Notes under the pieces: generated by a model
Databases searched by the model: none
What the model was told of the DNA's origin: nothing
What the model saw: only the letters and a program-made list of their open reading frames with translations
Shown here: positions 1-64,000 of the stretch, piece after piece
How the letters are laid out: every line of letters begins with the position of its first letter
Numbering within the stretch: the first letter of the stretch is position 1
Assembly (NCBI RefSeq): GCF_000969825.1
Contig: NZ_KQ033919.1
Coordinates: 1,650,173-1,714,172 of the forward strand
From: Parabacteroides gordonii MS-1 = DSM 23371
GTDB taxonomy: Bacteria; Bacteroidota; Bacteroidia; Bacteroidales; Tannerellaceae
Length of the DNA: 64,000 nucleotides
Direction of reading: 5' to 3'
Position numbers and translations under genes: made by a program

Positions 1-30
1 GTTTATTCAGGAAATATAAGAAGAAACCCC

Positions 31-38
31 TATCTTTG
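31..38 (+). promoter_or_regulatory. Bacteroidota -7 box (TATCTTTG) for the U32 operon
   Basis: TATCTTTG matches the TAnnTTTG -7 element. Transcription would begin about 43-46, leaving a leader of about 20 nt before the TTG start at 66. The -33 element is poor or lies outside the window. Confidence 0.6.
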
Positions 39-65
39 TGGTTTCTAATTTAAAACCAAACAGCT

Positions 66-1328
66 TTGAACGAAAAAGAATTTGAAATAATGGCTCCGGT
101 CGGTTCATACGAATCGCTGATGGCAGCTATACAGGGTGGTGCCGACTCCATCTATTTCGGCATTGAAGGACTGAATATGCGTTCGCGCTCTTCCAATAAT
201 TTCACGACCGACGACCTGCGTAAGATCGTTTCCATCTGCAAAGAACATGGGATCAAAAGCTATCTGACTGTCAACACCGTTATCTACGGGGAAGACCTGG
301 CGTTGATGCGCGAGATCATCGATGCTGCAAAAGACGCCGAAGTATCCGCTATCATCGCAGCCGATGTGGCCGCCATGAGCTATGCAAACCGTATCGGACA
401 GGAAGTGCACCTCTCCACACAGCTGAATATATCGAATGTAGAAGCGCTGAAGTTTTACGCCCAGTTTGCCGATGTCGTTGTGCTGGCACGCGAACTGAAC
501 CTCAAGCAGGTTTCCGAAATCTATCAGCAGATTGTCGAACAACAGATTGTTGGGCCACGTGGCGAACTGATCCGTATCGAAATGTTTGCCCACGGGGCTT
601 TGTGCATGGCCGTCTCCGGTAAATGCTATCTGAGCCTGCATGAGATGAATGCGTCGGCCAACCGGGGTGCTTGCATGCAGATCTGCCGCCGTGGCTATAC
701 GGTGAAAGACAAGGACAGCAATATCGAACTGGATATCGAAAACCAGTACATCATGTCTCCTAAAGACCTGAAGACGATCCATTTCATGAATAAGATGATG
801 GATGCCGGTGTCCGTGTATTCAAGATAGAAGGTCGTGCCCGCGGCCCCGAGTATGTACGCATCGTCACCGAATGTTATAAAGAAGCAGTCAAAGCCTATT
901 GCAACGGCACGTACGATGAAGAGAAGATCGCCGTATGGGACGAACGTCTGAAAAGCGTCTTCAACCGTGGCTTCTGGGATGGTTATTACCTGGGACAGCG
1001 TCTGGGCGAATGGAGCAGCAAATACGGTTCCGGCTCGACCAAGAAGAAGGTGTATGTGGCAAAGGGCATTAAATATTTCAGTGGCATCGGTGTTGCGGAG
1101 TTCGAAATGGAGTCGGGTACCTTGAAGGTGGGCGACGAGATCCTGATCACCGGCCCGACAACAGGTGCCGTTATGCAGACGATCGACGAGATACGCGTAG
1201 ACCTGAAACCGGTGGAAGAAACAGTCAAAGGCGAACGTTTCTCTTTTAAAGTGACCGAGAAGGTACGCCCTTCCGACCGCCTCTACAAAATGGTATCCGA
1301 GAATAATAACAACAAAGAACTGAAATAA
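66..1328 (+). CDS. U32 family peptidase-like protein (RlhA/TrhP-type)
   Basis: The 420-residue product belongs to the U32 collagenase-like family. Characterised members (RlhA, TrhO/P, UbiU/V) act in prephenate- or oxygen-dependent RNA or ubiquinone hydroxylation rather than proteolysis. Family marks are the N-terminal MAPVGSYESL strand, the HLSTQLN motif, the AHGALCMAVSGKCYLS stretch followed by CMQICRRGY (four cysteines that in relatives bind an Fe-S cluster), and FKIEGRARGPEYV. A C-terminal beta-barrel follows residue 330. The start is TTG at 66. The ATG at 90 would cut off the EFEIMAP strand, which is conserved in the family. The thioesterase gene begins directly after its stop codon, so the two are probably co-transcribed with dprA. 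The exact RNA substrate cannot be read from the sequence. Confidence 0.9.
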   Translation: MNEKEFEIMAPVGSYESLMAAIQGGADSIYFGIEGLNMRSRSSNNFTTDDLRKIVSICKEHGIKSYLTVNTVIYGEDLALMREIIDAAKDAEVSAIIAADVAAMSYANRIGQEVHLSTQLNISNVEALKFYAQFADVVVLARELNLKQVSEIYQQIVEQQIVGPRGELIRIEMFAHGALCMAVSGKCYLSLHEMNASANRGACMQICRRGYTVKDKDSNIELDIENQYIMSPKDLKTIHFMNKMMDAGVRVFKIEGRARGPEYVRIVTECYKEAVKAYCNGTYDEEKIAVWDERLKSVFNRGFWDGYYLGQRLGEWSSKYGSGSTKKKVYVAKGIKYFSGIGVAEFEMESGTLKVGDEILITGPTTGAVMQTIDEIRVDLKPVEETVKGERFSFKVTEKVRPSDRLYKMVSENNNNKELK

Positions 1329-1739
1329 ATGAAAGAGTATATCTTTAAACTGACAGACAAGGTACGCGACTACGAATGCGACCTGCAGGGAGTCGTGAAC
1401 AACGCCAACTATCAGCATTATATGGAACATACCCGTCATGAGTTCCTTGAGTCGCTGGGGGAAAACTTCGGTGCGATGCATGATAAAGGGGTCGACGGGT
1501 TCGTATCTCATGTAGATATCGATTTCAAGACTTCCCTGAAAAGCGGCGACAGTTATATCTCCTGCCTGAATGTCTATAAGAAAGGCGTGAAACTGGTCTT
1601 TGAACAGGATATTTACAGAGCTTCCGACGGTGCACTGGCAACCAAAGGGAAAGTGGAATCGGTCGTCGTGCAGGACGGGAAACTGACCCGGGGTGAATAC
1701 TTCGATGCGATGCTGGAAAGGATAAAGAACAAGTTATGA
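1329..1739 (+). CDS. Acyl-CoA thioesterase, hotdog fold (YbgC/4HBT family)
   Basis: The 136-residue protein has the 4-hydroxybenzoyl-CoA thioesterase signature near its N-terminus: DYECDLQGVVNNANYQHYMEH, with the catalytic Asp region and the Asn-Tyr-Tyr helix start. Members hydrolyse short or medium acyl-CoA thioesters in the cytoplasm, usually as tetramers. The length is normal for the family. The gene starts immediately after the U32 stop codon and ends 6 bp before dprA, which makes a tight three-gene unit. The physiological acyl-CoA is unknown. Confidence 0.9.
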   Translation: MKEYIFKLTDKVRDYECDLQGVVNNANYQHYMEHTRHEFLESLGENFGAMHDKGVDGFVSHVDIDFKTSLKSGDSYISCLNVYKKGVKLVFEQDIYRASDGALATKGKVESVVVQDGKLTRGEYFDAMLERIKNKL

Positions 1740-1745
1740 TATAAT

Positions 1746-2858
1746 ATGACAGACAAACGAATTTACCAAATCGGCCTAACTATGATAAACGGTGTCGGAG
1801 ATATCCTGGCCCGTCAGCTTTTGCAGTCGATGGGTGACGCAGAAGCCGTCTTTACGGAAAAAAGACAGAACTTGGAGAAGATTCCGGGTATCGGAAGCCT
1901 GACGGCCGCCGAGATCAAACGCCCGGAAGTCCTTCTGCAGGCAGAGAAAGAGTTAGCCTTCGTTGAAAAGAACCATATCACCTGTTATTTCCTGACAGAG
2001 GAAACCTATCCCAAACGCCTCAGGGAATGTACGGATGCTCCGATACTCTTCTATTATAAAGGTACGGCAGACCTGAATACGTCCCGCATCATCAGTATTG
2101 TAGGAACACGCCACGCAACGGAATATGGCAGGGCGGTGACAGAGGAACTGATACAAACGTTGTCGGCTTCCTTCCCTGATCTGCTGGTTGTAAGCGGACT
2201 GGCTTACGGCATCGATGTCTGTGCCCACCGTAGCGCACTCAAAGCCGGATTGCCTACTATCGGCGTACTGGCGCATGGTCTCGACCGGATTTATCCCCCG
2301 GCTCATCGCTCCACTGCCGTAGAAATGCTGCAACAGGGCGGATTGTTGTCCGACTTCCCCAGCGGCACGGAACCTGATAAACCGAACTTCGTCAAGCGCA
2401 ACCGGATCGTTGCCGGACTGGCTGATGCTACGCTTGTAGTCGAGTCGGCCGAGAAAGGCGGTTCGCTGATCACAGCTGATATAGCGTTCTCTTACGGACG
2501 GGATGTATATGCTTTTCCGGGACGGGTAAACGATATTCACTCCAAAGGATGTAATGCCCTGATCCGGCAGAACAAGGCCGGCCTGATCACTTCTGCCGCC
2601 GATCTGATCTCCGCGCTTTGCTGGGATGTGGAGAAGAAAGCCGCGCCTGCCCCTGTCCAGTCCGAACTGTTCTTCGGAGAAGAGGACAGCCGAACAGGAG
2701 CTATCACGACACTTCTCCAGGAAAAAGGCGAAATGCACATCGACCAGCTGGCAAAGTCGCTCGATCAGCCTGTCCGCGAACTATTCCCCCTTCTGTTCGA
2801 GCTGGAGATGAACGGACGGATCCGGACTTTGCCGGGAAATATCTATAAACTGGTTTAA
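1746..2858 (+). CDS. dprA: DNA-processing protein DprA (Smf)
   Basis: The 370-residue protein has the DprA layout. An N-terminal helix-hairpin-helix region contains KIPGIGSLTAAEI (about 45-57). The Rossmann-like core has VGTRHATEYGR, VVSGLAYGIDVCAHRSAL, GVLAHGLDRIYP and VVESAEKGGSLITAD. A C-terminal winged helix starts near residue 310. DprA binds single-stranded DNA and loads RecA during natural transformation, and it is widely kept in species not known to be competent. It is the last gene of the U32-thioesterase-dprA unit and converges with the LtrA family gene 16 bp away. Confidence 0.96.
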   Translation: MTDKRIYQIGLTMINGVGDILARQLLQSMGDAEAVFTEKRQNLEKIPGIGSLTAAEIKRPEVLLQAEKELAFVEKNHITCYFLTEETYPKRLRECTDAPILFYYKGTADLNTSRIISIVGTRHATEYGRAVTEELIQTLSASFPDLLVVSGLAYGIDVCAHRSALKAGLPTIGVLAHGLDRIYPPAHRSTAVEMLQQGGLLSDFPSGTEPDKPNFVKRNRIVAGLADATLVVESAEKGGSLITADIAFSYGRDVYAFPGRVNDIHSKGCNALIRQNKAGLITSAADLISALCWDVEKKAAPAPVQSELFFGEEDSRTGAITTLLQEKGEMHIDQLAKSLDQPVRELFPLLFELEMNGRIRTLPGNIYKLV

Positions 2859-2874
2859 CAGAGAACGGGGTGTG

Positions 2875-4047
2875 TCAACTTTCCGGCACACTCCTTGCCT
2901 GAACTGTTTCGTAAACAACAACAGCAATAAATACCAGCGCAGTTATCGCATTCAACTGAAGCGGATTAAAGAAGCGTGCAAACGGAATGATAAACGCAAG
3001 CACGATAACGGCGATCACATGCGACCAGGCAATCATCCGGCAGGTGATCCACTTATACACACTGTTACTCATCAGATAAATGATCGGGCCGCCCACCATA
3101 GCGAAGATACCGCCCGTCGTCATTTCACCCAACGGATGGTTTACGACCAACTCATCCCCTACCGCACAAATGATCAGTGCCCCGACCAGCACGACATGGA
3201 TCGAATGATATTTCAGTCCGAGCAGGCCGGGGTTCGATATCTTTTTGATCTTCCGGCTTCCCGCCTCGCTGCTGACATCAAAATAAATCCACCACATTGC
3301 CAGGCTGTTGGTGAAAGAGATTATTACCGCATAGATAATCGTCGCGTCCCACACCTCGAAATCGCTGAGTGAAGCGCCCGTCATCATGATCGTTTCACCA
3401 AAAGCGATGATAACGAACAGCTGGCTTCTCTCTGCCAGATGTTGCCCTTCAATCGTCCATTCCTTACTGGAAACGGATCGTCCGAGCCCCGGCAAATAAA
3501 AGCCGAACATCGGCGAAGTGTAATCGCACAAAACGGCCACCAGCCACAACAGGACACGCATATATCCCTCGCTGAACGCTCCCGCAATCCAGAATATGGC
3601 GGAGATACAAAACCATCCCAATATACGTTTGAAGTTGGGGGAAAGATGATGTTTTTTATCCAACAGGAAAACAATCACAAGCGTCCGCCCCAACTGGATA
3701 GCCACGTAACACGCGGCAAAAACCACCCCCCGGCTTGTATACGCTTCGGGAATGGAAGAAGCCATCACCAGCCCGATCAGCATAAGGACAAACAGGAGCA
3801 ACCGGATAGAACGTGTTTCGGGATTGAACCAGTTCGTTACCCAGGTGGTATGCTGCCAGGCCAGCCAGACGGCAAACCACAGGATAATCTCCTGCAGATA
3901 ACCCAGCCAGTCCAGATGATGAAGCAGGTAATGCGATAACTGCGTGACCGCAAAGACATAAATCAAGTCGAACAACAGTTCCGAATAAGAAACAGAAGCC
4001 CGCTCTTCCTCCCGGCTTCTCAGTAAATGATGTGAAGAATGCGACAT
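2875..4047 (-). CDS. Low temperature requirement protein A (LtrA) family membrane protein
   Basis: The 390-residue hydrophobic protein has about ten predicted membrane segments. It opens with the LtrA signature ERASVSYSELLFDLIYVFAVTQLSH, followed by WTIEGQHLAERSQLFVIIAFGETIMMTG near the middle; the RxQLFVIIAFGE motif is diagnostic. The family was named in Listeria for growth at low temperature, and the molecular function is unproven. The gene is transcribed divergently from the HipA-like gene. No clear promoter of its own was found. Confidence 0.9.
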   Translation of the reverse strand: MSHSSHHLLRSREEERASVSYSELLFDLIYVFAVTQLSHYLLHHLDWLGYLQEIILWFAVWLAWQHTTWVTNWFNPETRSIRLLLFVLMLIGLVMASSIPEAYTSRGVVFAACYVAIQLGRTLVIVFLLDKKHHLSPNFKRILGWFCISAIFWIAGAFSEGYMRVLLWLVAVLCDYTSPMFGFYLPGLGRSVSSKEWTIEGQHLAERSQLFVIIAFGETIMMTGASLSDFEVWDATIIYAVIISFTNSLAMWWIYFDVSSEAGSRKIKKISNPGLLGLKYHSIHVVLVGALIICAVGDELVVNHPLGEMTTGGIFAMVGGPIIYLMSNSVYKWITCRMIAWSHVIAVIVLAFIIPFARFFNPLQLNAITALVFIAVVVYETVQARSVPES

Positions 4048-4141
4048 ACGCCAACGATTTTATAGCCTGTATAATCCGATAACCCTATGGAATTAGAACA
4101 AGCGCCCGTTTATTTTGTTTAAGAGATGTTAGTTGTTTCTT

Positions 4142-4172
4142 TTTGTGTGAACGGGAACTATCTTTATCTTTG
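4142..4172 (+). promoter_or_regulatory. Promoter of the HipA-like/DUF3037 pair
   Basis: TTTG at 4142-4145 and TATCTTTG at 4165-4172 are separated by 19 bp, an exact Bacteroidota sigma-ABfr pattern. Predicted transcription starts near 4179, so the ATG at 4189 is preferred and the in-frame ATG at 4126 would be upstream of the transcript. Confidence 0.8.
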
Positions 4173-4188
4173 TCAAAAGCATTTGAAT

Positions 4189-4971
4189 ATGGAATTGCGA
4201 ACAGCGAATGTAGTCAGATATATTATGCCTTTACGCGAAGGCGGTTCGTTGCCGGCGCTGGCGGAAGCCGACGACGGATATAAGTATGTAGTTAAATTCA
4301 GGGGAGCCGGACATGGTACGAAAGCATTGATTGCCGAACTGGTGGGTGGTGAAATAGCACGCACGTTAGGCTTCCGTGTACCCGAACTGGTCTTCCTGAA
4401 CCTCGACGAGGCTTTCGGCCGTACCGAAGGCGACGAAGAGATACAAGACCTGCTGCAGGCCAGTCGCGGACTGAACCTCGGACTGCATTTCCTGTCGGGC
4501 GCACTGACCTATGACCCGGTTGTGAATAAAGCCGGAGACAGGCTGGCTTCGCAGATCGTCTGGCTCGACGCCCTGCTGACCAACGTAGACCGCACCGTAC
4601 GCAACACCAATATGCTGATGTGGCACAAAGAATTATGGCTGATCGACCACGGTGCCTCACTCTTTTTCCATTACTCATGGTCGAACTGGCGTAAGCATGC
4701 TTTAAGCCCGTTCATCCAGATCAAGGATCACGCTTTGCTTCCCGAAGCTTCCCTGCTACCGGAGGTAGACGTCGAATTCAAACGCCTGCTATCTCCGGAA
4801 AAGATTCGTGAGATCGTCGAACTGATCCCGGAAGACTGGTTGCAGTGGAGCGACAGCCCCGGCACGCCGCAGGAGATAAAGGAGATATACATGGAATTCT
4901 TAACCGAGAGGATCGCCCATTCCGAAACATTTATAAAAGAAGCGCAAGATGCAAGGAAAGCACTTATATGA
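4189..4971 (+). CDS. HipA-like kinase family protein
   Basis: The 260-residue protein is shorter than HipA toxins (about 440) and lacks their N-terminal subdomain. It keeps kinase-like features: KYVVKF with a candidate ATP-binding lysine near residue 36, a catalytic-loop-like stretch DALLTNVDRTVRNTNML, and the metal-binding-like IDHGASLFFH. The start at 4189 is set by the promoter at 4142-4172. The gene overlaps the following DUF3037 gene by 23 bp, a pairing seen in many bacteria. Whether it is an active protein kinase, a toxin-antitoxin component or something else is unproven. There is no HipB-like DNA-binding partner here. Confidence 0.82.
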   Translation: MELRTANVVRYIMPLREGGSLPALAEADDGYKYVVKFRGAGHGTKALIAELVGGEIARTLGFRVPELVFLNLDEAFGRTEGDEEIQDLLQASRGLNLGLHFLSGALTYDPVVNKAGDRLASQIVWLDALLTNVDRTVRNTNMLMWHKELWLIDHGASLFFHYSWSNWRKHALSPFIQIKDHALLPEASLLPEVDVEFKRLLSPEKIREIVELIPEDWLQWSDSPGTPQEIKEIYMEFLTERIAHSETFIKEAQDARKALI

Positions 4972-5332
4972 ATATGCCGTTATCCGCTTTGTTCCCCGGG
5001 TGGAACGTGAGGAGTTTATCAACGTAGGCATTATCCTGTTCTCCAAACGGGCTAAATATATAAAAGCGCGTTACCGGGTAGACGAAAGAAAAATCCGGCT
5101 GTTCTCTTCCGAGCTGGATATGGATTCGTTGTATGCCAGCCTGAAAGTATTCGACCACATCTGCTCCGGTGCCAAAGGAGCCGGCCCTATCGCGGCGATG
5201 GACATTCCCGAACGATTCCGCTGGCTGACGGCTGTACGCAGTTCTTCCATACAGACATCCCGTCCGCATCCGGGCTTCTCGGATGATCTGGATACGACAT
5301 TCGAGAAGTTATTTTCGGAGTTAGTATTATAG
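4949..5332 (+). CDS. DUF3037 domain protein, partner of the HipA-like kinase
   Basis: The 127-residue protein starts YEYAVIRFVPRVEREEFINVGIILF, the hallmark of DUF3037. Function is unknown. The 23-bp overlap with the HipA-like gene implies translational coupling and a joint role. The C-terminal half contains RFRWLTAVRSSSIQTSRPHPGFS, also typical of the family. No membrane segment or signal peptide is visible. Confidence 0.88.
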   Translation: MQGKHLYEYAVIRFVPRVEREEFINVGIILFSKRAKYIKARYRVDERKIRLFSSELDMDSLYASLKVFDHICSGAKGAGPIAAMDIPERFRWLTAVRSSSIQTSRPHPGFSDDLDTTFEKLFSELVL

Positions 5333-5480
5333 CCGGAGAAGCAGGCTTTTTCACCACAGAAAAGGCTCTCGAAAGTGTTAAATTTAGCAGTTTTTACCTG
5401 TATTGTATAAAGTTTTATCTTCACTAACACTTTTTGACGATGCAACCCTTCAAACTTAACAAATATTGGCCTGAAAAAGC

Positions 5481-5511
5481 TTGACAAAACCTCTTTGCAA
5501 CCGTATCTTTG
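5481..5511 (+). promoter_or_regulatory. Strong promoter for an intergenic transcript
   Basis: TTG at 5481-5483 and TATCTTTG at 5504-5511 are separated by 20 bp. The nearest downstream start codon is over 300 bp away, so the first product is a noncoding RNA or a very long leader. Confidence 0.75.
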
Positions 5512-5517
5512 TACTGT

Positions 5518-5592
5518 GGTTTTTTCATAATAGTATTAGATTTAAGGTTAACAAAGTTGGTTAGGGCTTGTCGTGAGACAGGCTTTAATTGT
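5518..5592 (+). ncRNA. Candidate structured RNA or leader with GNRA-capped hairpin
   Basis: Just downstream of the 5481-5511 promoter, a 10-bp stem with two G-U pairs at its base is closed by a GTGA (GNRA) tetraloop, with arms GGGCTTGTC and GACAGGCTTT. The preceding AT-rich strand (CATAATAGTATTAG...GGTTAACAAAG) resembles, from memory, a leader found before other Bacteroidales genes, but I cannot verify this. The 3' boundary is not defined. Confidence 0.4.
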
Positions 5593-5727
5593 TTATAGAC
5601 CTTTCGTTTGTTATTTCCTTTTCAGACACAATAATTCTTCGGTGCAAATGCAGCCTTTTCTTTGTCATTCCTTCCCACCGTCACACCAAATAAACAAAAG
5701 AATTTTTCTATATTGATTTAAATTAGC

Positions 5728-5735
5728 TACTTTTG
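5728..5735 (+). promoter_or_regulatory. -7 box (TACTTTTG) upstream of the SRPBCC gene
   Basis: TACTTTTG fits TAnnTTTG. A T-rich tract about 20 bp upstream may serve as -33. The leader would be about 90 nt. Confidence 0.5.
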
Positions 5736-5832
5736 CAAACAATCAGATATACAGATATTTAGACATTATTTAGTGACCGCTTGAAAACGAAGCGGTGAAC
5801 CTAAAAGATACACCATTTGTATACATTACTTT

Positions 5833-6366
5833 ATGCGACGAATAAAATATAAAAAGATGGCTATGTTGATTTACTTTCTTATTGTTGTGGTGGGAATTAT
5901 TACATTAGTACTTATAACCGGCCTTCTGCTACCCGGCAAGAGGATCGGCTCCCGGCAATGCTTCTACAACGCATCACCCGAAAAAGTATATAATGTACTT
6001 ATCAACAACACCGACTACGGCTACCGCAGCGACCTGAAAGAAATCATTATCATTGAAAGCCTGGACGGTATAGAAGTATGGGATGAGATAGCCAAAAACG
6101 GTTCTGTTGTCCGTTTCAAAACCGCCCGCAAAGAACCTTTCTCACTTTACGAATTCGATATCATCAAAGGAAACGGCTTTACCGGACACTGGAAAGGCGA
6201 ACTGCAGGAAACAAGCACAGGCGGAACCCATTTTACTTCTACGGAAACTATCCGGATGAAAAACCCTTTCCTGAAAGTCCTCTCTTACCTGTTCTTCGAC
6301 ATCGAGAAGTTTATGGACAACTATCAAAATGACTTACGGGTGAAGCTGAGCGAAGACCTCGCATGA
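5833..6366 (+). CDS. Membrane-anchored SRPBCC (START-like) protein
   Basis: The 177-residue protein has one N-terminal membrane segment (about 12-34, MLIYFLIVVVGIITLVLITGLLLPG) followed by a domain resembling the polyketide cyclase/SRPBCC fold: FYNASPEKVYNVLINNTDYGYRSDLKEI and later KGELQETSTGGTHFTSTETI. Such folds bind hydrophobic ligands. The ligand and role are unknown. Alternative starts exist at residues 9 and 11. The gene converges with the choloylglycine hydrolase gene 13 bp away. Confidence 0.78.
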   Translation: MRRIKYKKMAMLIYFLIVVVGIITLVLITGLLLPGKRIGSRQCFYNASPEKVYNVLINNTDYGYRSDLKEIIIIESLDGIEVWDEIAKNGSVVRFKTARKEPFSLYEFDIIKGNGFTGHWKGELQETSTGGTHFTSTETIRMKNPFLKVLSYLFFDIEKFMDNYQNDLRVKLSEDLA

Positions 6367-6392
6367 AAAAAGGGAGCCTTTAATGGACTCCC
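6366..6392 (-). terminator. Terminator of the choloylglycine hydrolase gene
   Basis: On the minus strand, GGGAG and CTCCC arms (6372-6376 and 6388-6392) form a hairpin followed by a run of six T. It overlaps the stop codon of the hydrolase gene. Confidence 0.6.
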
Positions 6393-7429
6393 AGAAACTT
6401 AAATGGTTTGGTCGATACAAACTGCCCGGCTGTATTGCCTGCATATGTTTTACCGCTTACCAGATCCAGCATCCTGACAGGTGCACCCGCCGAGAAATCC
6501 ACCTCTTTGAAATCCACCCAGAACACATTGGGATAAATGGTCGACTCATAATAATAAACCTTATTCTTCTGGTCGGAAAGCGTTCTCCATCTTGTCGACG
6601 AGATATTCGGCTGGTCGGGTGTCGTAATGCCCAGCGGGACGGAAGTGTTGCGGATCACACTGAAAACACTGGCCACCGCTACCCGCGTATCGTCTACCTT
6701 CGGGATGGCATTGATATAGAAGGAAGCCCTTACGAAACGGTCAGCAGCCCGGTTGGTTCCGGGAAGGAAAGTGGTTCCGCCGATGTTCTTCCAGTAATCG
6801 TCTAACGCCAGTTGCTGATCAAATACCGGCGAGTTGGTCATCACCTGGTACGACTTGCTATGATGGATATTCAATTTACCGTTCACATATTCGAAGATAG
6901 CATTATCCCCATCCGCGTCGGAGATAGACAGGTGCAACGTTGCCAGGCGCGTACCGTCGGGCATCATGTCGGACACCACTTCGAACGTGCCTTTTTCGGT
7001 AAAGGCCACCGCCTCATCCACCGTAGCAAAATTATCCAGCATATACTGAACCCAGGCCGCAATGGAAAGTCCCGGCTTCTTACCGTCCCACTGCGGGTAT
7101 TCCGACTCGGCCAGCCAGAGTAGGTTGGCTACCAGCCCTTTTTCATTCATTCCGTCCGTACTGCAAATATCGTAGGCGGATGTTATTACGCTTCCATATT
7201 TCGAAGTCCACTCCAGCGGATTCTTGCCTATTTCACCGTTGCGCTGCATGCCCCGTGGAAATATCCAGAGGTTACTGCGGGTATCTTCTTTCCAGTCCAT
7301 CGTCCGGCCGGTCAGCACCGTATTACCTTTTCCCTGGTAGACAACTCTTGTACAGGCTTCCGACGGGCTGAACCGGGCGGTTGCAGCGATTGCCAGCAAC
7401 GCTATTCCCCATTTATTCATCTCTCTCAT
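6380..7429 (-). CDS. Choloylglycine hydrolase family protein (bile salt hydrolase/penicillin V acylase type)
   Basis: The 349-residue Ntn-hydrolase carries an N-terminal signal peptide. Cleavage after Ala25 would expose Cys26 as the catalytic N-terminal nucleophile (SEAC-TRVVY). Other active-site positions of the family are present: Arg42 and Asp45 (GRTMDW), Asn199 (MTNSPVFD) and Arg231/Arg234 (NRAADRFVR). Family members cleave the amide bond of conjugated bile salts, penicillin V or acyl homoserine lactones. The signal peptide means it acts in the periplasm or outside. Start M4 (7420) is an alternative. Bile salt deconjugation is the leading guess for a gut organism, but substrate choice cannot be read from these residues alone. 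Confidence 0.88.
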   Translation of the reverse strand: MREMNKWGIALLAIAATARFSPSEACTRVVYQGKGNTVLTGRTMDWKEDTRSNLWIFPRGMQRNGEIGKNPLEWTSKYGSVITSAYDICSTDGMNEKGLVANLLWLAESEYPQWDGKKPGLSIAAWVQYMLDNFATVDEAVAFTEKGTFEVVSDMMPDGTRLATLHLSISDADGDNAIFEYVNGKLNIHHSKSYQVMTNSPVFDQQLALDDYWKNIGGTTFLPGTNRAADRFVRASFYINAIPKVDDTRVAVASVFSVIRNTSVPLGITTPDQPNISSTRWRTLSDQKNKVYYYESTIYPNVFWVDFKEVDFSAGAPVRMLDLVSGKTYAGNTAGQFVSTKPFKFLGVH

Positions 7430-7540
7430 AACTTTATCATAAATTATTTATAGTATATATAGTTATAAACGTTTTGCCGAGTGTATTGTTTAAAAAAGAT
7501 AAGTGTCACAAATGTTACAATTTAAGAGTAACAGACCTTG

Positions 7541-7548
7541 TATCTTTG
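7541..7548 (+). promoter_or_regulatory. -7 box (TATCTTTG) for the YecH family gene
   Basis: TATCTTTG lies 26 bp before the ATG at 7574. The upstream -33 region is AT-rich without a clean TTTG. Confidence 0.6.
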
Positions 7549-7573
7549 TTTGAAATAATTATATCATCAGACT

Positions 7574-7807
7574 ATGGAACAGTTACATGCACATGAAGTC
7601 CTTCACATGATGGAAGGAAACAGTTACACGGAAGCCTCTTTGAAGGCTGCAATTATCGAACGGTTCGGTGAAACACAACGTTTTTACGCCTGCTCGGCAG
7701 AATATATGAGTGTCGACGACCTGATCGTTTTCCTGAAGGAGAAAGGGAAATTCATGCCTATGGACGACGGCTTTACGGTCGATATTACAAAGGTTTGCAA
7801 TCATTAA
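7574..7807 (+). CDS. YecH family protein (DUF2492, small putative metal-binding protein)
   Basis: The 77-residue protein matches YecH: HAHEVLHMMEGNSYTEASLKAAIIERFGETQRFYACSAEYMSVDDLIVFLKEKGKF. Conserved His and Cys residues (HxHEV, CSAE) suggest metal binding. The biological role is unknown. It has its own promoter and is followed by an independently promoted DUF5131 gene. Confidence 0.88.
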   Translation: MEQLHAHEVLHMMEGNSYTEASLKAAIIERFGETQRFYACSAEYMSVDDLIVFLKEKGKFMPMDDGFTVDITKVCNH

Positions 7808-7824
7808 AGATTGTGTTATCTTTG
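7794..7824 (+). promoter_or_regulatory. Promoter of the DUF5131 gene
   Basis: TTTG at 7794-7797 and TATCTTTG at 7817-7824 are separated by 19 bp, an exact match. The -33 lies inside the last codons of the YecH gene. Confidence 0.75.
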
Positions 7825-7845
7825 CGGTAAATATTGATTTTTCAG

Positions 7846-8589
7846 ATGCCGACGAACGCTATTGTAAAAAAGTCGAAGATGTGGAACTTATGGCATGGTT
7901 GCCATAAGCTGAGCCAGGGATGCAAGCATTGCTACGTTTATCGCGGCGACGCCAAAAGGGATGTGGACAGTTCGGTGGTGACGCAGACGAAAAGTTTCGA
8001 TCTCCCCATCCAGAAGAAGCGCAACGGGGAATACAAAATCCCTTCCGGGACGCTCGTATATACCTGCTTCACTTCCGACTTCTTTGTAGAAGATGCCGAC
8101 GGATGGCGGCCGGAAGCGTGGAAGATGATGCGCGAACGGAGCGACCTCTCGTTTATGATGATCACCAAGCGGATCGACCGCTTCACCGCCTGTATCCCCG
8201 ACGACTGGGGCGAAGGCTATGAAAACGTCACCATCTGCTGCACGATCGAGAACCAGGAATGCGCCGACTACCGCCTGCCGATCTACAAAGCGGCCCCGAT
8301 CAGGCATAAGATACTCATCTGCGAACCGTTGCTGGGAAAAATAGACCTGCGCCCTTACCATATCGGGGAATGGGTGGAACAGGTGGTTGTAGGCGGCGAG
8401 TCGGGTTATGAGGCCCGCCCGTGTGATTTCGACTGGGTGATGGATCTGCATGACGTATCGGTGGAAAGCAATGTCGCTTTCTGGTTCAAGCAAACCGGCG
8501 CGAAATTCATCAAAGACGGCGAAGCCTACACGATCAGGCGGCAGTTCCAGCATTCGCAAGCCCGCAAGGCGAACATAAATTTCAAATAG
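7846..8589 (+). CDS. DUF5131 family protein (phage Gp37/Gp68-like)
   Basis: The 247-residue protein has the N-terminal signature KMWNLWHGCHKLSQGCKHCYVYRGDAKR. Its Cys-x6-Cys-x2-Cys arrangement resembles a radical-SAM Fe-S site but is not the canonical CxxxCxxC. Later motifs are YTCFTSDFFVEDADGWRPEAWKMM, MMITKRIDRF and VVVGGESGYEARP, all typical of DUF5131. The family occurs in phages and in chromosomes, and its biochemical activity is not established. Start ATG 7846 is preferred over the upstream TTG at 7834. Confidence 0.9.
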   Translation: MPTNAIVKKSKMWNLWHGCHKLSQGCKHCYVYRGDAKRDVDSSVVTQTKSFDLPIQKKRNGEYKIPSGTLVYTCFTSDFFVEDADGWRPEAWKMMRERSDLSFMMITKRIDRFTACIPDDWGEGYENVTICCTIENQECADYRLPIYKAAPIRHKILICEPLLGKIDLRPYHIGEWVEQVVVGGESGYEARPCDFDWVMDLHDVSVESNVAFWFKQTGAKFIKDGEAYTIRRQFQHSQARKANINFK

Positions 8590-8612
8590 ATATATCCGCC
8601 AGGCGGCCGGCT

Positions 8613-9398
8613 TTATTCTTTTATCAAGCGCAACAGCGTTTCATGCATGGCGCCGTTTGTGGCGAGCACTTCGTCGCCCGTCTGCCAGTTGTCACCGCCA
8701 CTGAAATCAGTTACTTTTCCTCCGGCCTGCATCAGGATCATAGCACCGGCCGCCACATCCCACGGGCCGATCCAGGCTTCGATACGGGCTTCGAACCTTC
8801 CTGCCGCGATATAGCATATCTCTGCTGCTGCCGCTCCCATCAGGCGGGTTCCTCCAGCAAAACCATACAGGCGGTCGACCAGGTGGAGAGCTACCGGACG
8901 GTAAGCATCCGAGTTATAAGGAAATCCCAAGTCGATAAAGGCTTTGTCGAGATCGGACACATCCGATACATGGATCTCCTTCCCGTCCAGATACGCCTTA
9001 CTGCCTTTCCAGGCGTAATAACATTCATCCCGGCATACTTCATACACGACACCGAGCAACAGCTCTTCTTTATTACGCAGGGCAATACTTACGCAATAGG
9101 GTGCTATGTCGTGAATATAATTGGAAGTACCATCGAGCGGATCGACCAGCCAACAATAATTCTCGTCGGTCAGGCTACCGCTGCCTTCTTCTGCTATGAA
9201 ACCGGCTTCGGGAAGTAAAGCGGAGAGCTGGGCGATCAGCCATTTCTCCGACTCCTTATCGACATACGACACATAGTTATGGGCACTTTTTTCCTCCACC
9301 CGTCCCCGGTCGAATTTACGTCGTTCCTCTTTCAGGAAAGCCCCTGCTTTACGGGCTATATGCTGTACCTCGGTACAAAGATTCTCTAAGTTCAACAT
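8613..9398 (-). CDS. Inositol monophosphatase family protein
   Basis: The 261-residue protein carries the family metal-binding motifs: EE at about 70-71, WLVDPLDGTSNYIH (about 84-97) and GPWDVAAG near residue 210. These lithium-sensitive phosphatases act on inositol phosphate, 3'-phosphoadenosine 5'-phosphate (CysQ type) or fructose-1,6-bisphosphate. The substrate is not decided here. The ATG at 9398 is chosen because the open frame upstream (to 9524) has no homology and runs through the promoter region. The gene is divergent from tamB. Confidence 0.92.
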   Translation of the reverse strand: MLNLENLCTEVQHIARKAGAFLKEERRKFDRGRVEEKSAHNYVSYVDKESEKWLIAQLSALLPEAGFIAEEGSGSLTDENYCWLVDPLDGTSNYIHDIAPYCVSIALRNKEELLLGVVYEVCRDECYYAWKGSKAYLDGKEIHVSDVSDLDKAFIDLGFPYNSDAYRPVALHLVDRLYGFAGGTRLMGAAAAEICYIAAGRFEARIEAWIGPWDVAAGAMILMQAGGKVTDFSGGDNWQTGDEVLATNGAMHETLLRLIKE

Positions 9399-9424
9399 GC
9401 TGCAATTCTTTCTTTTTAGCGTGA

Positions 9425-9432
9425 CAAACGTA
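9425..9432 (-). promoter_or_regulatory. -7 box (TACGTTTG) for the inositol monophosphatase gene
   Basis: CAAACGTA on the plus strand reads TACGTTTG on the minus strand, 27 bp before the ATG. A TTG lies 17 bp further upstream, slightly short of the usual 19-21. Confidence 0.5.
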
Positions 9433-9473
9433 CGCAATTTTATGGATTGCAAGGGTATATGGAAAATCTTTCT

Positions 9474-9481
9474 TATTTTTG
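9474..9481 (+). promoter_or_regulatory. Possible -7 box (TATTTTTG) for tamB
   Basis: TATTTTTG fits TAnnTTTG and sits 72 bp before the tamB ATG. No -33 at the correct distance is visible. Confidence 0.4.
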
Positions 9482-9552
9482 TTAATGAATTTTCAAACAA
9501 AACTAGGTATTTAGCCGTTATCATTATAAAAAGAATACACTATAAAAAACAG

Positions 9553-12500
9553 ATGAGGATTTGGATTAAACGAATAGGGATCGTCTGTCTGATACCTGTA
9601 GTATTGGTATTGTTGGTCTCTGTGCTATTATATATACCGCCTGTACAGAATTTTGCCGTGAAAAAAGCGGCTTATTACGCCGGTAAAGCCACCGGAATGC
9701 AGATCGGAATAGAACGGATACGGCTCTCTTTCCCGCTTAACCTGACGGTACGGGGCGTAGAGGTGCTGGCTTCGCCCGCCGATACGCTGTTGACATTGAA
9801 AAGCCTGACCGTAAACGTACAAGCCCTCCCCTTATTAAAGCAAGAAGTTTTGGTAGACGCCATCAACCTCGAAGGGGTAAAGGTGAATACCGGTACCTTT
9901 ATCGAAGGGATGGAGATCAAGGGCGTGTTGGGACGTTTATATGCCAAGGCCGACCGCATCAACCTGGCAAAAGAGAAGGTCACCCTCAATACGATCGACC
10001 TGTCGGATACGGCGATCACCCTGCTGCTGAACGACACGACCACCCAAGCCGACACCACCTCGACACCCGTAAACTGGATACTGAAGCTCGAAAAGATAAA
10101 CCTCGACCGGGTAGCATTCGCCATGCAGATGCCTGCCGACTCGTTGCGCCTGACAACCTACATAAATAAAGCCAGCCTGAAAGACGGCGTAGTCGACCTG
10201 GGTACTTCCCGCTACGGAGCCGACCTGTTCACGCTGACCGGTTCGACCTTTGGGTACGACGGCAACAACCAGGCTGCGACAGACGGCTTCGACCCTTCGC
10301 ATATCTCCCTGAGCAATGTAACGATCTCACTCGACTCCCTTTTCTACAGTGGAAGGGACATAAAAGCACGGATACGCGAACTCTCCGCCGAAGACCGTTC
10401 GGGACTGACAATCTCCTCCCTCACCGGGAGCCTTCATAGCGACAGCACGACAATCAACGTACCGCAGCTCCTGTTGAAAACTCCTTCATCCGAGATGCGC
10501 CTGCTAGCTACGGTTCCCTGGAATTCATTTGCCGAAAGCCCGGAAGGGAACATGCGGGTGCTGCTTACCGCTTCCGTAGGGAAAGAGGATGTGATGATAG
10601 CGGCCGGGGCACTCCCCAAAGATTTTCAGAAAGCCTATCCGCAACAGCCCATCTCATTGACTGCCGGAGTGGAAGGTAACCTATCATCCCTGCTTCTCCG
10701 CCAACTGAAAGGAGAATTGCCGGGCGCTTTCCGTATGGACGTAAGCGGGACGATGAAGTCGCTGACCGACAGTGTACGCCGTTCCGGTAAACTGGATCTG
10801 AAAGCGAAAACAGGCAACCTCGACTTCGTGCTGGCCATGTTGCCGGAGTCAGAGCGGAAACGTTTCAATATCCCTTCCGGCATCACCCTGACCGGGGAAG
10901 CCGCCCTGAAGAACAACGAATACCAGGCCGACCTCCAGCTAAGGGAAGACAAAGGAAAAGTATTGCTGACCGGACGTTTCAACCCGGCCAAAGAGTCGTA
11001 TGAAGCCGACCTGAAAGTAGACAGCCTGGAACCCCTGCATTTTATGCCGCTCGATTCCCTCTACGGGCTGACAGCCTCTATCCGGGCGGAAGGAAAAGGT
11101 TTCGATCCTTTCTCAGCTTCAACCTGGGCCAAACTGGACGGTAAGATCACCGATATCCACTATGGCAATTACAGTGTATCGGATGTCAGCCTGGCCGGTT
11201 CGCTCGAAAAGAATTTCGCCAAGTTCGACCTGCTGAGCAAGTACCCGTTGGCCAAAATGGACATGACGCTGAATGCCACCCTGCTGAAAAAAGAGATCAA
11301 AGCGATGCTGATCGCCGATGTCGAAAACTTCGACCTCTACGGTATGCACCTGATGAAAGACTCGCTGGCCACCTCTTTCCAGCTCTTCGCCGAGGCGGAA
11401 ACCGACATGGGGAAAAACAACCTGGTCGATGTCACGCTGGGTAACTGGGAGCTGACCACAACTACCGGCACCTATAAACCCAAAACCCTGACCCTGCACG
11501 CCGAGAGCACGACAGACACCACCCGCGTCTCCTTCCATGCCGGCGATCTGGGTATTACGCTGACCGGGAATGCCGACCTGGAGACCATGACCGACAAATT
11601 CAACAAGATATCGGAAGGCCTTAACCGGCAACTGGAAAAGGACTCGATGATCAACATCCCGGCTTTCCGTCCGTTGCTTCCGGATATGCATCTGGCTATC
11701 TCGGCCGGAAAGGACAATCCGATCTACAATATCTTGCAGCAGGCCAATATTTCTTTCAACAACCTGAGCCTGGAAGCATTTTCTTCACCGGAAGAAGGTT
11801 TCCGGATGGATGCAGGCATCTACAACCTGATGCAGGACACAACCCGGCTCGACACGATCAGTTTCGCTATCCGGCAGGACTCGCTCGGGTTGTTGTATAA
11901 CGCCGATGTCATCAAGACCAAATTCCGCCAGCAGGCACCTTTCACGGCTGGTGTGAAGGGAAAGATCAGAAGCACGTTCGCCGATGCCGAACTCCTGTAC
12001 ACCGACGGGATGGGAGACACCGGCATCCAGCTCGGCTTACGCGCGGATAAGGTACAAGAGGGCATCAACCTGCATCTGTTCCCCGACAACCCGATCCTGG
12101 CTTTCCGGCCGTTCAAACTGAACCCGGACAATTATATCCTTTATAAGAATGAGAAAGATATCGCAGCCAACGTCCGCCTGTCGGGAGATGAGAATGCATC
12201 CCTGTGGATACACTCGCTTCCTGCCGGGGAAAAGATGGAAGAGTTGCACCTCGAACTCAGCCAGATCAACCTGGATATGGTGACAAAAGGGTTCGCCGAC
12301 CTACCTTCCATGAAGGGTGTCCTGAGTGCCGACCTGCAATATGCCCCGTCCGACAGTTCGTTCATGGTGGTGGCCGATGCCAATATCGACAACCTGATCT
12401 ATGAAGGGGGACGGGTAGGCGAACTGATGTTCAGTACCGTTTACCTGCCGCTGGCCGATAATACCCACCAGGTGGACTTACACTTCCTGCGCGACCAGAT

Positions 12501-14157
12501 AGAAGTATTGTCGGCAACCGCGCTTTATAAGATGGGAAAGACCGACCATCTGGACGGAACGCTCGACGTGACACATCTGCCGCTCGAAATGGTTAACCCC
12601 TTCATCCCCGATAATATGGCGAGCCTGAGTGGGGTACTGGAAGGGAATATGACCATCAAAGGCAGCAGCAAAGAACCGAAAGTAAACGGATATATCGAAA
12701 TGGACTCAACCTCGATGTTCGTCACAGCCGTAGGAACCAGTTTCCGGGTAGACGATAAAAAGATCGTGGTAAAAGACAACCAGGTCGTATTCGACGAATA
12801 CCATATCCATGCCGCCGGAAAGAACCCCTTCGTGATAGACGGGACAATCGACTTCCATAATCCTTCGCGGATGATGGCCGACCTGAAATTGAAAGCGGAT
12901 AACATGCAACTGCTGGATGTGAAACGAAATAAGGAAAGCCTGGTGTACGGCAAGCTGCTCGTCAACCTGGCGTCTACTGTCAAAGGCCCGCTCGATGCGC
13001 TTATCATGCGCGGCAGCCTGCAATTGCTGGGGGGAACGAATGTGACGTATGTCATGCAGGACTCTCCGCTGACGGTACAGGATCGTTTGTCAGACCTGGT
13101 TACGTTCACCTCTTTCGAAGATACACTGGTGAACCGCCGCCGGCAAGAAGCACCGCTACCGTTGGGCGGTATGGATATGTTGCTGACGATCGGTATCGAC
13201 CAATCCGTACGGCTGAATGCCGACATCACTCCCGACCGTTCCAGTAAAGTGGAACTCGAAGGGGGCGGCGACCTCTCTTTCCAATACACGCCGCAGGGTG
13301 AAATGATCCTGAACGGACGCTACACCCTGTCGGGGGGGATCGTAAAATACGCCTTGCCTATCATCCCGCTGAAAGAGTTCAATATACAAGACGGCAGTTA
13401 CGTACAATGGAGCGGCAACCCGATGGATCCGTACCTGAACCTGACGGCAACCGAACGTCTCCGTACCAATGCCACACCCGACGGACAGAATCCGCGCATG
13501 GTCAGCTTCGACGTAGGTATCGCGCTCAAACAACAGTTGGAAAACCTGTCACTCCAGTTTGTCCTGACTGCCCCGGAAGACCAGGCGATGCAGACGCAAC
13601 TGAACACGCTGGGAGAAGACGAGCGTACCAAACTGGCTGTCGGAATGATCATCACCGGAATGTACCTGTCGGGCAGCAGCAGCGGCAAAAGCAATATGAA
13701 TATGGGGGCGGCCCTGAACAGCTTCCTCAACAGCGAGATCAGCAACATTGCCGGAAGTGCACTGAAGACGGTGGATATCTCCTTCGGTATGGAAAGCTAC
13801 GATGAAAACGGCAGCGGCGACGGCGGTGGGCGTACCGACTATAACTTCAGCTTTGCCAAACGTTTCTACAACGACCGTATCCGTATCGTGCTGGGCGGCC
13901 GTATCTCGACCGGCGAAAATGCCAGCAGCAGCAACCAGACACAGGCTTTCATCGACAATGTGTCGGTAGAGTACCGCCTGGATGCCAGCGGCACGCGCTA
14001 CGTGAAGCTTTTCCACAATAAGAACTACGAGAGCCTGCTGGAAGGCGAGATCACGGAGACAGGCGTCGGTATCGTGCTTCGCCGCAAGATGCTGCACCTG
14101 CGCGAACTGTTCAATTTCAAGAAGAATAAACCCAAACCGGTAAATGAAGAAGAATGA
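9553..14157 (+). CDS. tamB: TamB-like translocation/assembly module protein (DUF490)
   Basis: The 1534-residue protein has an N-terminal membrane anchor (MRIWIKRIGIVCLIPVVLVLLVSVLLYIP), then about 1100 residues of repeating beta-rich sequence typical of AsmA/TamB lipid-conduit proteins, then the conserved DUF490 C-terminus (QDGSYVQWSGNPMDPYLNLTATER, then KLAVGMIITGMYLSG). TamB spans the periplasm, and with TamA it supports outer-membrane biogenesis, probably by phospholipid transport. The next gene encodes an outer-membrane barrel of the TamA/BamA class, the usual partner. ATG 9553 is preferred because it places the membrane anchor at the very N-terminus. Confidence 0.93.
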   Translation: MRIWIKRIGIVCLIPVVLVLLVSVLLYIPPVQNFAVKKAAYYAGKATGMQIGIERIRLSFPLNLTVRGVEVLASPADTLLTLKSLTVNVQALPLLKQEVLVDAINLEGVKVNTGTFIEGMEIKGVLGRLYAKADRINLAKEKVTLNTIDLSDTAITLLLNDTTTQADTTSTPVNWILKLEKINLDRVAFAMQMPADSLRLTTYINKASLKDGVVDLGTSRYGADLFTLTGSTFGYDGNNQAATDGFDPSHISLSNVTISLDSLFYSGRDIKARIRELSAEDRSGLTISSLTGSLHSDSTTINVPQLLLKTPSSEMRLLATVPWNSFAESPEGNMRVLLTASVGKEDVMIAAGALPKDFQKAYPQQPISLTAGVEGNLSSLLLRQLKGELPGAFRMDVSGTMKSLTDSVRRSGKLDLKAKTGNLDFVLAMLPESERKRFNIPSGITLTGEAALKNNEYQADLQLREDKGKVLLTGRFNPAKESYEADLKVDSLEPLHFMPLDSLYGLTASIRAEGKGFDPFSASTWAKLDGKITDIHYGNYSVSDVSLAGSLEKNFAKFDLLSKYPLAKMDMTLNATLLKKEIKAMLIADVENFDLYGMHLMKDSLATSFQLFAEAETDMGKNNLVDVTLGNWELTTTTGTYKPKTLTLHAESTTDTTRVSFHAGDLGITLTGNADLETMTDKFNKISEGLNRQLEKDSMINIPAFRPLLPDMHLAISAGKDNPIYNILQQANISFNNLSLEAFSSPEEGFRMDAGIYNLMQDTTRLDTISFAIRQDSLGLLYNADVIKTKFRQQAPFTAGVKGKIRSTFADAELLYTDGMGDTGIQLGLRADKVQEGINLHLFPDNPILAFRPFKLNPDNYILYKNEKDIAANVRLSGDENASLWIHSLPAGEKMEELHLELSQINLDMVTKGFADLPSMKGVLSADLQYAPSDSSFMVVADANIDNLIYEGGRVGELMFSTVYLPLADNTHQVDLHFLRDQIEVLSATALYKMGKTDHLDGTLDVTHLPLEMVNPFIPDNMASLSGVLEGNMTIKGSSKEPKVNGYIEMDSTSMFVTAVGTSFRVDDKKIVVKDNQVVFDEYHIHAAGKNPFVIDGTIDFHNPSRMMADLKLKADNMQLLDVKRNKESLVYGKLLVNLASTVKGPLDALIMRGSLQLLGGTNVTYVMQDSPLTVQDRLSDLVTFTSFEDTLVNRRRQEAPLPLGGMDMLLTIGIDQSVRLNADITPDRSSKVELEGGGDLSFQYTPQGEMILNGRYTLSGGIVKYALPIIPLKEFNIQDGSYVQWSGNPMDPYLNLTATERLRTNATPDGQNPRMVSFDVGIALKQQLENLSLQFVLTAPEDQAMQTQLNTLGEDERTKLAVGMIITGMYLSGSSSGKSNMNMGAALNSFLNSEISNIAGSALKTVDISFGMESYDENGSGDGGGRTDYNFSFAKRFYNDRIRIVLGGRISTGENASSSNQTQAFIDNVSVEYRLDASGTRYVKLFHNKNYESLLEGEITETGVGIVLRRKMLHLRELFNFKKNKPKPVNEEE

Positions 14158-14222
14158 TGACAGGAAAGATGACAAATACAATGACAGAGAGTGCTGACAA
14201 AAGATGTCAGGACAAAAACATA

Positions 14223-14386
14223 CTGCAAAGTGTCCGCGCCGGTTCGCGGAAGCCTTTGACGTGCTGCAAAACGTCCGCGCCGATCCGCCGGGGCTCTTGC
14301 AGAGCTACAAAACGTCCGCGCCGATCCGCTGAGGCTCTTGCAGAGCTGCAAAACGTCCGCGCTGTCCCGCTGGGGCTTCTGAAGTG
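14223..14386 (+). repeat. Tandem minisatellite, 4 x 41 bp, between tamB and tamL
   Basis: Four head-to-tail 41-bp units start at 14223, 14264, 14305 and 14346. Each begins CTGCAAA/CTACAAA then CGTCCGCGCC (degenerate in unit 1). Units 2 and 3 are nearly identical and end in the hairpin GCTCTTGCAGAGC. A 41-bp period is not a multiple of three, so it does not make a protein repeat, and it lies just upstream of the preferred tamL start. The GC content is much higher than in the flanks. Confidence 0.9.
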
Positions 14387-14399
14387 CAGCAAGACCTTC

Positions 14400-16688
14400 A
14401 TGCCGATTGTTTCGTTATGCCTTTTGCTATTCCTGGCTTCCTGCTCCACTACCAAGAACCTTCCCGAAGGTGAAATACTGTATACCGGTATCAAGAAGAT
14501 AGAAGTCACCCACGAAGATAAAACAAGTGCGGGGGAAGATGCCCTGGCGGAAGTGGAAGCCGCCCTGGATTATCCCCCCAATAATGCCCTGCTGGGGAGC
14601 TCGTCTATCCGTGTGCCGCTCCCTTTCGGCCTGTGGGTATACAATGCGTTTGTCAACAAGAAAGGGAAACTGGGGAAATGGATATTCGAGAAGCTGGCTG
14701 CCAAACCGGTGTTTATCTCGACCGTCAACCCGGAAGTACGTGTCAAAGTGGCGCAGAACCTGCTGAAAGAATACGGTTACTTCAACGGGAATACGGGCTT
14801 CCAGGTAGATCCTGACCCGAAAAATCCGAAGAAAGCCAAGATATCCTACCAGGTAGAAATGAACAACGCCTGGACGTACGACAGTATCCGTTATGTCCGG
14901 ATGCGTCATAAGATGGACACCCTGATACAAAACACGGTGGGCGACCGCCTGCTGCATAAAGGCGAGAACTTCAACGTCACGAACCTTGAAGCCGAGCGGC
15001 AGCGTATCTCCTCTTTATTGCGTAACAACGGTTTCTACTATTTCCGTCCCGAGTTCATCACTTACCAGGCCGATACCATCATGAATCCCGGAAAGGTAGC
15101 CCTGCGTATCACGACCAAACCGGGTCTGTCGCGTGCTGCCCTGCGTCCGTGGAAGATCGGTGATATCTCCGTCACGCTGAACGGTTACAATAATGAACCG
15201 CCCACCGACTCGGTGAAATACAAAGACCTGACGATCTTTTACGAGGGGAAGCTCCGTATGCGCCCTTCCGTCTTATATAACCGTCTGAAATTCCGTACGG
15301 GTGAGCTTTATTCGCAGAAGAAACAGGAACAGACACAGACCAGCTATTCGCGCCTGGGGGTTTTCCGCTATTCAGAAATGCAATATACTCCCCGTGATAC
15401 GACACGCCGGCAAGATACGTTGGACTTGAAGATCAACACGGTATACGACCTGCCCCTCGATGGCGAGCTGGAAGTGAACGTGACTTCCAAGAGTAACGAC
15501 CAGGTAGGCCCCGGTGCGATCTTCAGTGTAACGAAGCGGAACGTGTTTGGCGGTGGAGAAACTTTCGGGGTACGCCTGCGCGGATCGTACGAATGGCAGA
15601 CCGGTAAGCGGGTGGACGGCTCCAAGTCGGCCATTAACAGTTGGGAAATGGGATTGAGCGGGACGTTGACTTTCCCGCAAGTTATCTTCCCCAGCCTGAT
15701 GCGGGGGGATTTACAGTACCCGTCGAGCACCTCTTTCCGCCTTTACGTCGACCAGCTCAACCGGGCACGCTTCTTCAAGATGCTGGCGTTCGGGGGAAGT
15801 GCTTCGTACGACTTCCAGCCAACTGCCACCAGCCATCACTCGGTAACCCCTTTCAAGCTGACATATAACCTGCTGCAGTCGACTACACATGAGTTCGACA
15901 GCATCACCAAAGAGAACAAAGCTTTGAAGTTAAGTCTCGAGAACCAGTTCGTCCCGGCTATAGGGTACACCTACACATACGACGATGCCCCTATTACCAC
16001 CAAGCGGAACCATACCTGGTTACAGCTATCCGTTACCCAGGCCGGTAATCTCCTGGCGGCTGGTTATGCCATTGCCGGAAAGAAATTCAATGAAGAGGGC
16101 AAGCAGTTGTTCGGAAACAAGTTTGCCCAGTTCGTAAAAGGGACTGCCGAGGTTCGTTACAATTATAAGATCGGGCGTAACCAGCATCTGGTGGGGCGTC
16201 TGATGGCAGGTGCCATTTACAGTTACGGCAATGCCCGTGTTTCCCCTTACAACGAGCAGTTCTATATCGGCGGAGCCAATAGCCTTCGTGCCTTTACCAT
16301 CCGTTCCATCGGGCCGGGTCGTTTCAAACCGGTGGAAAGTACTTACAGTTATCTGGATCAGACCGGTGATTTGAAGTTTGAAGCCAATATCGAATATCGT
16401 TTCCCGATCCTGGGCGACCTTCACGGTGCCGCCTTTATCGACACCGGAAATGTCTGGCTGATACGCGAAGACACACAACGTCCCGGTGGCCAGTTAAAAT
16501 GGGGTCGTTTCCTGAAAGACCTGGCACTGGATGCCGGCGTAGGACTTCGCTACGATCTCACCTTTATCGTGATCCGCCTGGATATGGGTATCCCCTTGCA
16601 TGTCCCTTACGAATCGGGCAAGAACGGTTACTTCAATGTCCCCAATTACACACCGGGCTGGCACCTGGCGATCGGATATCCGTTCTAA
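14400..16688 (+). CDS. tamL: TamA/BamA-family outer-membrane lipoprotein (TamL-like)
   Basis: From the ATG at 14400 the product is 762 residues. It begins with a lipoprotein signal (MPIVSLCLLLFLASC-STTKNLPEGE), followed by POTRA-like domains and an Omp85 16-strand barrel: GGANSLRAFTIRSIGPGRF is the conserved L6 region, and it ends in a C-terminal aromatic strand (HLAIGYPF). A lipid-anchored TamA relative is the Bacteroidota variant called TamL. An in-frame ATG at 14154 overlaps the tamB stop and would add 82 residues read through the 41-bp repeats. The lipobox would then be internal, so 14400 is preferred. It should work with TamB in outer-membrane assembly or lipid transport. Confidence 0.88.
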   Translation: MPIVSLCLLLFLASCSTTKNLPEGEILYTGIKKIEVTHEDKTSAGEDALAEVEAALDYPPNNALLGSSSIRVPLPFGLWVYNAFVNKKGKLGKWIFEKLAAKPVFISTVNPEVRVKVAQNLLKEYGYFNGNTGFQVDPDPKNPKKAKISYQVEMNNAWTYDSIRYVRMRHKMDTLIQNTVGDRLLHKGENFNVTNLEAERQRISSLLRNNGFYYFRPEFITYQADTIMNPGKVALRITTKPGLSRAALRPWKIGDISVTLNGYNNEPPTDSVKYKDLTIFYEGKLRMRPSVLYNRLKFRTGELYSQKKQEQTQTSYSRLGVFRYSEMQYTPRDTTRRQDTLDLKINTVYDLPLDGELEVNVTSKSNDQVGPGAIFSVTKRNVFGGGETFGVRLRGSYEWQTGKRVDGSKSAINSWEMGLSGTLTFPQVIFPSLMRGDLQYPSSTSFRLYVDQLNRARFFKMLAFGGSASYDFQPTATSHHSVTPFKLTYNLLQSTTHEFDSITKENKALKLSLENQFVPAIGYTYTYDDAPITTKRNHTWLQLSVTQAGNLLAAGYAIAGKKFNEEGKQLFGNKFAQFVKGTAEVRYNYKIGRNQHLVGRLMAGAIYSYGNARVSPYNEQFYIGGANSLRAFTIRSIGPGRFKPVESTYSYLDQTGDLKFEANIEYRFPILGDLHGAAFIDTGNVWLIREDTQRPGGQLKWGRFLKDLALDAGVGLRYDLTFIVIRLDMGIPLHVPYESGKNGYFNVPNYTPGWHLAIGYPF

Positions 16689-16711
16689 AAGAGAATGCCC
16701 GGCCATTTCCT

Positions 16712-16791
16712 TACCCTATAAGGTATCCTCCGATACCCTATAGGGTGTATCTCTCTTCCCTATACCCTGTTGCACGCTACCCTGAAGGGTA
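16712..16791. repeat. Cluster of three TACCCT...AGGGTA palindromes
   Basis: TACCCTATAAGGTA (16712-16725), TACCCTATAGGGTG (16734-16747) and TACCCTGAAGGGTA (16778-16791) lie within 80 bp between the convergent tamL and DUF3987 genes. The second contains a perfect 12-bp palindrome. They could act as bidirectional terminator stems or protein-binding sites, and no T-run follows them. Confidence 0.7.
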
Positions 16792-16823
16792 AAACACTGT
16801 AAAACAGAGACAAACAAACAAGA

Positions 16824-16849
16824 AGGACACAAAAGGACAAAAAGGACAC
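16824..16849 (+). repeat. Copy 1 of a perfect 26-bp inverted repeat (AGGACA units)
   Basis: Three AGGACA hexamers spaced by A-tracts make a 26-bp unit that ends 11 bp before the DUF3987 stop codon. Its exact reverse complement lies at 18239-18264 inside the gene. Confidence 0.9.
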
Positions 16850-16860
16850 CGCCACTTTTT

Positions 16861-19068
16861 TCAGGCGGCCGGCGGAGTCTTTTTGCTATAAACGCCTGCC
16901 GACAGGCGGGTGATGTACTGCGGTTCCAGACGGGAAAGGTGGCGGCGTACGGTACGGTCGTTTATCTGCGCGGCCTGGGTCAATGCATAGAGATCGGAAA
17001 GGGTGAACTGCTCCGGTAGCTGTTCGAATATCTTCCGGAAATAATCGGGACAGGTCAGCTCGGGAACGGGAGAAGACTCCTCCAGTTGCGTCATCAGCAG
17101 GCGGCTGTGTTCGAGGCAGACATCGACGATCGACAGGGCGGCACGGAAATGGGCGGCACTGCAATAACGCTCGTCTACCCCGTAATCGAGCGAAGCCGCA
17201 TCGAGGGCGGTAAAAAGCATGCACAGACGGTACGCCATCAATCCGTGACGTTTTACCACACTCAGGAAATGTTCACTGCCAAAGAGGTCGGTTTCGCGCA
17301 GCAACCGCTCGAAATGCATATTCAGCTCCTGCCATTGCAACGGGGTGAGCCTGACCTGTAAACGGCGTTTACGCAATAACATGGCGACCTGCAACACCCG
17401 TTCGGACAGTTCGCCCAGATAAAGCTCGAACTGCTCCGCTTCCCCCGCCGACGACACATCCTGCCATACCGCCTCACTCCGGCAGGTGTACAGCAACAGG
17501 CGGCTGGCCAGACCGTTCTCTACATTGGGTACCAGGCGAAGAAACTGCCCCGGCGTACCGGCCAGCAGAATAGCCAGGCGGGGACGTTCCACGCGTATCA
17601 TTTCGTGGTCGGTCTTACGCGACGAAGCCACCATTTCATGGTGGAAAGCCTTGCGCAGCAGGTCGTCGAACAGGCCGTAATCCTGCTTCCCCGCACTGAT
17701 CAGGGTATCGATCTCGCTGTCGGCCATCAGCCCGCCTATATCACCGTTCTCGGACAGGTGAACCAGTAGCTTCGCCTTGGTGATCTGGGTAGGGATATAG
17801 AAATAGCAGGTTCTTTCCTCCCGCGGGGCATCGGCTATGCTCACCGCCTTCTTCGTGCGGCGCGACTCCGCTTTCTTCAGCTCCCACTCTTCGAGCGCCT
17901 GCAGGTATTCATCTTCCTTACGCTTCGTCTCTATTTCGATCAGCGAGGCATAACGGTCGGCCAGATGGCGCATGTCGTTGATACAGCCCTTCCCGTTGGC
18001 TGCCGGGGCTACCTCGACGGTATAGAGGTGGGGATATACCCGTTTACGGTTGTACACGCCCCATACACCGGGCAGGCAGGCACTCAACACGGTACAAGCC
18101 GCCAGAAAAGCCATGTCGCGTTCGCGGCGGTCGGTATAGAAGCGAAGGGCATCGCCCAGCAACGGCGGCAGGTGGTCGGTGATATCCCCGGGAAGAAAAG
18201 GAGTGTTACGGCGCAGCTCCTCGCCCGAAAAAGTGCCCGTGTCCTTTTTGTCCTTTTGTGTCCTAAACGTTGCGGGGGAGACGGAACGTTCACCCTTATT
18301 CCCCTCATAGGCAGAGGATAACGCCTGATCGATCTCTTCGGATGTAAAGCCGGGAGCGTGCAACAGGGGGATGCAAAAAGCAGCGACTTCTTGGCGGGAA
18401 AAGCCTTTCCGGTTCGCTTCGCAGCCCAGGCGGTAGACGGTCTGGTTACGGTTGCCCTCCGCCATCGGGTGACGGTGCAACCATTCCTGTGCAAATAGCT
18501 GTACGGGAGACAAGGTAGAGACAACGAAGGTTTCGGCATCGGGGTTATACCAGGCATCCGGATCGTCGCTCACATAGCAGCAACGGCTGATGTCTTTGCA
18601 AACACGGTCGCAGGATAGCCCCGACAGTTGTTCGTACCAGGTGGCAACGGCTGTGAAAGCATTCAGATGCAGCTCGCGGTCGGTATCTACGAGTACGAAT
18701 ACTTTCAGGCCTTCCCCGCCGGGACTGATAAACAGTCCCAGGGTGTACTTCTGCTCACGGAAAAGACGGGCCAATGCCGGCGGGTCGGACACATGGTCGA
18801 AGTCGAGCCCCACGGCATGGCTGTAAGTTTCCAGTTGGTCGGCACGGTGTCCGGTACGGAATACCCCCGAGGGAGTAAAGCCGGGCAGTTGTGTTTTGAG
18901 CTTACGGGCTCCTTCTAGGTTTCCGGCAGCCAGGGCATTGCGGTACGCGGTTATCTCATGCATCCAGTGGCGGATACGGATCAGGATAATGATTTCTTCG
19001 AGGGTACGGGGTTCTGAAGCTGGCAAGTAGAGCTTGCGGAAGAAGGAAACTTGAGGATGTGTATTCAT
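16861..19068 (-). CDS. BT4734/BF3469 family protein with DUF3987 domain
   Basis: The 735-residue protein has an N-terminal BT4734-like region (SHAVGLDFDHVSDP, GLFISPGGEGLKVFVLVDTD, DISRCCYVSDDPDAWYNPD), which resembles primase-polymerase folds. A DUF3987 domain spans about residues 300-680 (VAPAANGKGCINDMRHLADRY with a P-loop-like turn, then LMADSEIDTLISAGKQDYGLFDDLLRKAFHHE). Such proteins are common in Bacteroidota and often sit in plasmid- or phage-like islands. A role in DNA replication or mobile elements is inferred, not shown. The inner linker encodes RTQKDKKDTG, where the second copy of the 26-bp inverted repeat lies. A small gene of unknown function lies upstream on the same strand. 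Confidence 0.85.
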   Translation of the reverse strand: MNTHPQVSFFRKLYLPASEPRTLEEIIILIRIRHWMHEITAYRNALAAGNLEGARKLKTQLPGFTPSGVFRTGHRADQLETYSHAVGLDFDHVSDPPALARLFREQKYTLGLFISPGGEGLKVFVLVDTDRELHLNAFTAVATWYEQLSGLSCDRVCKDISRCCYVSDDPDAWYNPDAETFVVSTLSPVQLFAQEWLHRHPMAEGNRNQTVYRLGCEANRKGFSRQEVAAFCIPLLHAPGFTSEEIDQALSSAYEGNKGERSVSPATFRTQKDKKDTGTFSGEELRRNTPFLPGDITDHLPPLLGDALRFYTDRRERDMAFLAACTVLSACLPGVWGVYNRKRVYPHLYTVEVAPAANGKGCINDMRHLADRYASLIEIETKRKEDEYLQALEEWELKKAESRRTKKAVSIADAPREERTCYFYIPTQITKAKLLVHLSENGDIGGLMADSEIDTLISAGKQDYGLFDDLLRKAFHHEMVASSRKTDHEMIRVERPRLAILLAGTPGQFLRLVPNVENGLASRLLLYTCRSEAVWQDVSSAGEAEQFELYLGELSERVLQVAMLLRKRRLQVRLTPLQWQELNMHFERLLRETDLFGSEHFLSVVKRHGLMAYRLCMLFTALDAASLDYGVDERYCSAAHFRAALSIVDVCLEHSRLLMTQLEESSPVPELTCPDYFRKIFEQLPEQFTLSDLYALTQAAQINDRTVRRHLSRLEPQYITRLSAGVYSKKTPPAA
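18239..18264 (-). repeat. Copy 2 of the perfect 26-bp inverted repeat, inside the DUF3987 gene
   Basis: This is the exact reverse complement of 16824-16849. It lies in the linker between the BT4734-like and DUF3987 regions, where the reading frame gives a charged, low-complexity peptide. Confidence 0.9.
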
Positions 19069-19262
19069 AACTAAATTAATTTAAGGCACCAAGCCGATTT
19101 GTATATCCTAAAATTAGCCAACCTTCCCGACATGGCAAGGCACATAAAAAGACCGGCCGGGTGTTTCCGCAGATGCTCCGGTGGCATCAGGACAGGTATA
19201 ACTGTTACGGATCCGCCCGATAACCGGTCAATTTATGTGAAAAAGCAGGGTGATAAGAATAC

Positions 19263-19613
19263 TTATTTTCCTACTTCACGGCCTTCCAACCCCATATAAT
19301 AGAAGCGTTTCACGGCTGCGGGGCTGGCTTCGAAGGTAAAGATATCGTACATCAGGTAATAGAGTTGCCCATCGCGTTTACGCTCCGAGCATTCCCGTAG
19401 CCGCAGGGCAATGTCTTTTACGGCAAAGGTCACGGCTTTATGATTTTTCGCCGATACCGTTATCCGGTCTTCGGGAAAGATCACGCTGGCTCCCAGACGG
19501 TCGCGCAAGCTGGCCTTATAGGCCGACAACTTATGTTCATTACTACGGGACAGGTGCCCGTCCCGTTCACGCATCGTGCGCAGCCCAGTTATCTCAGCAA
19601 ACAGCGCATCCAA
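19263..19613 (-). CDS. Small protein of unknown function, apparently frameshifted at its start
   Basis: The 116-residue frame opens only with TTG (19613). An ATG 35 bp upstream is one base out of frame and is followed by a run of eight A. With nine A the protein would begin MKKKQQSPASLSLDALFAEI, a natural-looking start, whereas as written the ATG frame stops after 19 codons. The body is rich in charged residues (ERDGHLSRSNEHKLSAYKASL; FAVKDIALRLRECSERKRDGQLYYLMYDIFTFE), with no signal peptide or membrane segment. No family was recognised. It lies 195 bp upstream of the DUF3987 gene on the same strand and may belong with it. Confidence 0.6.
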   Translation of the reverse strand: MDALFAEITGLRTMRERDGHLSRSNEHKLSAYKASLRDRLGASVIFPEDRITVSAKNHKAVTFAVKDIALRLRECSERKRDGQLYYLMYDIFTFEASPAAVKRFYYMGLEGREVGK

Positions 19614-19945
19614 TGATAGGGATGCGGGGGATTGTTGTTTTTTTTCATGTTATTGAATGTTTTAAATTATGGGAAAAAGGAGTAATTGGCGTGATGATAG
19701 GCTGAGGTGAATGTTCACTAATCAGATAGCTCAAAACTCTCTAATAACGAAGCCCTGGAGGACGAATCCCCCAGGGCTTGTTTTTGTCTGTTTTTGCTCT
19801 TCACAGAGATCGAACAGAAGAACTTTATTTCATTACTTTAGTATTAATATCGACCGCTTGTTCGCCCTCACGGGATACTTGGTTGATTTTAGTATAGGGT
19901 ATCAACCACGCAGTCAATTTAAATTTATTGATTATAAATTATTTC
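19614..19945. other. 332-bp gap: leader of the small gene and 3' UTR of S-layer-type gene 1
   Basis: From 19613 to about 19700 is the A8 tract and upstream region of the small minus-strand gene. From 19750 to 19945 is the 3' untranslated region and terminator of the S-layer-type gene. No further coding sequence is visible. Confidence 0.6.
19750..19779. terminator. Hairpin terminator after S-layer-type gene 1
   Basis: Nine-bp arms AAGCCCTGG and CCAGGGCTT enclose a 12-nt loop. The best T-run (GTTTTTG) follows on the plus strand. On the minus strand, which carries the gene, the stem is followed by a less T-rich stretch. It occupies the position equivalent to the hairpin at 53487-53515. Confidence 0.6.
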
Positions 19946-22900
19946 TTATTTTACGATTGCTTTTACAGCAGCTTCACCTTCTACGGCTACTACTACTACA
20001 CCTGCAGGAGCAGCGATTGTAGCTTCGTCGGAAGAAACAACTGTGTTAGCAATTGTCTGACCAAGAACGTTGCTGATAACAACTTTCTTTCCAGCTGCAC
20101 CCTTAACGATTACGGCACCGTTAGTTGCTACTACAGATACTGTTGCAGCTTCTACGCCTTCGTTAGCTGTCGGGTTACGATCTTCGTCTTCGTTCATGTT
20201 GAATACGTCAGCATCCTTGATGTCGTCTACAACAACTACTACGTCGTTCATCCATTTCAGGTAACCGTAAGTTGCCTTCATTTCACCTTCTTTTGCAGCG
20301 TCAAGTTTTTCGTAATCAGCTGTTTCGATAACGAATGACTTTTCATTGTTGTCTACATAGCGGAATGAGAACTTAGCCACGTTGTAGTCGGCAGTGTTCA
20401 TCTTGATTGTATCGGCAGCTGTCGGTTCTACTGCATTGAAGATCAAAGAATCGCCAATGTGAGAAGCCTGTACGAAACCTAACTTGTAGTAGTTTTCAGA
20501 GTTTACATACGGATTACCCTTCATGTGGTTGTCTGTATTCCATACAATAGCTGTATCTTTCAAGTTCACCAGGTAACGGCCTGTTGTATAACCGTCGAAC
20601 GGTACTGCGTGAGGACAACCTGAGTTATATCCATGTTCCGGACAGTAAGTGCCACCGGCTACAACACCCGGATTTACCAACAATGCATATTGCGGATGAT
20701 GTCCTTCGCTATCTACATAAGCCAAGTCAGCTACCATTGCAGGAGCAATCTTGTTGAACTGTACATTATTAGCGATACCCAGGAATTGTCCCTTTTCATA
20801 CATTACGTCAGCAGAGTTGTCCTGACGGTAGATAGAGATTGTATCCAACGGGTTAACGATAGTGCGATACATCGGTTTGTCTGTTTCTTCAATTACGAAA
20901 CGGTCGTTTTCAGGACGTTCGTACATTTTTGTATCATACAGGATACCGTTCTTTGTATCACCTGAATACATCTTATTTACATCATTCACAGAGAATGTGT
21001 GATATAATGCACCGACAGCAGCATCAGCGAATTCTACCGGACGCAGGTTCAGCTTGTCGCCTACTTTTCTCAATGTGAATTTCTGAGCTACATCACCTTC
21101 GCGTACAGCCTCGATAGCTTCAGCCAAAGAGTTGTATTTCGGAGTAGCAGCAGATACATAAGCATCTTTGTTATCAACAACCTTAGTAGCCAGTTTCATC
21201 GGTTCGTTGAACTGGTTGATGAATGAGTAAGAAACAACCTTCAATGTATCCAGTTTTTCCTTATATTCACCCTTAGCATCGAAGTAACCTAATTCGCTTA
21301 CTACATAGATAGAGTCAGACAGAATGCTCTTGTCAGCATCTTTTGCACCTACGAAGTCTACTACAGCCAATACCAACGGATCGTTTGCCTGATCCAAACC
21401 GATTACGTGATTGTTTTCCTTCACGTCTTTATGGTTTTCAGTAAACCAAGCAGTAGCATTGTATGTATCTGACCAGTAACCCAAGTTGAAACGTTTGTTC
21501 TTCACGTTTTCCAAACGCAGGTAACCATCTTCTGCTTCTGTTCCTTCGATCGGAGTGATAGCGTAAGTAGCGTCACCAAAGACATATTCACCTTCTTTTT
21601 CTCCGTGATACAACTGAGATACAGCGATTTCGTATGTGATTTCTTTTGTTTCACGGTTTGTGAAGATATACTTAGTTCCATCTTCGCTCAAAGTCAACGC
21701 CCACTGGTCTTCCAGGTCACCGTTTGTCTTTGCTACGAATGCTGCTTCACCATATAATGTTCCAGCTTTTGTGTCATCATACAATACACCCAAAACTTTG
21801 TCACCGTTCTTTACAGTAAAGAACTTGTCAGTCAACAATTCTTCGGGCTTAACAGCTGTTGTGCTACCGATTGAGAAAGTAACGTCTTTTGCTTCATCGT
21901 GAGCTGCCAATACATTTAAGTCGCCAACTGTTACGTAACCGATCTTAGTGTCAGCATCCGCAGCCAATACCAATGTGATATTTCCAATCACTTCATCGAA
22001 CTTAGATTTTGTTGCTTTGAAAGCAGCTACATATTTATCGGCATTGTCAGCCAGTTCCTTTGCAGAAACAGTCTTGAATGTATATGCATTGCTATAAGCA
22101 GCAGTTCCTTCGATTCCGTTCTCAACACCTACGATATAGTTTTCGCCTGATTTCAGTTTGAAGCTAGTTCCATCAATATCTTCTACAACCAAGTGTCCTA
22201 CAAACGGATTACCAGTCAAATCTGTTTTGTTGTTACCATATTTGATAGTTACAGTGAAACCGTCTTTTTCGATAGCTGCAAGGTCAGTAGAAATGATATC
22301 TTCCTGTTCGTCTACCTGGTTGAAGATAGCGGCACTAGCAATAGCACCCCAACTTTGTAAATCTTCCTGCAAATAAGTTTCATCAGCATCGGCAGTTGTA
22401 ACAGCGTCAACAACTTGTTTCAGATAGAAGCCGTTTGATCCTTCGATTTTCTCAACGATGAATTCTGCAGCGCCATTTAATACTAAGCTCTTATTTTCGC
22501 TTCCGTATACAAATCTATATTTGTCACCGGAAATCTTAACGGCTGTGAATACACCTGCGTTATCTGTAGCAGCCTCAGATGCACCTTCAGTTGAGATATA
22601 ACCATCAGCACCCAAACCTAAGTAGAAAGGAGCACCAACTGTGAAAGGTACAGAGTTTTCGTTTTCTGTTGCGGTGTCGTCACCAGTATCAGGATCGGTT
22701 GCGTCGTCAGCAGACCAAGTACCGAAAACAAAAGAAGATGCTTCTCCTTCTGCTACTAAAGTAGGAACTGCACCAGCTGCAAGTTTCAGATAAAGTTCTC
22801 CTGTGATAGCGCTATTTTCGGTAAAAACATCAACATTAGCCAATTTCAATTTACCATCGCTCTCAATAGTAAATTCTAATTCGACATTATCACCTTCAGC

Positions 22901-23236
22901 AGTCCCAAAAGTTAAAGTAGCGTCATTTGAACCACCTGCATTAGTAGCAACAAAACATTTACCACCAGCTTGCAATTTGAAATTAGCTCCAGACTGTGTC
23001 AAAGTCCATTTTCCTGTTGTTTCTTCAATTGCAACATCGGCTTCACCTTGTCCATTTGTTGTGTTCAAAAGAACATCATAAGTAGTTGGATCATCAGCAT
23101 CAACACCGACCACATAATCACCACCAGTACCGGCAGCAAGTTCAGCAGCAGATGTCACATCCACCTTTGCATCCAACGTTGTCCAAGCACCGGCTGCCAG
23201 GATGACAGCCACTAACGTAGAAAACTTTTTGTTCAT
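19946..23236 (-). CDS. S-layer-type surface protein 1, phase-variable (DUF6383-like C-terminus)
   Basis: The 1096-residue secreted protein has a signal peptide (MNKKFSTLVAVILAAGAWTTLDA) and a beta-rich, acidic, Thr/Asp-rich body. Its C-terminal domain (SVVATNGAVIVKGAAGKKVV, ISNVLGQTIANTV, APAGVVVVAVEGEAAVKAIVK) is almost identical to that of the gene at 53699-57589 and resembles DUF6383 and type IX secretion sorting domains. A Cys/His-rich patch (CPEHGYNSGCPH) precedes TTGRYLVNL, also shared with the paralog. Parabacteroides S-layer glycoproteins of this kind coat the cell and are switched by promoter inversion. The only promoter upstream lies in an inverted-repeat-bounded segment and faces away, so the gene reads as OFF here. 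Confidence 0.82.
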   Translation of the reverse strand: MNKKFSTLVAVILAAGAWTTLDAKVDVTSAAELAAGTGGDYVVGVDADDPTTYDVLLNTTNGQGEADVAIEETTGKWTLTQSGANFKLQAGGKCFVATNAGGSNDATLTFGTAEGDNVELEFTIESDGKLKLANVDVFTENSAITGELYLKLAAGAVPTLVAEGEASSFVFGTWSADDATDPDTGDDTATENENSVPFTVGAPFYLGLGADGYISTEGASEAATDNAGVFTAVKISGDKYRFVYGSENKSLVLNGAAEFIVEKIEGSNGFYLKQVVDAVTTADADETYLQEDLQSWGAIASAAIFNQVDEQEDIISTDLAAIEKDGFTVTIKYGNNKTDLTGNPFVGHLVVEDIDGTSFKLKSGENYIVGVENGIEGTAAYSNAYTFKTVSAKELADNADKYVAAFKATKSKFDEVIGNITLVLAADADTKIGYVTVGDLNVLAAHDEAKDVTFSIGSTTAVKPEELLTDKFFTVKNGDKVLGVLYDDTKAGTLYGEAAFVAKTNGDLEDQWALTLSEDGTKYIFTNRETKEITYEIAVSQLYHGEKEGEYVFGDATYAITPIEGTEAEDGYLRLENVKNKRFNLGYWSDTYNATAWFTENHKDVKENNHVIGLDQANDPLVLAVVDFVGAKDADKSILSDSIYVVSELGYFDAKGEYKEKLDTLKVVSYSFINQFNEPMKLATKVVDNKDAYVSAATPKYNSLAEAIEAVREGDVAQKFTLRKVGDKLNLRPVEFADAAVGALYHTFSVNDVNKMYSGDTKNGILYDTKMYERPENDRFVIEETDKPMYRTIVNPLDTISIYRQDNSADVMYEKGQFLGIANNVQFNKIAPAMVADLAYVDSEGHHPQYALLVNPGVVAGGTYCPEHGYNSGCPHAVPFDGYTTGRYLVNLKDTAIVWNTDNHMKGNPYVNSENYYKLGFVQASHIGDSLIFNAVEPTAADTIKMNTADYNVAKFSFRYVDNNEKSFVIETADYEKLDAAKEGEMKATYGYLKWMNDVVVVVDDIKDADVFNMNEDEDRNPTANEGVEAATVSVVATNGAVIVKGAAGKKVVISNVLGQTIANTVVSSDEATIAAPAGVVVVAVEGEAAVKAIVK

Positions 23237-23317
23237 AAATCTTTAATTTAATATTAATAATAGTGTTACTTAAAAAGCCTTTTAGTCTATTCCGTTTAAA
23301 CCATCGAAATAGCGAAT

Positions 23318-23347
23318 GACTAGTTTAAACGTTCCTTTTTTTTAGTC
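23318..23347 (+). repeat. Proximal inverted repeat of switch 1
   Basis: A 30-bp site bounded by GACTA and TAGTC with core CGTTCCTTTTTT. In inverted orientation it matches 23503-23532. The dyad extends to ATGACTA/TAGTCAT (23316-23349). Confidence 0.85.
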
Positions 23348-23502
23348 ATTTTCTGGGCCCGGATAAAGTTTGGTACAAAAAAGAGGGGGATTTCATACAG
23401 GGATTGGTATCTTACTGATAAGAAAGAATATAGATTTGAAAAAATAAATTTGAAAAGAATTGCAGGTTAAAAAACTAGTCGTACCTTTGTACTTGGAAAC
23501 GC
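23348..23502. other. Invertible promoter segment 1 (OFF orientation)
   Basis: 155 bp between inverted 30-bp sites. It contains a complete promoter (23460-23489) directed to the right, away from S-layer-type gene 1. No TAnnTTTG on the minus strand was found between here and the gene. Inversion would place the promoter about 100-240 bp upstream of the ATG in the right direction. No recombinase gene lies in the window, so the enzyme must act in trans. Confidence 0.8.
23460..23489 (+). promoter_or_regulatory. Promoter inside switch 1, facing away from its gene
   Basis: TTG at 23460-23462 and TACCTTTG at 23482-23489 are separated by 19 bp, an exact Bacteroidota promoter. In the present orientation it transcribes toward the 3' end of cstA (antisense). 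Confidence 0.8.
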
Positions 23503-23532
23503 GACTAGAAAAAAGGAACGATTTTTTTAGTC
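23503..23532 (-). repeat. Distal inverted repeat of switch 1
   Basis: A 30-bp site GACTAG...AAAAAGGAACGATTT...TAGTC, the inverted partner of 23318-23347. Confidence 0.85.
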
Positions 23533-23607
23533 ATACATTTTTCAGCATCTATCCTTTATTATTCAACAGATCACGCCCTACATTCGATTACCCTTATTTA
23601 TATAGAT

Positions 23608-23623
23608 ATGTACCTGCGCACGT
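23608..23623. promoter_or_regulatory. Conserved palindrome-like element beyond switch 1
   Basis: ATGTACCTGCGCACGT lies 75 bp outside the distal repeat. The equivalent position at locus 2 carries a perfect palindrome (57948-57963). Function is unknown. Confidence 0.4.
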
Positions 23624-23733
23624 TTCATAACAGCCTGTATTTCAATGACTCTAATTTTAAGTTTTTGCAGGGAGTTGTTAAAAGGGGGTATTTTGCCTGC
23701 TTTTAGGGGGAGAAACGGGGCATTTTCACCCAC

Positions 23734-23765
23734 AAAAAAAGAGCCATCGTTAGAAACGACAGCTC
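23734..23765 (-). terminator. Terminator of cstA
   Basis: On the minus strand, GAGC..TCGTT / AACGA..GCTC arms (23741-23765, with a 2x2 internal loop) are followed by seven T. It lies 26 bp after the cstA stop. Confidence 0.75.
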
Positions 23766-23791
23766 ATTATTATTTTATAGGAAAGGGGATC

Positions 23792-25201
23792 CTAGGCATT
23801 CTTTTTCTTCCACCAAAGAAATACAATCAATGTGATTGCCGTAATAACGCAACCGATGATCTGCGAAACCGTAACATCCATGTTCAGTCCTTCGGGAGCG
23901 ACAAAAATATAAGTGGAGCAGACGGCAGTCATAAACAGGGCGGGGATCAGGGTAATGATATACAGCTTTTTGGAAGTAGCCAGGAATACCGTCAAAGCCC
24001 AGAGGGTAAACACGGCCAATGTCTGATTTGTCCAGGCGAAATAACGCCAGATCATATCGAAGCCGTCTTTGTCTTTCAGGCTATAAAGCAATATGCCGAT
24101 TGCGACGATGAACAAGGGTATACAGATCACCAGGCGGCTAACCATGCTCTTTTGCTCTTTATGTAAGAAGTCGGCTATGATCAGGCGGGCGGAACGGAAG
24201 GCCGTATCTCCCGAAGTGATCGGGGCGGCGATAACTCCTAAAACGGCCAGTACACCGCCTACCGTACCCAGCCATTCTTTAGTGATACTGTCTACAATCA
24301 CGGCGGCATTACTTTCGCCCATACCGTTATTGTGATAGAAATAGGTAGCGGCGGCAGCCCAGATCAACGCAACGATACCTTCCGTGATCATCGCCCCGAA
24401 AAAGACAGGGCGGCCGTATTTCTCATTCTTGATACAACGGGCCATCAACGGGCTTTGCGTGGCATGGAAACCGGATATGGCTCCACAGGCAATGCTCACG
24501 AACATGATCGGGAAGATCGGCAGATTTTCAGGATGTGTATTGGTCAACCCGTCTGTCAGCTCCGGCAGGGGCGGATGGTTGACAAACAGCATCACAAGGA
24601 TACCGACAGCCATAAACAGTAACGCGGCGGCAAATAGCGGATAAACCTTACCGATAATCTTATCGACAGGCAGTAAAGTAGCCAGTATATAATAGATGAA
24701 GACTACAAATATCCAGAAAGTGGCATCGAGATACTCCGGAGTCAGTTTTGCCAGCAAACCGGCGGGGCCGGCCACAAACACCGCTCCCACAAGAACCATC
24801 AGGATAACGGTGAAGCCGCGCATGAATTGTTTGAAGTTATTCCCGAGGTAACGCCCGATAATTTCAGGCAAGCTCTCGCCCTGATGCCGCAGGGATAACA
24901 TTCCTGCCAGGTAATCGTGGACAGCCCCGGCAAAGATCGTACCGAGCACGATCCACAGGAAAGAAGCCACACCGAACTTCGCACCCATGATAGCCCCGAA
25001 GATCGGGCCTAATCCGGCAATGTTCAGGAATTGGATCATAAAGACTTTCCAGGAAGACATCGGAATATAATCAACTCCGTCCTGACGGGTAAAAGCCGGA
25101 GTCTGGCGGGAAGAGTCGACCCCGAAGATGCGCTCTATAAAAGAACCATAGATAAAATAGCCTGCAATAAGGGCTGCAAGGCAACAGATAAAGGTTATCA
25201 T
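23792..25201 (-). CDS. cstA: Carbon starvation protein CstA family transporter
   Basis: The 469-residue protein has about twelve hydrophobic segments and CstA signatures: YGSFIERIFGVD near the start, MSSWKVFMIQFLNIAGLGPIFGAIMGAKFG, GTIFAGAVHDYLAGMLSLRHQGESLPEIIGRYLG, and SGDTAFRSARLIIADFL. The family takes up peptides or pyruvate under carbon limitation. This is the shorter form, lacking the extra C-terminal region of E. coli CstA (about 700 residues). A REP-like palindrome separates it from the yqeY-like gene upstream. Confidence 0.93.
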   Translation of the reverse strand: MITFICCLAALIAGYFIYGSFIERIFGVDSSRQTPAFTRQDGVDYIPMSSWKVFMIQFLNIAGLGPIFGAIMGAKFGVASFLWIVLGTIFAGAVHDYLAGMLSLRHQGESLPEIIGRYLGNNFKQFMRGFTVILMVLVGAVFVAGPAGLLAKLTPEYLDATFWIFVVFIYYILATLLPVDKIIGKVYPLFAAALLFMAVGILVMLFVNHPPLPELTDGLTNTHPENLPIFPIMFVSIACGAISGFHATQSPLMARCIKNEKYGRPVFFGAMITEGIVALIWAAAATYFYHNNGMGESNAAVIVDSITKEWLGTVGGVLAVLGVIAAPITSGDTAFRSARLIIADFLHKEQKSMVSRLVICIPLFIVAIGILLYSLKDKDGFDMIWRYFAWTNQTLAVFTLWALTVFLATSKKLYIITLIPALFMTAVCSTYIFVAPEGLNMDVTVSQIIGCVITAITLIVFLWWKKKNA

Positions 25202-25244
25202 CGTTGTATAGAGTTAGTTCAATTATTGACAGAAGTGAATGTAG

Positions 25245-25286
25245 TGTCGTTGGTAGGGGCGGTTCACGAACCGCCCTTACAGACAC
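25245..25286. repeat. REP-like palindrome between yqeY-like and cstA genes
   Basis: GGGCGGTTC (25257-25265) and GAACCGCCC (25268-25276) form a perfect 9-bp stem with a 2-nt loop. Outer GTGTC/GACAC arms (25245-25249 and 25282-25286) can extend it. It has the look of a dispersed palindromic element rather than a terminator, since no T-run follows. Confidence 0.65.
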
Positions 25287-25294
25287 CGTCAATA

Positions 25295-25747
25295 TCAGTT
25301 ATTCAGCAGTCGTTTTACCGCCTCTGAGATAGCGCGGCCTTCTGCTTTTCCGGCAAGGGCTTTGGATGCGGCACCCATTACCTTACCCATATCCTGAGGG
25401 CCGGCAGCACCCACCTGGGCGATGATGGCTTTCAATTCGGTTTCCAGCTCTTCGGCAGTCATCTGCTTCGGAAGATAAGTTTCAAGTACTTTCACCTGTG
25501 CCAACTCCCCTTCAGCCAGATCTGCACGATTTTGCTGTGTATAGATGCTGGCAGAGTCTTTACCTTGTTTTACTAGCTTCTGGATGATCTTCAATGCATC
25601 GGCATCGGTCAGGGTATCGTTGGCTCCCGGAGCTGTCTTGGCTTCGAGGAAGAATTTCTTTACATTTCTCAATGTCTCGAGGGCAACTTTGTCTTTTGCC
25701 TTCATCGCGTTTTTAATGTCTTCGCTGACTTTTTCAAACAAATCCAT
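25295..25747 (-). CDS. yqeY: GatB/YqeY domain protein
   Basis: The 150-residue protein matches YqeY: LFEKVSEDIKNAMKAKDKVALETLRNVKK, then QKLVKQGKDSASIYTQQNRADLAEGE and ETYLPKQMTAEELETEL. The family resembles the tRNA-binding tail of the amidotransferase GatB, and its exact role is undefined. It directly follows ftsZ by 21 bp on the same strand, so it probably ends the division operon. Confidence 0.92.
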   Translation of the reverse strand: MDLFEKVSEDIKNAMKAKDKVALETLRNVKKFFLEAKTAPGANDTLTDADALKIIQKLVKQGKDSASIYTQQNRADLAEGELAQVKVLETYLPKQMTAEELETELKAIIAQVGAAGPQDMGKVMGAASKALAGKAEGRAISEAVKRLLNN

Positions 25748-25768
25748 ATCTTAATATCTTATTAAAAA

Positions 25769-27133
25769 TTATCGGAAACTTATCACCTGCTTGCCACCCG
25801 TATCCGGCTTCTTTCCTTCAGGACGGGGAGCGGAAGTACCGACCGTAGCCGACGATACCGGAATTTCTTCGCTACCCACCTTCGAACGGGCGCGGGCGAT
25901 TACTTTCGGATCACGGTTGTATGTAGGGTTGTCCTCAATCAGGGCGATCAAGGCGTCGTCGTCCAGTTCGTCCTGATTCAATACGACCGCTTTAGCACGA
26001 GCCGCCACACGGCGCATACGTTGGCCGGAAGCCCCATAATACTTGTCGATCAAATCTTTTTCGGCACGTTCCTTGTTCAGGCGCTCTTCTTCGAGACGGA
26101 GCTCTTCTTCCGTCATGCGTCCCTGTTCGATCTGGCGTTTCTCGGCGATCTGAGGAATATCTTCCATACCGAAACCGGTTGCGAGGATCGTCATCTTCAC
26201 TTTCGAGCCGAGGGTGTTATCGATAGCCGTACCCCAGATCACTTCTATATCGCGTCCGAAGCGTGACATGAAATCGTGCACATCGTTCATTTCTTCCATA
26301 CGCAGCTCGGCTTCTTCGCCGAACGATACGTTGAATAATATCTTTTTGGCATTGAACACATCGTTGTTATTCAGCAACGGAGAGTTCAGCGCATCTTCAA
26401 TAGCCTGGCGCACACGTCCTTCACCTTCACCGAAACCGTTACTCATCAGGGCAACGCCACCGTCTTTCATCGTCGTGTTGACATCGGCGAAGTCGAGGTT
26501 GATTATACCCGGAAGGGTGATGATCTCGGCAATGCTCTTGGCGGCAATGGTCAGCGTATCATCGGCTTTTCCGAATGCGTTCGTCATGGTCAGGTCGGAA
26601 TAGATCTCGCGCAGGCGCTCGTTGTTGATCACCAGCAGCGCATCTACATTCTTGCTGATCTCCTCCACACCGTTCAAAGCCTGGATGATCTTGCGTTCGC
26701 CTTCAAAAACGAACGGGATGGTAACGATACCGACAGTCAGGATACCCATGTCCTTGGCAAAGCGGGCGATCACCGGAGCAGCTCCCGTACCTGTACCACC
26801 CCCCATTCCGGCAGTGATAAAGACCATCTTGGTACCGTCGCTAAGCATCTTGCGGATATCTTCCATACTCTCTTCGGCGGCCATCATGGCACGTTCGGGT
26901 TTGTTGCCGGCTCCCAATCCTTGGGTGATGTTACGTCCCAACGGTACTTTTATGGGTACGTCGGAACGGTTCAACGCCTGGTTGTCGGTGTTACACAAAA
27001 CGAATGTAACATCATGTATACCTTCTTTGTACATGTGGGTAACAGCGTTACCTCCACCGCCTCCTACACCGATTACTTTGATAATCTTAGGAGTATCTGT
27101 CGGATAATTGAAATTTAATATTGTATCGTCCAT
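25769..27133 (-). CDS. ftsZ: Cell division protein FtsZ
   Basis: The 454-residue tubulin-like GTPase forms the division ring. It has GVGGGGGNAV (about 22-31), the tubulin signature AGMGGGTGTGAAP (108-120), and NLDFADVNTTMKDGGVALM (T7 loop region). The C-terminal tail is about 130 residues, longer than in E. coli, with a charged, helical linker (EELRLEEERLNKERAEKDLIDKYYG). This is usual in Bacteroidota. It is the terminal dcw gene, 29 bp after ftsA. Confidence 0.98.
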   Translation of the reverse strand: MDDTILNFNYPTDTPKIIKVIGVGGGGGNAVTHMYKEGIHDVTFVLCNTDNQALNRSDVPIKVPLGRNITQGLGAGNKPERAMMAAEESMEDIRKMLSDGTKMVFITAGMGGGTGTGAAPVIARFAKDMGILTVGIVTIPFVFEGERKIIQALNGVEEISKNVDALLVINNERLREIYSDLTMTNAFGKADDTLTIAAKSIAEIITLPGIINLDFADVNTTMKDGGVALMSNGFGEGEGRVRQAIEDALNSPLLNNNDVFNAKKILFNVSFGEEAELRMEEMNDVHDFMSRFGRDIEVIWGTAIDNTLGSKVKMTILATGFGMEDIPQIAEKRQIEQGRMTEEELRLEEERLNKERAEKDLIDKYYGASGQRMRRVAARAKAVVLNQDELDDDALIALIEDNPTYNRDPKVIARARSKVGSEEIPVSSATVGTSAPRPEGKKPDTGGKQVISFR

Positions 27134-27162
27134 TGTCTTCCGGTTTTATTACATTCGCTGGT

Positions 27163-28506
27163 TTACTTTACATCATCTTCATCGTCAAAAAGACTCTTAC
27201 CAAAAGTATCTATTCCCTTGGTCAGTCGGCCGAACAATCCGGGGCCTTTCTTCTTTTCGGGTTTCTTCTTCGGGGGTTCAGGAGTCGGCTTCACTTCTTC
27301 CTTCACTTCTTCCACAGGTTTCTCAACCTTCACCTCCACTTTTGGCGGGATATAAAGGGCACAGTTTTCCGTTCCTTTGGCCAGCAAACCGACTGCTACG
27401 GCATACTCGGGGTTGTTGGCTATCATCTCTCCGCTTTCTACGATACCTTTGCGAACGGCAGAGTAGCGTACGTCCATATTCAACCGTTCGCGGATCACTT
27501 CCGGAAGATTTTTCAGGGCGGCACCTCCACCTGTTATTACGATACCTGCACCCAGGCTGTTCATCAGGCCGGTTGCTTCCAGGCGGGCGTATACATTTTC
27601 AAGAATCTCTTTCATACGGGCTTCGACCACGTTATTGAGGTCGGCCAGTTTGATTTCGCGAAGTCCCATGCCATCGGCTGAACTGACCTGTATGCTCAGG
27701 TCGTTGTCTTTCTCCATCTGCGCACTACCGTAGGTAAGCTTCACCCGTTCGGCTTCCGTCTCTACCAGATGCAGGCTAGTGATATCGCGGGTGATCAGGT
27801 TTCCTCCGAAAGGAATGACCGAGAGGTTGACCAGCTGGCCGCCTTTGTAGACCGTCAGCGTAGTTACCCCGGCACCGAAACCGATCAGGGCACATCCCAG
27901 GTCTTTCTCGTTGTCGGTCAGCACCACATCAGCCAAAGCCAGGGGAGAGACAACGATATCGGCTATTTCTATCCGGGCACGGTCGCCGATGCTATTCAGC
28001 ACATAACGTTTCAGCGAAGGGCGTCCTACAATTAGCTTGTAGCGGGCTTCAATCCGGGTACAGGGGATACCTACCGGATTAGGCTCGGGCTTTTCGTCCA
28101 AAAAATAGGTGGGGGAAACCGCAGCCAGCACATCCAACATATCCGGATGATAGTTGCGGCATTCTTCGTAGAGGCCGTCGATGATCTCTTCGGTCACTAC
28201 CCCGTCGGTACCCAGAATGCGGGGAACCGTATGGTCGATGGAACGCAGCGACTGACCTCCGATGCCGACATAAACCTTTCCGATGCGTGCACCGCCCAGT
28301 TTATTTTCGAGCTTCAGGATAAGCCGTTTGATCTTATTCGCTGTTTCTTCCACATTATATACACATCCTCTTCGTATACAGGTAGCGGAGTTCTCAACTT
28401 CGTAGGCTATAATCGAGAGTGCCCCTGTCGGGCCTTTCGTTCCTACCATACCGACCATGTGAGAAGAGCCAAGGTCGATGGCTGCTATAAAGTCTGTGTA
28501 TGCCAT
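27163..28506 (-). CDS. ftsA: Cell division protein FtsA
   Basis: The 447-residue actin-like ATPase anchors FtsZ to the membrane. The N-terminus AAIDLGSSHMVGMVG is the phosphate-1 motif, and GAGIVITGGGAALKNLPEV is the adenosine motif. The C-terminus has a Pro/Lys/Glu-rich linker followed by GLFGRLTKGIDTFGKSLFDD, a typical amphipathic membrane-targeting helix. It lies directly between ftsQ and ftsZ. Confidence 0.97.
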   Translation of the reverse strand: MAYTDFIAAIDLGSSHMVGMVGTKGPTGALSIIAYEVENSATCIRRGCVYNVEETANKIKRLILKLENKLGGARIGKVYVGIGGQSLRSIDHTVPRILGTDGVVTEEIIDGLYEECRNYHPDMLDVLAAVSPTYFLDEKPEPNPVGIPCTRIEARYKLIVGRPSLKRYVLNSIGDRARIEIADIVVSPLALADVVLTDNEKDLGCALIGFGAGVTTLTVYKGGQLVNLSVIPFGGNLITRDITSLHLVETEAERVKLTYGSAQMEKDNDLSIQVSSADGMGLREIKLADLNNVVEARMKEILENVYARLEATGLMNSLGAGIVITGGGAALKNLPEVIRERLNMDVRYSAVRKGIVESGEMIANNPEYAVAVGLLAKGTENCALYIPPKVEVKVEKPVEEVKEEVKPTPEPPKKKPEKKKGPGLFGRLTKGIDTFGKSLFDDEDDVK

Positions 28507-28511
28507 ATCAT

Positions 28512-29240
28512 CTATCTTTTAGTACAAACAATCTGATCTTTGTATTTTAAATTAATTATACTGTATTTCTCCCATCCGGTTTTCGGAATGACCTTATCGT
28601 AGAAGAGCCGCAGGTTATCCAGCTTTTCTTCATAGTCATTGAAGGAACCCAGTACAATCCGGTGGTTGCCCACCCGGGGAATCAGTTCCACTTCATTATC
28701 AGGATGAACATAAATCTGCTCTATCTGATTATTCCAGAACTCATTCTCCTGCAAAAATAATGCAAATTTGTATAAGTCGGTTACCGCCAGCTCTTTTTCG
28801 ACATATCCACTTACTAAAGGGACGTCTGTTACATAGCGATGACTGACCGGCATCGTGCTGCCGAGGTTATCCACATAGAAGTTTCCCCTGGAACTGATCA
28901 CACGCAAAATAGGTATTTTCTGCTCTACTTCGAGCTTGACGATCCCCGACGGCGTTTTATAGGCTTCAATGCGGGCTATCATCTCGTTCTTTTTCAGTTC
29001 ATTCTCTATCTTGTCCGTATTGATCTCGTCCATAGGCTTTTTGATCGGGTTAAGATCCGCCTTTCTAAGGATCGACACCAGGTCGCTTTCGCTTACGAAA
29101 TGTTTATCGAGACTGTCTTTTACCACGACCTGGAGCTCATGGCATTCCTTATCCTGCCTCATATCCCGGAAGAAGAAGGTGACAAACACGATGTAACAAG
29201 ACAACAGTGTAGCTACTATTATGGATACTATACGAATCAC
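28512..29240 (-). CDS. ftsQ: Cell division protein FtsQ
   Basis: The 242-residue protein has a single N-terminal membrane segment (about 5-25) followed by a POTRA-like region (DSLDKHFVSESDLVSILRKADLNP) and the FtsQ/DivIB beta domain (IARIEAYKTPSGIVKLEVEQKIPILRVIS). It bridges early and late divisome parts. The start overlaps the murC stop by 4 bp. The position in the cluster strongly supports the call. Confidence 0.9.
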   Translation of the reverse strand: MIRIVSIIVATLLSCYIVFVTFFFRDMRQDKECHELQVVVKDSLDKHFVSESDLVSILRKADLNPIKKPMDEINTDKIENELKKNEMIARIEAYKTPSGIVKLEVEQKIPILRVISSRGNFYVDNLGSTMPVSHRYVTDVPLVSGYVEKELAVTDLYKFALFLQENEFWNNQIEQIYVHPDNEVELIPRVGNHRIVLGSFNDYEEKLDNLRLFYDKVIPKTGWEKYSIINLKYKDQIVCTKR

Positions 29241-30622
29241 AGTTTCTTATCCAATATTTGTTTAACTGGTTCGATCAACCGGTCGATATCGCCGGCGCCA
29301 ACCATTAATACGATTTCAAACGTATCTGCCTCCTTTTCCACCAGGTCGAGCAATTCACCTTTACGGATCAGCTTCTTGGCGGGAATGGTCACAGCATCGA
29401 ATATGATTTCCGAAGTTACCCCCGGAATCGGTTCTTCCCGTGCGGGATAGATATCCAGCAGGATCAGTTCGTCCAACAACGACAGGCTGGCGGCAAAGTC
29501 GGCAGCAAAATCGCGTGTACGGGTATAAAGATGCGGCTGGAAAATACCGGTCACCTTGCGTCCGGCATACAATTCTTTTACAGATTGTATACTGGCTTTC
29601 AGCTCGGCAGGATGATGTGCATAATCGTCGATCAATGCGATATTCTCCTTTTTCAGGTGAAAGTCGAAACGACGTTTCGGGCCTGCGAAAGAAGCCATGC
29701 CTTTCTTTATTTCCTCGGGTGTTACACCGTTCAGCCATGCCAAGGCGATAGCGGCAACCCCGTTCTCTATATTTACTTTCACGGGGACACCCAGCTGGAT
29801 GTCGGCGATACGGATATCCGGGCCGACGAAATCGAACCAGATCTCACCGTTTCCGATACGGATATTCTCCGCATGGAAATCACCTCCCTCGGAAGCCGAA
29901 TAGGTATATAGTTTTACTCCTTCCTGTAGACGGGGAGTCACGTCAATGCCTTTCCGCATGATCAGGCAGCCATCGGGACGGATCAGCGAAGTGAAATGCT
30001 CGAAGCTTTCGCGATAGGCTTCGGCCGTGCCATAGATATCCAGATGGTCGGGATCGGCAGCGGTGATAACAGCCATATAGGGGGTCAACCAGTGGAAAGA
30101 ACGGTCGAACTCATCCGCTTCGATCACGGTTAGGTCACTTTTAGCGGACAGCATCAGGTTGCTGTCGTAGTTCTTCAGGATGCCACCCAAAAAGGCATTG
30201 CAATCTACATGCGATTGTTTCAGCAGATGGGCAAGCATAGAAGAGGTGGTTGTCTTACCATGCGTTCCGGCGATGCAAAGGCCGCGCGAACAGTTGGTGA
30301 TCTCGCCTAATACACGGGCACGTTTCATGATCTCGAAGCCGTTCTGACGGAAATAAGTCAACTCCGTATGCGACTCGGGAACGGCCGGCGTATAAACAAC
30401 CAAAGTCTGAGCCGGGTTCTTAAAAGCATCCGGGATCAGGGAGATATTATCTTCGTAATGAATAACGGCTCCTTCACGGTTTAGTTGCGCAGTCAGGTCG
30501 GACGAGGTTTTATCATATCCTCCCACCTGCTTTCCCTTCGACAGGAAATAACGGATCAGGGCACTCATCCCTATTCCACCTGCTCCGACAAAATAAACGG
30601 CCGTTATCGTATTTATATTCAT
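29237..30622 (-). CDS. murC: UDP-N-acetylmuramate-L-alanine ligase MurC
   Basis: The 461-residue Mur ligase adds L-alanine to UDP-MurNAc. It has FVGAGGIGMSALI at the N-terminal Rossmann fold, the ATP loop AGTHGKTTTSSML (118-130), EADEFDRSFHWL, and DDYAHHPAELKASI in the C-terminal domain, which is MurC-specific. It overlaps ftsQ by 4 bp and follows murG. Confidence 0.98.
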   Translation of the reverse strand: MNINTITAVYFVGAGGIGMSALIRYFLSKGKQVGGYDKTSSDLTAQLNREGAVIHYEDNISLIPDAFKNPAQTLVVYTPAVPESHTELTYFRQNGFEIMKRARVLGEITNCSRGLCIAGTHGKTTTSSMLAHLLKQSHVDCNAFLGGILKNYDSNLMLSAKSDLTVIEADEFDRSFHWLTPYMAVITAADPDHLDIYGTAEAYRESFEHFTSLIRPDGCLIMRKGIDVTPRLQEGVKLYTYSASEGGDFHAENIRIGNGEIWFDFVGPDIRIADIQLGVPVKVNIENGVAAIALAWLNGVTPEEIKKGMASFAGPKRRFDFHLKKENIALIDDYAHHPAELKASIQSVKELYAGRKVTGIFQPHLYTRTRDFAADFAASLSLLDELILLDIYPAREEPIPGVTSEIIFDAVTIPAKKLIRKGELLDLVEKEADTFEIVLMVGAGDIDRLIEPVKQILDKKL

Positions 30623-30627
30623 ATATA

Positions 30628-31737
30628 TTATTGCTTTTTCTCTATTATCTTTACTATCTTGTCGACGATCCGTTCGGCACTCTGATGCTGGGCCAGTTGT
30701 TCGATATTACGGCTCAATAGAGCCAGTTGCTCATCGTCGTGTATCACTTCAAGCGCCCTGGTGACCAACTGCTGTTCGGCATCTTTATCTGCAACCATTA
30801 TGGCAGCGTCTTTGTTCGCCAAAGCCAGTGCATTCTTAGTCTGATGATCTTCCGCCACGTTAGGGGAAGGAACCAGGATTACCGGCTTCTTCAGCAGGCA
30901 TAGTTCAGAGATCGAACTTGCACCGGCACGGGAAATAATCAGATCGGCCGCCGAATAGGCATAATCCATACGCGTAATAAAGTCTGAACACCAGATCGGC
31001 ATACCGCGATAAGCTTTCAGATGCTTGGTCGCTTCACTGTAATAATAACGTCCGGTCTGCCAGATAACCTGCACATCGGAAGCAAACAGTTTATCCAGAT
31101 CGCCCTGGATACTGCGGTTGATCGTCCGGGCACCCAGGCTACCGCCTACCACGAGGATCGTTTTCTTTTCGGGAGACAGGCCGAAGAAGGCTAGTGCTTC
31201 CTCTTTCTTGTCCGTGGCTTCTTCCAGATCCTGGCGAACAGGGTTTCCGGTTATCACAATCTTGTCGGCAGGAAAGAACTTTTCCATGCCGTCATAGGCA
31301 ACGCATATTTTGGACGCCTTTTTCGCCAATAGCTTATTGGTGACTCCGGCATACGAGTTCTGTTCCTGTATCAGGGTAGGAATACCCTGCGAAGCAGCCA
31401 TCCATAAAGTCGGGCCACTGGCATATCCGCCTACGCCGACTGCGATGTCGGGACGGAAGTCGCGAATGGTTTTCTTTGCCATACCGAGACTCTTCCGCAG
31501 GCGGTTGAGTACTTTTATATTGTTGAACAGGTGAGCACGGTCGAAGCCACTCACCGGTAAACCTACTATTTTATAGCCGGCGGCCGGAACCTTTTCCATT
31601 TCCATCCGGTCTTCCGCACCTACAAATAAGATTTCCACATCAGGGAAACGTTTCCTGAGGGTATTGGCAATGGAGATAGCCGGGAAGATATGTCCTCCGG
31701 TTCCGCCACCACTTATTATTATACGGTACTGTTTCAT
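30628..31737 (-). CDS. murG: UDP-GlcNAc:lipid I transferase MurG
   Basis: The 369-residue GT28 glycosyltransferase makes lipid II. It has ISGGGTGGHIFPAISIANTL at the N-terminus, GGYASGPTLWMAA, GGSLGARTINRSI and the donor-site region SRAGASSISELCLLKKPVILVPSP. It sits between ftsW and murC with gaps of 3-5 bp. Confidence 0.98.
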   Translation of the reverse strand: MKQYRIIISGGGTGGHIFPAISIANTLRKRFPDVEILFVGAEDRMEMEKVPAAGYKIVGLPVSGFDRAHLFNNIKVLNRLRKSLGMAKKTIRDFRPDIAVGVGGYASGPTLWMAASQGIPTLIQEQNSYAGVTNKLLAKKASKICVAYDGMEKFFPADKIVITGNPVRQDLEEATDKKEEALAFFGLSPEKKTILVVGGSLGARTINRSIQGDLDKLFASDVQVIWQTGRYYYSEATKHLKAYRGMPIWCSDFITRMDYAYSAADLIISRAGASSISELCLLKKPVILVPSPNVAEDHQTKNALALANKDAAIMVADKDAEQQLVTRALEVIHDDEQLALLSRNIEQLAQHQSAERIVDKIVKIIEKKQ

Positions 31738-31740
31738 CTT

Positions 31741-33012
31741 TTATGTTGTTTCGGGTTGCGTATCAGGCACCCAGTTTGATATTTCTTCTTCCGTTATGGC
31801 CGGAGCAGCGCCAGCACCTTCCGTTTCCTCTTCCAGGTCTTCCTCTTCCTCATTACCCATATTGGCACCGAAACGGCTTACACTCAGGATAATCCCGAAA
31901 TATATACAGGAGATCACCGTCGAGGTTCCACCGCGGCTGACCAGCGGCATCGGCTGCCCGGTTACCGGTATCAGGTTGACGGCTACCGCCATATTTGCCA
32001 GTGCCTGCACCACGACCAGCAAGCCGCACCCGAGTACCAGGTATTTGGGAAAGGCTTTATCGCACTTTCGTGCAATCATTCCAACTCGCACCAACAGCAT
32101 GATATACAGCATCAGCACGAATACACCGCCTACCACGCCCAGTTCTTCAATAATGATCGCATAGATAAAGTCGGAATAGGCCTGCGGAAGGAAATCCCTC
32201 TGCTGCCCATGACCCGGCAATTGTCCGAACAGTCCCCCGCGTGCAATAGCGATCTTCGCATGGGAGACCTGGTAGTTATCATCCGTTATCTTATAGACTC
32301 CGTTCTCATCCGTGTCCGATTCGTGCCCGTCGAAGAAACGTTCCAGACGTCCCTGCCAGGTACTGAAACGGTCGGGCAGGTACTGCGTCACCCCGGTCGG
32401 CGTAAAGCGCAACAGCACGATAAACACGACGAGTGAAAGCAGCAGGAAACCCGCCAGTTTCCCCAGTTTCTTCAGCGGCAACTGCCCGATAAACATCATC
32501 AGGAAGCAAACGCCGAACAACATGAATGCCGTAGAGAAGTTTTCCGGAAGGATCAACACGCATGTCGCCCCTACCCCGATCAGGATATACTTGAATATCT
32601 GGTCGTCCGTAAACTTATTCCGCTTGCTGAGCAGGAAGGCGATGAACACGATCGAAGCCAGCTTGGCAAACTCCGAGGGTTGAAACTGTATGCCGAATAT
32701 CTCCAGCCAACGATGCGCGTCATTGGCATTGATCCCCACAAAGGGCGTGACCAGCAACATCAGCACCGATACGGGAAGCAAAAGTATGAATGCCGGAAAG
32801 AACCGGCACGGGATATTGTGCAACAGTAAAACCAGCACAAACCCGCCCAGCAGGAAAGTGGCATGACGAACGATCGGCGCCCAATGATTCGCGTTCTTGT
32901 AGGCGATCGTACTCGTGGCACTGAACACCTCAACAACCGAAATCAGGCACAGGAACATGAAGATGATCCATATCACCCGGTCGCCCTTAAATAATTTACT
33001 TGCCAGATCCAT
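31741..33012 (-). CDS. ftsW: Lipid II polymerase FtsW (SEDS family)
   Basis: The 423-residue membrane protein has about ten segments. SEDS signatures are FQPSEFAKLASIVFIAFLLS, HAKIAIARGGLFGQLPGHGQQRDFLPQAYSDFIYAIIIEELGVVG (with the conserved active-site region) and MPLVSRGGTSTVIS. It polymerises glycan strands at the septum together with FtsI. The C-terminus is acidic, which is common in this phylum. Confidence 0.97.
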   Translation of the reverse strand: MDLASKLFKGDRVIWIIFMFLCLISVVEVFSATSTIAYKNANHWAPIVRHATFLLGGFVLVLLLHNIPCRFFPAFILLLPVSVLMLLVTPFVGINANDAHRWLEIFGIQFQPSEFAKLASIVFIAFLLSKRNKFTDDQIFKYILIGVGATCVLILPENFSTAFMLFGVCFLMMFIGQLPLKKLGKLAGFLLLSLVVFIVLLRFTPTGVTQYLPDRFSTWQGRLERFFDGHESDTDENGVYKITDDNYQVSHAKIAIARGGLFGQLPGHGQQRDFLPQAYSDFIYAIIIEELGVVGGVFVLMLYIMLLVRVGMIARKCDKAFPKYLVLGCGLLVVVQALANMAVAVNLIPVTGQPMPLVSRGGTSTVISCIYFGIILSVSRFGANMGNEEEEDLEEETEGAGAAPAITEEEISNWVPDTQPETT

Positions 33013-33023
33013 TCTAATTCATT

Positions 33024-34358
33024 TTACAAATTACGTACGCAAGCCTTGAACTGATCGCCGCGATCTTCGTAGCTTTTAAAGAGGTCGAAGCTCGCGCAGC
33101 AGGGCGATAACAACACCGTGTCGCCTTTTTGAGCCAGTTTGTAAGCCTTTGTTACCGCCTCTTCCATCGAGCGGGCATCTTCTATCTGCGCTACTTTTCC
33201 ATCGAAAAAGGCATGCAGCTTCGCATTGTCTACGCCGAGGAAGATCAAGGTATGCACTTTCTTCTTTACGAGTTCTTCTATTTCAGAGTAGTCGTTGCCC
33301 TTGTCGGTTCCCCCCAGTATCAGCACCAGTTTAGTGGTCATACTTTGTAAGGCGTACCAGCAAGAGTTCACATTCGTAGCTTTCGAATCGTTGATATAGT
33401 CTACTCCGCGCACACGGGCAACCTTCTCCAGACGGTGTTCCACCCCCGTAAAGTCACTCAGCGAAGCCCGTATATTCTCATCGTGGATATCGACCACCTT
33501 AGAGGCGATACCCGATGCCAGCGAATTGTACAGGTTATGTGTACCCGTTAATGCTAATAAGTCCTGATCCATTGTAAATGTTCCGTTTGAGGTTTCAATT
33601 ACTATTTGCTTATGATCCGTATATCCCTTCACGCCGTCTTCATGCGTTTCGGCGAATGGGTAAAGAGTAGCCGCAGGATGGCGCTTGGCAATCTCGCGGG
33701 CAATAATTGGGTCGTCGTTCCAGAAGATGAATGCATCTTCGGACGTCTGGTTCTGAATGATGCGGAACTTGGCGTCCACATAATTCTGCATCTCGTAATT
33801 ATAACGATCCAGATGATCGGGCGTTATATTCAGCAAGATAGCTATATCCGCCTTGAAGTCGTACATGTTATCCAACTGGAAACTGCTCAGTTCGATGACA
33901 TAGACTGCGTGCGGGTCTTCGGCAACCTGCAATGCCAGGCTGTTTCCTACGTTTCCGGCCAGGCCGACATCCACTCCGGCTTCTTTCAGGATGTGGTATG
34001 TAAGCATGGTGGTCGTTGTCTTACCATTGCTACCGGTGATACAGATCATTTTCGAGTCGGTGTATCGTCCGGCAAATTCGATTTCGGAGATAATATGCGT
34101 CCCCTGCGCTTTCAGCTGTTGGATGATCGGAGCCTTGTCGGGTATTCCCGGGCTTTTGATGATCTCGTCGGCATTCAGAATGTCGGCTTCGGTATGCTGT
34201 CCTTCTTCCCAACGGATCCCGTGGGCGTCGAGCATATCCTTATACTTGGGTTTGATAGACGAGAAGTCGGAAACGAACACGTCAAATCCTTTCACCTTCG
34301 CCAGCACGGCAGCTCCTGCGCCGCTTTCTCCTCCCCCTAATACAACAATTCTTTCCAC
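33024..34358 (-). CDS. murD: UDP-MurNAc-L-alanine:D-glutamate ligase MurD
   Basis: The 444-residue ligase adds D-glutamate. It has VLGGGESGAGAAVLA at the N-terminus, ICITGSNGKTTTTMLTYHIL (ATP loop), NITPDHLDRY, FTGVEHRLEKV and NDSKATNVNSCWYAL. It lies between mraY and ftsW in the dcw order. Confidence 0.98.
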   Translation of the reverse strand: MERIVVLGGGESGAGAAVLAKVKGFDVFVSDFSSIKPKYKDMLDAHGIRWEEGQHTEADILNADEIIKSPGIPDKAPIIQQLKAQGTHIISEIEFAGRYTDSKMICITGSNGKTTTTMLTYHILKEAGVDVGLAGNVGNSLALQVAEDPHAVYVIELSSFQLDNMYDFKADIAILLNITPDHLDRYNYEMQNYVDAKFRIIQNQTSEDAFIFWNDDPIIAREIAKRHPAATLYPFAETHEDGVKGYTDHKQIVIETSNGTFTMDQDLLALTGTHNLYNSLASGIASKVVDIHDENIRASLSDFTGVEHRLEKVARVRGVDYINDSKATNVNSCWYALQSMTTKLVLILGGTDKGNDYSEIEELVKKKVHTLIFLGVDNAKLHAFFDGKVAQIEDARSMEEAVTKAYKLAQKGDTVLLSPCCASFDLFKSYEDRGDQFKACVRNL

Positions 34359-34373
34359 GTTTATATATATTTA

Positions 34374-35633
34374 TTATCTCATCTTCAATGTGACGATCGT
34401 AATAACCGCCAGAATAATACCGATCAGCCAGAAGCGCACCACAATCTTCGATTCGGGCACTACGTTGAACGGTTTTTGTATCAACGCCTGTATACCGGCA
34501 TTCCCTGCTTTCTGGAAATGATGATGTAACGGCGTCATTTTAAATATACGGCGACCTTCGCCATACTTCTTTTTGGTATACTTGAAGTAGGCAACCTGTG
34601 CCATCACCGAAATACTTTCAGCGAGAAAAATACCACAAAGAATCGGGATTAGCAACTCTTTGCGTATAATTATAGCGAATACCGCAATAATACCTCCCAG
34701 CGTCAAGCTACCCGTATCGCCCATAAACACCTGTGCAGGGTATGAGTTATACCAAAGGAAACCGACCGTTGCACCGATAAAGGCAGCGGCAAAGACCACC
34801 AGCTCTTCCGCTCTCGGAATAAACATGATATTCAGGAAGGAGGCAAATTCGAAGTGAGACGACATATAAGCGAGTATTCCCAAGGCAACCCCGATAATAG
34901 CAGAACTTCCAGCTGCCAGGCCATCCAGTCCGTCCGTCAGGTTTGCCCCGTTGGAGACAGCCGTTACGACAAAGATTGTCATCAGCACAAACACCAGCCA
35001 TGCCGCTTCTTCCTTATAATCGCCGGCCCAGCTTACCAGTTGGGCATAATCGAAATTGTTATTCTTCATGAACGGGATGGTCGTCTTGGTCGATTTGGTT
35101 TCCGCCGTATGGTAATGAACCTCCTCAATCACGTTGTCATGGCGTACCTCCATATTCTCCTTGATCACGACATCCGGGCTCATAAACAACACCAGACCGA
35201 CAATCAGCCCCAGACCGATCTGTCCGATAATCTTAAACTTACCGTGCATTCCCTCTTTGTTCTTACGGAATACCTTGATGTAATCGTCGGCAAAACCGAG
35301 GGCACCCAGCCAGACAGTGGTCACCATCATCAGGATCACATAGATATTATTCAGTTTGGCACAAAGCAACGTCGGTATCAAGATGGCGATAATGATAATG
35401 ATACCTCCCATTGTCGGCGTACCTTTCTTGCTCATTTGTCCTTCCAGGCCGAGATTACGTACCGTCTCGCCGATCTGCAACATCTGCAAACGGTCGATAA
35501 TACGGCGGCCGATGGCTGTCGAGATAAACAAAGAGAGGATCAGTGCCAGTCCGGAACGGAATGATACATATTTAAACATCCCCGCTCCAGGGAGATCCAG
35601 TTGATCCAGATAATTAAAAAGATAATAGAGCAT
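34374..35633 (-). CDS. mraY: Phospho-MurNAc-pentapeptide transferase MraY
   Basis: The 419-residue integral membrane enzyme forms lipid I. It has [25 protein letters not shown] (Asp pair), [26 protein letters not shown] and a C-terminal [11 protein letters not shown]. It has an insert of about 50 residues between segments (about 175-210, [17 protein letters not shown]), which I believe is usual in Bacteroidota MraY. It lies 7 bp after murE. Confidence 0.98.
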
Positions 35634-35639
35634 GTCGTT

Positions 35640-37121
35640 TTATTGTTGTTGTGTTGCAAATATTTCCCGTAACTTCTCACGGTCGTCAAAATGGTGTTTC
35701 ACTCCTTTTATATCCTGGTAATCTTCGTGTCCTTTACCGGCCACAAGAATTACGTCCCCTTTTTTAGCCAGCATGGTTGCCGTTTTGATTGCCTGCGTAC
35801 GGTCGGTAATACACAACGTACGTTCCATATCCGCCTTGCTCAGTCCGGCTACCATATCCTGAATGATATCGTCCGGCTCCTCAAAGCGGGGATTGTCGGA
35901 TGTGAGGATCACCTGGTCGCTCAGTTTCACCGCTTCCTTCGCCATCAACGGACGCTTGCCTTTATCCCGGTTTCCTCCGGCACCTACCACAGTGATGATG
36001 CGTCCTTTTCCGTCGAGCACTTCTTCAATGCCGTTAAGCACATTGGTCAAAGCATCCGGTGTATGGGCATAATCGACAATGGCCGTATATCCCAGCGGTG
36101 ACTGTATTGTTTCGAAGCGGCCGGAAACCGAATGCAACGTACTTAATACGATCAGCGTCTCTTCCGGATCTTTCCCCAGTGATACCGCCGCACCGTAAAC
36201 AGCCAGCAGGTTATATGCGTTAAAACGTCCCACAAAGTGAACGATCACTTCGCGGCCGTTAATGATCATTTCCGTTCCTTCAAAATGAGACTCCAGGATC
36301 TTTCCTTTGAAGTCGGCCAGGGTACGGAGTGAATAGGTCAGCTTCTTGGCTGCTGTATTCTGAAGCATCACCAGGCCTGATTTGTCGTCTGCATTTGTCA
36401 GGGCAAAAGCATCGGCAGGCAGGTCGTCGAAGAACTTCTTCTTGGCTTTCAGGTAATTCTCTACCGTCTTATGATAATCCAGATGGTCGCGCGTCAGGTT
36501 GGTAAAGATACCGCCATCGAACGACAGGCCACTAATACGTTTCTGGTCGATTGAATGGGAGCTGACTTCCATAAAGGCATATTCGCACCCGGCTTCCACC
36601 ATCTGTGCCATCAGGCTGTGGAGAGTGATCGGATCGGGAGTGGTATGTTCCGTCGGTATCGCCTGCCCGTCGATATAATTGCAAACGGTGGAGATCAGGC
36701 CGACTTTATGCCCCATCTTGCGGAACATCTCATACAATAAGGTTGCGATGGTTGTTTTACCGTTCGTTCCGGTAACTCCGACCAGCGTCAGCTTATCCGA
36801 AGGATTGTCATACCAGGCCGATACCAGTTTGCCTAAAGCATCCGCAGAATCCTTCACCCGAATGAAAACTACTTTTCCTTCGGATGCAATTTTACTTCCG
36901 TCCGAAAGGACTGGCATTTCCTCGCAAACGATCGCAACAGCACCTTTCGCGATGGCTCCGTCGATATAAGCGTGTCCATCGACTGCCGTACCTCTTACCG
37001 CCACAAACAAAAAGCCGTTTTCCACCTTGCGGGAGTCGGACTGGATACCTGCGATTGTTACATTATCTGCCCCGACTGTCTCCAGCACGTCCAACGTATG
37101 AATCAAATTCTTCAGTTCCAT
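35640..37121 (-). CDS. murE: UDP-MurNAc-tripeptide ligase MurE (meso-DAP type)
   Basis: The 493-residue ligase has [17 protein letters not shown] (ATP loop about 116-132), [17 protein letters not shown] and the specificity motif [16 protein letters not shown] predicts meso-diaminopimelate rather than lysine, consistent with Gram-negative A1-gamma peptidoglycan. It follows ftsI after 43 bp. Confidence 0.97.
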
Positions 37122-37164
37122 ATTCTATCTATTAACAGACACAGGCCCGAAGCCTGCCCCCATG

Positions 37165-39333
37165 TTATTTTAATGTTAATCTAATGGTTTGTCCCTTGGA
37201 GATCCTTGCTCCCGGTCCGATAGACTGGGCGGAAACCCGTCCCATTCCATCCAGGGCAACACGCAAACCTGCACTCTCGAGCAGGTAGACTGCATCTTTC
37301 GCACCCATACCGATTACACTCGGCACCAGGCCTTCGCGGATCGTCAAATCACGCAAGTGAAGCTCTTCGTCTCCCTCCTCCCGTTTGGTGACTACCCATT
37401 TTGTTTCCAGACTGTCTGTATTTGCTTCGACATCCAGTTTTCCCAATACATTTTCCAATGCCTCCAGATTACCGTTCTTCGCAGCCGGAAGCAACACGGC
37501 TAAAGAATCGCGCTCCATATCCCGCACATCGAACGACATATGGCTGGCATATACTTTTTCTGCAATTGCTTTTACTACACCTCCCGACATGGTACCACCG
37601 GACGGATAACCGATGCGCGGACGACGGATCACCACGATACAGGAATACTTCGGTTCGTCTGCCGGGAAATATCCGCAGAAAGCCACCTGGTGTCCGCTTG
37701 TACGATACACACCACCTGTTGCAATCTGCGCCGTACCTGTTTTACCTGCTATACGGATGATATCCGAATGGACGGCTTTACCGGTTCCCTGCTCAACCAC
37801 GCCCAACAACATTTCTTTAATAATATCGAGCGTCTTATCTGAACAGATGGATGATTTCAGTACCTCTGTCGAGAAACTTTGTACCGTTTTCCCGTTGTGC
37901 ATGATCTCTTTGGTGAACATCGGGCGCACCATCTTCCCACCGTTCGCAATGGCATTGAAGAAGGTCAGCGTATAGATCGGCGGTATCTGGGTTTCATACC
38001 CGAACGACATCCAGGGCAGCGTGGTCTTCGACCAGTACAGCGTCGTATCGTTCGGCATACGGATCTTGGCACGTCCGGCTCCCGGTATCTCCAGGTTCAG
38101 CGGGATAGTCAAGCCCAGTTTGTAAAGTCCTTCCACATATTTGGTCGGGTTCTTTTCGTATCCTTTCAGAATGATCTTGGCGACTCCGATATTGGATGAA
38201 TACCAGATGGCCTGTTCCGCAGAGATACGTCCGTAACCTCCTTTGTTCATATTATGGTCGGTCATGCGGGCTCCTTTATACATATATACCCCTTTACCGA
38301 CGTCTATCGTATCACTGGGCTGGCATACACCGTCTTCCAGCGCAACCATCATAGAGGCAACCTTGAAAGTCGAACCCGGTTCTATTTCATCGGCAACGGC
38401 ATGGTTCTTGGTTTCCGCATAAGCGCCTTCACGGATACGTCCCATATTGGTGATGGCTTTTATCTCGCCTGTCGACACTTCCATGACGACAGCCGTACCC
38501 GACTCGGCATCGATCTTCTTCAGCATATCCACCAGCGATTTCTCGGTGATGTCCTGTATATTGATATCGATCGTCGTACGGATATCCATTCCGTCCACAG
38601 GTTCTACCTCAACGACGTTTGTCCATCCTCCCCCGACACGGCGCACGGAGCTTAACCCGGCTTCGCCACGAAGCAGCGAGTCATACTGCAATTCCAGGCC
38701 GTTCTTTCCTTTGGTCACACCTCCGGCTTCGATCTCACCGTAAATATCTCCGATCGTACGGGAAGCCAGTGTTCCGAACGGTTTCTGGCGCTGCACCATT
38801 TCTTTCGTATAGAACCCGCTTTTATACCGGCTCAGACGCAGGAACGGATATTTCCTCATTTCCTTCAGGTCTGTATACGAGGCACGGCCTTCGTACACCG
38901 GGTATTGGCGGCTTTTGCTTTTCAGTCCGCGAAGCAGATGTGCTTTATAGCCGGCCGGAGTACGGTTCTTAAACTTACGGGATAAATAAACCGATAGCGA
39001 ATCGACTCCGTTTATCTTCGAATTGAGGAACGTATCGACAGAAAGGCCGTCGGCACGAAAGTCGATATAGGTATAATAACGGGGCACACTGGTAGCCATC
39101 AGCTTTCCATCGGAAGAGTAGATATTTCCACGTCCGGGTAATATCAGACGGTTCGGGCGTTTCTGGCTTTCCGCCACCTTTTCCCATTTCTCTTTTTCCA
39201 CGAAAGCCGTATCAAACGTCCGCAGTAATATCCCTACTGCAATAAGCCCCAGTAAGAGCACAACAAGGAAGTAACAGAATAATATCCGGTTACTTTTTGG
39301 CGCAGCTTCTTTTGGTTCTATTTCTTCTGCCAT
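37165..39333 (-). CDS. ftsI: Septal transpeptidase FtsI (PBP3) with PASTA domain
   Basis: The 722-residue class B penicillin-binding protein has one N-terminal membrane segment (about 17-38) and a pedestal domain. The transpeptidase domain carries Ser321 in STFK, SSN at 379-381 and KTG at 531-533. A single C-terminal PASTA domain (about 655-722, REGLVPSVIGMGAKDAVYLLESAGLRV) is present, unlike E. coli FtsI but common in Bacteroidota. It crosslinks septal peptidoglycan with FtsW and lies 3 bp from the FtsL-like gene. Confidence 0.97.
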   Translation of the reverse strand: MAEEIEPKEAAPKSNRILFCYFLVVLLLGLIAVGILLRTFDTAFVEKEKWEKVAESQKRPNRLILPGRGNIYSSDGKLMATSVPRYYTYIDFRADGLSVDTFLNSKINGVDSLSVYLSRKFKNRTPAGYKAHLLRGLKSKSRQYPVYEGRASYTDLKEMRKYPFLRLSRYKSGFYTKEMVQRQKPFGTLASRTIGDIYGEIEAGGVTKGKNGLELQYDSLLRGEAGLSSVRRVGGGWTNVVEVEPVDGMDIRTTIDINIQDITEKSLVDMLKKIDAESGTAVVMEVSTGEIKAITNMGRIREGAYAETKNHAVADEIEPGSTFKVASMMVALEDGVCQPSDTIDVGKGVYMYKGARMTDHNMNKGGYGRISAEQAIWYSSNIGVAKIILKGYEKNPTKYVEGLYKLGLTIPLNLEIPGAGRAKIRMPNDTTLYWSKTTLPWMSFGYETQIPPIYTLTFFNAIANGGKMVRPMFTKEIMHNGKTVQSFSTEVLKSSICSDKTLDIIKEMLLGVVEQGTGKAVHSDIIRIAGKTGTAQIATGGVYRTSGHQVAFCGYFPADEPKYSCIVVIRRPRIGYPSGGTMSGGVVKAIAEKVYASHMSFDVRDMERDSLAVLLPAAKNGNLEALENVLGKLDVEANTDSLETKWVVTKREEGDEELHLRDLTIREGLVPSVIGMGAKDAVYLLESAGLRVALDGMGRVSAQSIGPGARISKGQTIRLTLK

Positions 39334-39335
39334 AT

Positions 39336-39689
39336 TTATTTATGTAATTCATACGGCGGAGTTTTGGCTCCTTCCAGTTCAATACCTTGTTCTTCAATCA
39401 ATAATTCAACTTGCGACTGACGGCTGTTGCCTGTCAGCTCCGATGAGATAGAAAGTGCTTCGAAGCGCACATCACGCAAACGTTGTTGCAGGCGATCTAT
39501 CTCACGTAGTTTCTGCATGCAGGTGTAACGGTTTCCGATGAAGAAAAATATCATTATCACAACAAGCACGATCATCCGTGTGTGTTTAACGATAAAATCC
39601 TCATTCAGGATACCACCGCCCAGCACATACAAAAGAGAAAGACGTTTCTCTTTTTTCTTTGACTTTTTACGTTGTTGTTTTTCCTCCAT
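39336..39689 (-). CDS. ftsL: FtsL-like division protein
   Basis: The 117-residue protein has a very basic N-terminus (QQRKKSKKKEKR), one membrane segment (about 37-52, MIVLVVIMIFFFIG) and a coiled-coil-like region (KLREIDRLQQRLRDVRFEALSISSEL), the usual FtsL plan. Sequence conservation in this family is low, so the call rests on architecture and on its place between rsmH and ftsI. Confidence 0.88.
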   Translation of the reverse strand: MEEKQQRKKSKKKEKRLSLLYVLGGGILNEDFIVKHTRMIVLVVIMIFFFIGNRYTCMQKLREIDRLQQRLRDVRFEALSISSELTGNSRQSQVELLIEEQGIELEGAKTPPYELHK

Positions 39690-39769
39690 AACCCCTATTT
39701 TCTGTTGATAGTTGGCAAATGGCTGTTGACAGTCAAATCAACCGACCGGGCCTGTCCATAGCCAACTGC

Positions 39770-40687
39770 CTACTTTTTCTCTGCAATTCTTAACTTGGCG
39801 CTTCTCGAACGAGGGTTTCTTTCGATCTCCTCGTCGGAAGGCACAATCACTTTATTGTTCACCATACGAAATGGTGTTTGTATATTTCCGAAAAAGTCTT
39901 GTTCGCTTTTTCCTTCAAAATTTCCTGTCTTAAGGAAATTCTTTACCAGTCTGTCCTCCAGAGAGTGGTAAGTGATTACAACCAAACGTCCGCCGGGCTT
40001 TAAGACCTGCAGAGTTTGTTGCAGCATTTCTTTCAATGCACGCATTTCGTCGTTTACTTCGATACGAAGTGCCTGAAATGCCTGCGCAAGGAATTTCTTT
40101 TCTTTATCCTTTCCGGTGAAGGGTTTGATCACCTCCAGAAAGTCGCCGATTGTTTCTATTTTCTTGCTTTCACGTGTCCGGACGATCAACGAGGCCAGTT
40201 TACGTGCCATCTTCAGTTCGCCGTACAGATAGAATACGTCTGCCAGTGCTTCTTCGGTATAGGTATTTACGATATCGGCAGCGGTCTGGCCCGCACGGGT
40301 ATTCATCCGCATATCCAACGCCCCGTCGAAACGGAAGGAGAAACCGCGGTCTTTGTCGTCGAAGTGATGGGAAGAGACTCCCAGATCGGCCAACAGGCCG
40401 TCTACTTCGCCGGCAACGCCGTGATATCGCATAAAATTATACAAATACCTGAAATTACTGCGAACAAACACAAAACGGGGATCAGCAGGGATATTATGTT
40501 CTGCATCAGCATCCTGATCAAATCCATAAAGTTCTCCTTCGCTATCGAGCCGTTTCAGTATCTCGCGCGAGTGTCCTCCCCCACCGAAGGTCACATCGAC
40601 ATAGATGCAACCTTGTTGAATATTCAGACCTTTCAGGCTTTCTTCGAGCATTACCGGTACGTGATAGCTGTTCTTATTCTCTTCCAT
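39770..40687 (-). CDS. rsmH: 16S rRNA (cytosine1402-N4)-methyltransferase RsmH (MraW)
   Basis: The 305-residue SAM-dependent methyltransferase has HVPVMLEESLKGL, the SAM loop VDVTFGGGGHSREIL, GLLADLGVSSHHFDDKDRGFSFRFDGALDMRMN and ALRIEVNDEMRALKEML, and ends NPRSRSAKLRIAEK. It is the first gene of the dcw cluster here. In most genomes mraZ precedes it, and none is found in this window. Confidence 0.98.
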   Translation of the reverse strand: MEENKNSYHVPVMLEESLKGLNIQQGCIYVDVTFGGGGHSREILKRLDSEGELYGFDQDADAEHNIPADPRFVFVRSNFRYLYNFMRYHGVAGEVDGLLADLGVSSHHFDDKDRGFSFRFDGALDMRMNTRAGQTAADIVNTYTEEALADVFYLYGELKMARKLASLIVRTRESKKIETIGDFLEVIKPFTGKDKEKKFLAQAFQALRIEVNDEMRALKEMLQQTLQVLKPGGRLVVITYHSLEDRLVKNFLKTGNFEGKSEQDFFGNIQTPFRMVNNKVIVPSDEEIERNPRSRSAKLRIAEKK

Positions 40688-40718
40688 TCTTGTGTTTCAC
40701 GTTAAACTTTCTCTTAAA

Positions 40719-40726
40719 CAAAAGTA
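40719..40726 (-). promoter_or_regulatory. -7 box (TACTTTTG) for the dcw cluster
   Basis: CAAAAGTA on the plus strand reads TACTTTTG toward rsmH, 32 bp before its ATG. The -33 region is weak. Confidence 0.5.
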
Positions 40727-40844
40727 GCGTACTGCGTTGGCAACGGGCACGTTACTCTATTGGAGGGTAAAATTAAACATTTATCAAATTACCTTCCAAG
40801 AAATATAGGAGAAAAGTACAAAAAAGTTATCAACAGGTCATTAT

Positions 40845-40930
40845 CTTACTTTTCTCTTGATAGAAAAGTAAGCAAAAGATCAAGGCTGCACCGGCTTCGC
40901 TGAGGCCTTTCTTAAAACGCTGCGCGTTTT
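40845..40930. repeat. Hairpin-bearing intergenic repeat element
   Basis: CTTACTTTTCT (40845-40855) and AGAAAAGTAAG (40862-40872) form a perfect 11-bp stem. AAAACGC (40914-40920) and GCGTTTT (40924-40930) form a second one. The GC-rich stretch between them reads like an element I have seen dispersed in other Bacteroidales genomes. That memory is unverified. Confidence 0.55.
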
Positions 40931-41002
40931 GTTGAGAATAGGTGAAAGGATAGTTGTGATTTCTTTAGGATAGTTGTTTTATAGCTATTCAGGCACAAAT
41001 TT

Positions 41003-41086
41003 GTTTCATTGGGATGAAACTAGTGTTTCACCATAGTGAAACAACTGTTTCTCCCTTATGAAACAGTTGTTCCAATAGGGAGAAAC
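41003..41086. repeat. Cluster of GTTTC/GAAAC hairpins with two exclusive folds
   Basis: Hairpin 1 is 41003-41020 (GTTTCAT/ATGAAAC), hairpin 2 is 41025-41042 (GTTTCAC/GTGAAAC) and hairpin 3 is 41041-41070 (11-bp arms ACAACTGTTTC/GAAACAGTTGT). A fourth pairing, 41047-41055 with 41078-41086 (GTTTCTCCC/GGGAGAAAC), competes with hairpin 3 for the same bases. The cluster lies 21 bp after the stop of the glycosidase-like gene on the minus strand. Confidence 0.75.
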
Positions 41087-41107
41087 TTCTGAAACTATTC
41101 AAGCCGG

Positions 41108-43111
41108 CTATGGAAGCTTTACGGAGATAATCTCTCCTTCCTTGAATGTTTTATGCAGGAGGGTTTTACCTCCGGCTTTGACTGCTACTGATTGCTTCCC
41201 GTTTTCACGGGTTACTTCGATATCGAATGTGGCGTTGAACGCCTTTATATTACGCAGATTCATCTTGTTCCACTCTGCCGGTAAGCGGGGAGTGAAGGTG
41301 AAGGATTTCAATCCGGTCGGACGGATGCCGAATACTCCTTCGGTGATGATACGGCAATACAATCCGCTTTCTGCAGAAAGGTGACGCTGGCTTCCTTCCG
41401 GCCAGGCTTCGATGGCGTATGGGACATGGTCGCCCAGAAGACGTTGGCTGGAATAGAATTTCAGGTATTCGGTAGCTTTCTCCGTTTCGCCACAGGCATA
41501 TACGCCACGCAGGGCATAGAGGGTGGAACGATCCCAGAAGGTTTCACTGCCGGCTTGGGTCAGCAATCCGTTCTTTGTCCATAAGCGGGGTGAGAACAGG
41601 GCGTCGATCGTTCCGTCTTTACGATCGTTGATACCGACTGTCAGCGGGATACAGATCCAGGAACGGAGGATGTCGTTACCTTCGTAATATTGATAGGTGT
41701 CGAAGCCTTCGACTTTTGCTCCGAAATACTCTTCCATATTCTTACGAAGGTCTTTCGCCTGTTTCTCATAGTCTGCCAATACGGAGAACGGTTTTTGCAG
41801 GTCTTTGCCGAGATAGGCGGCTGAACGCAATGCGTCATAATATAAGGAAGAGGTGCAGAGGTTGGCTTTTCCGGCAGGGAAACGGCCTTCCAGCTCGTCG
41901 GCATCGGAAGCCACAACACCTTTGTCGCTCAGATTACGGCGGCAGTATTCCAGACACCATTCGATCAGCGGCCACAACTCTTCGGCTTCCGTCTTATCTC
42001 CTCTTGCCAAGGCATAACGGGTGGCTCCGTAAGCAACCATAGCGGCATCGCCCCGGTCGCCGGCTCCACCCCAGACATCCAGTCCTTCTGCAACAATGGA
42101 ACTGGGGATCTTCTCATATTCCGGGTTCATGAAACGGGCGAAATGCTTGAATGAGTTCAGGGCTGAACCGTTTCCGACTTTATATCCCAGGAATGGGAAA
42201 AAGGGGTTGATATATTCAGCCTGGTCATTCGCCCAGATAGCTGCATAGTAGGACTCACCGCCTGGGCCGTGCATCAGCCCGCCTTTCGTATCATAGATGC
42301 TTTCTGCGCCGCGTATCTTGGCAAAGGCGAACATAGTGTTGACTACAGGATCAGGGGTTTCCAGGATCAGGTTATTCCAAAAACCGGCAATCAGGTCTTT
42401 ACGTGCCTGGAGTTCTTTCTCTACATCGGGTTTTAATTCGGCTTCACCTTCCTTATAGCCGGTCAGAGCGGCATAAAAGACCAGTTCTTCTTTGGGTTGA
42501 AGCTGTTTGGTTGCGGCTCCGATGATTTCCGAGACTAATTTATAACTACCGTCCACGCCTTTTGCCGGATCTGTATGGCTCACGGCATGCGACTCGGGGA
42601 TCTCCACTGCCAAAGGGGACGTGCCTGTATTCCGAAGGATATACTTCTCATAAACAGCCGGGCTGGAGACTGCCGGGAAAATGATCAGTGTCAGCTCAAC
42701 TTTCGCATTACGCGGCAGTTCGACAGTACTTACCACGGTCATTTTTCCATCCAGTGTGATCTTACTTACTTTCTCACCGGAAAGGGATTGTCCGTTCACA
42801 GAAACCATATCGGATGCGTTCCAGGCAAAACGCCGCATCAAGCTGGCATGTGTATCATTCGGGATCGTCCGGAGCATCGGCCAGATCATGCTTTTATTCA
42901 ACTCGAAAGAGCCGTCGGCATTCACCCCGTAACGCAAAACAGTTGACACTTTCAACCCGCTCATCTCGATATGGTCATAATGGGGTACACGCCCTTTCAC
43001 CTCCCACGAGATACTGCCGTCGGGGTTGATCGACCAGCGGTTTTGAGCGGTTAACATTCCTGTACAAACAAAGTTCAGACAGAAAAGTGTAATAAAAAGA
43101 ATTTTCTTCAT
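41108..43111 (-). CDS. Six-hairpin (alpha/alpha)6 glycosidase-like secreted protein
   Basis: The 667-residue protein has a signal peptide (MKKILFITLFCLNFVCTGMLTAQ). A beta-rich N-terminal domain (about 25-225) is followed by a helical toroid containing GPGGESYYAAIWANDQAEYINPFFPFLGY, GLDVWGGAGDRGDAAMVAYGATRYAL and FWDRSTLYALRGVYACGETEKATEYLKFYSSQRLLGDHVPYAIEAWPEGSQRHLSAESGLYCRI. Acidic residues in WANDQAEY and EGSQRHLSAES could be catalytic. I cannot assign a CAZy family. It ends the PUL transcript. By eye its base composition is closer to the neighbouring core genes than to the AT-rich rest of the PUL. Confidence 0.72.
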   Translation of the reverse strand: MKKILFITLFCLNFVCTGMLTAQNRWSINPDGSISWEVKGRVPHYDHIEMSGLKVSTVLRYGVNADGSFELNKSMIWPMLRTIPNDTHASLMRRFAWNASDMVSVNGQSLSGEKVSKITLDGKMTVVSTVELPRNAKVELTLIIFPAVSSPAVYEKYILRNTGTSPLAVEIPESHAVSHTDPAKGVDGSYKLVSEIIGAATKQLQPKEELVFYAALTGYKEGEAELKPDVEKELQARKDLIAGFWNNLILETPDPVVNTMFAFAKIRGAESIYDTKGGLMHGPGGESYYAAIWANDQAEYINPFFPFLGYKVGNGSALNSFKHFARFMNPEYEKIPSSIVAEGLDVWGGAGDRGDAAMVAYGATRYALARGDKTEAEELWPLIEWCLEYCRRNLSDKGVVASDADELEGRFPAGKANLCTSSLYYDALRSAAYLGKDLQKPFSVLADYEKQAKDLRKNMEEYFGAKVEGFDTYQYYEGNDILRSWICIPLTVGINDRKDGTIDALFSPRLWTKNGLLTQAGSETFWDRSTLYALRGVYACGETEKATEYLKFYSSQRLLGDHVPYAIEAWPEGSQRHLSAESGLYCRIITEGVFGIRPTGLKSFTFTPRLPAEWNKMNLRNIKAFNATFDIEVTRENGKQSVAVKAGGKTLLHKTFKEGEIISVKLP

Positions 43112-43178
43112 GATATTTGATTTACATGTGGCTATTGAATAAATATTAGTTCAACAAATATACTAATTTGCATGTAAA

Positions 43179-44690
43179 CTACTTGACTGACACAGTTTTT
43201 TTCTCTCCAGGTTCTATTGTCAACTGACAAACGGAGTATTTGACTCCCATTATATCAATACTTCCACAAGCCTGCTTTTTCCCATTCACATGTACATAAT
43301 CATAAGAGCCGGCAAAACAAGCATCCCAGATCAAGGTTTTATCTCCCTGCACATAATACAAAGATGAAAGACTCTGTTCTTCATGTGAAACTTCTACCAG
43401 AGAATTGCCCATCTTTATATTCTTCACACTCAAAGTCTTTACTTCCTGTGGTAAATGAGATGCAGTCGATATATAATTACGAGAAGCCTCAACCGATACG
43501 CCTGCCAGATTCTCTACTATATTTGCGATCAGGACATAAGAAACCTCCGGATAATTCCCATTTTTTCCAGTAAGACTGCTTGCGGCATGTTCCTGATCAA
43601 TAGTAGACAATATATGCTTCATCCATTTCCAACCCTGTTCATTCCTGTTATACAAAAAGAATACTTCCGGCACATAAGATATAGCCTCTATGTTATCAGG
43701 AATATCTTCTTTCGAGTCCAGACGCATACTGATGAAATCAAGATATTTTCCGGTTCTTTCTGAAAAAGGATCCGTAATGCCTTTCATTGGCATAAACCAT
43801 GAGTTTTCTTTCCCCCAACCTGTAACCGGCTTATCTTTTGAAACATATCCCCGATTATACAAATCAGTACCTTCAACTCCCCATTTCGTATTAAAATAAC
43901 TCTTTAAATCTTCCGCTTTTTTTAAATACTCATCAGCCAGCTTAGTCATACCACGCAATTTAGCCATTTCGGCATAGGCTACAAAAGCACTGTATTGACA
44001 AGCAATTCCATCACCTGCCTCAATCAACGGAACATCCCGTTGCTCATTGAACGTTGCTGAGCCTTTAAAGATATTTCCTTCGCCAGTACCTTCGGCGATC
44101 CCGTTCGGTATTTTACCATCATGCAAAGCGATAAAGTCTGTTACAACTCTGGTATAATAATTCCATAACGTTTCATCTTCCAGATATCGTTTATCACCGG
44201 TCCAACAATATAATTTATAGGCTTTTTCTACCAATTCGAATGTGGCAGGAACCTCCCTCACAAAATCATTGTCATTTTTATAGTCCAACAAATAAGGCGA
44301 TCCGTCAAAGTTTATGGCCCATAAAGGATACCATTTTCTGGAAGCATTCGCCGAAGCAGCAAAGGCTTTCATCATTGTAAAATTTTCTTCTTCCAGTCCT
44401 AACAGGTGTGCGCCCGCTATTTGATGGCAAAAATCACGCGAATAAAAAGCAGTACGTAAAGGATAACCAGCCCAGTAAGCAGGTATGTAGTCGACTATTT
44501 CCGATTCATCATTCACATCCGAAATATTAACCGGTCCCTTTTTACCTGTTACAACGAAGGAACGGGCTTTTTCTTTGGCCCATTCAAATCCTTTTTCCAG
44601 ATCCCGGCAGGAGGATGTCACACTGATATCCTGCGCTGAAATATCAACAGCGAACAATAATAAGCTTATGGCATATATTACTTTTTTCAT
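43179..44690 (-). CDS. Six-hairpin glycosidase-like protein of the PUL
   Basis: The 503-residue protein has a signal peptide (MKKVIYAISLLLFAVDISAQ) and a helical toroid-like body: WAGYPLRTAFYSRDFCHQIAGAHLLGL, KWYPLWAINFDGSPYLLDYKNDNDFVREVPATFELVEKAYKLYCWTGD, and AGDGIACQYSAFVAYAEMAKLRG. Over its first 200 residues it matches the gene at 50062-51510 (for example SRDFCHQ/MRDVSHQ and YKLYCWTGDKRYL/LRLYLWSGNEMYI), so the two are divergent paralogs. Candidate catalytic acids lie in SRDF and EAGDG. The family is not recognised. It follows susD after 92 bp, across a hairpin. Confidence 0.7.
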   Translation of the reverse strand: MKKVIYAISLLLFAVDISAQDISVTSSCRDLEKGFEWAKEKARSFVVTGKKGPVNISDVNDESEIVDYIPAYWAGYPLRTAFYSRDFCHQIAGAHLLGLEEENFTMMKAFAASANASRKWYPLWAINFDGSPYLLDYKNDNDFVREVPATFELVEKAYKLYCWTGDKRYLEDETLWNYYTRVVTDFIALHDGKIPNGIAEGTGEGNIFKGSATFNEQRDVPLIEAGDGIACQYSAFVAYAEMAKLRGMTKLADEYLKKAEDLKSYFNTKWGVEGTDLYNRGYVSKDKPVTGWGKENSWFMPMKGITDPFSERTGKYLDFISMRLDSKEDIPDNIEAISYVPEVFFLYNRNEQGWKWMKHILSTIDQEHAASSLTGKNGNYPEVSYVLIANIVENLAGVSVEASRNYISTASHLPQEVKTLSVKNIKMGNSLVEVSHEEQSLSSLYYVQGDKTLIWDACFAGSYDYVHVNGKKQACGSIDIMGVKYSVCQLTIEPGEKKTVSVK

Positions 44691-44724
44691 ACAATTTCAT
44701 TTTTATACTATTCTGTAAAATAAC

Positions 44725-44763
44725 AAAGGATACATCTTTATTTAAAAGAAACATGTATCCTTT
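44725..44763 (-). terminator. Hairpin between susD and the downstream enzyme gene
   Basis: AAAGGATACAT (44725-44735) and ATGTATCCTTT (44753-44763) form an 11-bp stem with a 17-nt loop. The minus-strand 3' side is only moderately T-rich, so partial termination (attenuation) is likelier than full termination. Confidence 0.55.
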
Positions 44764-44782
44764 GCTCAACTACATTTTTACA

Positions 44783-46447
44783 TTAATTATAGTAAGGATT
44801 CTGTTCCAAAAGAGGATTTTTCTGAATTTCACTACGTGGAATAGGCATCAAATAATGTTGCGGCAGGAATTTCCGTTCCTGAACATCTACAAACGAATAT
44901 GTTTTCTTTCCGGTTGCCAGATCTTTTACAATATGGACTCTTCTCTCCACTTTATTTTCTGTCTGTTCTGCTATTTTCCAACGACGAACATCATAATAGC
45001 GATGTTCCTCAAAAGCTAATTCAATCTTACGCTCGTGTTGGATTTTCTTTAATAACTCATCCCCGGATGAAGTGATATCAGGCAACACGTCTTTTCCTTC
45101 ACGTGCCCTTTCCCTTATCAGGTTAACATATTTACGGGCAGTAGCTTCGTCTCCCAGATGAAACATCGCTTCTGCATAATTCAGATAAATTTCTCCTAAA
45201 CGGGAAAAGATAAAAGGTTGTGTACCTTTATCCACCCATGCAGCAGTAAGAGCCTCGTTCATGAATTTCCGGATCGTATATCGTGTCTTAGAAGTGTTCC
45301 ATCCCTCCGGGCCGTATTCTGTATCAACACCATTTACACCTTCCGGATCACTTGTTGTCCAGAATTCAATTTCACGTCCCCGGAATTCTTGTCCATCACA
45401 GAGAATTGAATGATAGAAACGAGGCTCACGCCCTTTCCACGGCTCGTCTGTTTTATACAAATCGGGAGTCGGCATCGAACCGTCTTCCATTTCATAAGAA
45501 TCGACCATATCTTGCAAAGGGCATGTTGCACTCCATCCGGTAAAACCATTCGGAGAGTTTTCCCAGTCAAAACGATGACCATACTCAGAACTATACAAAC
45601 GCATGAATATAATCTCCTTACTTTTGCTTGTCAGGAACAAGTCTTTATAACTGGGATCCAGTTCATAAGCTAACGAACCGCTGTTATCGGTCAAATCGAT
45701 AACAGCTTTTGCAGCATCTGCTGCAGCTTTCCATTTCTGAGTATCACCGGAAGAATTCCATTGTGGACTAGCTGCATACAATAGCATTCTTGATTTCAAT
45801 GCCAATGCAGCACCTTTAGTAGCACGTCCGAAATTTTTATCTTCCTGTTTAACAGGCAATAAAGAAGCTGCTTTATCAAGTTCTGTTACAATAAAGGAGA
45901 TACAGTCTTCATAACTGTCACGAGTCACCATCATATCATCGTTAATACCAAATGTTTTTGTGATAATAGGTACTCCACCGTATCTGTTCACCAGTTCAGC
46001 ATAAAGATAAGCTCTCAAAAATGTCACCTCTCCTGTCAAACGGTTAACCAATTCTTCCTGATTCTGCAACAATTCGATATTCTCAAAGAAGATATTACAA
46101 TCTTTTATCCCTGTAAAATATTCTTTCCACACATTATAACTTCCAACCTGATCAGGTGTTACCTCTCCCTGGTTATAGCTCCAGGCACTAGCCCAGTTAA
46201 AGTTACTCATAGATTCATCGCAAATAAAACGTGTAGAAGCCTGATATTTCAATCCCACCGTACTTTCAGGTCCAAAATAATCCCGCAAACCCATATAACG
46301 TTCATTGACATAAGCTTCAGTCAGAGAGGGATCTGAAAACACAGCTTCTCCTGTAAATGAATCCAGGGGTTCTACATCCAGAAAATCCGAACATGAGATA
46401 CAACATGCACTAAAAAGAAATATTGACAATTTTGCTATTTTATTCAT
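44783..46447 (-). CDS. SusD/RagB family glycan-binding outer-membrane lipoprotein
   Basis: The 554-residue protein has a lipoprotein signal ending ACCISC-SDFLDVEPLDSFTG, a typical SusD N-terminus. TPR-like helices follow, and C-terminal markers are LGEIYLNYAEAMFHLGD, ERKIELAFEEHRYYDVRRWKIAE and KFLPQHYLMPIPRSEIQKNPLLEQNPYYN. It forms the lid of the SusC channel and binds the glycan at the cell surface. The ATG at 46447 is preferred over an upstream TTG. It follows susC after 18 bp. Confidence 0.96.
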   Translation of the reverse strand: MNKIAKLSIFLFSACCISCSDFLDVEPLDSFTGEAVFSDPSLTEAYVNERYMGLRDYFGPESTVGLKYQASTRFICDESMSNFNWASAWSYNQGEVTPDQVGSYNVWKEYFTGIKDCNIFFENIELLQNQEELVNRLTGEVTFLRAYLYAELVNRYGGVPIITKTFGINDDMMVTRDSYEDCISFIVTELDKAASLLPVKQEDKNFGRATKGAALALKSRMLLYAASPQWNSSGDTQKWKAAADAAKAVIDLTDNSGSLAYELDPSYKDLFLTSKSKEIIFMRLYSSEYGHRFDWENSPNGFTGWSATCPLQDMVDSYEMEDGSMPTPDLYKTDEPWKGREPRFYHSILCDGQEFRGREIEFWTTSDPEGVNGVDTEYGPEGWNTSKTRYTIRKFMNEALTAAWVDKGTQPFIFSRLGEIYLNYAEAMFHLGDEATARKYVNLIRERAREGKDVLPDITSSGDELLKKIQHERKIELAFEEHRYYDVRRWKIAEQTENKVERRVHIVKDLATGKKTYSFVDVQERKFLPQHYLMPIPRSEIQKNPLLEQNPYYN

Positions 46448-46465
46448 AACAATAGATTTAAACAA

Positions 46466-49400
46466 TTAGAAACTAAGACTTAACCCAACATTATAAACAC
46501 GTTGTTGAGGATAATACATTCCGGCAGCGTTTGTACCCTCCGGGTCCAACACTTTAATTTTATCAATTGAAAACAGATTAAATCCACTTACAAAGACACG
46601 TAAATCTCTGATGTTAATCTTTTCCAACCAAGAAGAAGGTACATTATAAGCCAACTCAACATTTTTCAAACGCAGGAATGCAGCATTTTTCAACCAGAAA
46701 TCCGAATCTCTATTATTGATCTGATCTTGTGTATTAAAGGCTCTCGGATAAAGAGAATTCGGAGTTTCTTCAGCTGAGATCCAACGATTATCAAAATATT
46801 CGACATCACGGTTATAACCGAACGGACGAATCATTTGCTTTGCCCGTCCCTGGCCCGTCCAAAGAATATTCAATTCAAATCCATTCCATTTAGCTCCCAT
46901 ATTAATACCATATACAATTTCCGGTATAGCACTTTCATGGATACGTACCATGTCATTCGCCGTAATCTCACCATCATCGTCTACATCTACATATTTAATA
47001 TCGCCAGGTTGCGCATTCATTAAATGGGGAGAATCATCTACCTCTTTCTGTGTCTGATAAATACCATCCGTTTTATATACCAGCCATGAATCAATAGCAT
47101 ATCCGGTTCTTCTCTGCCAATCAGGTATATCGTTCGCCTCATCAAAGAATTTAATTTTATTACGGGCAAATGTCAGATTACCGCCAATATAATAATCGAC
47201 CTTATTTACTTTATTCCTATAAATCAAACTCGTTTCAAATCCTTGATTCCCTACTTCTCCAATATTCTGATCAGGTAAAGTCAACCCCGTGTAATCAGGA
47301 ACAGAAGCCTGTTTAGGAGTCAGAATATCTTTACGATTCGAATTGAAGTATTCAAAATCAAAACCAATAAGACCATTCAAGAATTGAGACTCAAATCCTA
47401 TATTCTTTGTGTCGACTTTTTCCCATGTAATCAGCGGATTACTCAAACGCCCAATAGTAAAACCTTTATTCAATACCGGATCTATTCCGAAATGGGCACC
47501 ATTGGTAAGATTGAAGGTACTCAAATATTGGAACGGATCTACCCGGTCATTACCTAATTTACCCCACGATGCACGAATCTTCAGTTCGTTGACAAAAGGA
47601 AGACTTTTCTTAAAGAATTCTTCTTCAGAAATACGCCATCCTACTGATAAGCCGGGGAAAACACCCCATCTTTCAGAACTTGCAAAATTTTGAGATCCAT
47701 CATAACGCAAAGTGAATTCTGCCATATAACGGTCTTTATAACCATAACTCAAACGTCCGAAATAATTCTGACGGGCAGAAATCGACCCTTTTCCATCATT
47801 ACTTTTTTCAATATCGCTCCCGGCAAATAAATAATCCACACTACTCGACAGGAAGTCCCTGCGATAGGCGGAGAACCAGTCACCGGTTGTTTTACTCTGT
47901 TCATAGGCAATAAACGCATTTACACTATGCTCTTCAAAACGCTTCTCATAACCTAACTTAATATGGAATGTCGTGATCCGGCTTTCATCACTTTTCTGAG
48001 TAAGATCGATAAAGTTATTCTTATTTCCTGTTGCCACTTTATCATATTCTTTTGTGGTCGGATTATAACGATACGCATCCCACGTATCATTCAGCAGTTT
48101 TTCTCTTCTAAACTGAGTATCAAATGCGCCATAGCCAGACAGATACAATCCGTCAAGAACCCAAGGCATTTTCAGATCAAAGGAAACCTTAGTATTCATA
48201 TAATTATCTTTGATCTTATTATAACCCGTTACTCCTGTAGCCAGTAACGCCAAATTTTTCCCTTTTGAAATACCCGGACCCGGCAAACCATTCGGATAGA
48301 AATCCGGTAGATAAGGATAAATCATATAAGCCTCATAAAAGAAATCAGATGAAGAGATATTTGATTGATTCCTGTTTTCCTGACGAGTTGACAATTCTAA
48401 AGAAACAGTAAAATCTTTTGTTATTTTAGCATCCAAATTCGAACGAACCTGTAATGTATTAAAATCCATATTTGTGTTCTTAAAACCGGGCTCCTGATAG
48501 AGATATCCTCCTGAAATATAATACTTAACCCGGTCGTTACCACCTCTTACAGAAAGAGAATGCTGCGTCTGAGGTGCAAAATTCCGGAAAGTTGCATCAA
48601 ACCAGTCTGTATCTGCATACTGAAGCGGATCAATCGTTCCATCCAGATAACCTCCCTTAATATTTGCCCAAATCTGATCGCGTCCCATATATTTGTTCGC
48701 TTCGTCATCATATACCATATACTGATAAGCATTCATCAGATGAGGTGTACGTGTATTCTGAGAAACGGAAAAATTACCATCATAAGCAATCACCGGCTTC
48801 GAATCAGTACCTCTTTTGGTGGTAACAAGAATTACACCGTTGGCTGCTTGCGCACCATAAATAGAAGCGGAAGCATCTTTCAACACGGAGATAGATTCTA
48901 TATCATTCGGATTCAAGCGGTCGATACCTCCACGATTTGCAACACCATCTATCACATATAGCGGGGAACTATTGCCTAATGTACCTTTTCCTCGTATATA
49001 TATTTCAGACGCATCACTACCCGGTTCTCCGCTTCTGTTATTGGCAACAACCCCCGGTATACGTCCAGCTATGGAATTTGATAAATTTGCTGCCGGTGAT
49101 TGTTTTATGACCTCACCGGAAACCTGTGCTACAGATCCGGTCACTGTTGCTTTCTTCTGAGTTCCATAACCAACAACGATAACTTCATCTATCAGTTCTG
49201 TATTTTCAGCCAATCTGATTTCAAGGCTTTTCCTGTTGTTCACAGCCACTTCTTGATCAGCATATCCAATATAAGAAACTTTTAAGATTGCATTCGGCGA
49301 AAGATCCAATGTAAATGCACCGGATACATCTGTAATCGTACCGTTTGTTGTACCTTTCTCTACAACATTAGCACCGATAACAGGTTCACCTTGTGAATCC

Positions 49401-49813
49401 AACACAATTCCTGTTACTTTATTTACCTGTTGCACAGATTCATAAATTTCCTTTTTATTTAATACAATCTGCCGTCCACTTATCGAGTACGATATTCCGG
49501 CATTTTTAAATAGATTGTCCAATACCTCTACAATATTCTTATTTTTAACAGAGACATTGACTTCATGTTCCACATTAACCATTTTCTTATTATAAAGAAA
49601 ACGGAATTCAGTTTCTTCTTCTATTTGATTCAGCACATCCTCAATTGAAGCATTTTTCATTTGAAGGCTCACAGACGTTGTCTGTGAATAGGATACTGAA
49701 GCAAATACTTGTGTTAGACTTAAAGCTATAAATAACAAGCATAATCTCATAACTCTAAAAAATTTAATGGCAAAACTTAGCTTTTCGATTTTTTTATCCA
49801 AAATGGAATTCAT
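46466..49813 (-). CDS. SusC/RagA TonB-dependent transporter with STN signalling domain
   Basis: The 1115-residue protein carries a long N-terminal signal (about 1-44). An STN domain follows (about 45-110, VSLQMKNASIEDVLNQIEEETEFRFLYNKK), then a carboxypeptidase-regulatory-like domain (about 131-205, VTGIVLDSQGEPVIGANVVEKGTTNGTITD). The TonB-dependent plug (EVIVVGYGTQKKATVTGSVAQVSG...GRIPGVV) and a 22-strand barrel complete it, ending QQRVYNVGLSLSF. The STN domain is the type that contacts a FecR anti-sigma, and fecR and an ECF sigma gene lie upstream. A predicted ECF promoter lies at 50006-50033, giving a leader of about 190 nt. Confidence 0.97.
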   Translation of the reverse strand: MNSILDKKIEKLSFAIKFFRVMRLCLLFIALSLTQVFASVSYSQTTSVSLQMKNASIEDVLNQIEEETEFRFLYNKKMVNVEHEVNVSVKNKNIVEVLDNLFKNAGISYSISGRQIVLNKKEIYESVQQVNKVTGIVLDSQGEPVIGANVVEKGTTNGTITDVSGAFTLDLSPNAILKVSYIGYADQEVAVNNRKSLEIRLAENTELIDEVIVVGYGTQKKATVTGSVAQVSGEVIKQSPAANLSNSIAGRIPGVVANNRSGEPGSDASEIYIRGKGTLGNSSPLYVIDGVANRGGIDRLNPNDIESISVLKDASASIYGAQAANGVILVTTKRGTDSKPVIAYDGNFSVSQNTRTPHLMNAYQYMVYDDEANKYMGRDQIWANIKGGYLDGTIDPLQYADTDWFDATFRNFAPQTQHSLSVRGGNDRVKYYISGGYLYQEPGFKNTNMDFNTLQVRSNLDAKITKDFTVSLELSTRQENRNQSNISSSDFFYEAYMIYPYLPDFYPNGLPGPGISKGKNLALLATGVTGYNKIKDNYMNTKVSFDLKMPWVLDGLYLSGYGAFDTQFRREKLLNDTWDAYRYNPTTKEYDKVATGNKNNFIDLTQKSDESRITTFHIKLGYEKRFEEHSVNAFIAYEQSKTTGDWFSAYRRDFLSSSVDYLFAGSDIEKSNDGKGSISARQNYFGRLSYGYKDRYMAEFTLRYDGSQNFASSERWGVFPGLSVGWRISEEEFFKKSLPFVNELKIRASWGKLGNDRVDPFQYLSTFNLTNGAHFGIDPVLNKGFTIGRLSNPLITWEKVDTKNIGFESQFLNGLIGFDFEYFNSNRKDILTPKQASVPDYTGLTLPDQNIGEVGNQGFETSLIYRNKVNKVDYYIGGNLTFARNKIKFFDEANDIPDWQRRTGYAIDSWLVYKTDGIYQTQKEVDDSPHLMNAQPGDIKYVDVDDDGEITANDMVRIHESAIPEIVYGINMGAKWNGFELNILWTGQGRAKQMIRPFGYNRDVEYFDNRWISAEETPNSLYPRAFNTQDQINNRDSDFWLKNAAFLRLKNVELAYNVPSSWLEKINIRDLRVFVSGFNLFSIDKIKVLDPEGTNAAGMYYPQQRVYNVGLSLSF

Positions 49814-49876
49814 ACATTTGTTTGTTTAGTTAGAAAAATAAGGTTGACTAAAAACTTTTTAATGACTGAACAATTG

Positions 49877-49909
49877 AAAGGAAAGGTGTGCGAGACCTTT
49901 CCTTTTTTT
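49877..49909. terminator. Hairpin between the enzyme lipoprotein gene and susC
   Basis: AAAGGAAAGGT (49877-49887) and ACCTTTCCTTT (49895-49905) form a perfect 11-bp stem. A T-run follows on the plus strand. On the minus strand it would sit within the susC leader, downstream of the ECF promoter, so it may act as an attenuator or protective stem in that leader. Confidence 0.55.
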
Positions 49910-50005
49910 ATTCGGTACATATATCAATTACAATAACACAACTTTATCCCATAGGCATTAGATTTTTTGGGGTGAACAACTCTTTTTTATCTCCTTACAC
50001 ATAAC

Positions 50006-50033
50006 TAAGACGTTTCTGTAGCATTTTCCCACA
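50006..50033 (-). promoter_or_regulatory. Predicted ECF-sigma promoter of susCD
   Basis: On the minus strand, TGTGGGAAAA and ACGTCTTA lie at the ends of a 28-bp unit. The same unit with the same spacing occurs at 51640-51667 and 52764-52791. The CGTC core is typical of -10 elements of ECF sigma factors. Confidence 0.7.
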
Positions 50034-50061
50034 TTCAGAAAATGATTTTTTTAATTCATTT

Positions 50062-51510
50062 TCAATCTTGTGCCTCTGCAGAAACCGTTTCACCTGCCAG
50101 ACAGGGAATATCAATAAAACTATACTGATTACCCAAAACATCTGTAATATATTCAGCTGTTTTTTTGTTTATCATCTTAACCTTACCAGGAAACATTGCC
50201 CTCCAAACCAACTCTTTATCCAGTTTATTTACAAAAGAACTTTTATTTCTCGATTGATGCAATACTGAGATTTTCCCAGAAAATACAGGTATATTTTCTA
50301 CTGCAACCCAATCTGTCGAAGATGTAAAACGAGGCAGTGTAGATATTCTGTTAGCTGTGGCGTCCGCCTCAACTCCGACAAGTCCGCATACAATAGCTTC
50401 AATCACACTACTTGCCACTTCCGGATAGTCGCGACGATCACTCGCATACAAATCGTTCAAATAACGATAAGCTGTTTCATTCTTACTGTGCTTATAGAAA
50501 ATCATCGGATAATAAGACATAATTTCTACTATCGGTTCTTTCTCTGCCATTAAAGCCAATAATCTTTCTACCCGTTCCGGGTTACTAACAATATCAAACC
50601 AAAAAGAAAAGACATTACTCCCACCTTCTATCAATTTTTCATCTTTCAGCTTATAGGCATAATAATTCTGAGTGTCCTCATTCCACCAAACAGTATCATA
50701 AAGACGAGCATACTCTTCTGCCATCGCATTATAAACACAGCAACTGTCTTCATTCCCTCTGATCTTCCATATTTGGGCATACGATTTCAAACCTCTGAAC
50801 ATGGAAGCAATCAAATCCCCCGTCACAGTAAGACCGCGTACAGATTCTTCATAAGACGGTAATCCCCGGAACGTTTTAAATCTCGGATTTAAAAGTGTAT
50901 TATCTTCATGCATAACATCCGGACGTTTCATAATTTTATCTGGCTGCAACTGCCAGTGAGTAATATAATCATTTGTTGTCAAACGAAAGAATGTCTCAAA
51001 ACGGGGATCATTAATGTACATTTCATTTCCTGACCACAAATACAAGCGAAGACAAGCATTCAACACATCAAAATTAGCATTCAGATTATACCAGAAATCT
51101 TTATCAGAAGCATAATCTACCGGAGCGGGAACATTATCCTTATTTATCTCCCAATAGGAGCAATAATCTTTCGATTCAGATATGTTTTCCACAAACTTAG
51201 TAAACATATTCAGGTTTTGTTTACCGTGTCCATTCACTTCTTCTCCCAAACATTGATGAGAAACATCTCTCATACAGAAAGCTGCCCTGTCCGGCAATGC
51301 AGCTTCATACCAAGGACCTACAGGATCATTACTATCTCCCACACATGTATTGGAACTACAAACAGCCCAATCAAATATTTGTGTAAGTGTCGTATCATTG
51401 GAGGATAGACTAAATGTAGTACGATTTGTATCAGAAATATCAGGATATACCTCTTTCGATTGGCTGCATGCAGCACAGATAAGTAATATATATAAATAAG
51501 CAAATTTCAT
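50062..51510 (-). CDS. Six-hairpin glycosidase-like lipoprotein of the PUL
   Basis: The 482-residue protein has a lipobox (LLICAAC-SQSKE), so it is probably surface-exposed. The toroid-like body has VGPWYEAALPDRAAFCMRDVSHQCLGEEVNGHGKQNL, NYDYITHW-like helices, and SYEESVRGLTVTGDLIASMFRGLKSYAQIW. It is homologous over its N-terminal half to the gene at 43179-44690. The conserved RD and DxxHQ positions suggest a common active site. As the lipid-anchored member it is a candidate for the first surface cut of the polymer. The glycoside hydrolase family is not identified. It has its own predicted ECF promoter at 51640-51667. Confidence 0.72.
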   Translation of the reverse strand: MKFAYLYILLICAACSQSKEVYPDISDTNRTTFSLSSNDTTLTQIFDWAVCSSNTCVGDSNDPVGPWYEAALPDRAAFCMRDVSHQCLGEEVNGHGKQNLNMFTKFVENISESKDYCSYWEINKDNVPAPVDYASDKDFWYNLNANFDVLNACLRLYLWSGNEMYINDPRFETFFRLTTNDYITHWQLQPDKIMKRPDVMHEDNTLLNPRFKTFRGLPSYEESVRGLTVTGDLIASMFRGLKSYAQIWKIRGNEDSCCVYNAMAEEYARLYDTVWWNEDTQNYYAYKLKDEKLIEGGSNVFSFWFDIVSNPERVERLLALMAEKEPIVEIMSYYPMIFYKHSKNETAYRYLNDLYASDRRDYPEVASSVIEAIVCGLVGVEADATANRISTLPRFTSSTDWVAVENIPVFSGKISVLHQSRNKSSFVNKLDKELVWRAMFPGKVKMINKKTAEYITDVLGNQYSFIDIPCLAGETVSAEAQD

Positions 51511-51639
51511 TTTAGTTTATTTTGTGAATCAGTATTTCAATAAGTAACAATTCAAAATCTCAATAAAACAATATATCATCTTTATAGCATAGGCACCAGA
51601 TTTAATTATGAACAAAAGTGTATTATCTCCTTATATGAC

Positions 51640-51667
51640 TAAGACGTTTCAGCGATCTTTTTCCACA
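51640..51667 (-). promoter_or_regulatory. Predicted ECF-sigma promoter of the enzyme lipoprotein gene
   Basis: TGTGGAAAAA and ACGTCTTA end the same 28-bp unit as at 50006-50033. The downstream leader (about 51585-51640) also matches the susC leader (CATAGGCA, AGATTT, TATCTCCTTA). Confidence 0.7.
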
Positions 51668-51687
51668 TCGGAAAAAGGATTTTTTTA

Positions 51688-51720
51688 AACAAAGAAAGAG
51701 GTGAATAAATCACCTCTTTC
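51688..51720 (-). terminator. Terminator overlapping the end of fecR
   Basis: GAAAGAGGTGA (51694-51704) and TCACCTCTTTC (51710-51720) form an 11-bp stem with a 5-nt loop that includes the fecR stop codon. TTTGTTT follows on the minus strand. It separates fecR from the next transcription unit, which has its own promoter. Confidence 0.75.
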
Positions 51721-52744
51721 TTTTATATACCTCTATAGTTTGCTTTTCATAAAAGTTATCCTTTGACTTTATCCTTTTATTATGTTTAAATTGTAAAGGA
51801 GCACTCATTTCCAACAATCGTAATATTTCATCCAACGATTCATATTCGAAAGTGGCACGATAAGGAGCGTTAGCCAAACTGGAATCTTTCAACTCTATAT
51901 TAACATTAAAAGTAAGTCCTACCCGTTTAAACACATATGACAACGGATCATCCCGGAATATCATTAATCCATCTTTCCAGGCATACCATTTATAAGGATC
52001 GGTCTTTGCGATAAGGCACTGTTTGGTCTGACTATTAAAGGAAGCACGTTCTCCCGGAACCATAGTGACCGGAGAAGAGTTTCCGAAAGCAACATCAATC
52101 TTGCCATTTACCATCGTAACAGCCGTAATCGAATCCATGTTATAGGCTTCTATATTAAAAGCCGTACCCGTAGCTCGCAGGGTTATCTGATCGGTTTTTA
52201 CGATAAAGGGATTTTCTTTATCGGAATGTACTTCAAAATATCCTTCACCATTTAAGAAAACATCCCGTTCACCTTTCCGGAAAGCCAAAGGATATTTCAG
52301 GGAACTTCCACCATTCAGCCAAACGTTGGTTCCATCAGGCAAACGCACCTCGGAAAAAGTTCCATGAGGAGATTTCACCTCCTGATATTCTATTGTATCA
52401 TACAGATCACTCTCTTTATTCAGATATAAATAAGTACAAAGAATCAACAAAGGAAGAAGAAGGATAGCGGCTACACGCTGCCAATAAACCAATATAGTAT
52501 GGACTATATTCCTCTTCGTGGCTGCGATATTTGCCCAAATATTTTTTTCAGCTTCAGATACGTCAATCTCAGAGGGGTTAAAAGCAGGATTCATCACCTG
52601 CCAGATATTACGCATTTCTTGGAAATAGCAATTATTATCAGGCGATTGCTTTACCCATTCCTCCAGTTCACGGCATTCCTTCACCGTTGCTTTTCCGGAT
52701 AGATAAGCAGATATAATAAGCTGTATTTGATCTTTGTCTGTCAT
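51710..52744 (-). CDS. FecR family anti-sigma factor
   Basis: The 344-residue protein has an N-terminal anti-sigma region (ECRELEEWVKQSPDNNCYFQEMRNIWQVM), one membrane segment (about 92-107, VAAILLLPLLILCTYLYL) and a periplasmic FecR domain (SPHGTFSEVRLPDGTNVWLNGGSSLKYP, GEGYFEVHSDKENPFIVKTDQITLRATGTAFNIEAY). A C-terminal DUF4974 region follows (GLMIFRDDPLSYVFKRVGLTFNVNIEL). It relays SusC occupancy to the ECF sigma factor. It has its own predicted ECF promoter. Confidence 0.96.
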   Translation of the reverse strand: MTDKDQIQLIISAYLSGKATVKECRELEEWVKQSPDNNCYFQEMRNIWQVMNPAFNPSEIDVSEAEKNIWANIAATKRNIVHTILVYWQRVAAILLLPLLILCTYLYLNKESDLYDTIEYQEVKSPHGTFSEVRLPDGTNVWLNGGSSLKYPLAFRKGERDVFLNGEGYFEVHSDKENPFIVKTDQITLRATGTAFNIEAYNMDSITAVTMVNGKIDVAFGNSSPVTMVPGERASFNSQTKQCLIAKTDPYKWYAWKDGLMIFRDDPLSYVFKRVGLTFNVNIELKDSSLANAPYRATFEYESLDEILRLLEMSAPLQFKHNKRIKSKDNFYEKQTIEVYKRKR

Positions 52745-52763
52745 TTCTTCTCTTTTATGGTGT

Positions 52764-52791
52764 TAAGACGTCTGAGGAATCATTTTCCACA
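52764..52791 (-). promoter_or_regulatory. Predicted ECF-sigma promoter of fecR
   Basis: TGTGGAAAAT and ACGTCTTA end the same 28-bp unit as the two other sites. It lies between the sigma gene and fecR, about 20 bp before the fecR ATG. Confidence 0.65.
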
Positions 52792-52807
52792 TAGCTTATA
52801 ACTTTTT

Positions 52808-53386
52808 TTAGGGAATACCGATTGAAATCAGGAACATGAAGAAATCTTTTAAATATTTCCGCAATAAATCCAATGTTTTACTGACACGGACTTCCACAGT
52901 GCGTTCAGAGACATTCAGCTGCTCTGCAATCTCTCTGTATTTCAATCCTTCAAAACGATTCAACATAAAAGCTTCCCGGTATAGCTCGGGAACTTTCTCT
53001 AGTGCACGATGTAAATGATCGGACAGGTCCGAATGCAATATATAATTATCCGTATCATATGAATCCAATACAGTACTCTCATATTCAGCTTCATGCTGAC
53101 GTATTATTTCCAAGTGTCGAAACTCATCAAAACAACTGTTACGGACAGCTTTCAGTAAATAAGATTTTAAGGAGGTTTCAATCTGTATGTTTTTCCGGTC
53201 ACTCCAAAGTTTCAGGAAGATCGATTGAACAATATCTTCACACGAATTCTTGTCTCTTATAAAGTTACCACAAAATAACACGAGGTCGGTATAATAGGTC
53301 TGGAATAAAAAGGAGAAAGCGTCTTTGTTGTCTTGCTTTAAAGCAGACAGAAGAATGATTTCTTGTTGTTTTTCCAGTTTTCCCAT
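52808..53386 (-). CDS. ECF RNA polymerase sigma factor (sigma-70 family)
   Basis: The 192-residue protein has region 2 (DAFSFLFQTYYTDLVLFCGNFIRDKNSCEDIVQSIFLKLWSDR) and region 4 (ALEKVPELYREAFMLNRFEGLKYREIAEQLNVSERTVEVRVSKTLDLLRKYLKD), the layout of Bacteroidota FecI-like ECF factors. It starts the PUL and is followed by its anti-sigma gene. No copy of the 28-bp promoter motif precedes it, so its own expression probably depends on the housekeeping sigma. Confidence 0.96.
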   Translation of the reverse strand: MGKLEKQQEIILLSALKQDNKDAFSFLFQTYYTDLVLFCGNFIRDKNSCEDIVQSIFLKLWSDRKNIQIETSLKSYLLKAVRNSCFDEFRHLEIIRQHEAEYESTVLDSYDTDNYILHSDLSDHLHRALEKVPELYREAFMLNRFEGLKYREIAEQLNVSERTVEVRVSKTLDLLRKYLKDFFMFLISIGIP

Positions 53387-53698
53387 ATCGATTTTAAGTA
53401 TTAACTCCTTTTCCCGGCTGCTAAATTAGTTACATTTTTTTTATTTCCAATCTATTTTACATCTACAAAATACCACAACAAAACAAAGCCCCCACGATAC
53501 AAGATCGCAGAGGCTGTTTTTTTCTGTATTCCTTCCTCACGGGAGAAATTACAGTAAGAACTTTATTTTATTACTTAATATTAATAACCACTTTTTCGCC
53601 TGTCGCAGGGTAATTGATGGGTTAAGCAGAGGCGCTGTATTCAACGCCTCCACCCCACCACGTGGAAATTTTAGAATTTATATTTGATTATAAATTTC
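53387..53698. other. 312-bp gap: sigma gene leader and 3' UTR of S-layer-type gene 2
   Basis: The piece to about 53480 is AT-rich upstream DNA of the sigma gene, without a clear promoter. From 53487 to 53698 is the terminator hairpin and a 3' untranslated region that resembles that of S-layer-type gene 1. No coding sequence is visible. Confidence 0.6.
53487..53515. terminator. Hairpin terminator after S-layer-type gene 2
   Basis: AGCC...CGAT and ATCG...GGCT arms form an interrupted stem. T-rich stretches follow on both strands (seven T on plus, TTTGTTTTG on minus). It lies about 185 bp after the stop codon, like the hairpin at 19750-19779. Confidence 0.6.
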
Positions 53699-56600
53699 TT
53701 ATTTTACGATTGCTTTAACAGCTGCTTCACCTTCTACAGCTACTACAACTACACCAGCAGGAGCAGCGATTTCAGCCTTATCAGAAGAGATTACTGTGTT
53801 GGCAACTGTCTGACCAAGAACGTTACTGATAGTAACTTTCTTACCCTGAGCACCAGAGATAGTAACTGTACCGTTACCTGCAACTACACTAACTGAAGAA
53901 GCGTTGATATTTTCATTAGCAACAGGATCTTCGCTAGTCTTCTTCAAGTTGAACTGAGCAGCTTCAGCAATATTATCTACTAATACAGGAACACCATTGT
54001 GTACACGTACATAACGAGTTTCACCCTTAGAGTTTGCTGTCTGCAGATAGAAGTCAGCATTGCTGCTTCCGTCTACGATGCGGAATGCAAATGTAGCAAC
54101 ATTCAATTTCTTGTTGTTATTCAACATGATTGAATCTTTACCTGCATGTTTTACTGTTCCAGTATATTTAGAACTTGCAATAACCAAAGTATCTTCGATA
54201 TGTTTAGCTTCTACGAATGCCAGACGATATTTATCCTGATACATGATCGGATCTTTTCCTACTACTGCAGAATCTTCTTCCAAAGAAACCAAGTAACGAC
54301 CAGTTCTGAATTCTTTTGTATCAATAGTCGGATGCTGGTGGCAATTTTCAATCTTATCCGGACAAGTATTGTACTTACCTGCAGGAGTATAATCGACACC
54401 TAGAGCCAACATATACTGAGGCATTGTTGTTGCATTGCGAACATAAGCAGTATCGATAAAGATAGGCAACATACTATTTTCCGGACGATCGGCAACATTG
54501 ATTACACCTAAGAAGTTCAGACTATCCTTAGCCACTGCAGTTCCATTTTCAGCAGTACGGTTAGCACTGTTTTCATACAGGAAGCGAGTCGGTTCGTTAG
54601 CCATATAGAACTTAGCTGTATCAATAGTCAGATCAGTAAAGTCGTCAGTAATAGTTTTACCAAGACGACGGTAGATAGCATTATTGTCATCATCGAATGC
54701 AAATGTTGCAATACTGTTTTCAGTATTAATACCTTCTACAGACAATACTAATGACGGGTGTTTAACACCTGATACAGTAGAAAGATCTTTCTGTACTAAA
54801 GCATAGTAGCAAACAGCATCTTTATCTTCTTCCTTCAATTCGTTATTTTCTTTGAAATAGAAAGAGGTTGCATTTTCAGCATCAGTCAAAGTATAACCCT
54901 TGTCACCGTTAGCCAACAGATAAAGTTTATTTGCTTCGGTAGCCTTCGGATCATAAACCTGAATTTTGTAAGCAATTCTATACAGATTCTTTACACCGTC
55001 AATCTTACCTTGATAGCCGAATTTGTCTTTTACAGGAGCTTCATCTTCAAATGTAGCAGGAACGAATACAAACATCTTACCAGCCTTGGCATCCGGATTA
55101 ACAGCCATAGCTGCATCTTCATCAACTTCTACAAAGTTACCGGCATTCAAACCGTTGAAATACTTCAATGCGAATACATTTTCGATATATTCATCGTAAT
55201 CGAGAGCCTTGTAGCCAAGAGTTTCAGATGTTACAGTTTCACCGGCAGCTTTCGTCCATGACAAGGTATCGTTTGCACTAATTACACCTGTTCCCAGATT
55301 AGTTCCATAGTTAACTGCAAATACTTTATCGTCAGCAGCTTTATACAACTGAACATTTTTAGCATAATATGTTTCCGGATATTCACGGTTGTAGATATTT
55401 ACAGTCTGAATACCTGCAGCACCTGTGTTCTGTTCAACAACCCACTGTGCACGCGGCATGTGTTCGAAGTTTTGAACATCACCGAATACTTTAGAAGTTT
55501 CTTCGTTTGCCCAGATCAGTTTCTGGCCAGCAAAGTTTGCAACTAAATTCTTACCGGTAATAGTTTTGTTAGCTTCTTTTCCAGAGAACAAATCAAAGAA
55601 GTATACGCCCGAAGCCAAAGTTGTCTTCACATATTCGTCGTCGATCTTTTTGATTGAGATGCGAGTGTTAACTGTGTTCAAAGGATTTCCCACATAATGA
55701 TCAGAGCTACCTACTGTTATTTCACTATGGTTATTAGCCAGATAGATCAATCTAACAATATTGTTTTCAGTACCAGCAGCAGAATGATCTGTTTCATTAG
55801 CTACACTTAATTCTGGGTTATCTACAGTATTCATATCCCCCCATGAAGTCTGAGCTTTGTTCTTTTTAGCCCAACCACCTGTGCGGATTACCAATGAGTC
55901 TGCATTCGGGAAGTAAGTGAACTGGAAGTTGTAACGACCGTTCAAATCCAAACGAGCAAGAGGATCAGCTGTATAACCGAAATCTGCAAATTTACCTGTT
56001 GTAAATCGTAAAGGACGATCTCTTTCATTTACTGTTTCAGTAACGAAGTCACGAGCTACAGAGAGATAAGTATTATCTGCTGCTTTATCAGCTTCTTCCA
56101 ACATCAGAGATACCCATTTGTTATCTGCTACTCCTTTAGCATAATAACCAGAAACAGCTGTGTTCAGAGTGTTTTTAGCAGACGTAATAGCTGCATCCAA
56201 TGTTTCACCCTCTGCTAATACATCTGTATAAGAAGTTTTAATAGCTGCATCAGCTGTTGCTTTAGAACCAAAGTTGTCACTAACAAATTTAGCAACCGAA
56301 CCAGATGTTCCAACTGTAGACATAGTCTTAATTTCCTGAGCAGCAGTCAAACGTGCAGCAGCGTCTTTACCATGAACACCAGCAACATAAGCTACTGTAG
56401 CTTTCACTACCGCTTTAGCTTGATCGTCACCAGCATATGTAAAACCTTCAATAGCTTCAACTACCTTATCAACAGTTGCAGCATTAACTATAGCGCTACC
56501 AGCATCAGTTGCAATCACAGCCAATGCATTCAATACATTTGTTTTCTGACCTGCATCTATAGCACCATCTTTAAGACAGGCTGTTAATAAAGCATTAACA

Positions 56601-57589
56601 AGCACTTTCTCCTGTGCTTTCTGATAATAAGCAATTTCAGCTATATATAAAGCATCATAAGATGTTGTCAAAGAATTAAACGGATCAGTTCCATCTGCAA
56701 CAGCAGCCGGGAAACCTACAGCCGGAACAGCTTTGTAAGCATTTTCAGTAAACAAGTTACCGAATACATTCGTTTCGTCGTTAATCACGTTCGGAGTGAA
56801 TGTGAATTCTGCTTTGCTATCATCCTTTGAAGGATTTTGCTTCCACAACAATGAGTTCAAATCGTCTGCACCTAAAACAATAGCCTCAGGAGAAGCAGGA
56901 ATAGCTTTAACTACTTGAGTAGGATCACCTGCCGGAACATTCTTTAATGAATACTTTACAGCAGCAAGTTTTACATCATTCGCAATAGAAGCTGCATTTG
57001 CTACCAAGACAACAGTTGAGTCATTCTTTTCGCCGAAAGCAGAAGTAAAACTTTTAGCATCAGCAATTTCAAAACCTGCATCCTTAACAACAGATGGAGC
57101 AGAAATCCATTTCCATACAGAAACTTCCGATCCCACAGGTACAACCTTACTTGTCAAAGCTGCTGCATTAGGCCATGCAGCAGTACCTTCTTTATTAACT
57201 GCGATTGCATCAGATGTATTAACACCCAAAAACTCTCCTGTGCCTACGTTCTGTAATTGGTAAGAGTAACCAGCTTCAGCATTTCCACTGATAACAGCCT
57301 TCCAAAGAGTTCTTCTTACTTCAACAGCGTTAATGCCAGTAGCAGAACCATCAACCACAACCAGCTCATATCCTCCAGCATTAGTCGGCTGCATTGCCAG
57401 AATATGCTTATCAATGGAAGCACCAACCGCTAATTGGAAATATCCTTTTTCGATAGTCCGCATACCTTCGGTAGGTGCGTTTGCTGTCGCATACTTTGCA
57501 AAATCCCCCGTCGGTGCAATCTGCGCAGTAGCTCCGAAACTTGTAACTGCCAGAACAGCAGCTACCAGAGTAGAAAACTTTTTGTTCAT
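53699..57589 (-). CDS. S-layer-type surface protein 2, phase-variable (DUF6383-like C-terminus)
   Basis: The 1296-residue secreted protein has a signal peptide (MNKKFSTLVAAVLAVTSFGATAQ) sharing its first ten residues with protein 1. The body is beta-rich and Ala/Thr/Asp-rich. The C-terminus (SVVAGNGTVTISGAQGKKVT, ISNVLGQTVANTV, APAGVVVVAVEGEAAVKAIVK) is almost identical to protein 1, and the inner patch TGRYLVSLEEDSAVV matches too. The open frame extends 36 codons upstream, but the signal peptide fixes the start at 57589. The likely role is as an alternative S-layer glycoprotein displayed on the cell surface. The promoter segment upstream faces away, so it also reads as OFF. Confidence 0.82.
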   Translation of the reverse strand: MNKKFSTLVAAVLAVTSFGATAQIAPTGDFAKYATANAPTEGMRTIEKGYFQLAVGASIDKHILAMQPTNAGGYELVVVDGSATGINAVEVRRTLWKAVISGNAEAGYSYQLQNVGTGEFLGVNTSDAIAVNKEGTAAWPNAAALTSKVVPVGSEVSVWKWISAPSVVKDAGFEIADAKSFTSAFGEKNDSTVVLVANAASIANDVKLAAVKYSLKNVPAGDPTQVVKAIPASPEAIVLGADDLNSLLWKQNPSKDDSKAEFTFTPNVINDETNVFGNLFTENAYKAVPAVGFPAAVADGTDPFNSLTTSYDALYIAEIAYYQKAQEKVLVNALLTACLKDGAIDAGQKTNVLNALAVIATDAGSAIVNAATVDKVVEAIEGFTYAGDDQAKAVVKATVAYVAGVHGKDAAARLTAAQEIKTMSTVGTSGSVAKFVSDNFGSKATADAAIKTSYTDVLAEGETLDAAITSAKNTLNTAVSGYYAKGVADNKWVSLMLEEADKAADNTYLSVARDFVTETVNERDRPLRFTTGKFADFGYTADPLARLDLNGRYNFQFTYFPNADSLVIRTGGWAKKNKAQTSWGDMNTVDNPELSVANETDHSAAGTENNIVRLIYLANNHSEITVGSSDHYVGNPLNTVNTRISIKKIDDEYVKTTLASGVYFFDLFSGKEANKTITGKNLVANFAGQKLIWANEETSKVFGDVQNFEHMPRAQWVVEQNTGAAGIQTVNIYNREYPETYYAKNVQLYKAADDKVFAVNYGTNLGTGVISANDTLSWTKAAGETVTSETLGYKALDYDEYIENVFALKYFNGLNAGNFVEVDEDAAMAVNPDAKAGKMFVFVPATFEDEAPVKDKFGYQGKIDGVKNLYRIAYKIQVYDPKATEANKLYLLANGDKGYTLTDAENATSFYFKENNELKEEDKDAVCYYALVQKDLSTVSGVKHPSLVLSVEGINTENSIATFAFDDDNNAIYRRLGKTITDDFTDLTIDTAKFYMANEPTRFLYENSANRTAENGTAVAKDSLNFLGVINVADRPENSMLPIFIDTAYVRNATTMPQYMLALGVDYTPAGKYNTCPDKIENCHQHPTIDTKEFRTGRYLVSLEEDSAVVGKDPIMYQDKYRLAFVEAKHIEDTLVIASSKYTGTVKHAGKDSIMLNNNKKLNVATFAFRIVDGSSNADFYLQTANSKGETRYVRVHNGVPVLVDNIAEAAQFNLKKTSEDPVANENINASSVSVVAGNGTVTISGAQGKKVTISNVLGQTVANTVISSDKAEIAAPAGVVVVAVEGEAAVKAIVK

Positions 57590-57665
57590 AATAAATAATT
57601 TAATATTAATACTAAAGTGTAATAAGTTCAATTCACAATTGAAACGCCTCGTTCTGATAATACAT

Positions 57666-57695
57666 GGCGAGTTTAATCGTTCCTTTATTTTAGCC
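57666..57695 (+). repeat. Proximal inverted repeat of switch 2
   Basis: A 30-bp site GGCGAG...AATCGTTCCTTT...TAGCC. Its outer dyad is ATGGC/GCCAT rather than the GACTA/TAGTC of the other three sites. It matches 57839-57868 in inverted orientation. Confidence 0.8.
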
Positions 57696-57838
57696 ATTGA
57701 ATTTTGAGGTTAGTCTGTTCGTCTACGAAAGATACTATTTCGTACTTATATTGCTATTCAATTGATAAGAAAGCATATAGAAGGATAAAAAAGATCTTAA
57801 AAAGAATCGTTCGTATCAAACTAATTCTTACTTTTGTA
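57696..57838. other. Invertible promoter segment 2 (OFF orientation)
   Basis: 143 bp between the inverted sites. A -7 box (57829-57836) faces right, away from S-layer-type gene 2 and toward the HU-like gene at 58252. No minus-strand TAnnTTTG was found between the segment and the gene. Confidence 0.78.
57829..57836 (+). promoter_or_regulatory. -7 box (TACTTTTG) inside switch 2, facing away from its gene
   Basis: TACTTTTG fits TAnnTTTG. The -33 at the expected distance is weak (TCG). It corresponds in position to the promoter of switch 1. Confidence 0.6.
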
Positions 57839-57868
57839 GACTAGAAAAAAGGAACGATTTCACTAGTC
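57839..57868 (-). repeat. Distal inverted repeat of switch 2
   Basis: A 30-bp site GACTAG...AAAAAGGAACGATTT...TAGTC. It shares its first 20 bases (GACTAGAAAAAAGGAACGAT, then TT) with the distal repeat of switch 1. Confidence 0.85.
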
Positions 57869-57947
57869 AGCCCCTTTCTCCATCCATCTTCCTGTATCAC
57901 AATTCTTTAGACTCCAAAAATCAATATATTTCACCCTTTATATTATA

Positions 57948-57963
57948 ATGTACGTGCGTACAT
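57948..57963. promoter_or_regulatory. Perfect palindrome beyond switch 2
   Basis: ATGTACGTGCGTACAT is a 16-bp element with 7-bp arms, 80 bp outside the distal repeat. The first locus has a related element at the matching place. Confidence 0.55.
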
Positions 57964-58077
57964 CTATATATACAGCTATTATCCCTTTAATACAGACTAT
58001 TAGAGTTCTTTTCTGTTAATGCTGCAGAACTAAGAAAAAAGGTCATAACTATTAAGTATTTATATCAGGAGAATTAT

Positions 58078-58085
58078 TACCTTTG
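58078..58085 (+). promoter_or_regulatory. Possible -7 box (TACCTTTG) for the HU-like operon
   Basis: TACCTTTG fits the consensus and would give a leader of about 160 nt. No convincing -33. Confidence 0.4.
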
Positions 58086-58251
58086 GTACGGACTTTTATT
58101 TATGTAATACTTACGTTGCATAAAAGAAACGCAAGCCTTACATATTTGCAGACATAGCCTTACATTTACGTAAGACTTGCCTTCCTTTTTATAGATTAGG
58201 GAGAAAAATCCTTAGAAGTCATGACGTTACACCTTAAAGATCAGGAAGAAG

Positions 58252-58890
58252 ATGAGTATAGAATATGATCTGTTTGCGAATCCGCCCCAGGAAGGGCAGG
58301 AGAAGCCTACTTTACATGCCAGAGCGATCAATACCGAGACCGTCCATACCGACGAACTGGCCAAAATGATCGAAGGCATGAGTACTTTCACGGCGGCCGA
58401 TATCAAAGGTGCTATCAAGGCGATCGGCGACCGGATGTTTTACTATCTCAGCAACAGCCAAAGCGTGCATCTGGAAGGGATCGGGACATTTTCAGTGACA
58501 CTGAAATGCAGGCCTGTCGAGAATAAAAAGGATATACGCGCAGCTTCCATCTCATTCAAGAACGTGGAGTTTCGCGCCGATCCGGAGATGAAAAACCGTT
58601 TCCGGGGCGTAAGGATCGAACGACGGGAAGGTACCAGCGAGAAGAAAGTGTATACCGACGACATCCGCCAGAAACGCATCTTATGGTATATCAAAAACTA
58701 CGGGACGATCAATCTGACCGTAGCTGCCAGCATGAATCACTGCACGCGCCAGAAAACCAAGAAAGACCTGGAACAGTTGATCGAGGACAACCAGATACAA
58801 AAGAGCTGGTGCGGAAAGCGGGCGTTCTACATCCGGCGGTCGGCCGACCAGAGAACCCCTGAAGCGCCGTCCAACGATTCAATAGAATAA
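58252..58890 (+). CDS. HU family (HU-like) DNA-binding protein
   Basis: The 212-residue protein has an HU-like region (about 25-120): ARAINTETVHTDELAKMIEGMSTFTAADIKGAIKAIGDRMFYYLSNSQSVHLEGIGTFSVTLKCRP. A C-terminal extension (about 135-200, RQKRILWYIKNYGTINLTVAASMNHCTRQKTKKDLEQLIEDNQIQ) reads like a winged helix. It is twice the size of classical HU and is the Bacteroidota HU-like type. It starts a plus-strand run with GSCFA and murF-alr (gaps of 2-3 bp) and lies just beyond switch 2. Confidence 0.85.
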   Translation: MSIEYDLFANPPQEGQEKPTLHARAINTETVHTDELAKMIEGMSTFTAADIKGAIKAIGDRMFYYLSNSQSVHLEGIGTFSVTLKCRPVENKKDIRAASISFKNVEFRADPEMKNRFRGVRIERREGTSEKKVYTDDIRQKRILWYIKNYGTINLTVAASMNHCTRQKTKKDLEQLIEDNQIQKSWCGKRAFYIRRSADQRTPEAPSNDSIE

Positions 58891-58892
58891 AG

Positions 58893-59879
58893 ATGGAATT
58901 ATATACCCATATTCCTATTCCCAAAGCCCCTTTTCTGTTCTCATGTACGGAGCGGATGCTGTTGCTAGGCTCCTGTTTCGCCGAGAATATAGGGACAAGG
59001 CTTGCCGGGAATAAATTCAATGTAGATATAAATCCGTTCGGCACGCTGTATAATCCCGCATCGATTGCTGCGGCATTGCGCATGTTGCTGCACCCGGAAC
59101 GGTTCACTGCCGGGGATTTGCTGCAGCAGGGGGGCGTGTACCATAGCTTCGCGCATCACAGCCGTTTCTCTTCCACTTCGGAAAAGGAGTGTCTGGAGAA
59201 TATAAACGACAGGCTGTTCGCCTCGGCCGGCAAGCTACGTTCGACGGCGTATCTGGTAGTGACACTGGGGACAGCCTACGTGTACCGGCTGAAAAGTTCG
59301 GGAGAAGTGGTTGCCAACTGCCATAAACTGCCGGAGAAAATGTTCGACCGCTCGATGCTGTCGGTTACGGAAATCGTTTCGGAATGGAAGGAACTGCTGC
59401 TCTCGTTGTGGGAACAGAATCCGGAACTGAAGATACTGTTCACCGTCAGCCCTATTCGCCACTGGAAAGACGGGGCACATGGTAACCAGCTGAGTAAGGC
59501 GACTTTGCTGCTGGCCATAGATGAGTTGCAGGCGGCATACCCCGAACGGATCGCCTACTTTCCGGCTTACGAGATCATGATGGACGAGCTGCGCGACTAC
59601 CGCTTCTATGCGACCGACATGCTCCATCCGTCGGAGCTTGCCATTGATTATATTTGGCAACGTTTTACGGAAAATTTCTTATCGGATGAAACCAAAGGGA
59701 TCCTTAAAGAATGGGCAGAGATACAAAAGGCTATTAATCACCGCCCGTTTCAGCCCGAAAGTGATGCCTATAAACGGTTTATCTCGCAAACTTTGTTAAA
59801 GATGGAACGAATTAACGAGAAATTTCCGTCCTTTGATCTAACCAAAGAGAAGGAAATAATAAAGTCTAAACTAATGTAA
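58893..59879 (+). CDS. GSCFA domain protein
   Basis: The 328-residue protein has the name-giving motif LLLGSCFAENIGTRL near residue 24, the linked NPFGTLYNPASIAAAL, VVTLGTAYVY, FTVSPIRHWKDGAHGNQLSKATL, and DMLHPSELAIDYIW. This layout of blocks resembles SGNH-type hydrolases: Ser in GSCFA, and Asp and His in DMLHPS. The substrate is unknown, and no signal peptide is seen. It is tightly linked to the murF-alr gene (3-bp gap), which hints at an envelope role. Confidence 0.9.
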   Translation: MELYTHIPIPKAPFLFSCTERMLLLGSCFAENIGTRLAGNKFNVDINPFGTLYNPASIAAALRMLLHPERFTAGDLLQQGGVYHSFAHHSRFSSTSEKECLENINDRLFASAGKLRSTAYLVVTLGTAYVYRLKSSGEVVANCHKLPEKMFDRSMLSVTEIVSEWKELLLSLWEQNPELKILFTVSPIRHWKDGAHGNQLSKATLLLAIDELQAAYPERIAYFPAYEIMMDELRDYRFYATDMLHPSELAIDYIWQRFTENFLSDETKGILKEWAEIQKAINHRPFQPESDAYKRFISQTLLKMERINEKFPSFDLTKEKEIIKSKLM

Positions 59880-59882
59880 AGA

Positions 59883-62348
59883 ATGGAATACTCAATAAAA
59901 GAAATCGTTGGAATTATTGGTGCCAAGGCAAACAACCTGCAAGACAGCACTATCAGCATATTACTGACCGACAGCCGCCGGCTCTCTTTTCCGGAACAAA
60001 GTCTTTTCTTTGCTCTCAAGACAAAGACCAATGACGGACACAGATATATAAAGGAACTCTACAAACTGCGCGTACGCAATTTTGTGGTAAGCGACATGCT
60101 CCCGGAGTTCGAGTCGTTGCAGGATGCTAATTTCCTGGTAGTAAAAGATACGTTGAAGGCGCTTCAGAAACTGGCTGCCTACCATCGTAAACGGTTTAAT
60201 ATTCCCGTGATAGGCATCACCGGAAGTAACGGGAAAACAATTGTGAAGGAATTCCTTTATCAGTTGTTGCATAGGGAGTTCAACATCGTTCGTTCGCCGC
60301 GCAGCTATAACTCGCAACTGGGTGTTCCGCTGTCTGTCTGGCAGATGAGTGAAAAGAACACGCTGGGGATTTTCGAGGCGGGTATTTCACAACCGGATGA
60401 GATGGAGAACCTGCGTCCTATCATCGCACCGACCATCGGTATCATTACCAATATAGGAGAAGCGCATCAGGAGAACTTTATCTCCACAACGCAGAAATGC
60501 CTGGAGAAGCTTACGCTTTTCAACGACTGTGAAGCGATTATTTATGATGGCGACGACGCCTTTATCTCCAACTGCATAGAGTCTGCCTGCCTTTCCCATA
60601 AGGCAATTGCCTGGAGTCGTACGGACTCGGAAGCCCCACTTTATATCGAAGCCATCGAGAAGAAGGAGAATGAAACGGTTATCCGTTGTACGCTGCTCGG
60701 GTTGACCCAGAAGTATGTCATTCCTTTTACCGACGATGCTTCCATCGAGAATGTGATCCATTGCCTGGCCGTCATGCTTTTCCTGAAGCCGACCAGCGTA
60801 AACGGCGTGGAGAAGTTCGCACAACTGGAGCCTGTCGCCATGCGTCTCGACGTGAAACAAGGTATCAACAACTGTATGTTGATAAACGATACTTACAATT
60901 CAGATATTAACTCACTGGATATCGCCCTCGACTTTCAGCAGAGCCGCCATGTGGATAAGAACCTGAAATGTACGTTGATCCTTTCCGACATCCTGCAATC
61001 CGGCACCTTACCGAAGTCCCTTTACAAAAAGGTGGCCGACCTGGTACGCCGTAAAAAGATAGACCGTATCATCGGTATCGGCCGCGACCTGAAGGAATAC
61101 GGCAGCGTGTTCGATATGGAGAAGGAGTTCTATAATACAACGGATGATTTTCTTAAATCGCCGACATTCAGGCAGTTTAAGAATGAACTGATCTTGCTTA
61201 AGGGTTCACGCCACTTCCATTTTGAACGTATCTCCGAACTGTTGGAGAAGAAGGTGCACGAAACGATCCTCGAAGTTAATCTGGATGCAGTGGTGCATAA
61301 CTTCAACTATTACCGGTCGAAGCTGAAGCCGGAAACGAAGATGGTTTGTATGGTAAAAGCTTTCGGATACGGAGCCGGTTCCTACGAGCTTGCCAAGACG
61401 TTGCAGGAACATCGTTGCGATTATCTGGCCGTAGCTGTTGCCGACGAAGGGGCGGAGCTACGCAAAGAGGGTATTTCTATCCCTATCATCGTCATGAACC
61501 CTGAATTCAGCAGCTTCAATGTCTTGTTTGAAAATAACCTGGAACCGGAGATATACAGTTTCCGTCTGCTGGATGCCATGATAAAGGAAACGGAACGTAG
61601 AGGTATCACTTCCTACCCGATCCATATCAAGATCGATACGGGAATGCACCGACTGGGCTTCCAACCGGGTGATGTTCCTGCCATCTGCGAACGCCTGAAA
61701 GAACAAAGCGGCGTTACGGCACGCTCCGTCTTCTCTCACCTGGTAGGCAGCGACTCATCCATCTTCGATGATTTTACAAAAAAACAACTGGAGATATTCA
61801 GCGCAGCGGCTGCCGAACTGGAAAACCTTCTCGAATATAAAGTGATCAAACATATCCTGAACTCTGCGGGAATAGAACGTTTCACCGATTACCAGATGGA
61901 TATGGTTCGTTTAGGCATCGGCCTTTACGGGGTAAGTGCTTCCGGCATGAAAGGGCTGCGCAATGTAAGCACACTGCGTACGACCATCCTTCAGATACAG
62001 CATGTCCCGGCAGGGGATTCGATCGGTTACAGCCGGAAGACATACGTCGACCGAGACTCGCGCATCGCCATCATCCCGATCGGTTATGCCGACGGGCTGG
62101 ATCGCCACTTTAGCAACCGGGGAGGCGAAGTGTCTATCGGTGGTAAACGTTGCCCGATCGTCGGCAATATCTGTATGGATGCTTGTATGATCGACGTCAC
62201 CGACACCAACGCCCAGGAGGGCGACCCGGTAATCGTATTCGGTGAGGAACTGCCAGTTAGCGAACTGTCAGACAAGCTAAAGACGATACCTTATGAGATC
62301 CTGACCTCGGTTTCTCCGAGGGTGAAGAGAGTATATTACAGGGAATAA
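59883..62348 (+). CDS. murF-alr: Bifunctional MurF ligase / alanine racemase
   Basis: The 821-residue fusion has an N-terminal MurF half (1-455) with GITGSNGKTIVKEFLYQ (ATP loop 111-127) and INDTYNSDINSLDIAL. The C-terminal alanine racemase half (from about 460) has ILEVNLDAVVHNFNYYRSKL, the PLP lysine Lys492 in MVKAFGYGAG, HIKIDTGMHRLGF, and VGNICMDACMIDVTD. It couples supply of D-alanine with addition of D-Ala-D-Ala to the peptidoglycan precursor. This fusion is a regular Bacteroidota feature and explains the absence of murF from the dcw cluster. Confidence 0.97.
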   Translation: MEYSIKEIVGIIGAKANNLQDSTISILLTDSRRLSFPEQSLFFALKTKTNDGHRYIKELYKLRVRNFVVSDMLPEFESLQDANFLVVKDTLKALQKLAAYHRKRFNIPVIGITGSNGKTIVKEFLYQLLHREFNIVRSPRSYNSQLGVPLSVWQMSEKNTLGIFEAGISQPDEMENLRPIIAPTIGIITNIGEAHQENFISTTQKCLEKLTLFNDCEAIIYDGDDAFISNCIESACLSHKAIAWSRTDSEAPLYIEAIEKKENETVIRCTLLGLTQKYVIPFTDDASIENVIHCLAVMLFLKPTSVNGVEKFAQLEPVAMRLDVKQGINNCMLINDTYNSDINSLDIALDFQQSRHVDKNLKCTLILSDILQSGTLPKSLYKKVADLVRRKKIDRIIGIGRDLKEYGSVFDMEKEFYNTTDDFLKSPTFRQFKNELILLKGSRHFHFERISELLEKKVHETILEVNLDAVVHNFNYYRSKLKPETKMVCMVKAFGYGAGSYELAKTLQEHRCDYLAVAVADEGAELRKEGISIPIIVMNPEFSSFNVLFENNLEPEIYSFRLLDAMIKETERRGITSYPIHIKIDTGMHRLGFQPGDVPAICERLKEQSGVTARSVFSHLVGSDSSIFDDFTKKQLEIFSAAAAELENLLEYKVIKHILNSAGIERFTDYQMDMVRLGIGLYGVSASGMKGLRNVSTLRTTILQIQHVPAGDSIGYSRKTYVDRDSRIAIIPIGYADGLDRHFSNRGGEVSIGGKRCPIVGNICMDACMIDVTDTNAQEGDPVIVFGEELPVSELSDKLKTIPYEILTSVSPRVKRVYYRE

Positions 62349-62379
62349 TTGCTCATCTTGCACATTTTATGTACTTTTG
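62349..62379 (+). promoter_or_regulatory. Promoter of fabI
   Basis: TTG at 62349-62351 and TACTTTTG at 62372-62379 are separated by 20 bp. The -7 box ends 25 bp before the ATG at 62405, which rules out the upstream in-frame ATG at 62369. Confidence 0.75.
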
Positions 62380-62404
62380 TGCCGTAAATAAATTAAATAA
62401 AGGT

Positions 62405-63262
62405 ATGAGTCATAATTTATTGAAAGGAAAGAGAGGCATTATCTTCGGTGCGCTGAATGAGATGTCGATCGCCTGGAAGGTGGCAGAAAGAGCTGTAGAA
62501 GAAGGTGCAATCATTACGTTAAGTAATACACCGGTTGCCGTACGTATGGGCGAAGTGGATGCCCTGGCAAAGAAACTGAACGCAGAAGTATTGCCGGCGG
62601 ACGCTACAAGCGTTGAAGACCTGGAAATGGTATTCTCAAAATCAGTAGAAATACTGGGAGGTAAAATAGATTTCGTATTACATTCTATCGGTATGAGTCC
62701 GAACGTACGTAAGAAACGTACTTATGATGATCTGGATTACGGAATGCTTGAAAAGACGTTGGATATATCTGCCGTATCTTTCCATAAGATGTTGCAGGTA
62801 GCTAAAAAGCAGGATGCTATTGCCCAAGGTGGTTCCGTTCTTGCTTTGTCATACGTGGCAGCCCAACGTACTTTCTTCGGTTACAACGACATGGCGGATG
62901 CCAAGAGTTTGCTGGAATCGATTGCACGCAGCTTCGGATATATCTATGGACGCGAAAAGGGCGTTCGTATCAATACGATCTCTCAGTCGCCGACAATGAC
63001 AACTGCCGGTAGCGGCGTAAAAGGTATGGAACACCTGTTGGACTTCTCCGATAAGATGAGCCCGCTGGGTAACGCTACGGCCGACGAATGTGCAGACTAT
63101 TGCGTGATGATGTTCTCCGACCTTACCCGTAAGGTAACGATGCAGAACCTTTATCACGACGGTGGATTCTCAAGTATGGGTATGAGCCTTCGTGCCATGA
63201 ACCAGTACAGCAAAGGATTAGAAGAGTTTACCGACGAAAACGGTAATATCATTTACGGCTAA
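62405..63262 (+). CDS. fabI: Enoyl-ACP reductase FabI
   Basis: The 285-residue NADH-dependent reductase carries out the last step of fatty-acid elongation. It has the FabI start LLKGKRGIIFGALNEMSIAWKVA and HSIGMSPN. The active-site tyrosines and lysine are in YVAAQRTFFGYNDMADAK (Tyr150, Tyr160, Lys167). The SQSPTMTTAGSGVKGMEHLLDF block matches the substrate loop. The 62405 start follows from the promoter and from the usual length. Confidence 0.96.
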   Translation: MSHNLLKGKRGIIFGALNEMSIAWKVAERAVEEGAIITLSNTPVAVRMGEVDALAKKLNAEVLPADATSVEDLEMVFSKSVEILGGKIDFVLHSIGMSPNVRKKRTYDDLDYGMLEKTLDISAVSFHKMLQVAKKQDAIAQGGSVLALSYVAAQRTFFGYNDMADAKSLLESIARSFGYIYGREKGVRINTISQSPTMTTAGSGVKGMEHLLDFSDKMSPLGNATADECADYCVMMFSDLTRKVTMQNLYHDGGFSSMGMSLRAMNQYSKGLEEFTDENGNIIYG

Positions 63263-63278
63263 AAACCGTAAAAAGCTG

Positions 63279-63376
63279 ACAGATAACAGTTGACAGACAA
63301 CAGGCACGCGGCTTTCTGCCGATCGATCTCCTGTTTTAACTGTCAACTGTCACTTGTCAACTGTCAACTAAAAAAG
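63279..63376. repeat. Intergenic repeats built on GTTGACAG / CTGTCAAC
   Basis: GTTGACAG-type units on the left (near 63292) and repeated CTGTCAAC/TTGTCAAC units on the right (63340-63370) are inverted to one another and can form a long imperfect hairpin between fabI and the next gene. Similar units lie at 39700-39740 between ftsL and rsmH. No coding content. Confidence 0.6.
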
Positions 63377-63378
63377 CT

Positions 63379-63984
63379 ATGTTAATAAAGATCTATCCGG
63401 AAAATCCCAATCCAAGGGAAATAGACAAAGTTATCGAAGTTCTCCGCGACGGAGGTCTGGTAATTTATCCGACCGACACAGTCTACGCGATCGGTTGTGA
63501 CGCCCTGAATGTGCGTGCTGTCGAAAAGATCTGCCAGATGAAAGGGATCAACCCGCAGAAAAGCAACCTGTCCATCATTTGTTACGATCTTTCAAACCTG
63601 AGCGAATATGCCAAAGTGAACAACGCGGCATTCAAACTGATGAAGAAGAACCTGCCGGGCCCTTTCACCTTCATTCTTCCGACAAGTAGCGAATTGCCTA
63701 AGATATACAAGAACAGAAAGGAAGTCGGTATCCGCGTGCCCGACAATAACATCATCCGTACACTTGTCAAGGAACTGGGTAACCCGATCCTGACCATGTC
63801 TGTGCACGACGATGACGACATGATCGAGTATACCACCGATCCGGAGCTGATACATGAAAAGTATGAGAACCTGGTAGACCTGGTGATTGACGGAGGTTTC
63901 GGCGGTTTCGAAGCGTCGACGGTCGTAGATTGTACAACGGACGAGTTCGAGATCGTACGTCAAGGAAAAGGAATATTGGAATAA
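63379..63984 (+). CDS. L-threonylcarbamoyladenylate synthase (Sua5/YrdC/YciO family)
   Basis: The 201-residue protein matches the YrdC fold: IDKVIEVLRDGGLVIYPTDTVYAIGCDALN, then KGINPQKSNLSIIC, NLPGPFTFILPTS, and RVPDNNIIRTLVKELGNPILTMSVHDDDD. It forms threonylcarbamoyl-AMP for the t6A37 tRNA modification, although YciO-type paralogs may differ in function. The length fits the short YciO/YrdC forms without the Sua5 extension. Confidence 0.88.
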   Translation: MLIKIYPENPNPREIDKVIEVLRDGGLVIYPTDTVYAIGCDALNVRAVEKICQMKGINPQKSNLSIICYDLSNLSEYAKVNNAAFKLMKKNLPGPFTFILPTSSELPKIYKNRKEVGIRVPDNNIIRTLVKELGNPILTMSVHDDDDMIEYTTDPELIHEKYENLVDLVIDGGFGGFEASTVVDCTTDEFEIVRQGKGILE

Positions 63985-64000
63985 TATCTTACAGACAAAA

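Follow-up and report, generated by a model that had tools for sequence, protein, structure and literature searches.

Candidate invertible promoters of one design, both OFF, at two DUF6383 surface-protein genes of Parabacteroides gordonii

Genes and site pairs in the window

The window (a stretch of 64,000 nucleotides from Parabacteroides gordonii MS-1 = DSM 23371) carries, on its minus strand, two large genes encoding surface-protein candidates with the leader MNKKFSTLVA and a C-terminal DUF6383 domain: gene A (19946..23236; 1096 aa), with DUF6383 at aa 1022-1095 (19952..20173, minus strand); and gene B (53699..57589; 1296 aa), with DUF6383 at aa 1222-1295 (53705..53926, minus strand). Position 57589 is the likely start of gene B; the longest ORF would place it at 57697. 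DUF6383 was the only Pfam domain found in either gene, and no S-layer family appeared among their Pfam and NCBIfam matches.

Profile and predicted-fold comparisons suggest that DUF6383 resembles a type IX secretion (T9SS) sorting domain. The TIGR04183 profile (T9SS sorting domain type A) matched six of six DUF6383 members (best E 0.0087), gene A scoring 15.1 bits, below the cut-off of 23. The predicted DUF6383 structure has seven strands (mean pLDDT 80, pTM 0.62), the reference fold being the seven-strand beta-sandwich of the RgpB CTD. The fold search placed entries that are T9SS CTDs or complexes by title at ranks 1-4, 6 and 13 (E 0.012-0.11; no structural match reached 0.001), and other beta-sandwich proteins scored close to them; a PDB sequence search with DUF6383 gave no credible relative (best E 0.11). 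The 3' end encoding the domain is conserved among paralogs (22 of the 27 strong DUF6383 genes compared), and SprA is present in the genome. Given the common leader and the C-terminal domain similar to a type IX sorting signal, the products are probably exported to the cell surface, where they may form an S-layer. Neither of two site sequences, nor any relative of DUF6383, was found in viral contigs.

Both pairs of inverted 30-bp sites in the original prediction, together with the segment lengths, were recovered by the site search. In element A, the gene-proximal site (23318..23347, plus strand) and the gene-distal site (23503..23532, minus strand) bound a putative invertible segment of 155 bp (23348..23502); in element B, the corresponding sites (57666..57695, plus strand, and 57839..57868, minus strand) bound 143 bp (57696..57838); and all four sites have the centre TT. 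These are the four matches with at most three mismatches in the window, compared with 0.02 expected from shuffles. The proposed motif GACTA...TAGTC is exact in three of the sites, whereas the fourth, at 57666, reads GGCGA...TAGCC, the motif being slightly too strict. This gene-proximal site of element B is partly degenerate (16/20 consensus positions); none of the 30-mers at 463,020 background positions scored 16/20 or more.

The TAnnTTTG boxes had been read as pointing away from the adjoining genes, and they do: both are on the plus strand. The promoter of element A (23460..23489) consists of TTG (23460-23462), 19 nt and TACCTTTG (23482-23489), and the same spacing of exactly 19 nt is found in 51 of 55 related elements. 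In element B the box is TACTTTTG (57829..57836), with no TTG at 18-21 nt upstream; with its degenerate proximal site as well, this element may be weak or failing.

The element family and its orientation

Genome-wide, 29 elements of such design were found: 20 directly upstream of large genes with a terminal DUF6383, and nine others with the same kind of site; seven further DUF6383 genes have no element. This search for additional copies of the 30-bp site gave 114 matches to the pattern (both strands counted) versus 7 to the reversed pattern. Promoter boxes are present in 55/55 elements, each within 16 bp of an arm.

All 20 elements at DUF6383 genes are OFF, with the promoter directed away from the gene; another element of the genome, L094, is ON. 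Across ten genomes, 65 of the 66 scored elements are OFF and one is ON, a count that omits the N-gapped L132 element and L207 (gene side only deduced), loci with one arm or none among the sampled relatives, ten Parabacteroides goldsteinii loci (from the genome that is also G012) and additional P. acidifaciens matches, either unscorable or not retrieved, and in which the gene side of L092, L170 and L179 was taken from separate element listings. The double OFF state predicted for the window is therefore borne out, yet unremarkable. A DUF6383 gene of P. distasonis NM39_I3 also has this kind of element, OFF. L132 is an odd triple-site locus containing a run of N, and its first element was left unscored.

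The polarity, with the gene-facing orientation as ON, is supported by two kinds of locus in which the promoter is directed toward the gene: the arm-less paralogs, at -110 to -115; and the single ON element, L168 of the relative G037, at the nearby position -124. One gene with a fixed promoter has a long leader, in which Rfam detected no family.

Inversion, site centres and the candidate enzyme

The predicted inversion is evident, between species, from the comparison of L168 with L203 of the relative G012, whose segments lie in opposite orientations between their arms. Their flanks are collinear (94% and 96% identity), and the L168 promoter faces its gene; the segment alone has no forward match and a reversed match of 96% over 131 bp, while blast of the whole region also yields one long 85% collinear match through the segment. 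Such a reversed segment between species was found in one of 18 flank-matched element pairs, which are non-independent (paralogs from three or four genomes). Locus L176 of G001 looked inverted at first and was rejected as arm-less. The elements of the present strain probably flip in the same way.

The central dinucleotide of the site differs from element to element, and is identical between the two arms in 71/71 elements, compared with a mean of 27.5 and a maximum of 40 after re-pairing (the 71 arm pairs being non-independent: paralogs from three or four genomes). Agreement between arms is weak or absent over bases 1-13; bases 14, 17 and 19-21 are invariant and hence uninformative. On a quickly built segment tree, unsupported in part, parsimony counts 12 changes of dinucleotide class; well-supported branches require at least 3 for AT and for AC. 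Complete agreement within elements despite variation between them is the pattern expected if a serine invertase acts.

One protein of the genome passes the Mpi family cut-off of 272 bits (322.8 bits), and its gene lies on the same contig, 2.7 Mb from the window. Two further Mpi-like genes fall below that cut-off (200.9 and 186.9 bits), and a fourth, weak resolvase match scores 34.8 bits. Mpi-like genes are found in 34 of 38 genomes of the genus; given this spread and the several copies here, their presence does not identify the enzyme. Nearby, no site-specific recombinase family was detected among 36 scanned window proteins, the scan leaving out some small ORFs and two of more than 400 aa (66-1328, plus strand; 44783-46465, minus strand). 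A DprA-like gene is present in the window. The earlier suggestion of a single recombinase acting on both elements from elsewhere has a concrete candidate, the distant Mpi-family gene, and we infer that this protein, rather than its two paralogs, acts on the element sites; the agreement of the central dinucleotides is consistent with this.

The window elements A and B are best read as invertible promoters that share one design, depend on a recombinase encoded far away, and both stand OFF. More generally, we consider it probable (about 0.88) that each element is a promoter inverted by an Mpi-family master serine invertase, which switches a surface-protein gene. The invertase, encoded elsewhere on the chromosome, would bind both 30-bp quasi-palindromic sites and exchange strands at the shared central dinucleotide, flipping the segment of about 143 bp. 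In the ON orientation, the TTG-19-TAnnTTTG promoter would drive the surface-protein gene, whose start lies some 80 bp beyond the proximal arm; in the OFF orientation the promoter would fire outward, leaving the gene silent.

That either diverged Mpi paralog, or else a tyrosine recombinase, inverts the elements is unlikely. The below-cut-off paralogs here and the Mpi-like genes of G012 and G037 (36-37% identity) speak for the former. A tyrosine recombinase would be expected to need identity across a 6-8 bp overlap, whereas the arms agree perfectly at the central two bases and weakly or not at all over bases 1-13; in its favour, tyrosine recombinases drive other switches of Bacteroidales, as described in part of the literature (PMC4747536).

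It is quite improbable that the elements are fossil switches, fixed in the OFF state and no longer inverting in the species, and that the seven element-less DUF6383 genes supply the expression. The near-uniform OFF state, here and over all scored genomes, would fit such a loss, as would the decayed arm and missing TTG of element B and the forward promoters of the arm-less paralogs. Against it stand the inverted ortholog in a relative, the repeated changes of dinucleotide class with the arms still in agreement throughout, the promoter boxes kept in every element, and the ON state of L094 in the same genome.

Coding cassettes and known systems

Judged from three species, coding cassettes evidently move between loci, the promoters mostly staying in place. 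Among 27 locus pairs identified as orthologs through their upstream flank, 17 have DNA homology over less than 20% of the sampled coding region (L092, L170 and L179, where the start rule failed, L196, the same locus as L305, and pairs with flanks under 400 bp or 75% identity are omitted; the pairs are non-independent, coming from paralogs in three or four genomes). Two relatives have a locus orthologous to that of gene B by its flank, and neither shares DNA homology with the coding cassette of gene B (53930..57560, minus strand), homology returning at about the start of DUF6383; the cassette is homologous to a gene behind an arm-less, gene-facing promoter in one of the two, G037. For one of the moved cassettes, the promoter element lies within the stretch that is shared.

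Fast divergence without replacement is a very unlikely explanation of these unlike coding regions. Partial similarity in 3/27 locus pairs (20-60% coverage), and the return of homology well ahead of DUF6383 (347 to 1652 nt from the stop) in four of the 11 complete pairs, would suit it; against it, 16 of the 17 low-homology pairs lose their upstream homology between +21 and +83, in 7 of the 11 complete pairs homology resumes 185-227 nt before the stop, and coding regions recur at other loci (window B/L171, 73% protein identity; L136/L144, 96%). A two-way toggle, in which the outward orientation would be the working one and the promoter would serve a far-side gene, is hardly credible and was rejected: the nearest far-side ORF of at least 100 aa runs promoter-wise in 11/20 elements (window B included), not in the other 9, and at distances varying from 334 to 1070 bp, in contrast to the DUF6383 gene start, which in 18/18 scored elements is 66-83 bp away from the proximal arm.

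Returning to cassette replacement, we infer both a rate and a route, the latter being homologous recombination within the conserved ends. Flipping promoters and swapped protein-coding middles together suggest two layers of surface variation. A fuller picture is tentative and rather doubtful as a whole: some 20 "addresses" would be invertible promoters under one master serine invertase, divided by central dinucleotide into non-cross-reacting sets, and cassettes would move between addresses, the always-on arm-less ones included, through the shared leader and type IX sorting domain, in an exchange still active within strains. Among the titles and abstract openings searched, which mostly exclude subscription papers and are weak evidence of absence, none described cassette exchange or central-dinucleotide classes in Parabacteroides.

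Should promoters flip and coding regions move as well between promoter addresses, the number of surfaces open to a lineage could greatly exceed what its gene count implies, and a switchable, silent product of one species can sit behind a fixed promoter in a neighbour, as gene B of the window and the gene of G037 illustrate. The dinucleotide rule offers a concrete test of how some thirty elements could share one invertase and yet not be joined to one another. The near-universal OFF state raises the question of the ON trigger. Surface variation is a trait of gut Bacteroidales, and the part of the literature covered ties it to life with phages.

The S-layer system sap of Campylobacter fetus combines an invertible promoter with cassettes whose conserved ends recombine; there one promoter serves a cassette cluster, whereas here each of about 20 scattered loci has its own. 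The S-layer proteins TfsA/TfsB of Tannerella forsythia are surface proteins that lose a C-terminal domain by cleavage when the type IX system exports them (PMC4804311), a comparison by description, type IX export being predicted for the DUF6383 proteins; the excerpted text of that source describes no invertible promoter family. In the same genus, P. distasonis has a family of phase-variable surface glycoproteins, Dgp (Fletcher 2007, via PMC2943079), likewise compared by description, for which the excerpt of PMC2943079 makes no mention of cassette replacement. The Mpi-controlled invertible promoters of Bacteroides fragilis (Coyne 2003, via excerpts of PMC5903667, PMC4747536 and PMC12632263) have in common with the present elements a master serine invertase of the same NCBI family, many distant inverted-repeat promoters, the TAnnTTTG -7 box and surface products (here putative). 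The present elements fall into several central-dinucleotide classes. As far as those excerpts go, the two systems differ in number, 13 elements in B. fragilis versus 29 here, and in their targets, capsule loci there and mostly DUF6383 protein genes here.

The site family and its genes

The two pairs of inverted 30-bp sites (arms) noted at 23318-23532 and 57666-57868 are both present in the window sequence and bound promoter-bearing segments of 155 bp (element A) and 143 bp (element B); the site occurs four times in the window, compared to 0.02 expected in shuffled sequence. It also recurs across the 6.79 Mb genome (G000, 8 contigs): a generalised form of the site, counting both strands and allowing up to 3 mismatches, had 114 matches versus 7 for a reversed control pattern, and 29 pairs were found among the first 100 of these matches. 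As background, 463,020 positions of the genome were scored, and no 30-mer reached 16 of the 20 fixed positions. Twenty of the 29 pairs lie upstream of a large gene with a C-terminal DUF6383 domain. The gene starts 66-83 bp beyond the gene-side (proximal) arm in the 18 scored DUF6383 loci; the distance is 81 bp at locus L088 and, by the longest ATG frame, 169 bp at L092. DUF6383 had 38 matches in the genome, 27 of them above 95 bits, the cut chosen here for strong DUF6383 genes: 20 of these have an element and 7 do not (best nearby site score of 14 or less). On the side of element A (window 25295-40687), a CstA-like gene is followed by a yqeY-like gene and then by a cell-division and cell-wall cluster running from ftsZ to mraW.

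Promoter orientation and inversion

In all 55 elements examined, which come from four genomes, one arm has a TAnnTTTG box no more than 16 bp away; 51 of them also carry a TTG at a distance of exactly 19 nt upstream of the box. TAnnTTTG is the Bacteroides -7 consensus, and its mutation has been used to weaken a promoter, according to PMC4747536. The proximal site of element B (window 57666-57695) is degenerate, and in its promoter region (57805-57836) this element lacks a TTG at 18-21 nt, as do L183 and L204, the loci flank-matched to it.

The reading of elements A and B as OFF (box pointing away from the adjoining gene) stood, and the same orientation was found in 20/20 DUF6383 elements of G000. 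All scored elements of ten genomes together gave 65 OFF and 1 ON (OFF/ON: G000, 20/0; the relatives G037, 17/1, and G012, 15/0; BH.2_3, 3/0; P. faecis, 2/0; P. acidifaciens, 2/0; P. distasonis NM39_I3, 1/0; P. massiliensis, 1/0; RGIG9024, 3/0; RGIG7277, 1/0), indicating that assemblies usually show the OFF state, whether they come from isolates or from metagenomes. Two observations support the assigned polarity (gene-facing as ON): a like promoter faces the gene at -110 to -115 in the arm-less paralogs L209, L171, L180 and L176 (four genomes), and the box also faces the gene in L168 (G037), the only element found in the opposite orientation, whose promoter has the similar position of -124. In a separate group, the DUF6383 genes lack an element, and a TAnnTTTG box in forward orientation lies some 381-391 nt upstream (L104, L105 and L208 in G000; L172 and L173 in G037; L229, L270, L282, L284, L287 and L288); L104 and L105 have a similar long leader in common, and that of L104 matched no Rfam family.

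A relative carrying an inverted segment, as the original prediction implied, does exist. L168 and L203 (G012) are orthologous loci with both flanks collinear (upstream 94% identity over 251 bp, downstream 96% over 219 bp); the L168 segment alone had no forward match to L203, and once reversed it matched at 96% over 131 bp. In a BLAST of the whole L168 region, the reversed stretch spans arm to arm versus L203, and also versus L076 of G000; one long collinear L168/L203 match crosses the segment at 85%. Across genomes, 18 pairs of elements were matched by their flanks; the orientation was the same in 17 of them and inverted in 1. We infer that elements A and B would likewise invert in G000.

The nine G000 elements away from DUF6383 genes neighbour two HU-like DNA-binding proteins, an ECF sigma factor, a polysaccharide-synthesis (Polysacc_synt_2) gene, DUF3575, DUF6261, a GLUG protein, a Listeria-Bacteroides-repeat protein and one protein without family match. 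The element upstream of an HU-like gene at L094 (G000:C1:3942971-3943166) is the sole ON reading among all 29 elements, 2 of which were unscorable. At L086 (G000:C1:2877714-2877885), an element with GT at its site centres and no TAnnTTTG box inside sits 93 bp upstream of the ECF sigma factor gene, so this regulator may be phase-variable.

Site centre and candidate invertase

Serine invertases use a two-base crossover at the centre of their sites. The 30-bp site is a quasi-palindrome centred at bases 15-16, and this central dinucleotide is identical between arms in 71/71 pairs from four genomes (TT 38, AT 23, GT 9, TC 1); 2000 rounds of re-paired arms gave 27.5 such pairs on average and never more than 40. 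A TA class is present at some loci of other species. Bases 18 and 22, in the inner half, also agree between arms in 97%, and any excess agreement over bases 1-13 is weak (at most 0.27). The outer half-sites of the 71 pairs are unlike between arms and the inner ones largely alike. A quick tree of the 55 segments has less than 80% support at 22 of its 52 inner branches. Mapping the class label onto it takes 12 changes, and for AT and for AC well-supported branches force at least 3 of these; both arms have therefore probably changed dinucleotide together more than once.

One G000 protein exceeds the NCBI cut-off for the master serine invertase Mpi (322.8 versus 272 bits); its gene is on the window's contig, 2.7 Mb from the window, and G012 and G037 encode its closest relatives, at 96% identity. 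Two paralogs below the cut-off (200.9 and 186.9 bits) are encoded on another contig, and a fourth resolvase match is weak (34.8 bits). Co-occurrence of Mpi and elements is uninformative, because 34 of 38 genus genomes have Mpi-like genes. In G000, G012 and G037, a lone site-like sequence that matches 17 of 20 positions is present 89 bp upstream of mpi (L102:7425-7454; L148-L150, position -89). Among 17 other mpi loci, 10 have a poorer best match equally far upstream (-88 to -91), with scores of 12-14 that overlap the background; this does not hold for the remaining 7. Autoregulation of the invertase through the mpi-upstream site would be a guess.

Coding cassettes and gene products

When loci were paired by their upstream flank (-1600 to -400), three species yielded 27 reciprocal-best pairs. 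Over the part of the coding region that was sampled (nt 120-1200, or up to the end of the available sequence), DNA homology covered less than 20% in 17 pairs, 20-60% in 3 and at least 60% in 7. In all but one of the 17 low-homology pairs, upstream homology stops between +21 and +83 of the gene (16 pairs; +178 in the other). Both genes are complete in 11 of these pairs; homology returns 185-227 nt ahead of the stop in 7 of them, a distance close to the length of DUF6383, and farther inside (347 to 1652 nt) in 4. Window gene B (1296 aa) and its G037 counterpart are collinear between -2354 and +29; collinearity resumes at +3661 and continues through 2 kb of DNA downstream of the gene, with no DNA homology in between. 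The coding region of gene B instead matches L171 of G037, whose promoter has no arms and faces the gene (protein identity of 73% in 1324 aligned columns); two DNA blocks make up the match and together reach from -25 to 15 nt beyond the last sense codon. The flank orthologs of L171 in G000 and G012 bear different coding regions, with 28-30% partial protein identity to L171 and 40% between the two. At L136 (G012) and L144 (G037) the proteins are 96% identical, yet the flanks of both have their partners at other loci; the stretch in common starts at -283, includes the promoter element and ends about 200 nt after the stop. The set L188, L196 and L197 is ambiguous, the L188 flank being matched by two G012 loci. 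Among 22 complete G000 paralogs, the median identity is 85% between -25 and +30 and 79% in the final 225 nt, with middles at the shuffled level (0.55 versus 0.54). The differences seen between species are most simply read as replacement of coding cassettes, the variable middles of the genes, which would proceed through homologous recombination at the conserved gene ends.

Genes A (1096 aa) and B matched no NCBIfam family and, in Pfam, DUF6383 alone. All 6 sampled DUF6383 members matched the type IX sorting-domain model weakly, below its cut-off. The predicted DUF6383 fold has seven strands (mean pLDDT 80), and its top four structural matches are chains of RgpB-CTD and T9SS-complex entries (E 0.012-0.018), with no match reaching 0.001 and unrelated beta-sandwich proteins scoring closely behind. 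Because of the weak sorting-domain matches, the T9SS-like fold ranking and the presence in G000 of SprA of the T9SS translocon, surface export of DUF6383 proteins seems likely. The SprA gene (G000:C1:1603527-1608179) sits between two DUF6383 switch loci. The window gene products are at most putative S-layer proteins; the S-layer proteins of T. forsythia are exported by the type IX route, according to PMC4804311. Mpi-type switching and phase-variable glycoproteins of Parabacteroides were already known (PMC5903667, PMC2943079, PMC12632263); new, as far as the literature searched shows, are the scale of the system, central-dinucleotide classes that match between arms, an OFF state that is nearly universal, and coding cassettes that move.
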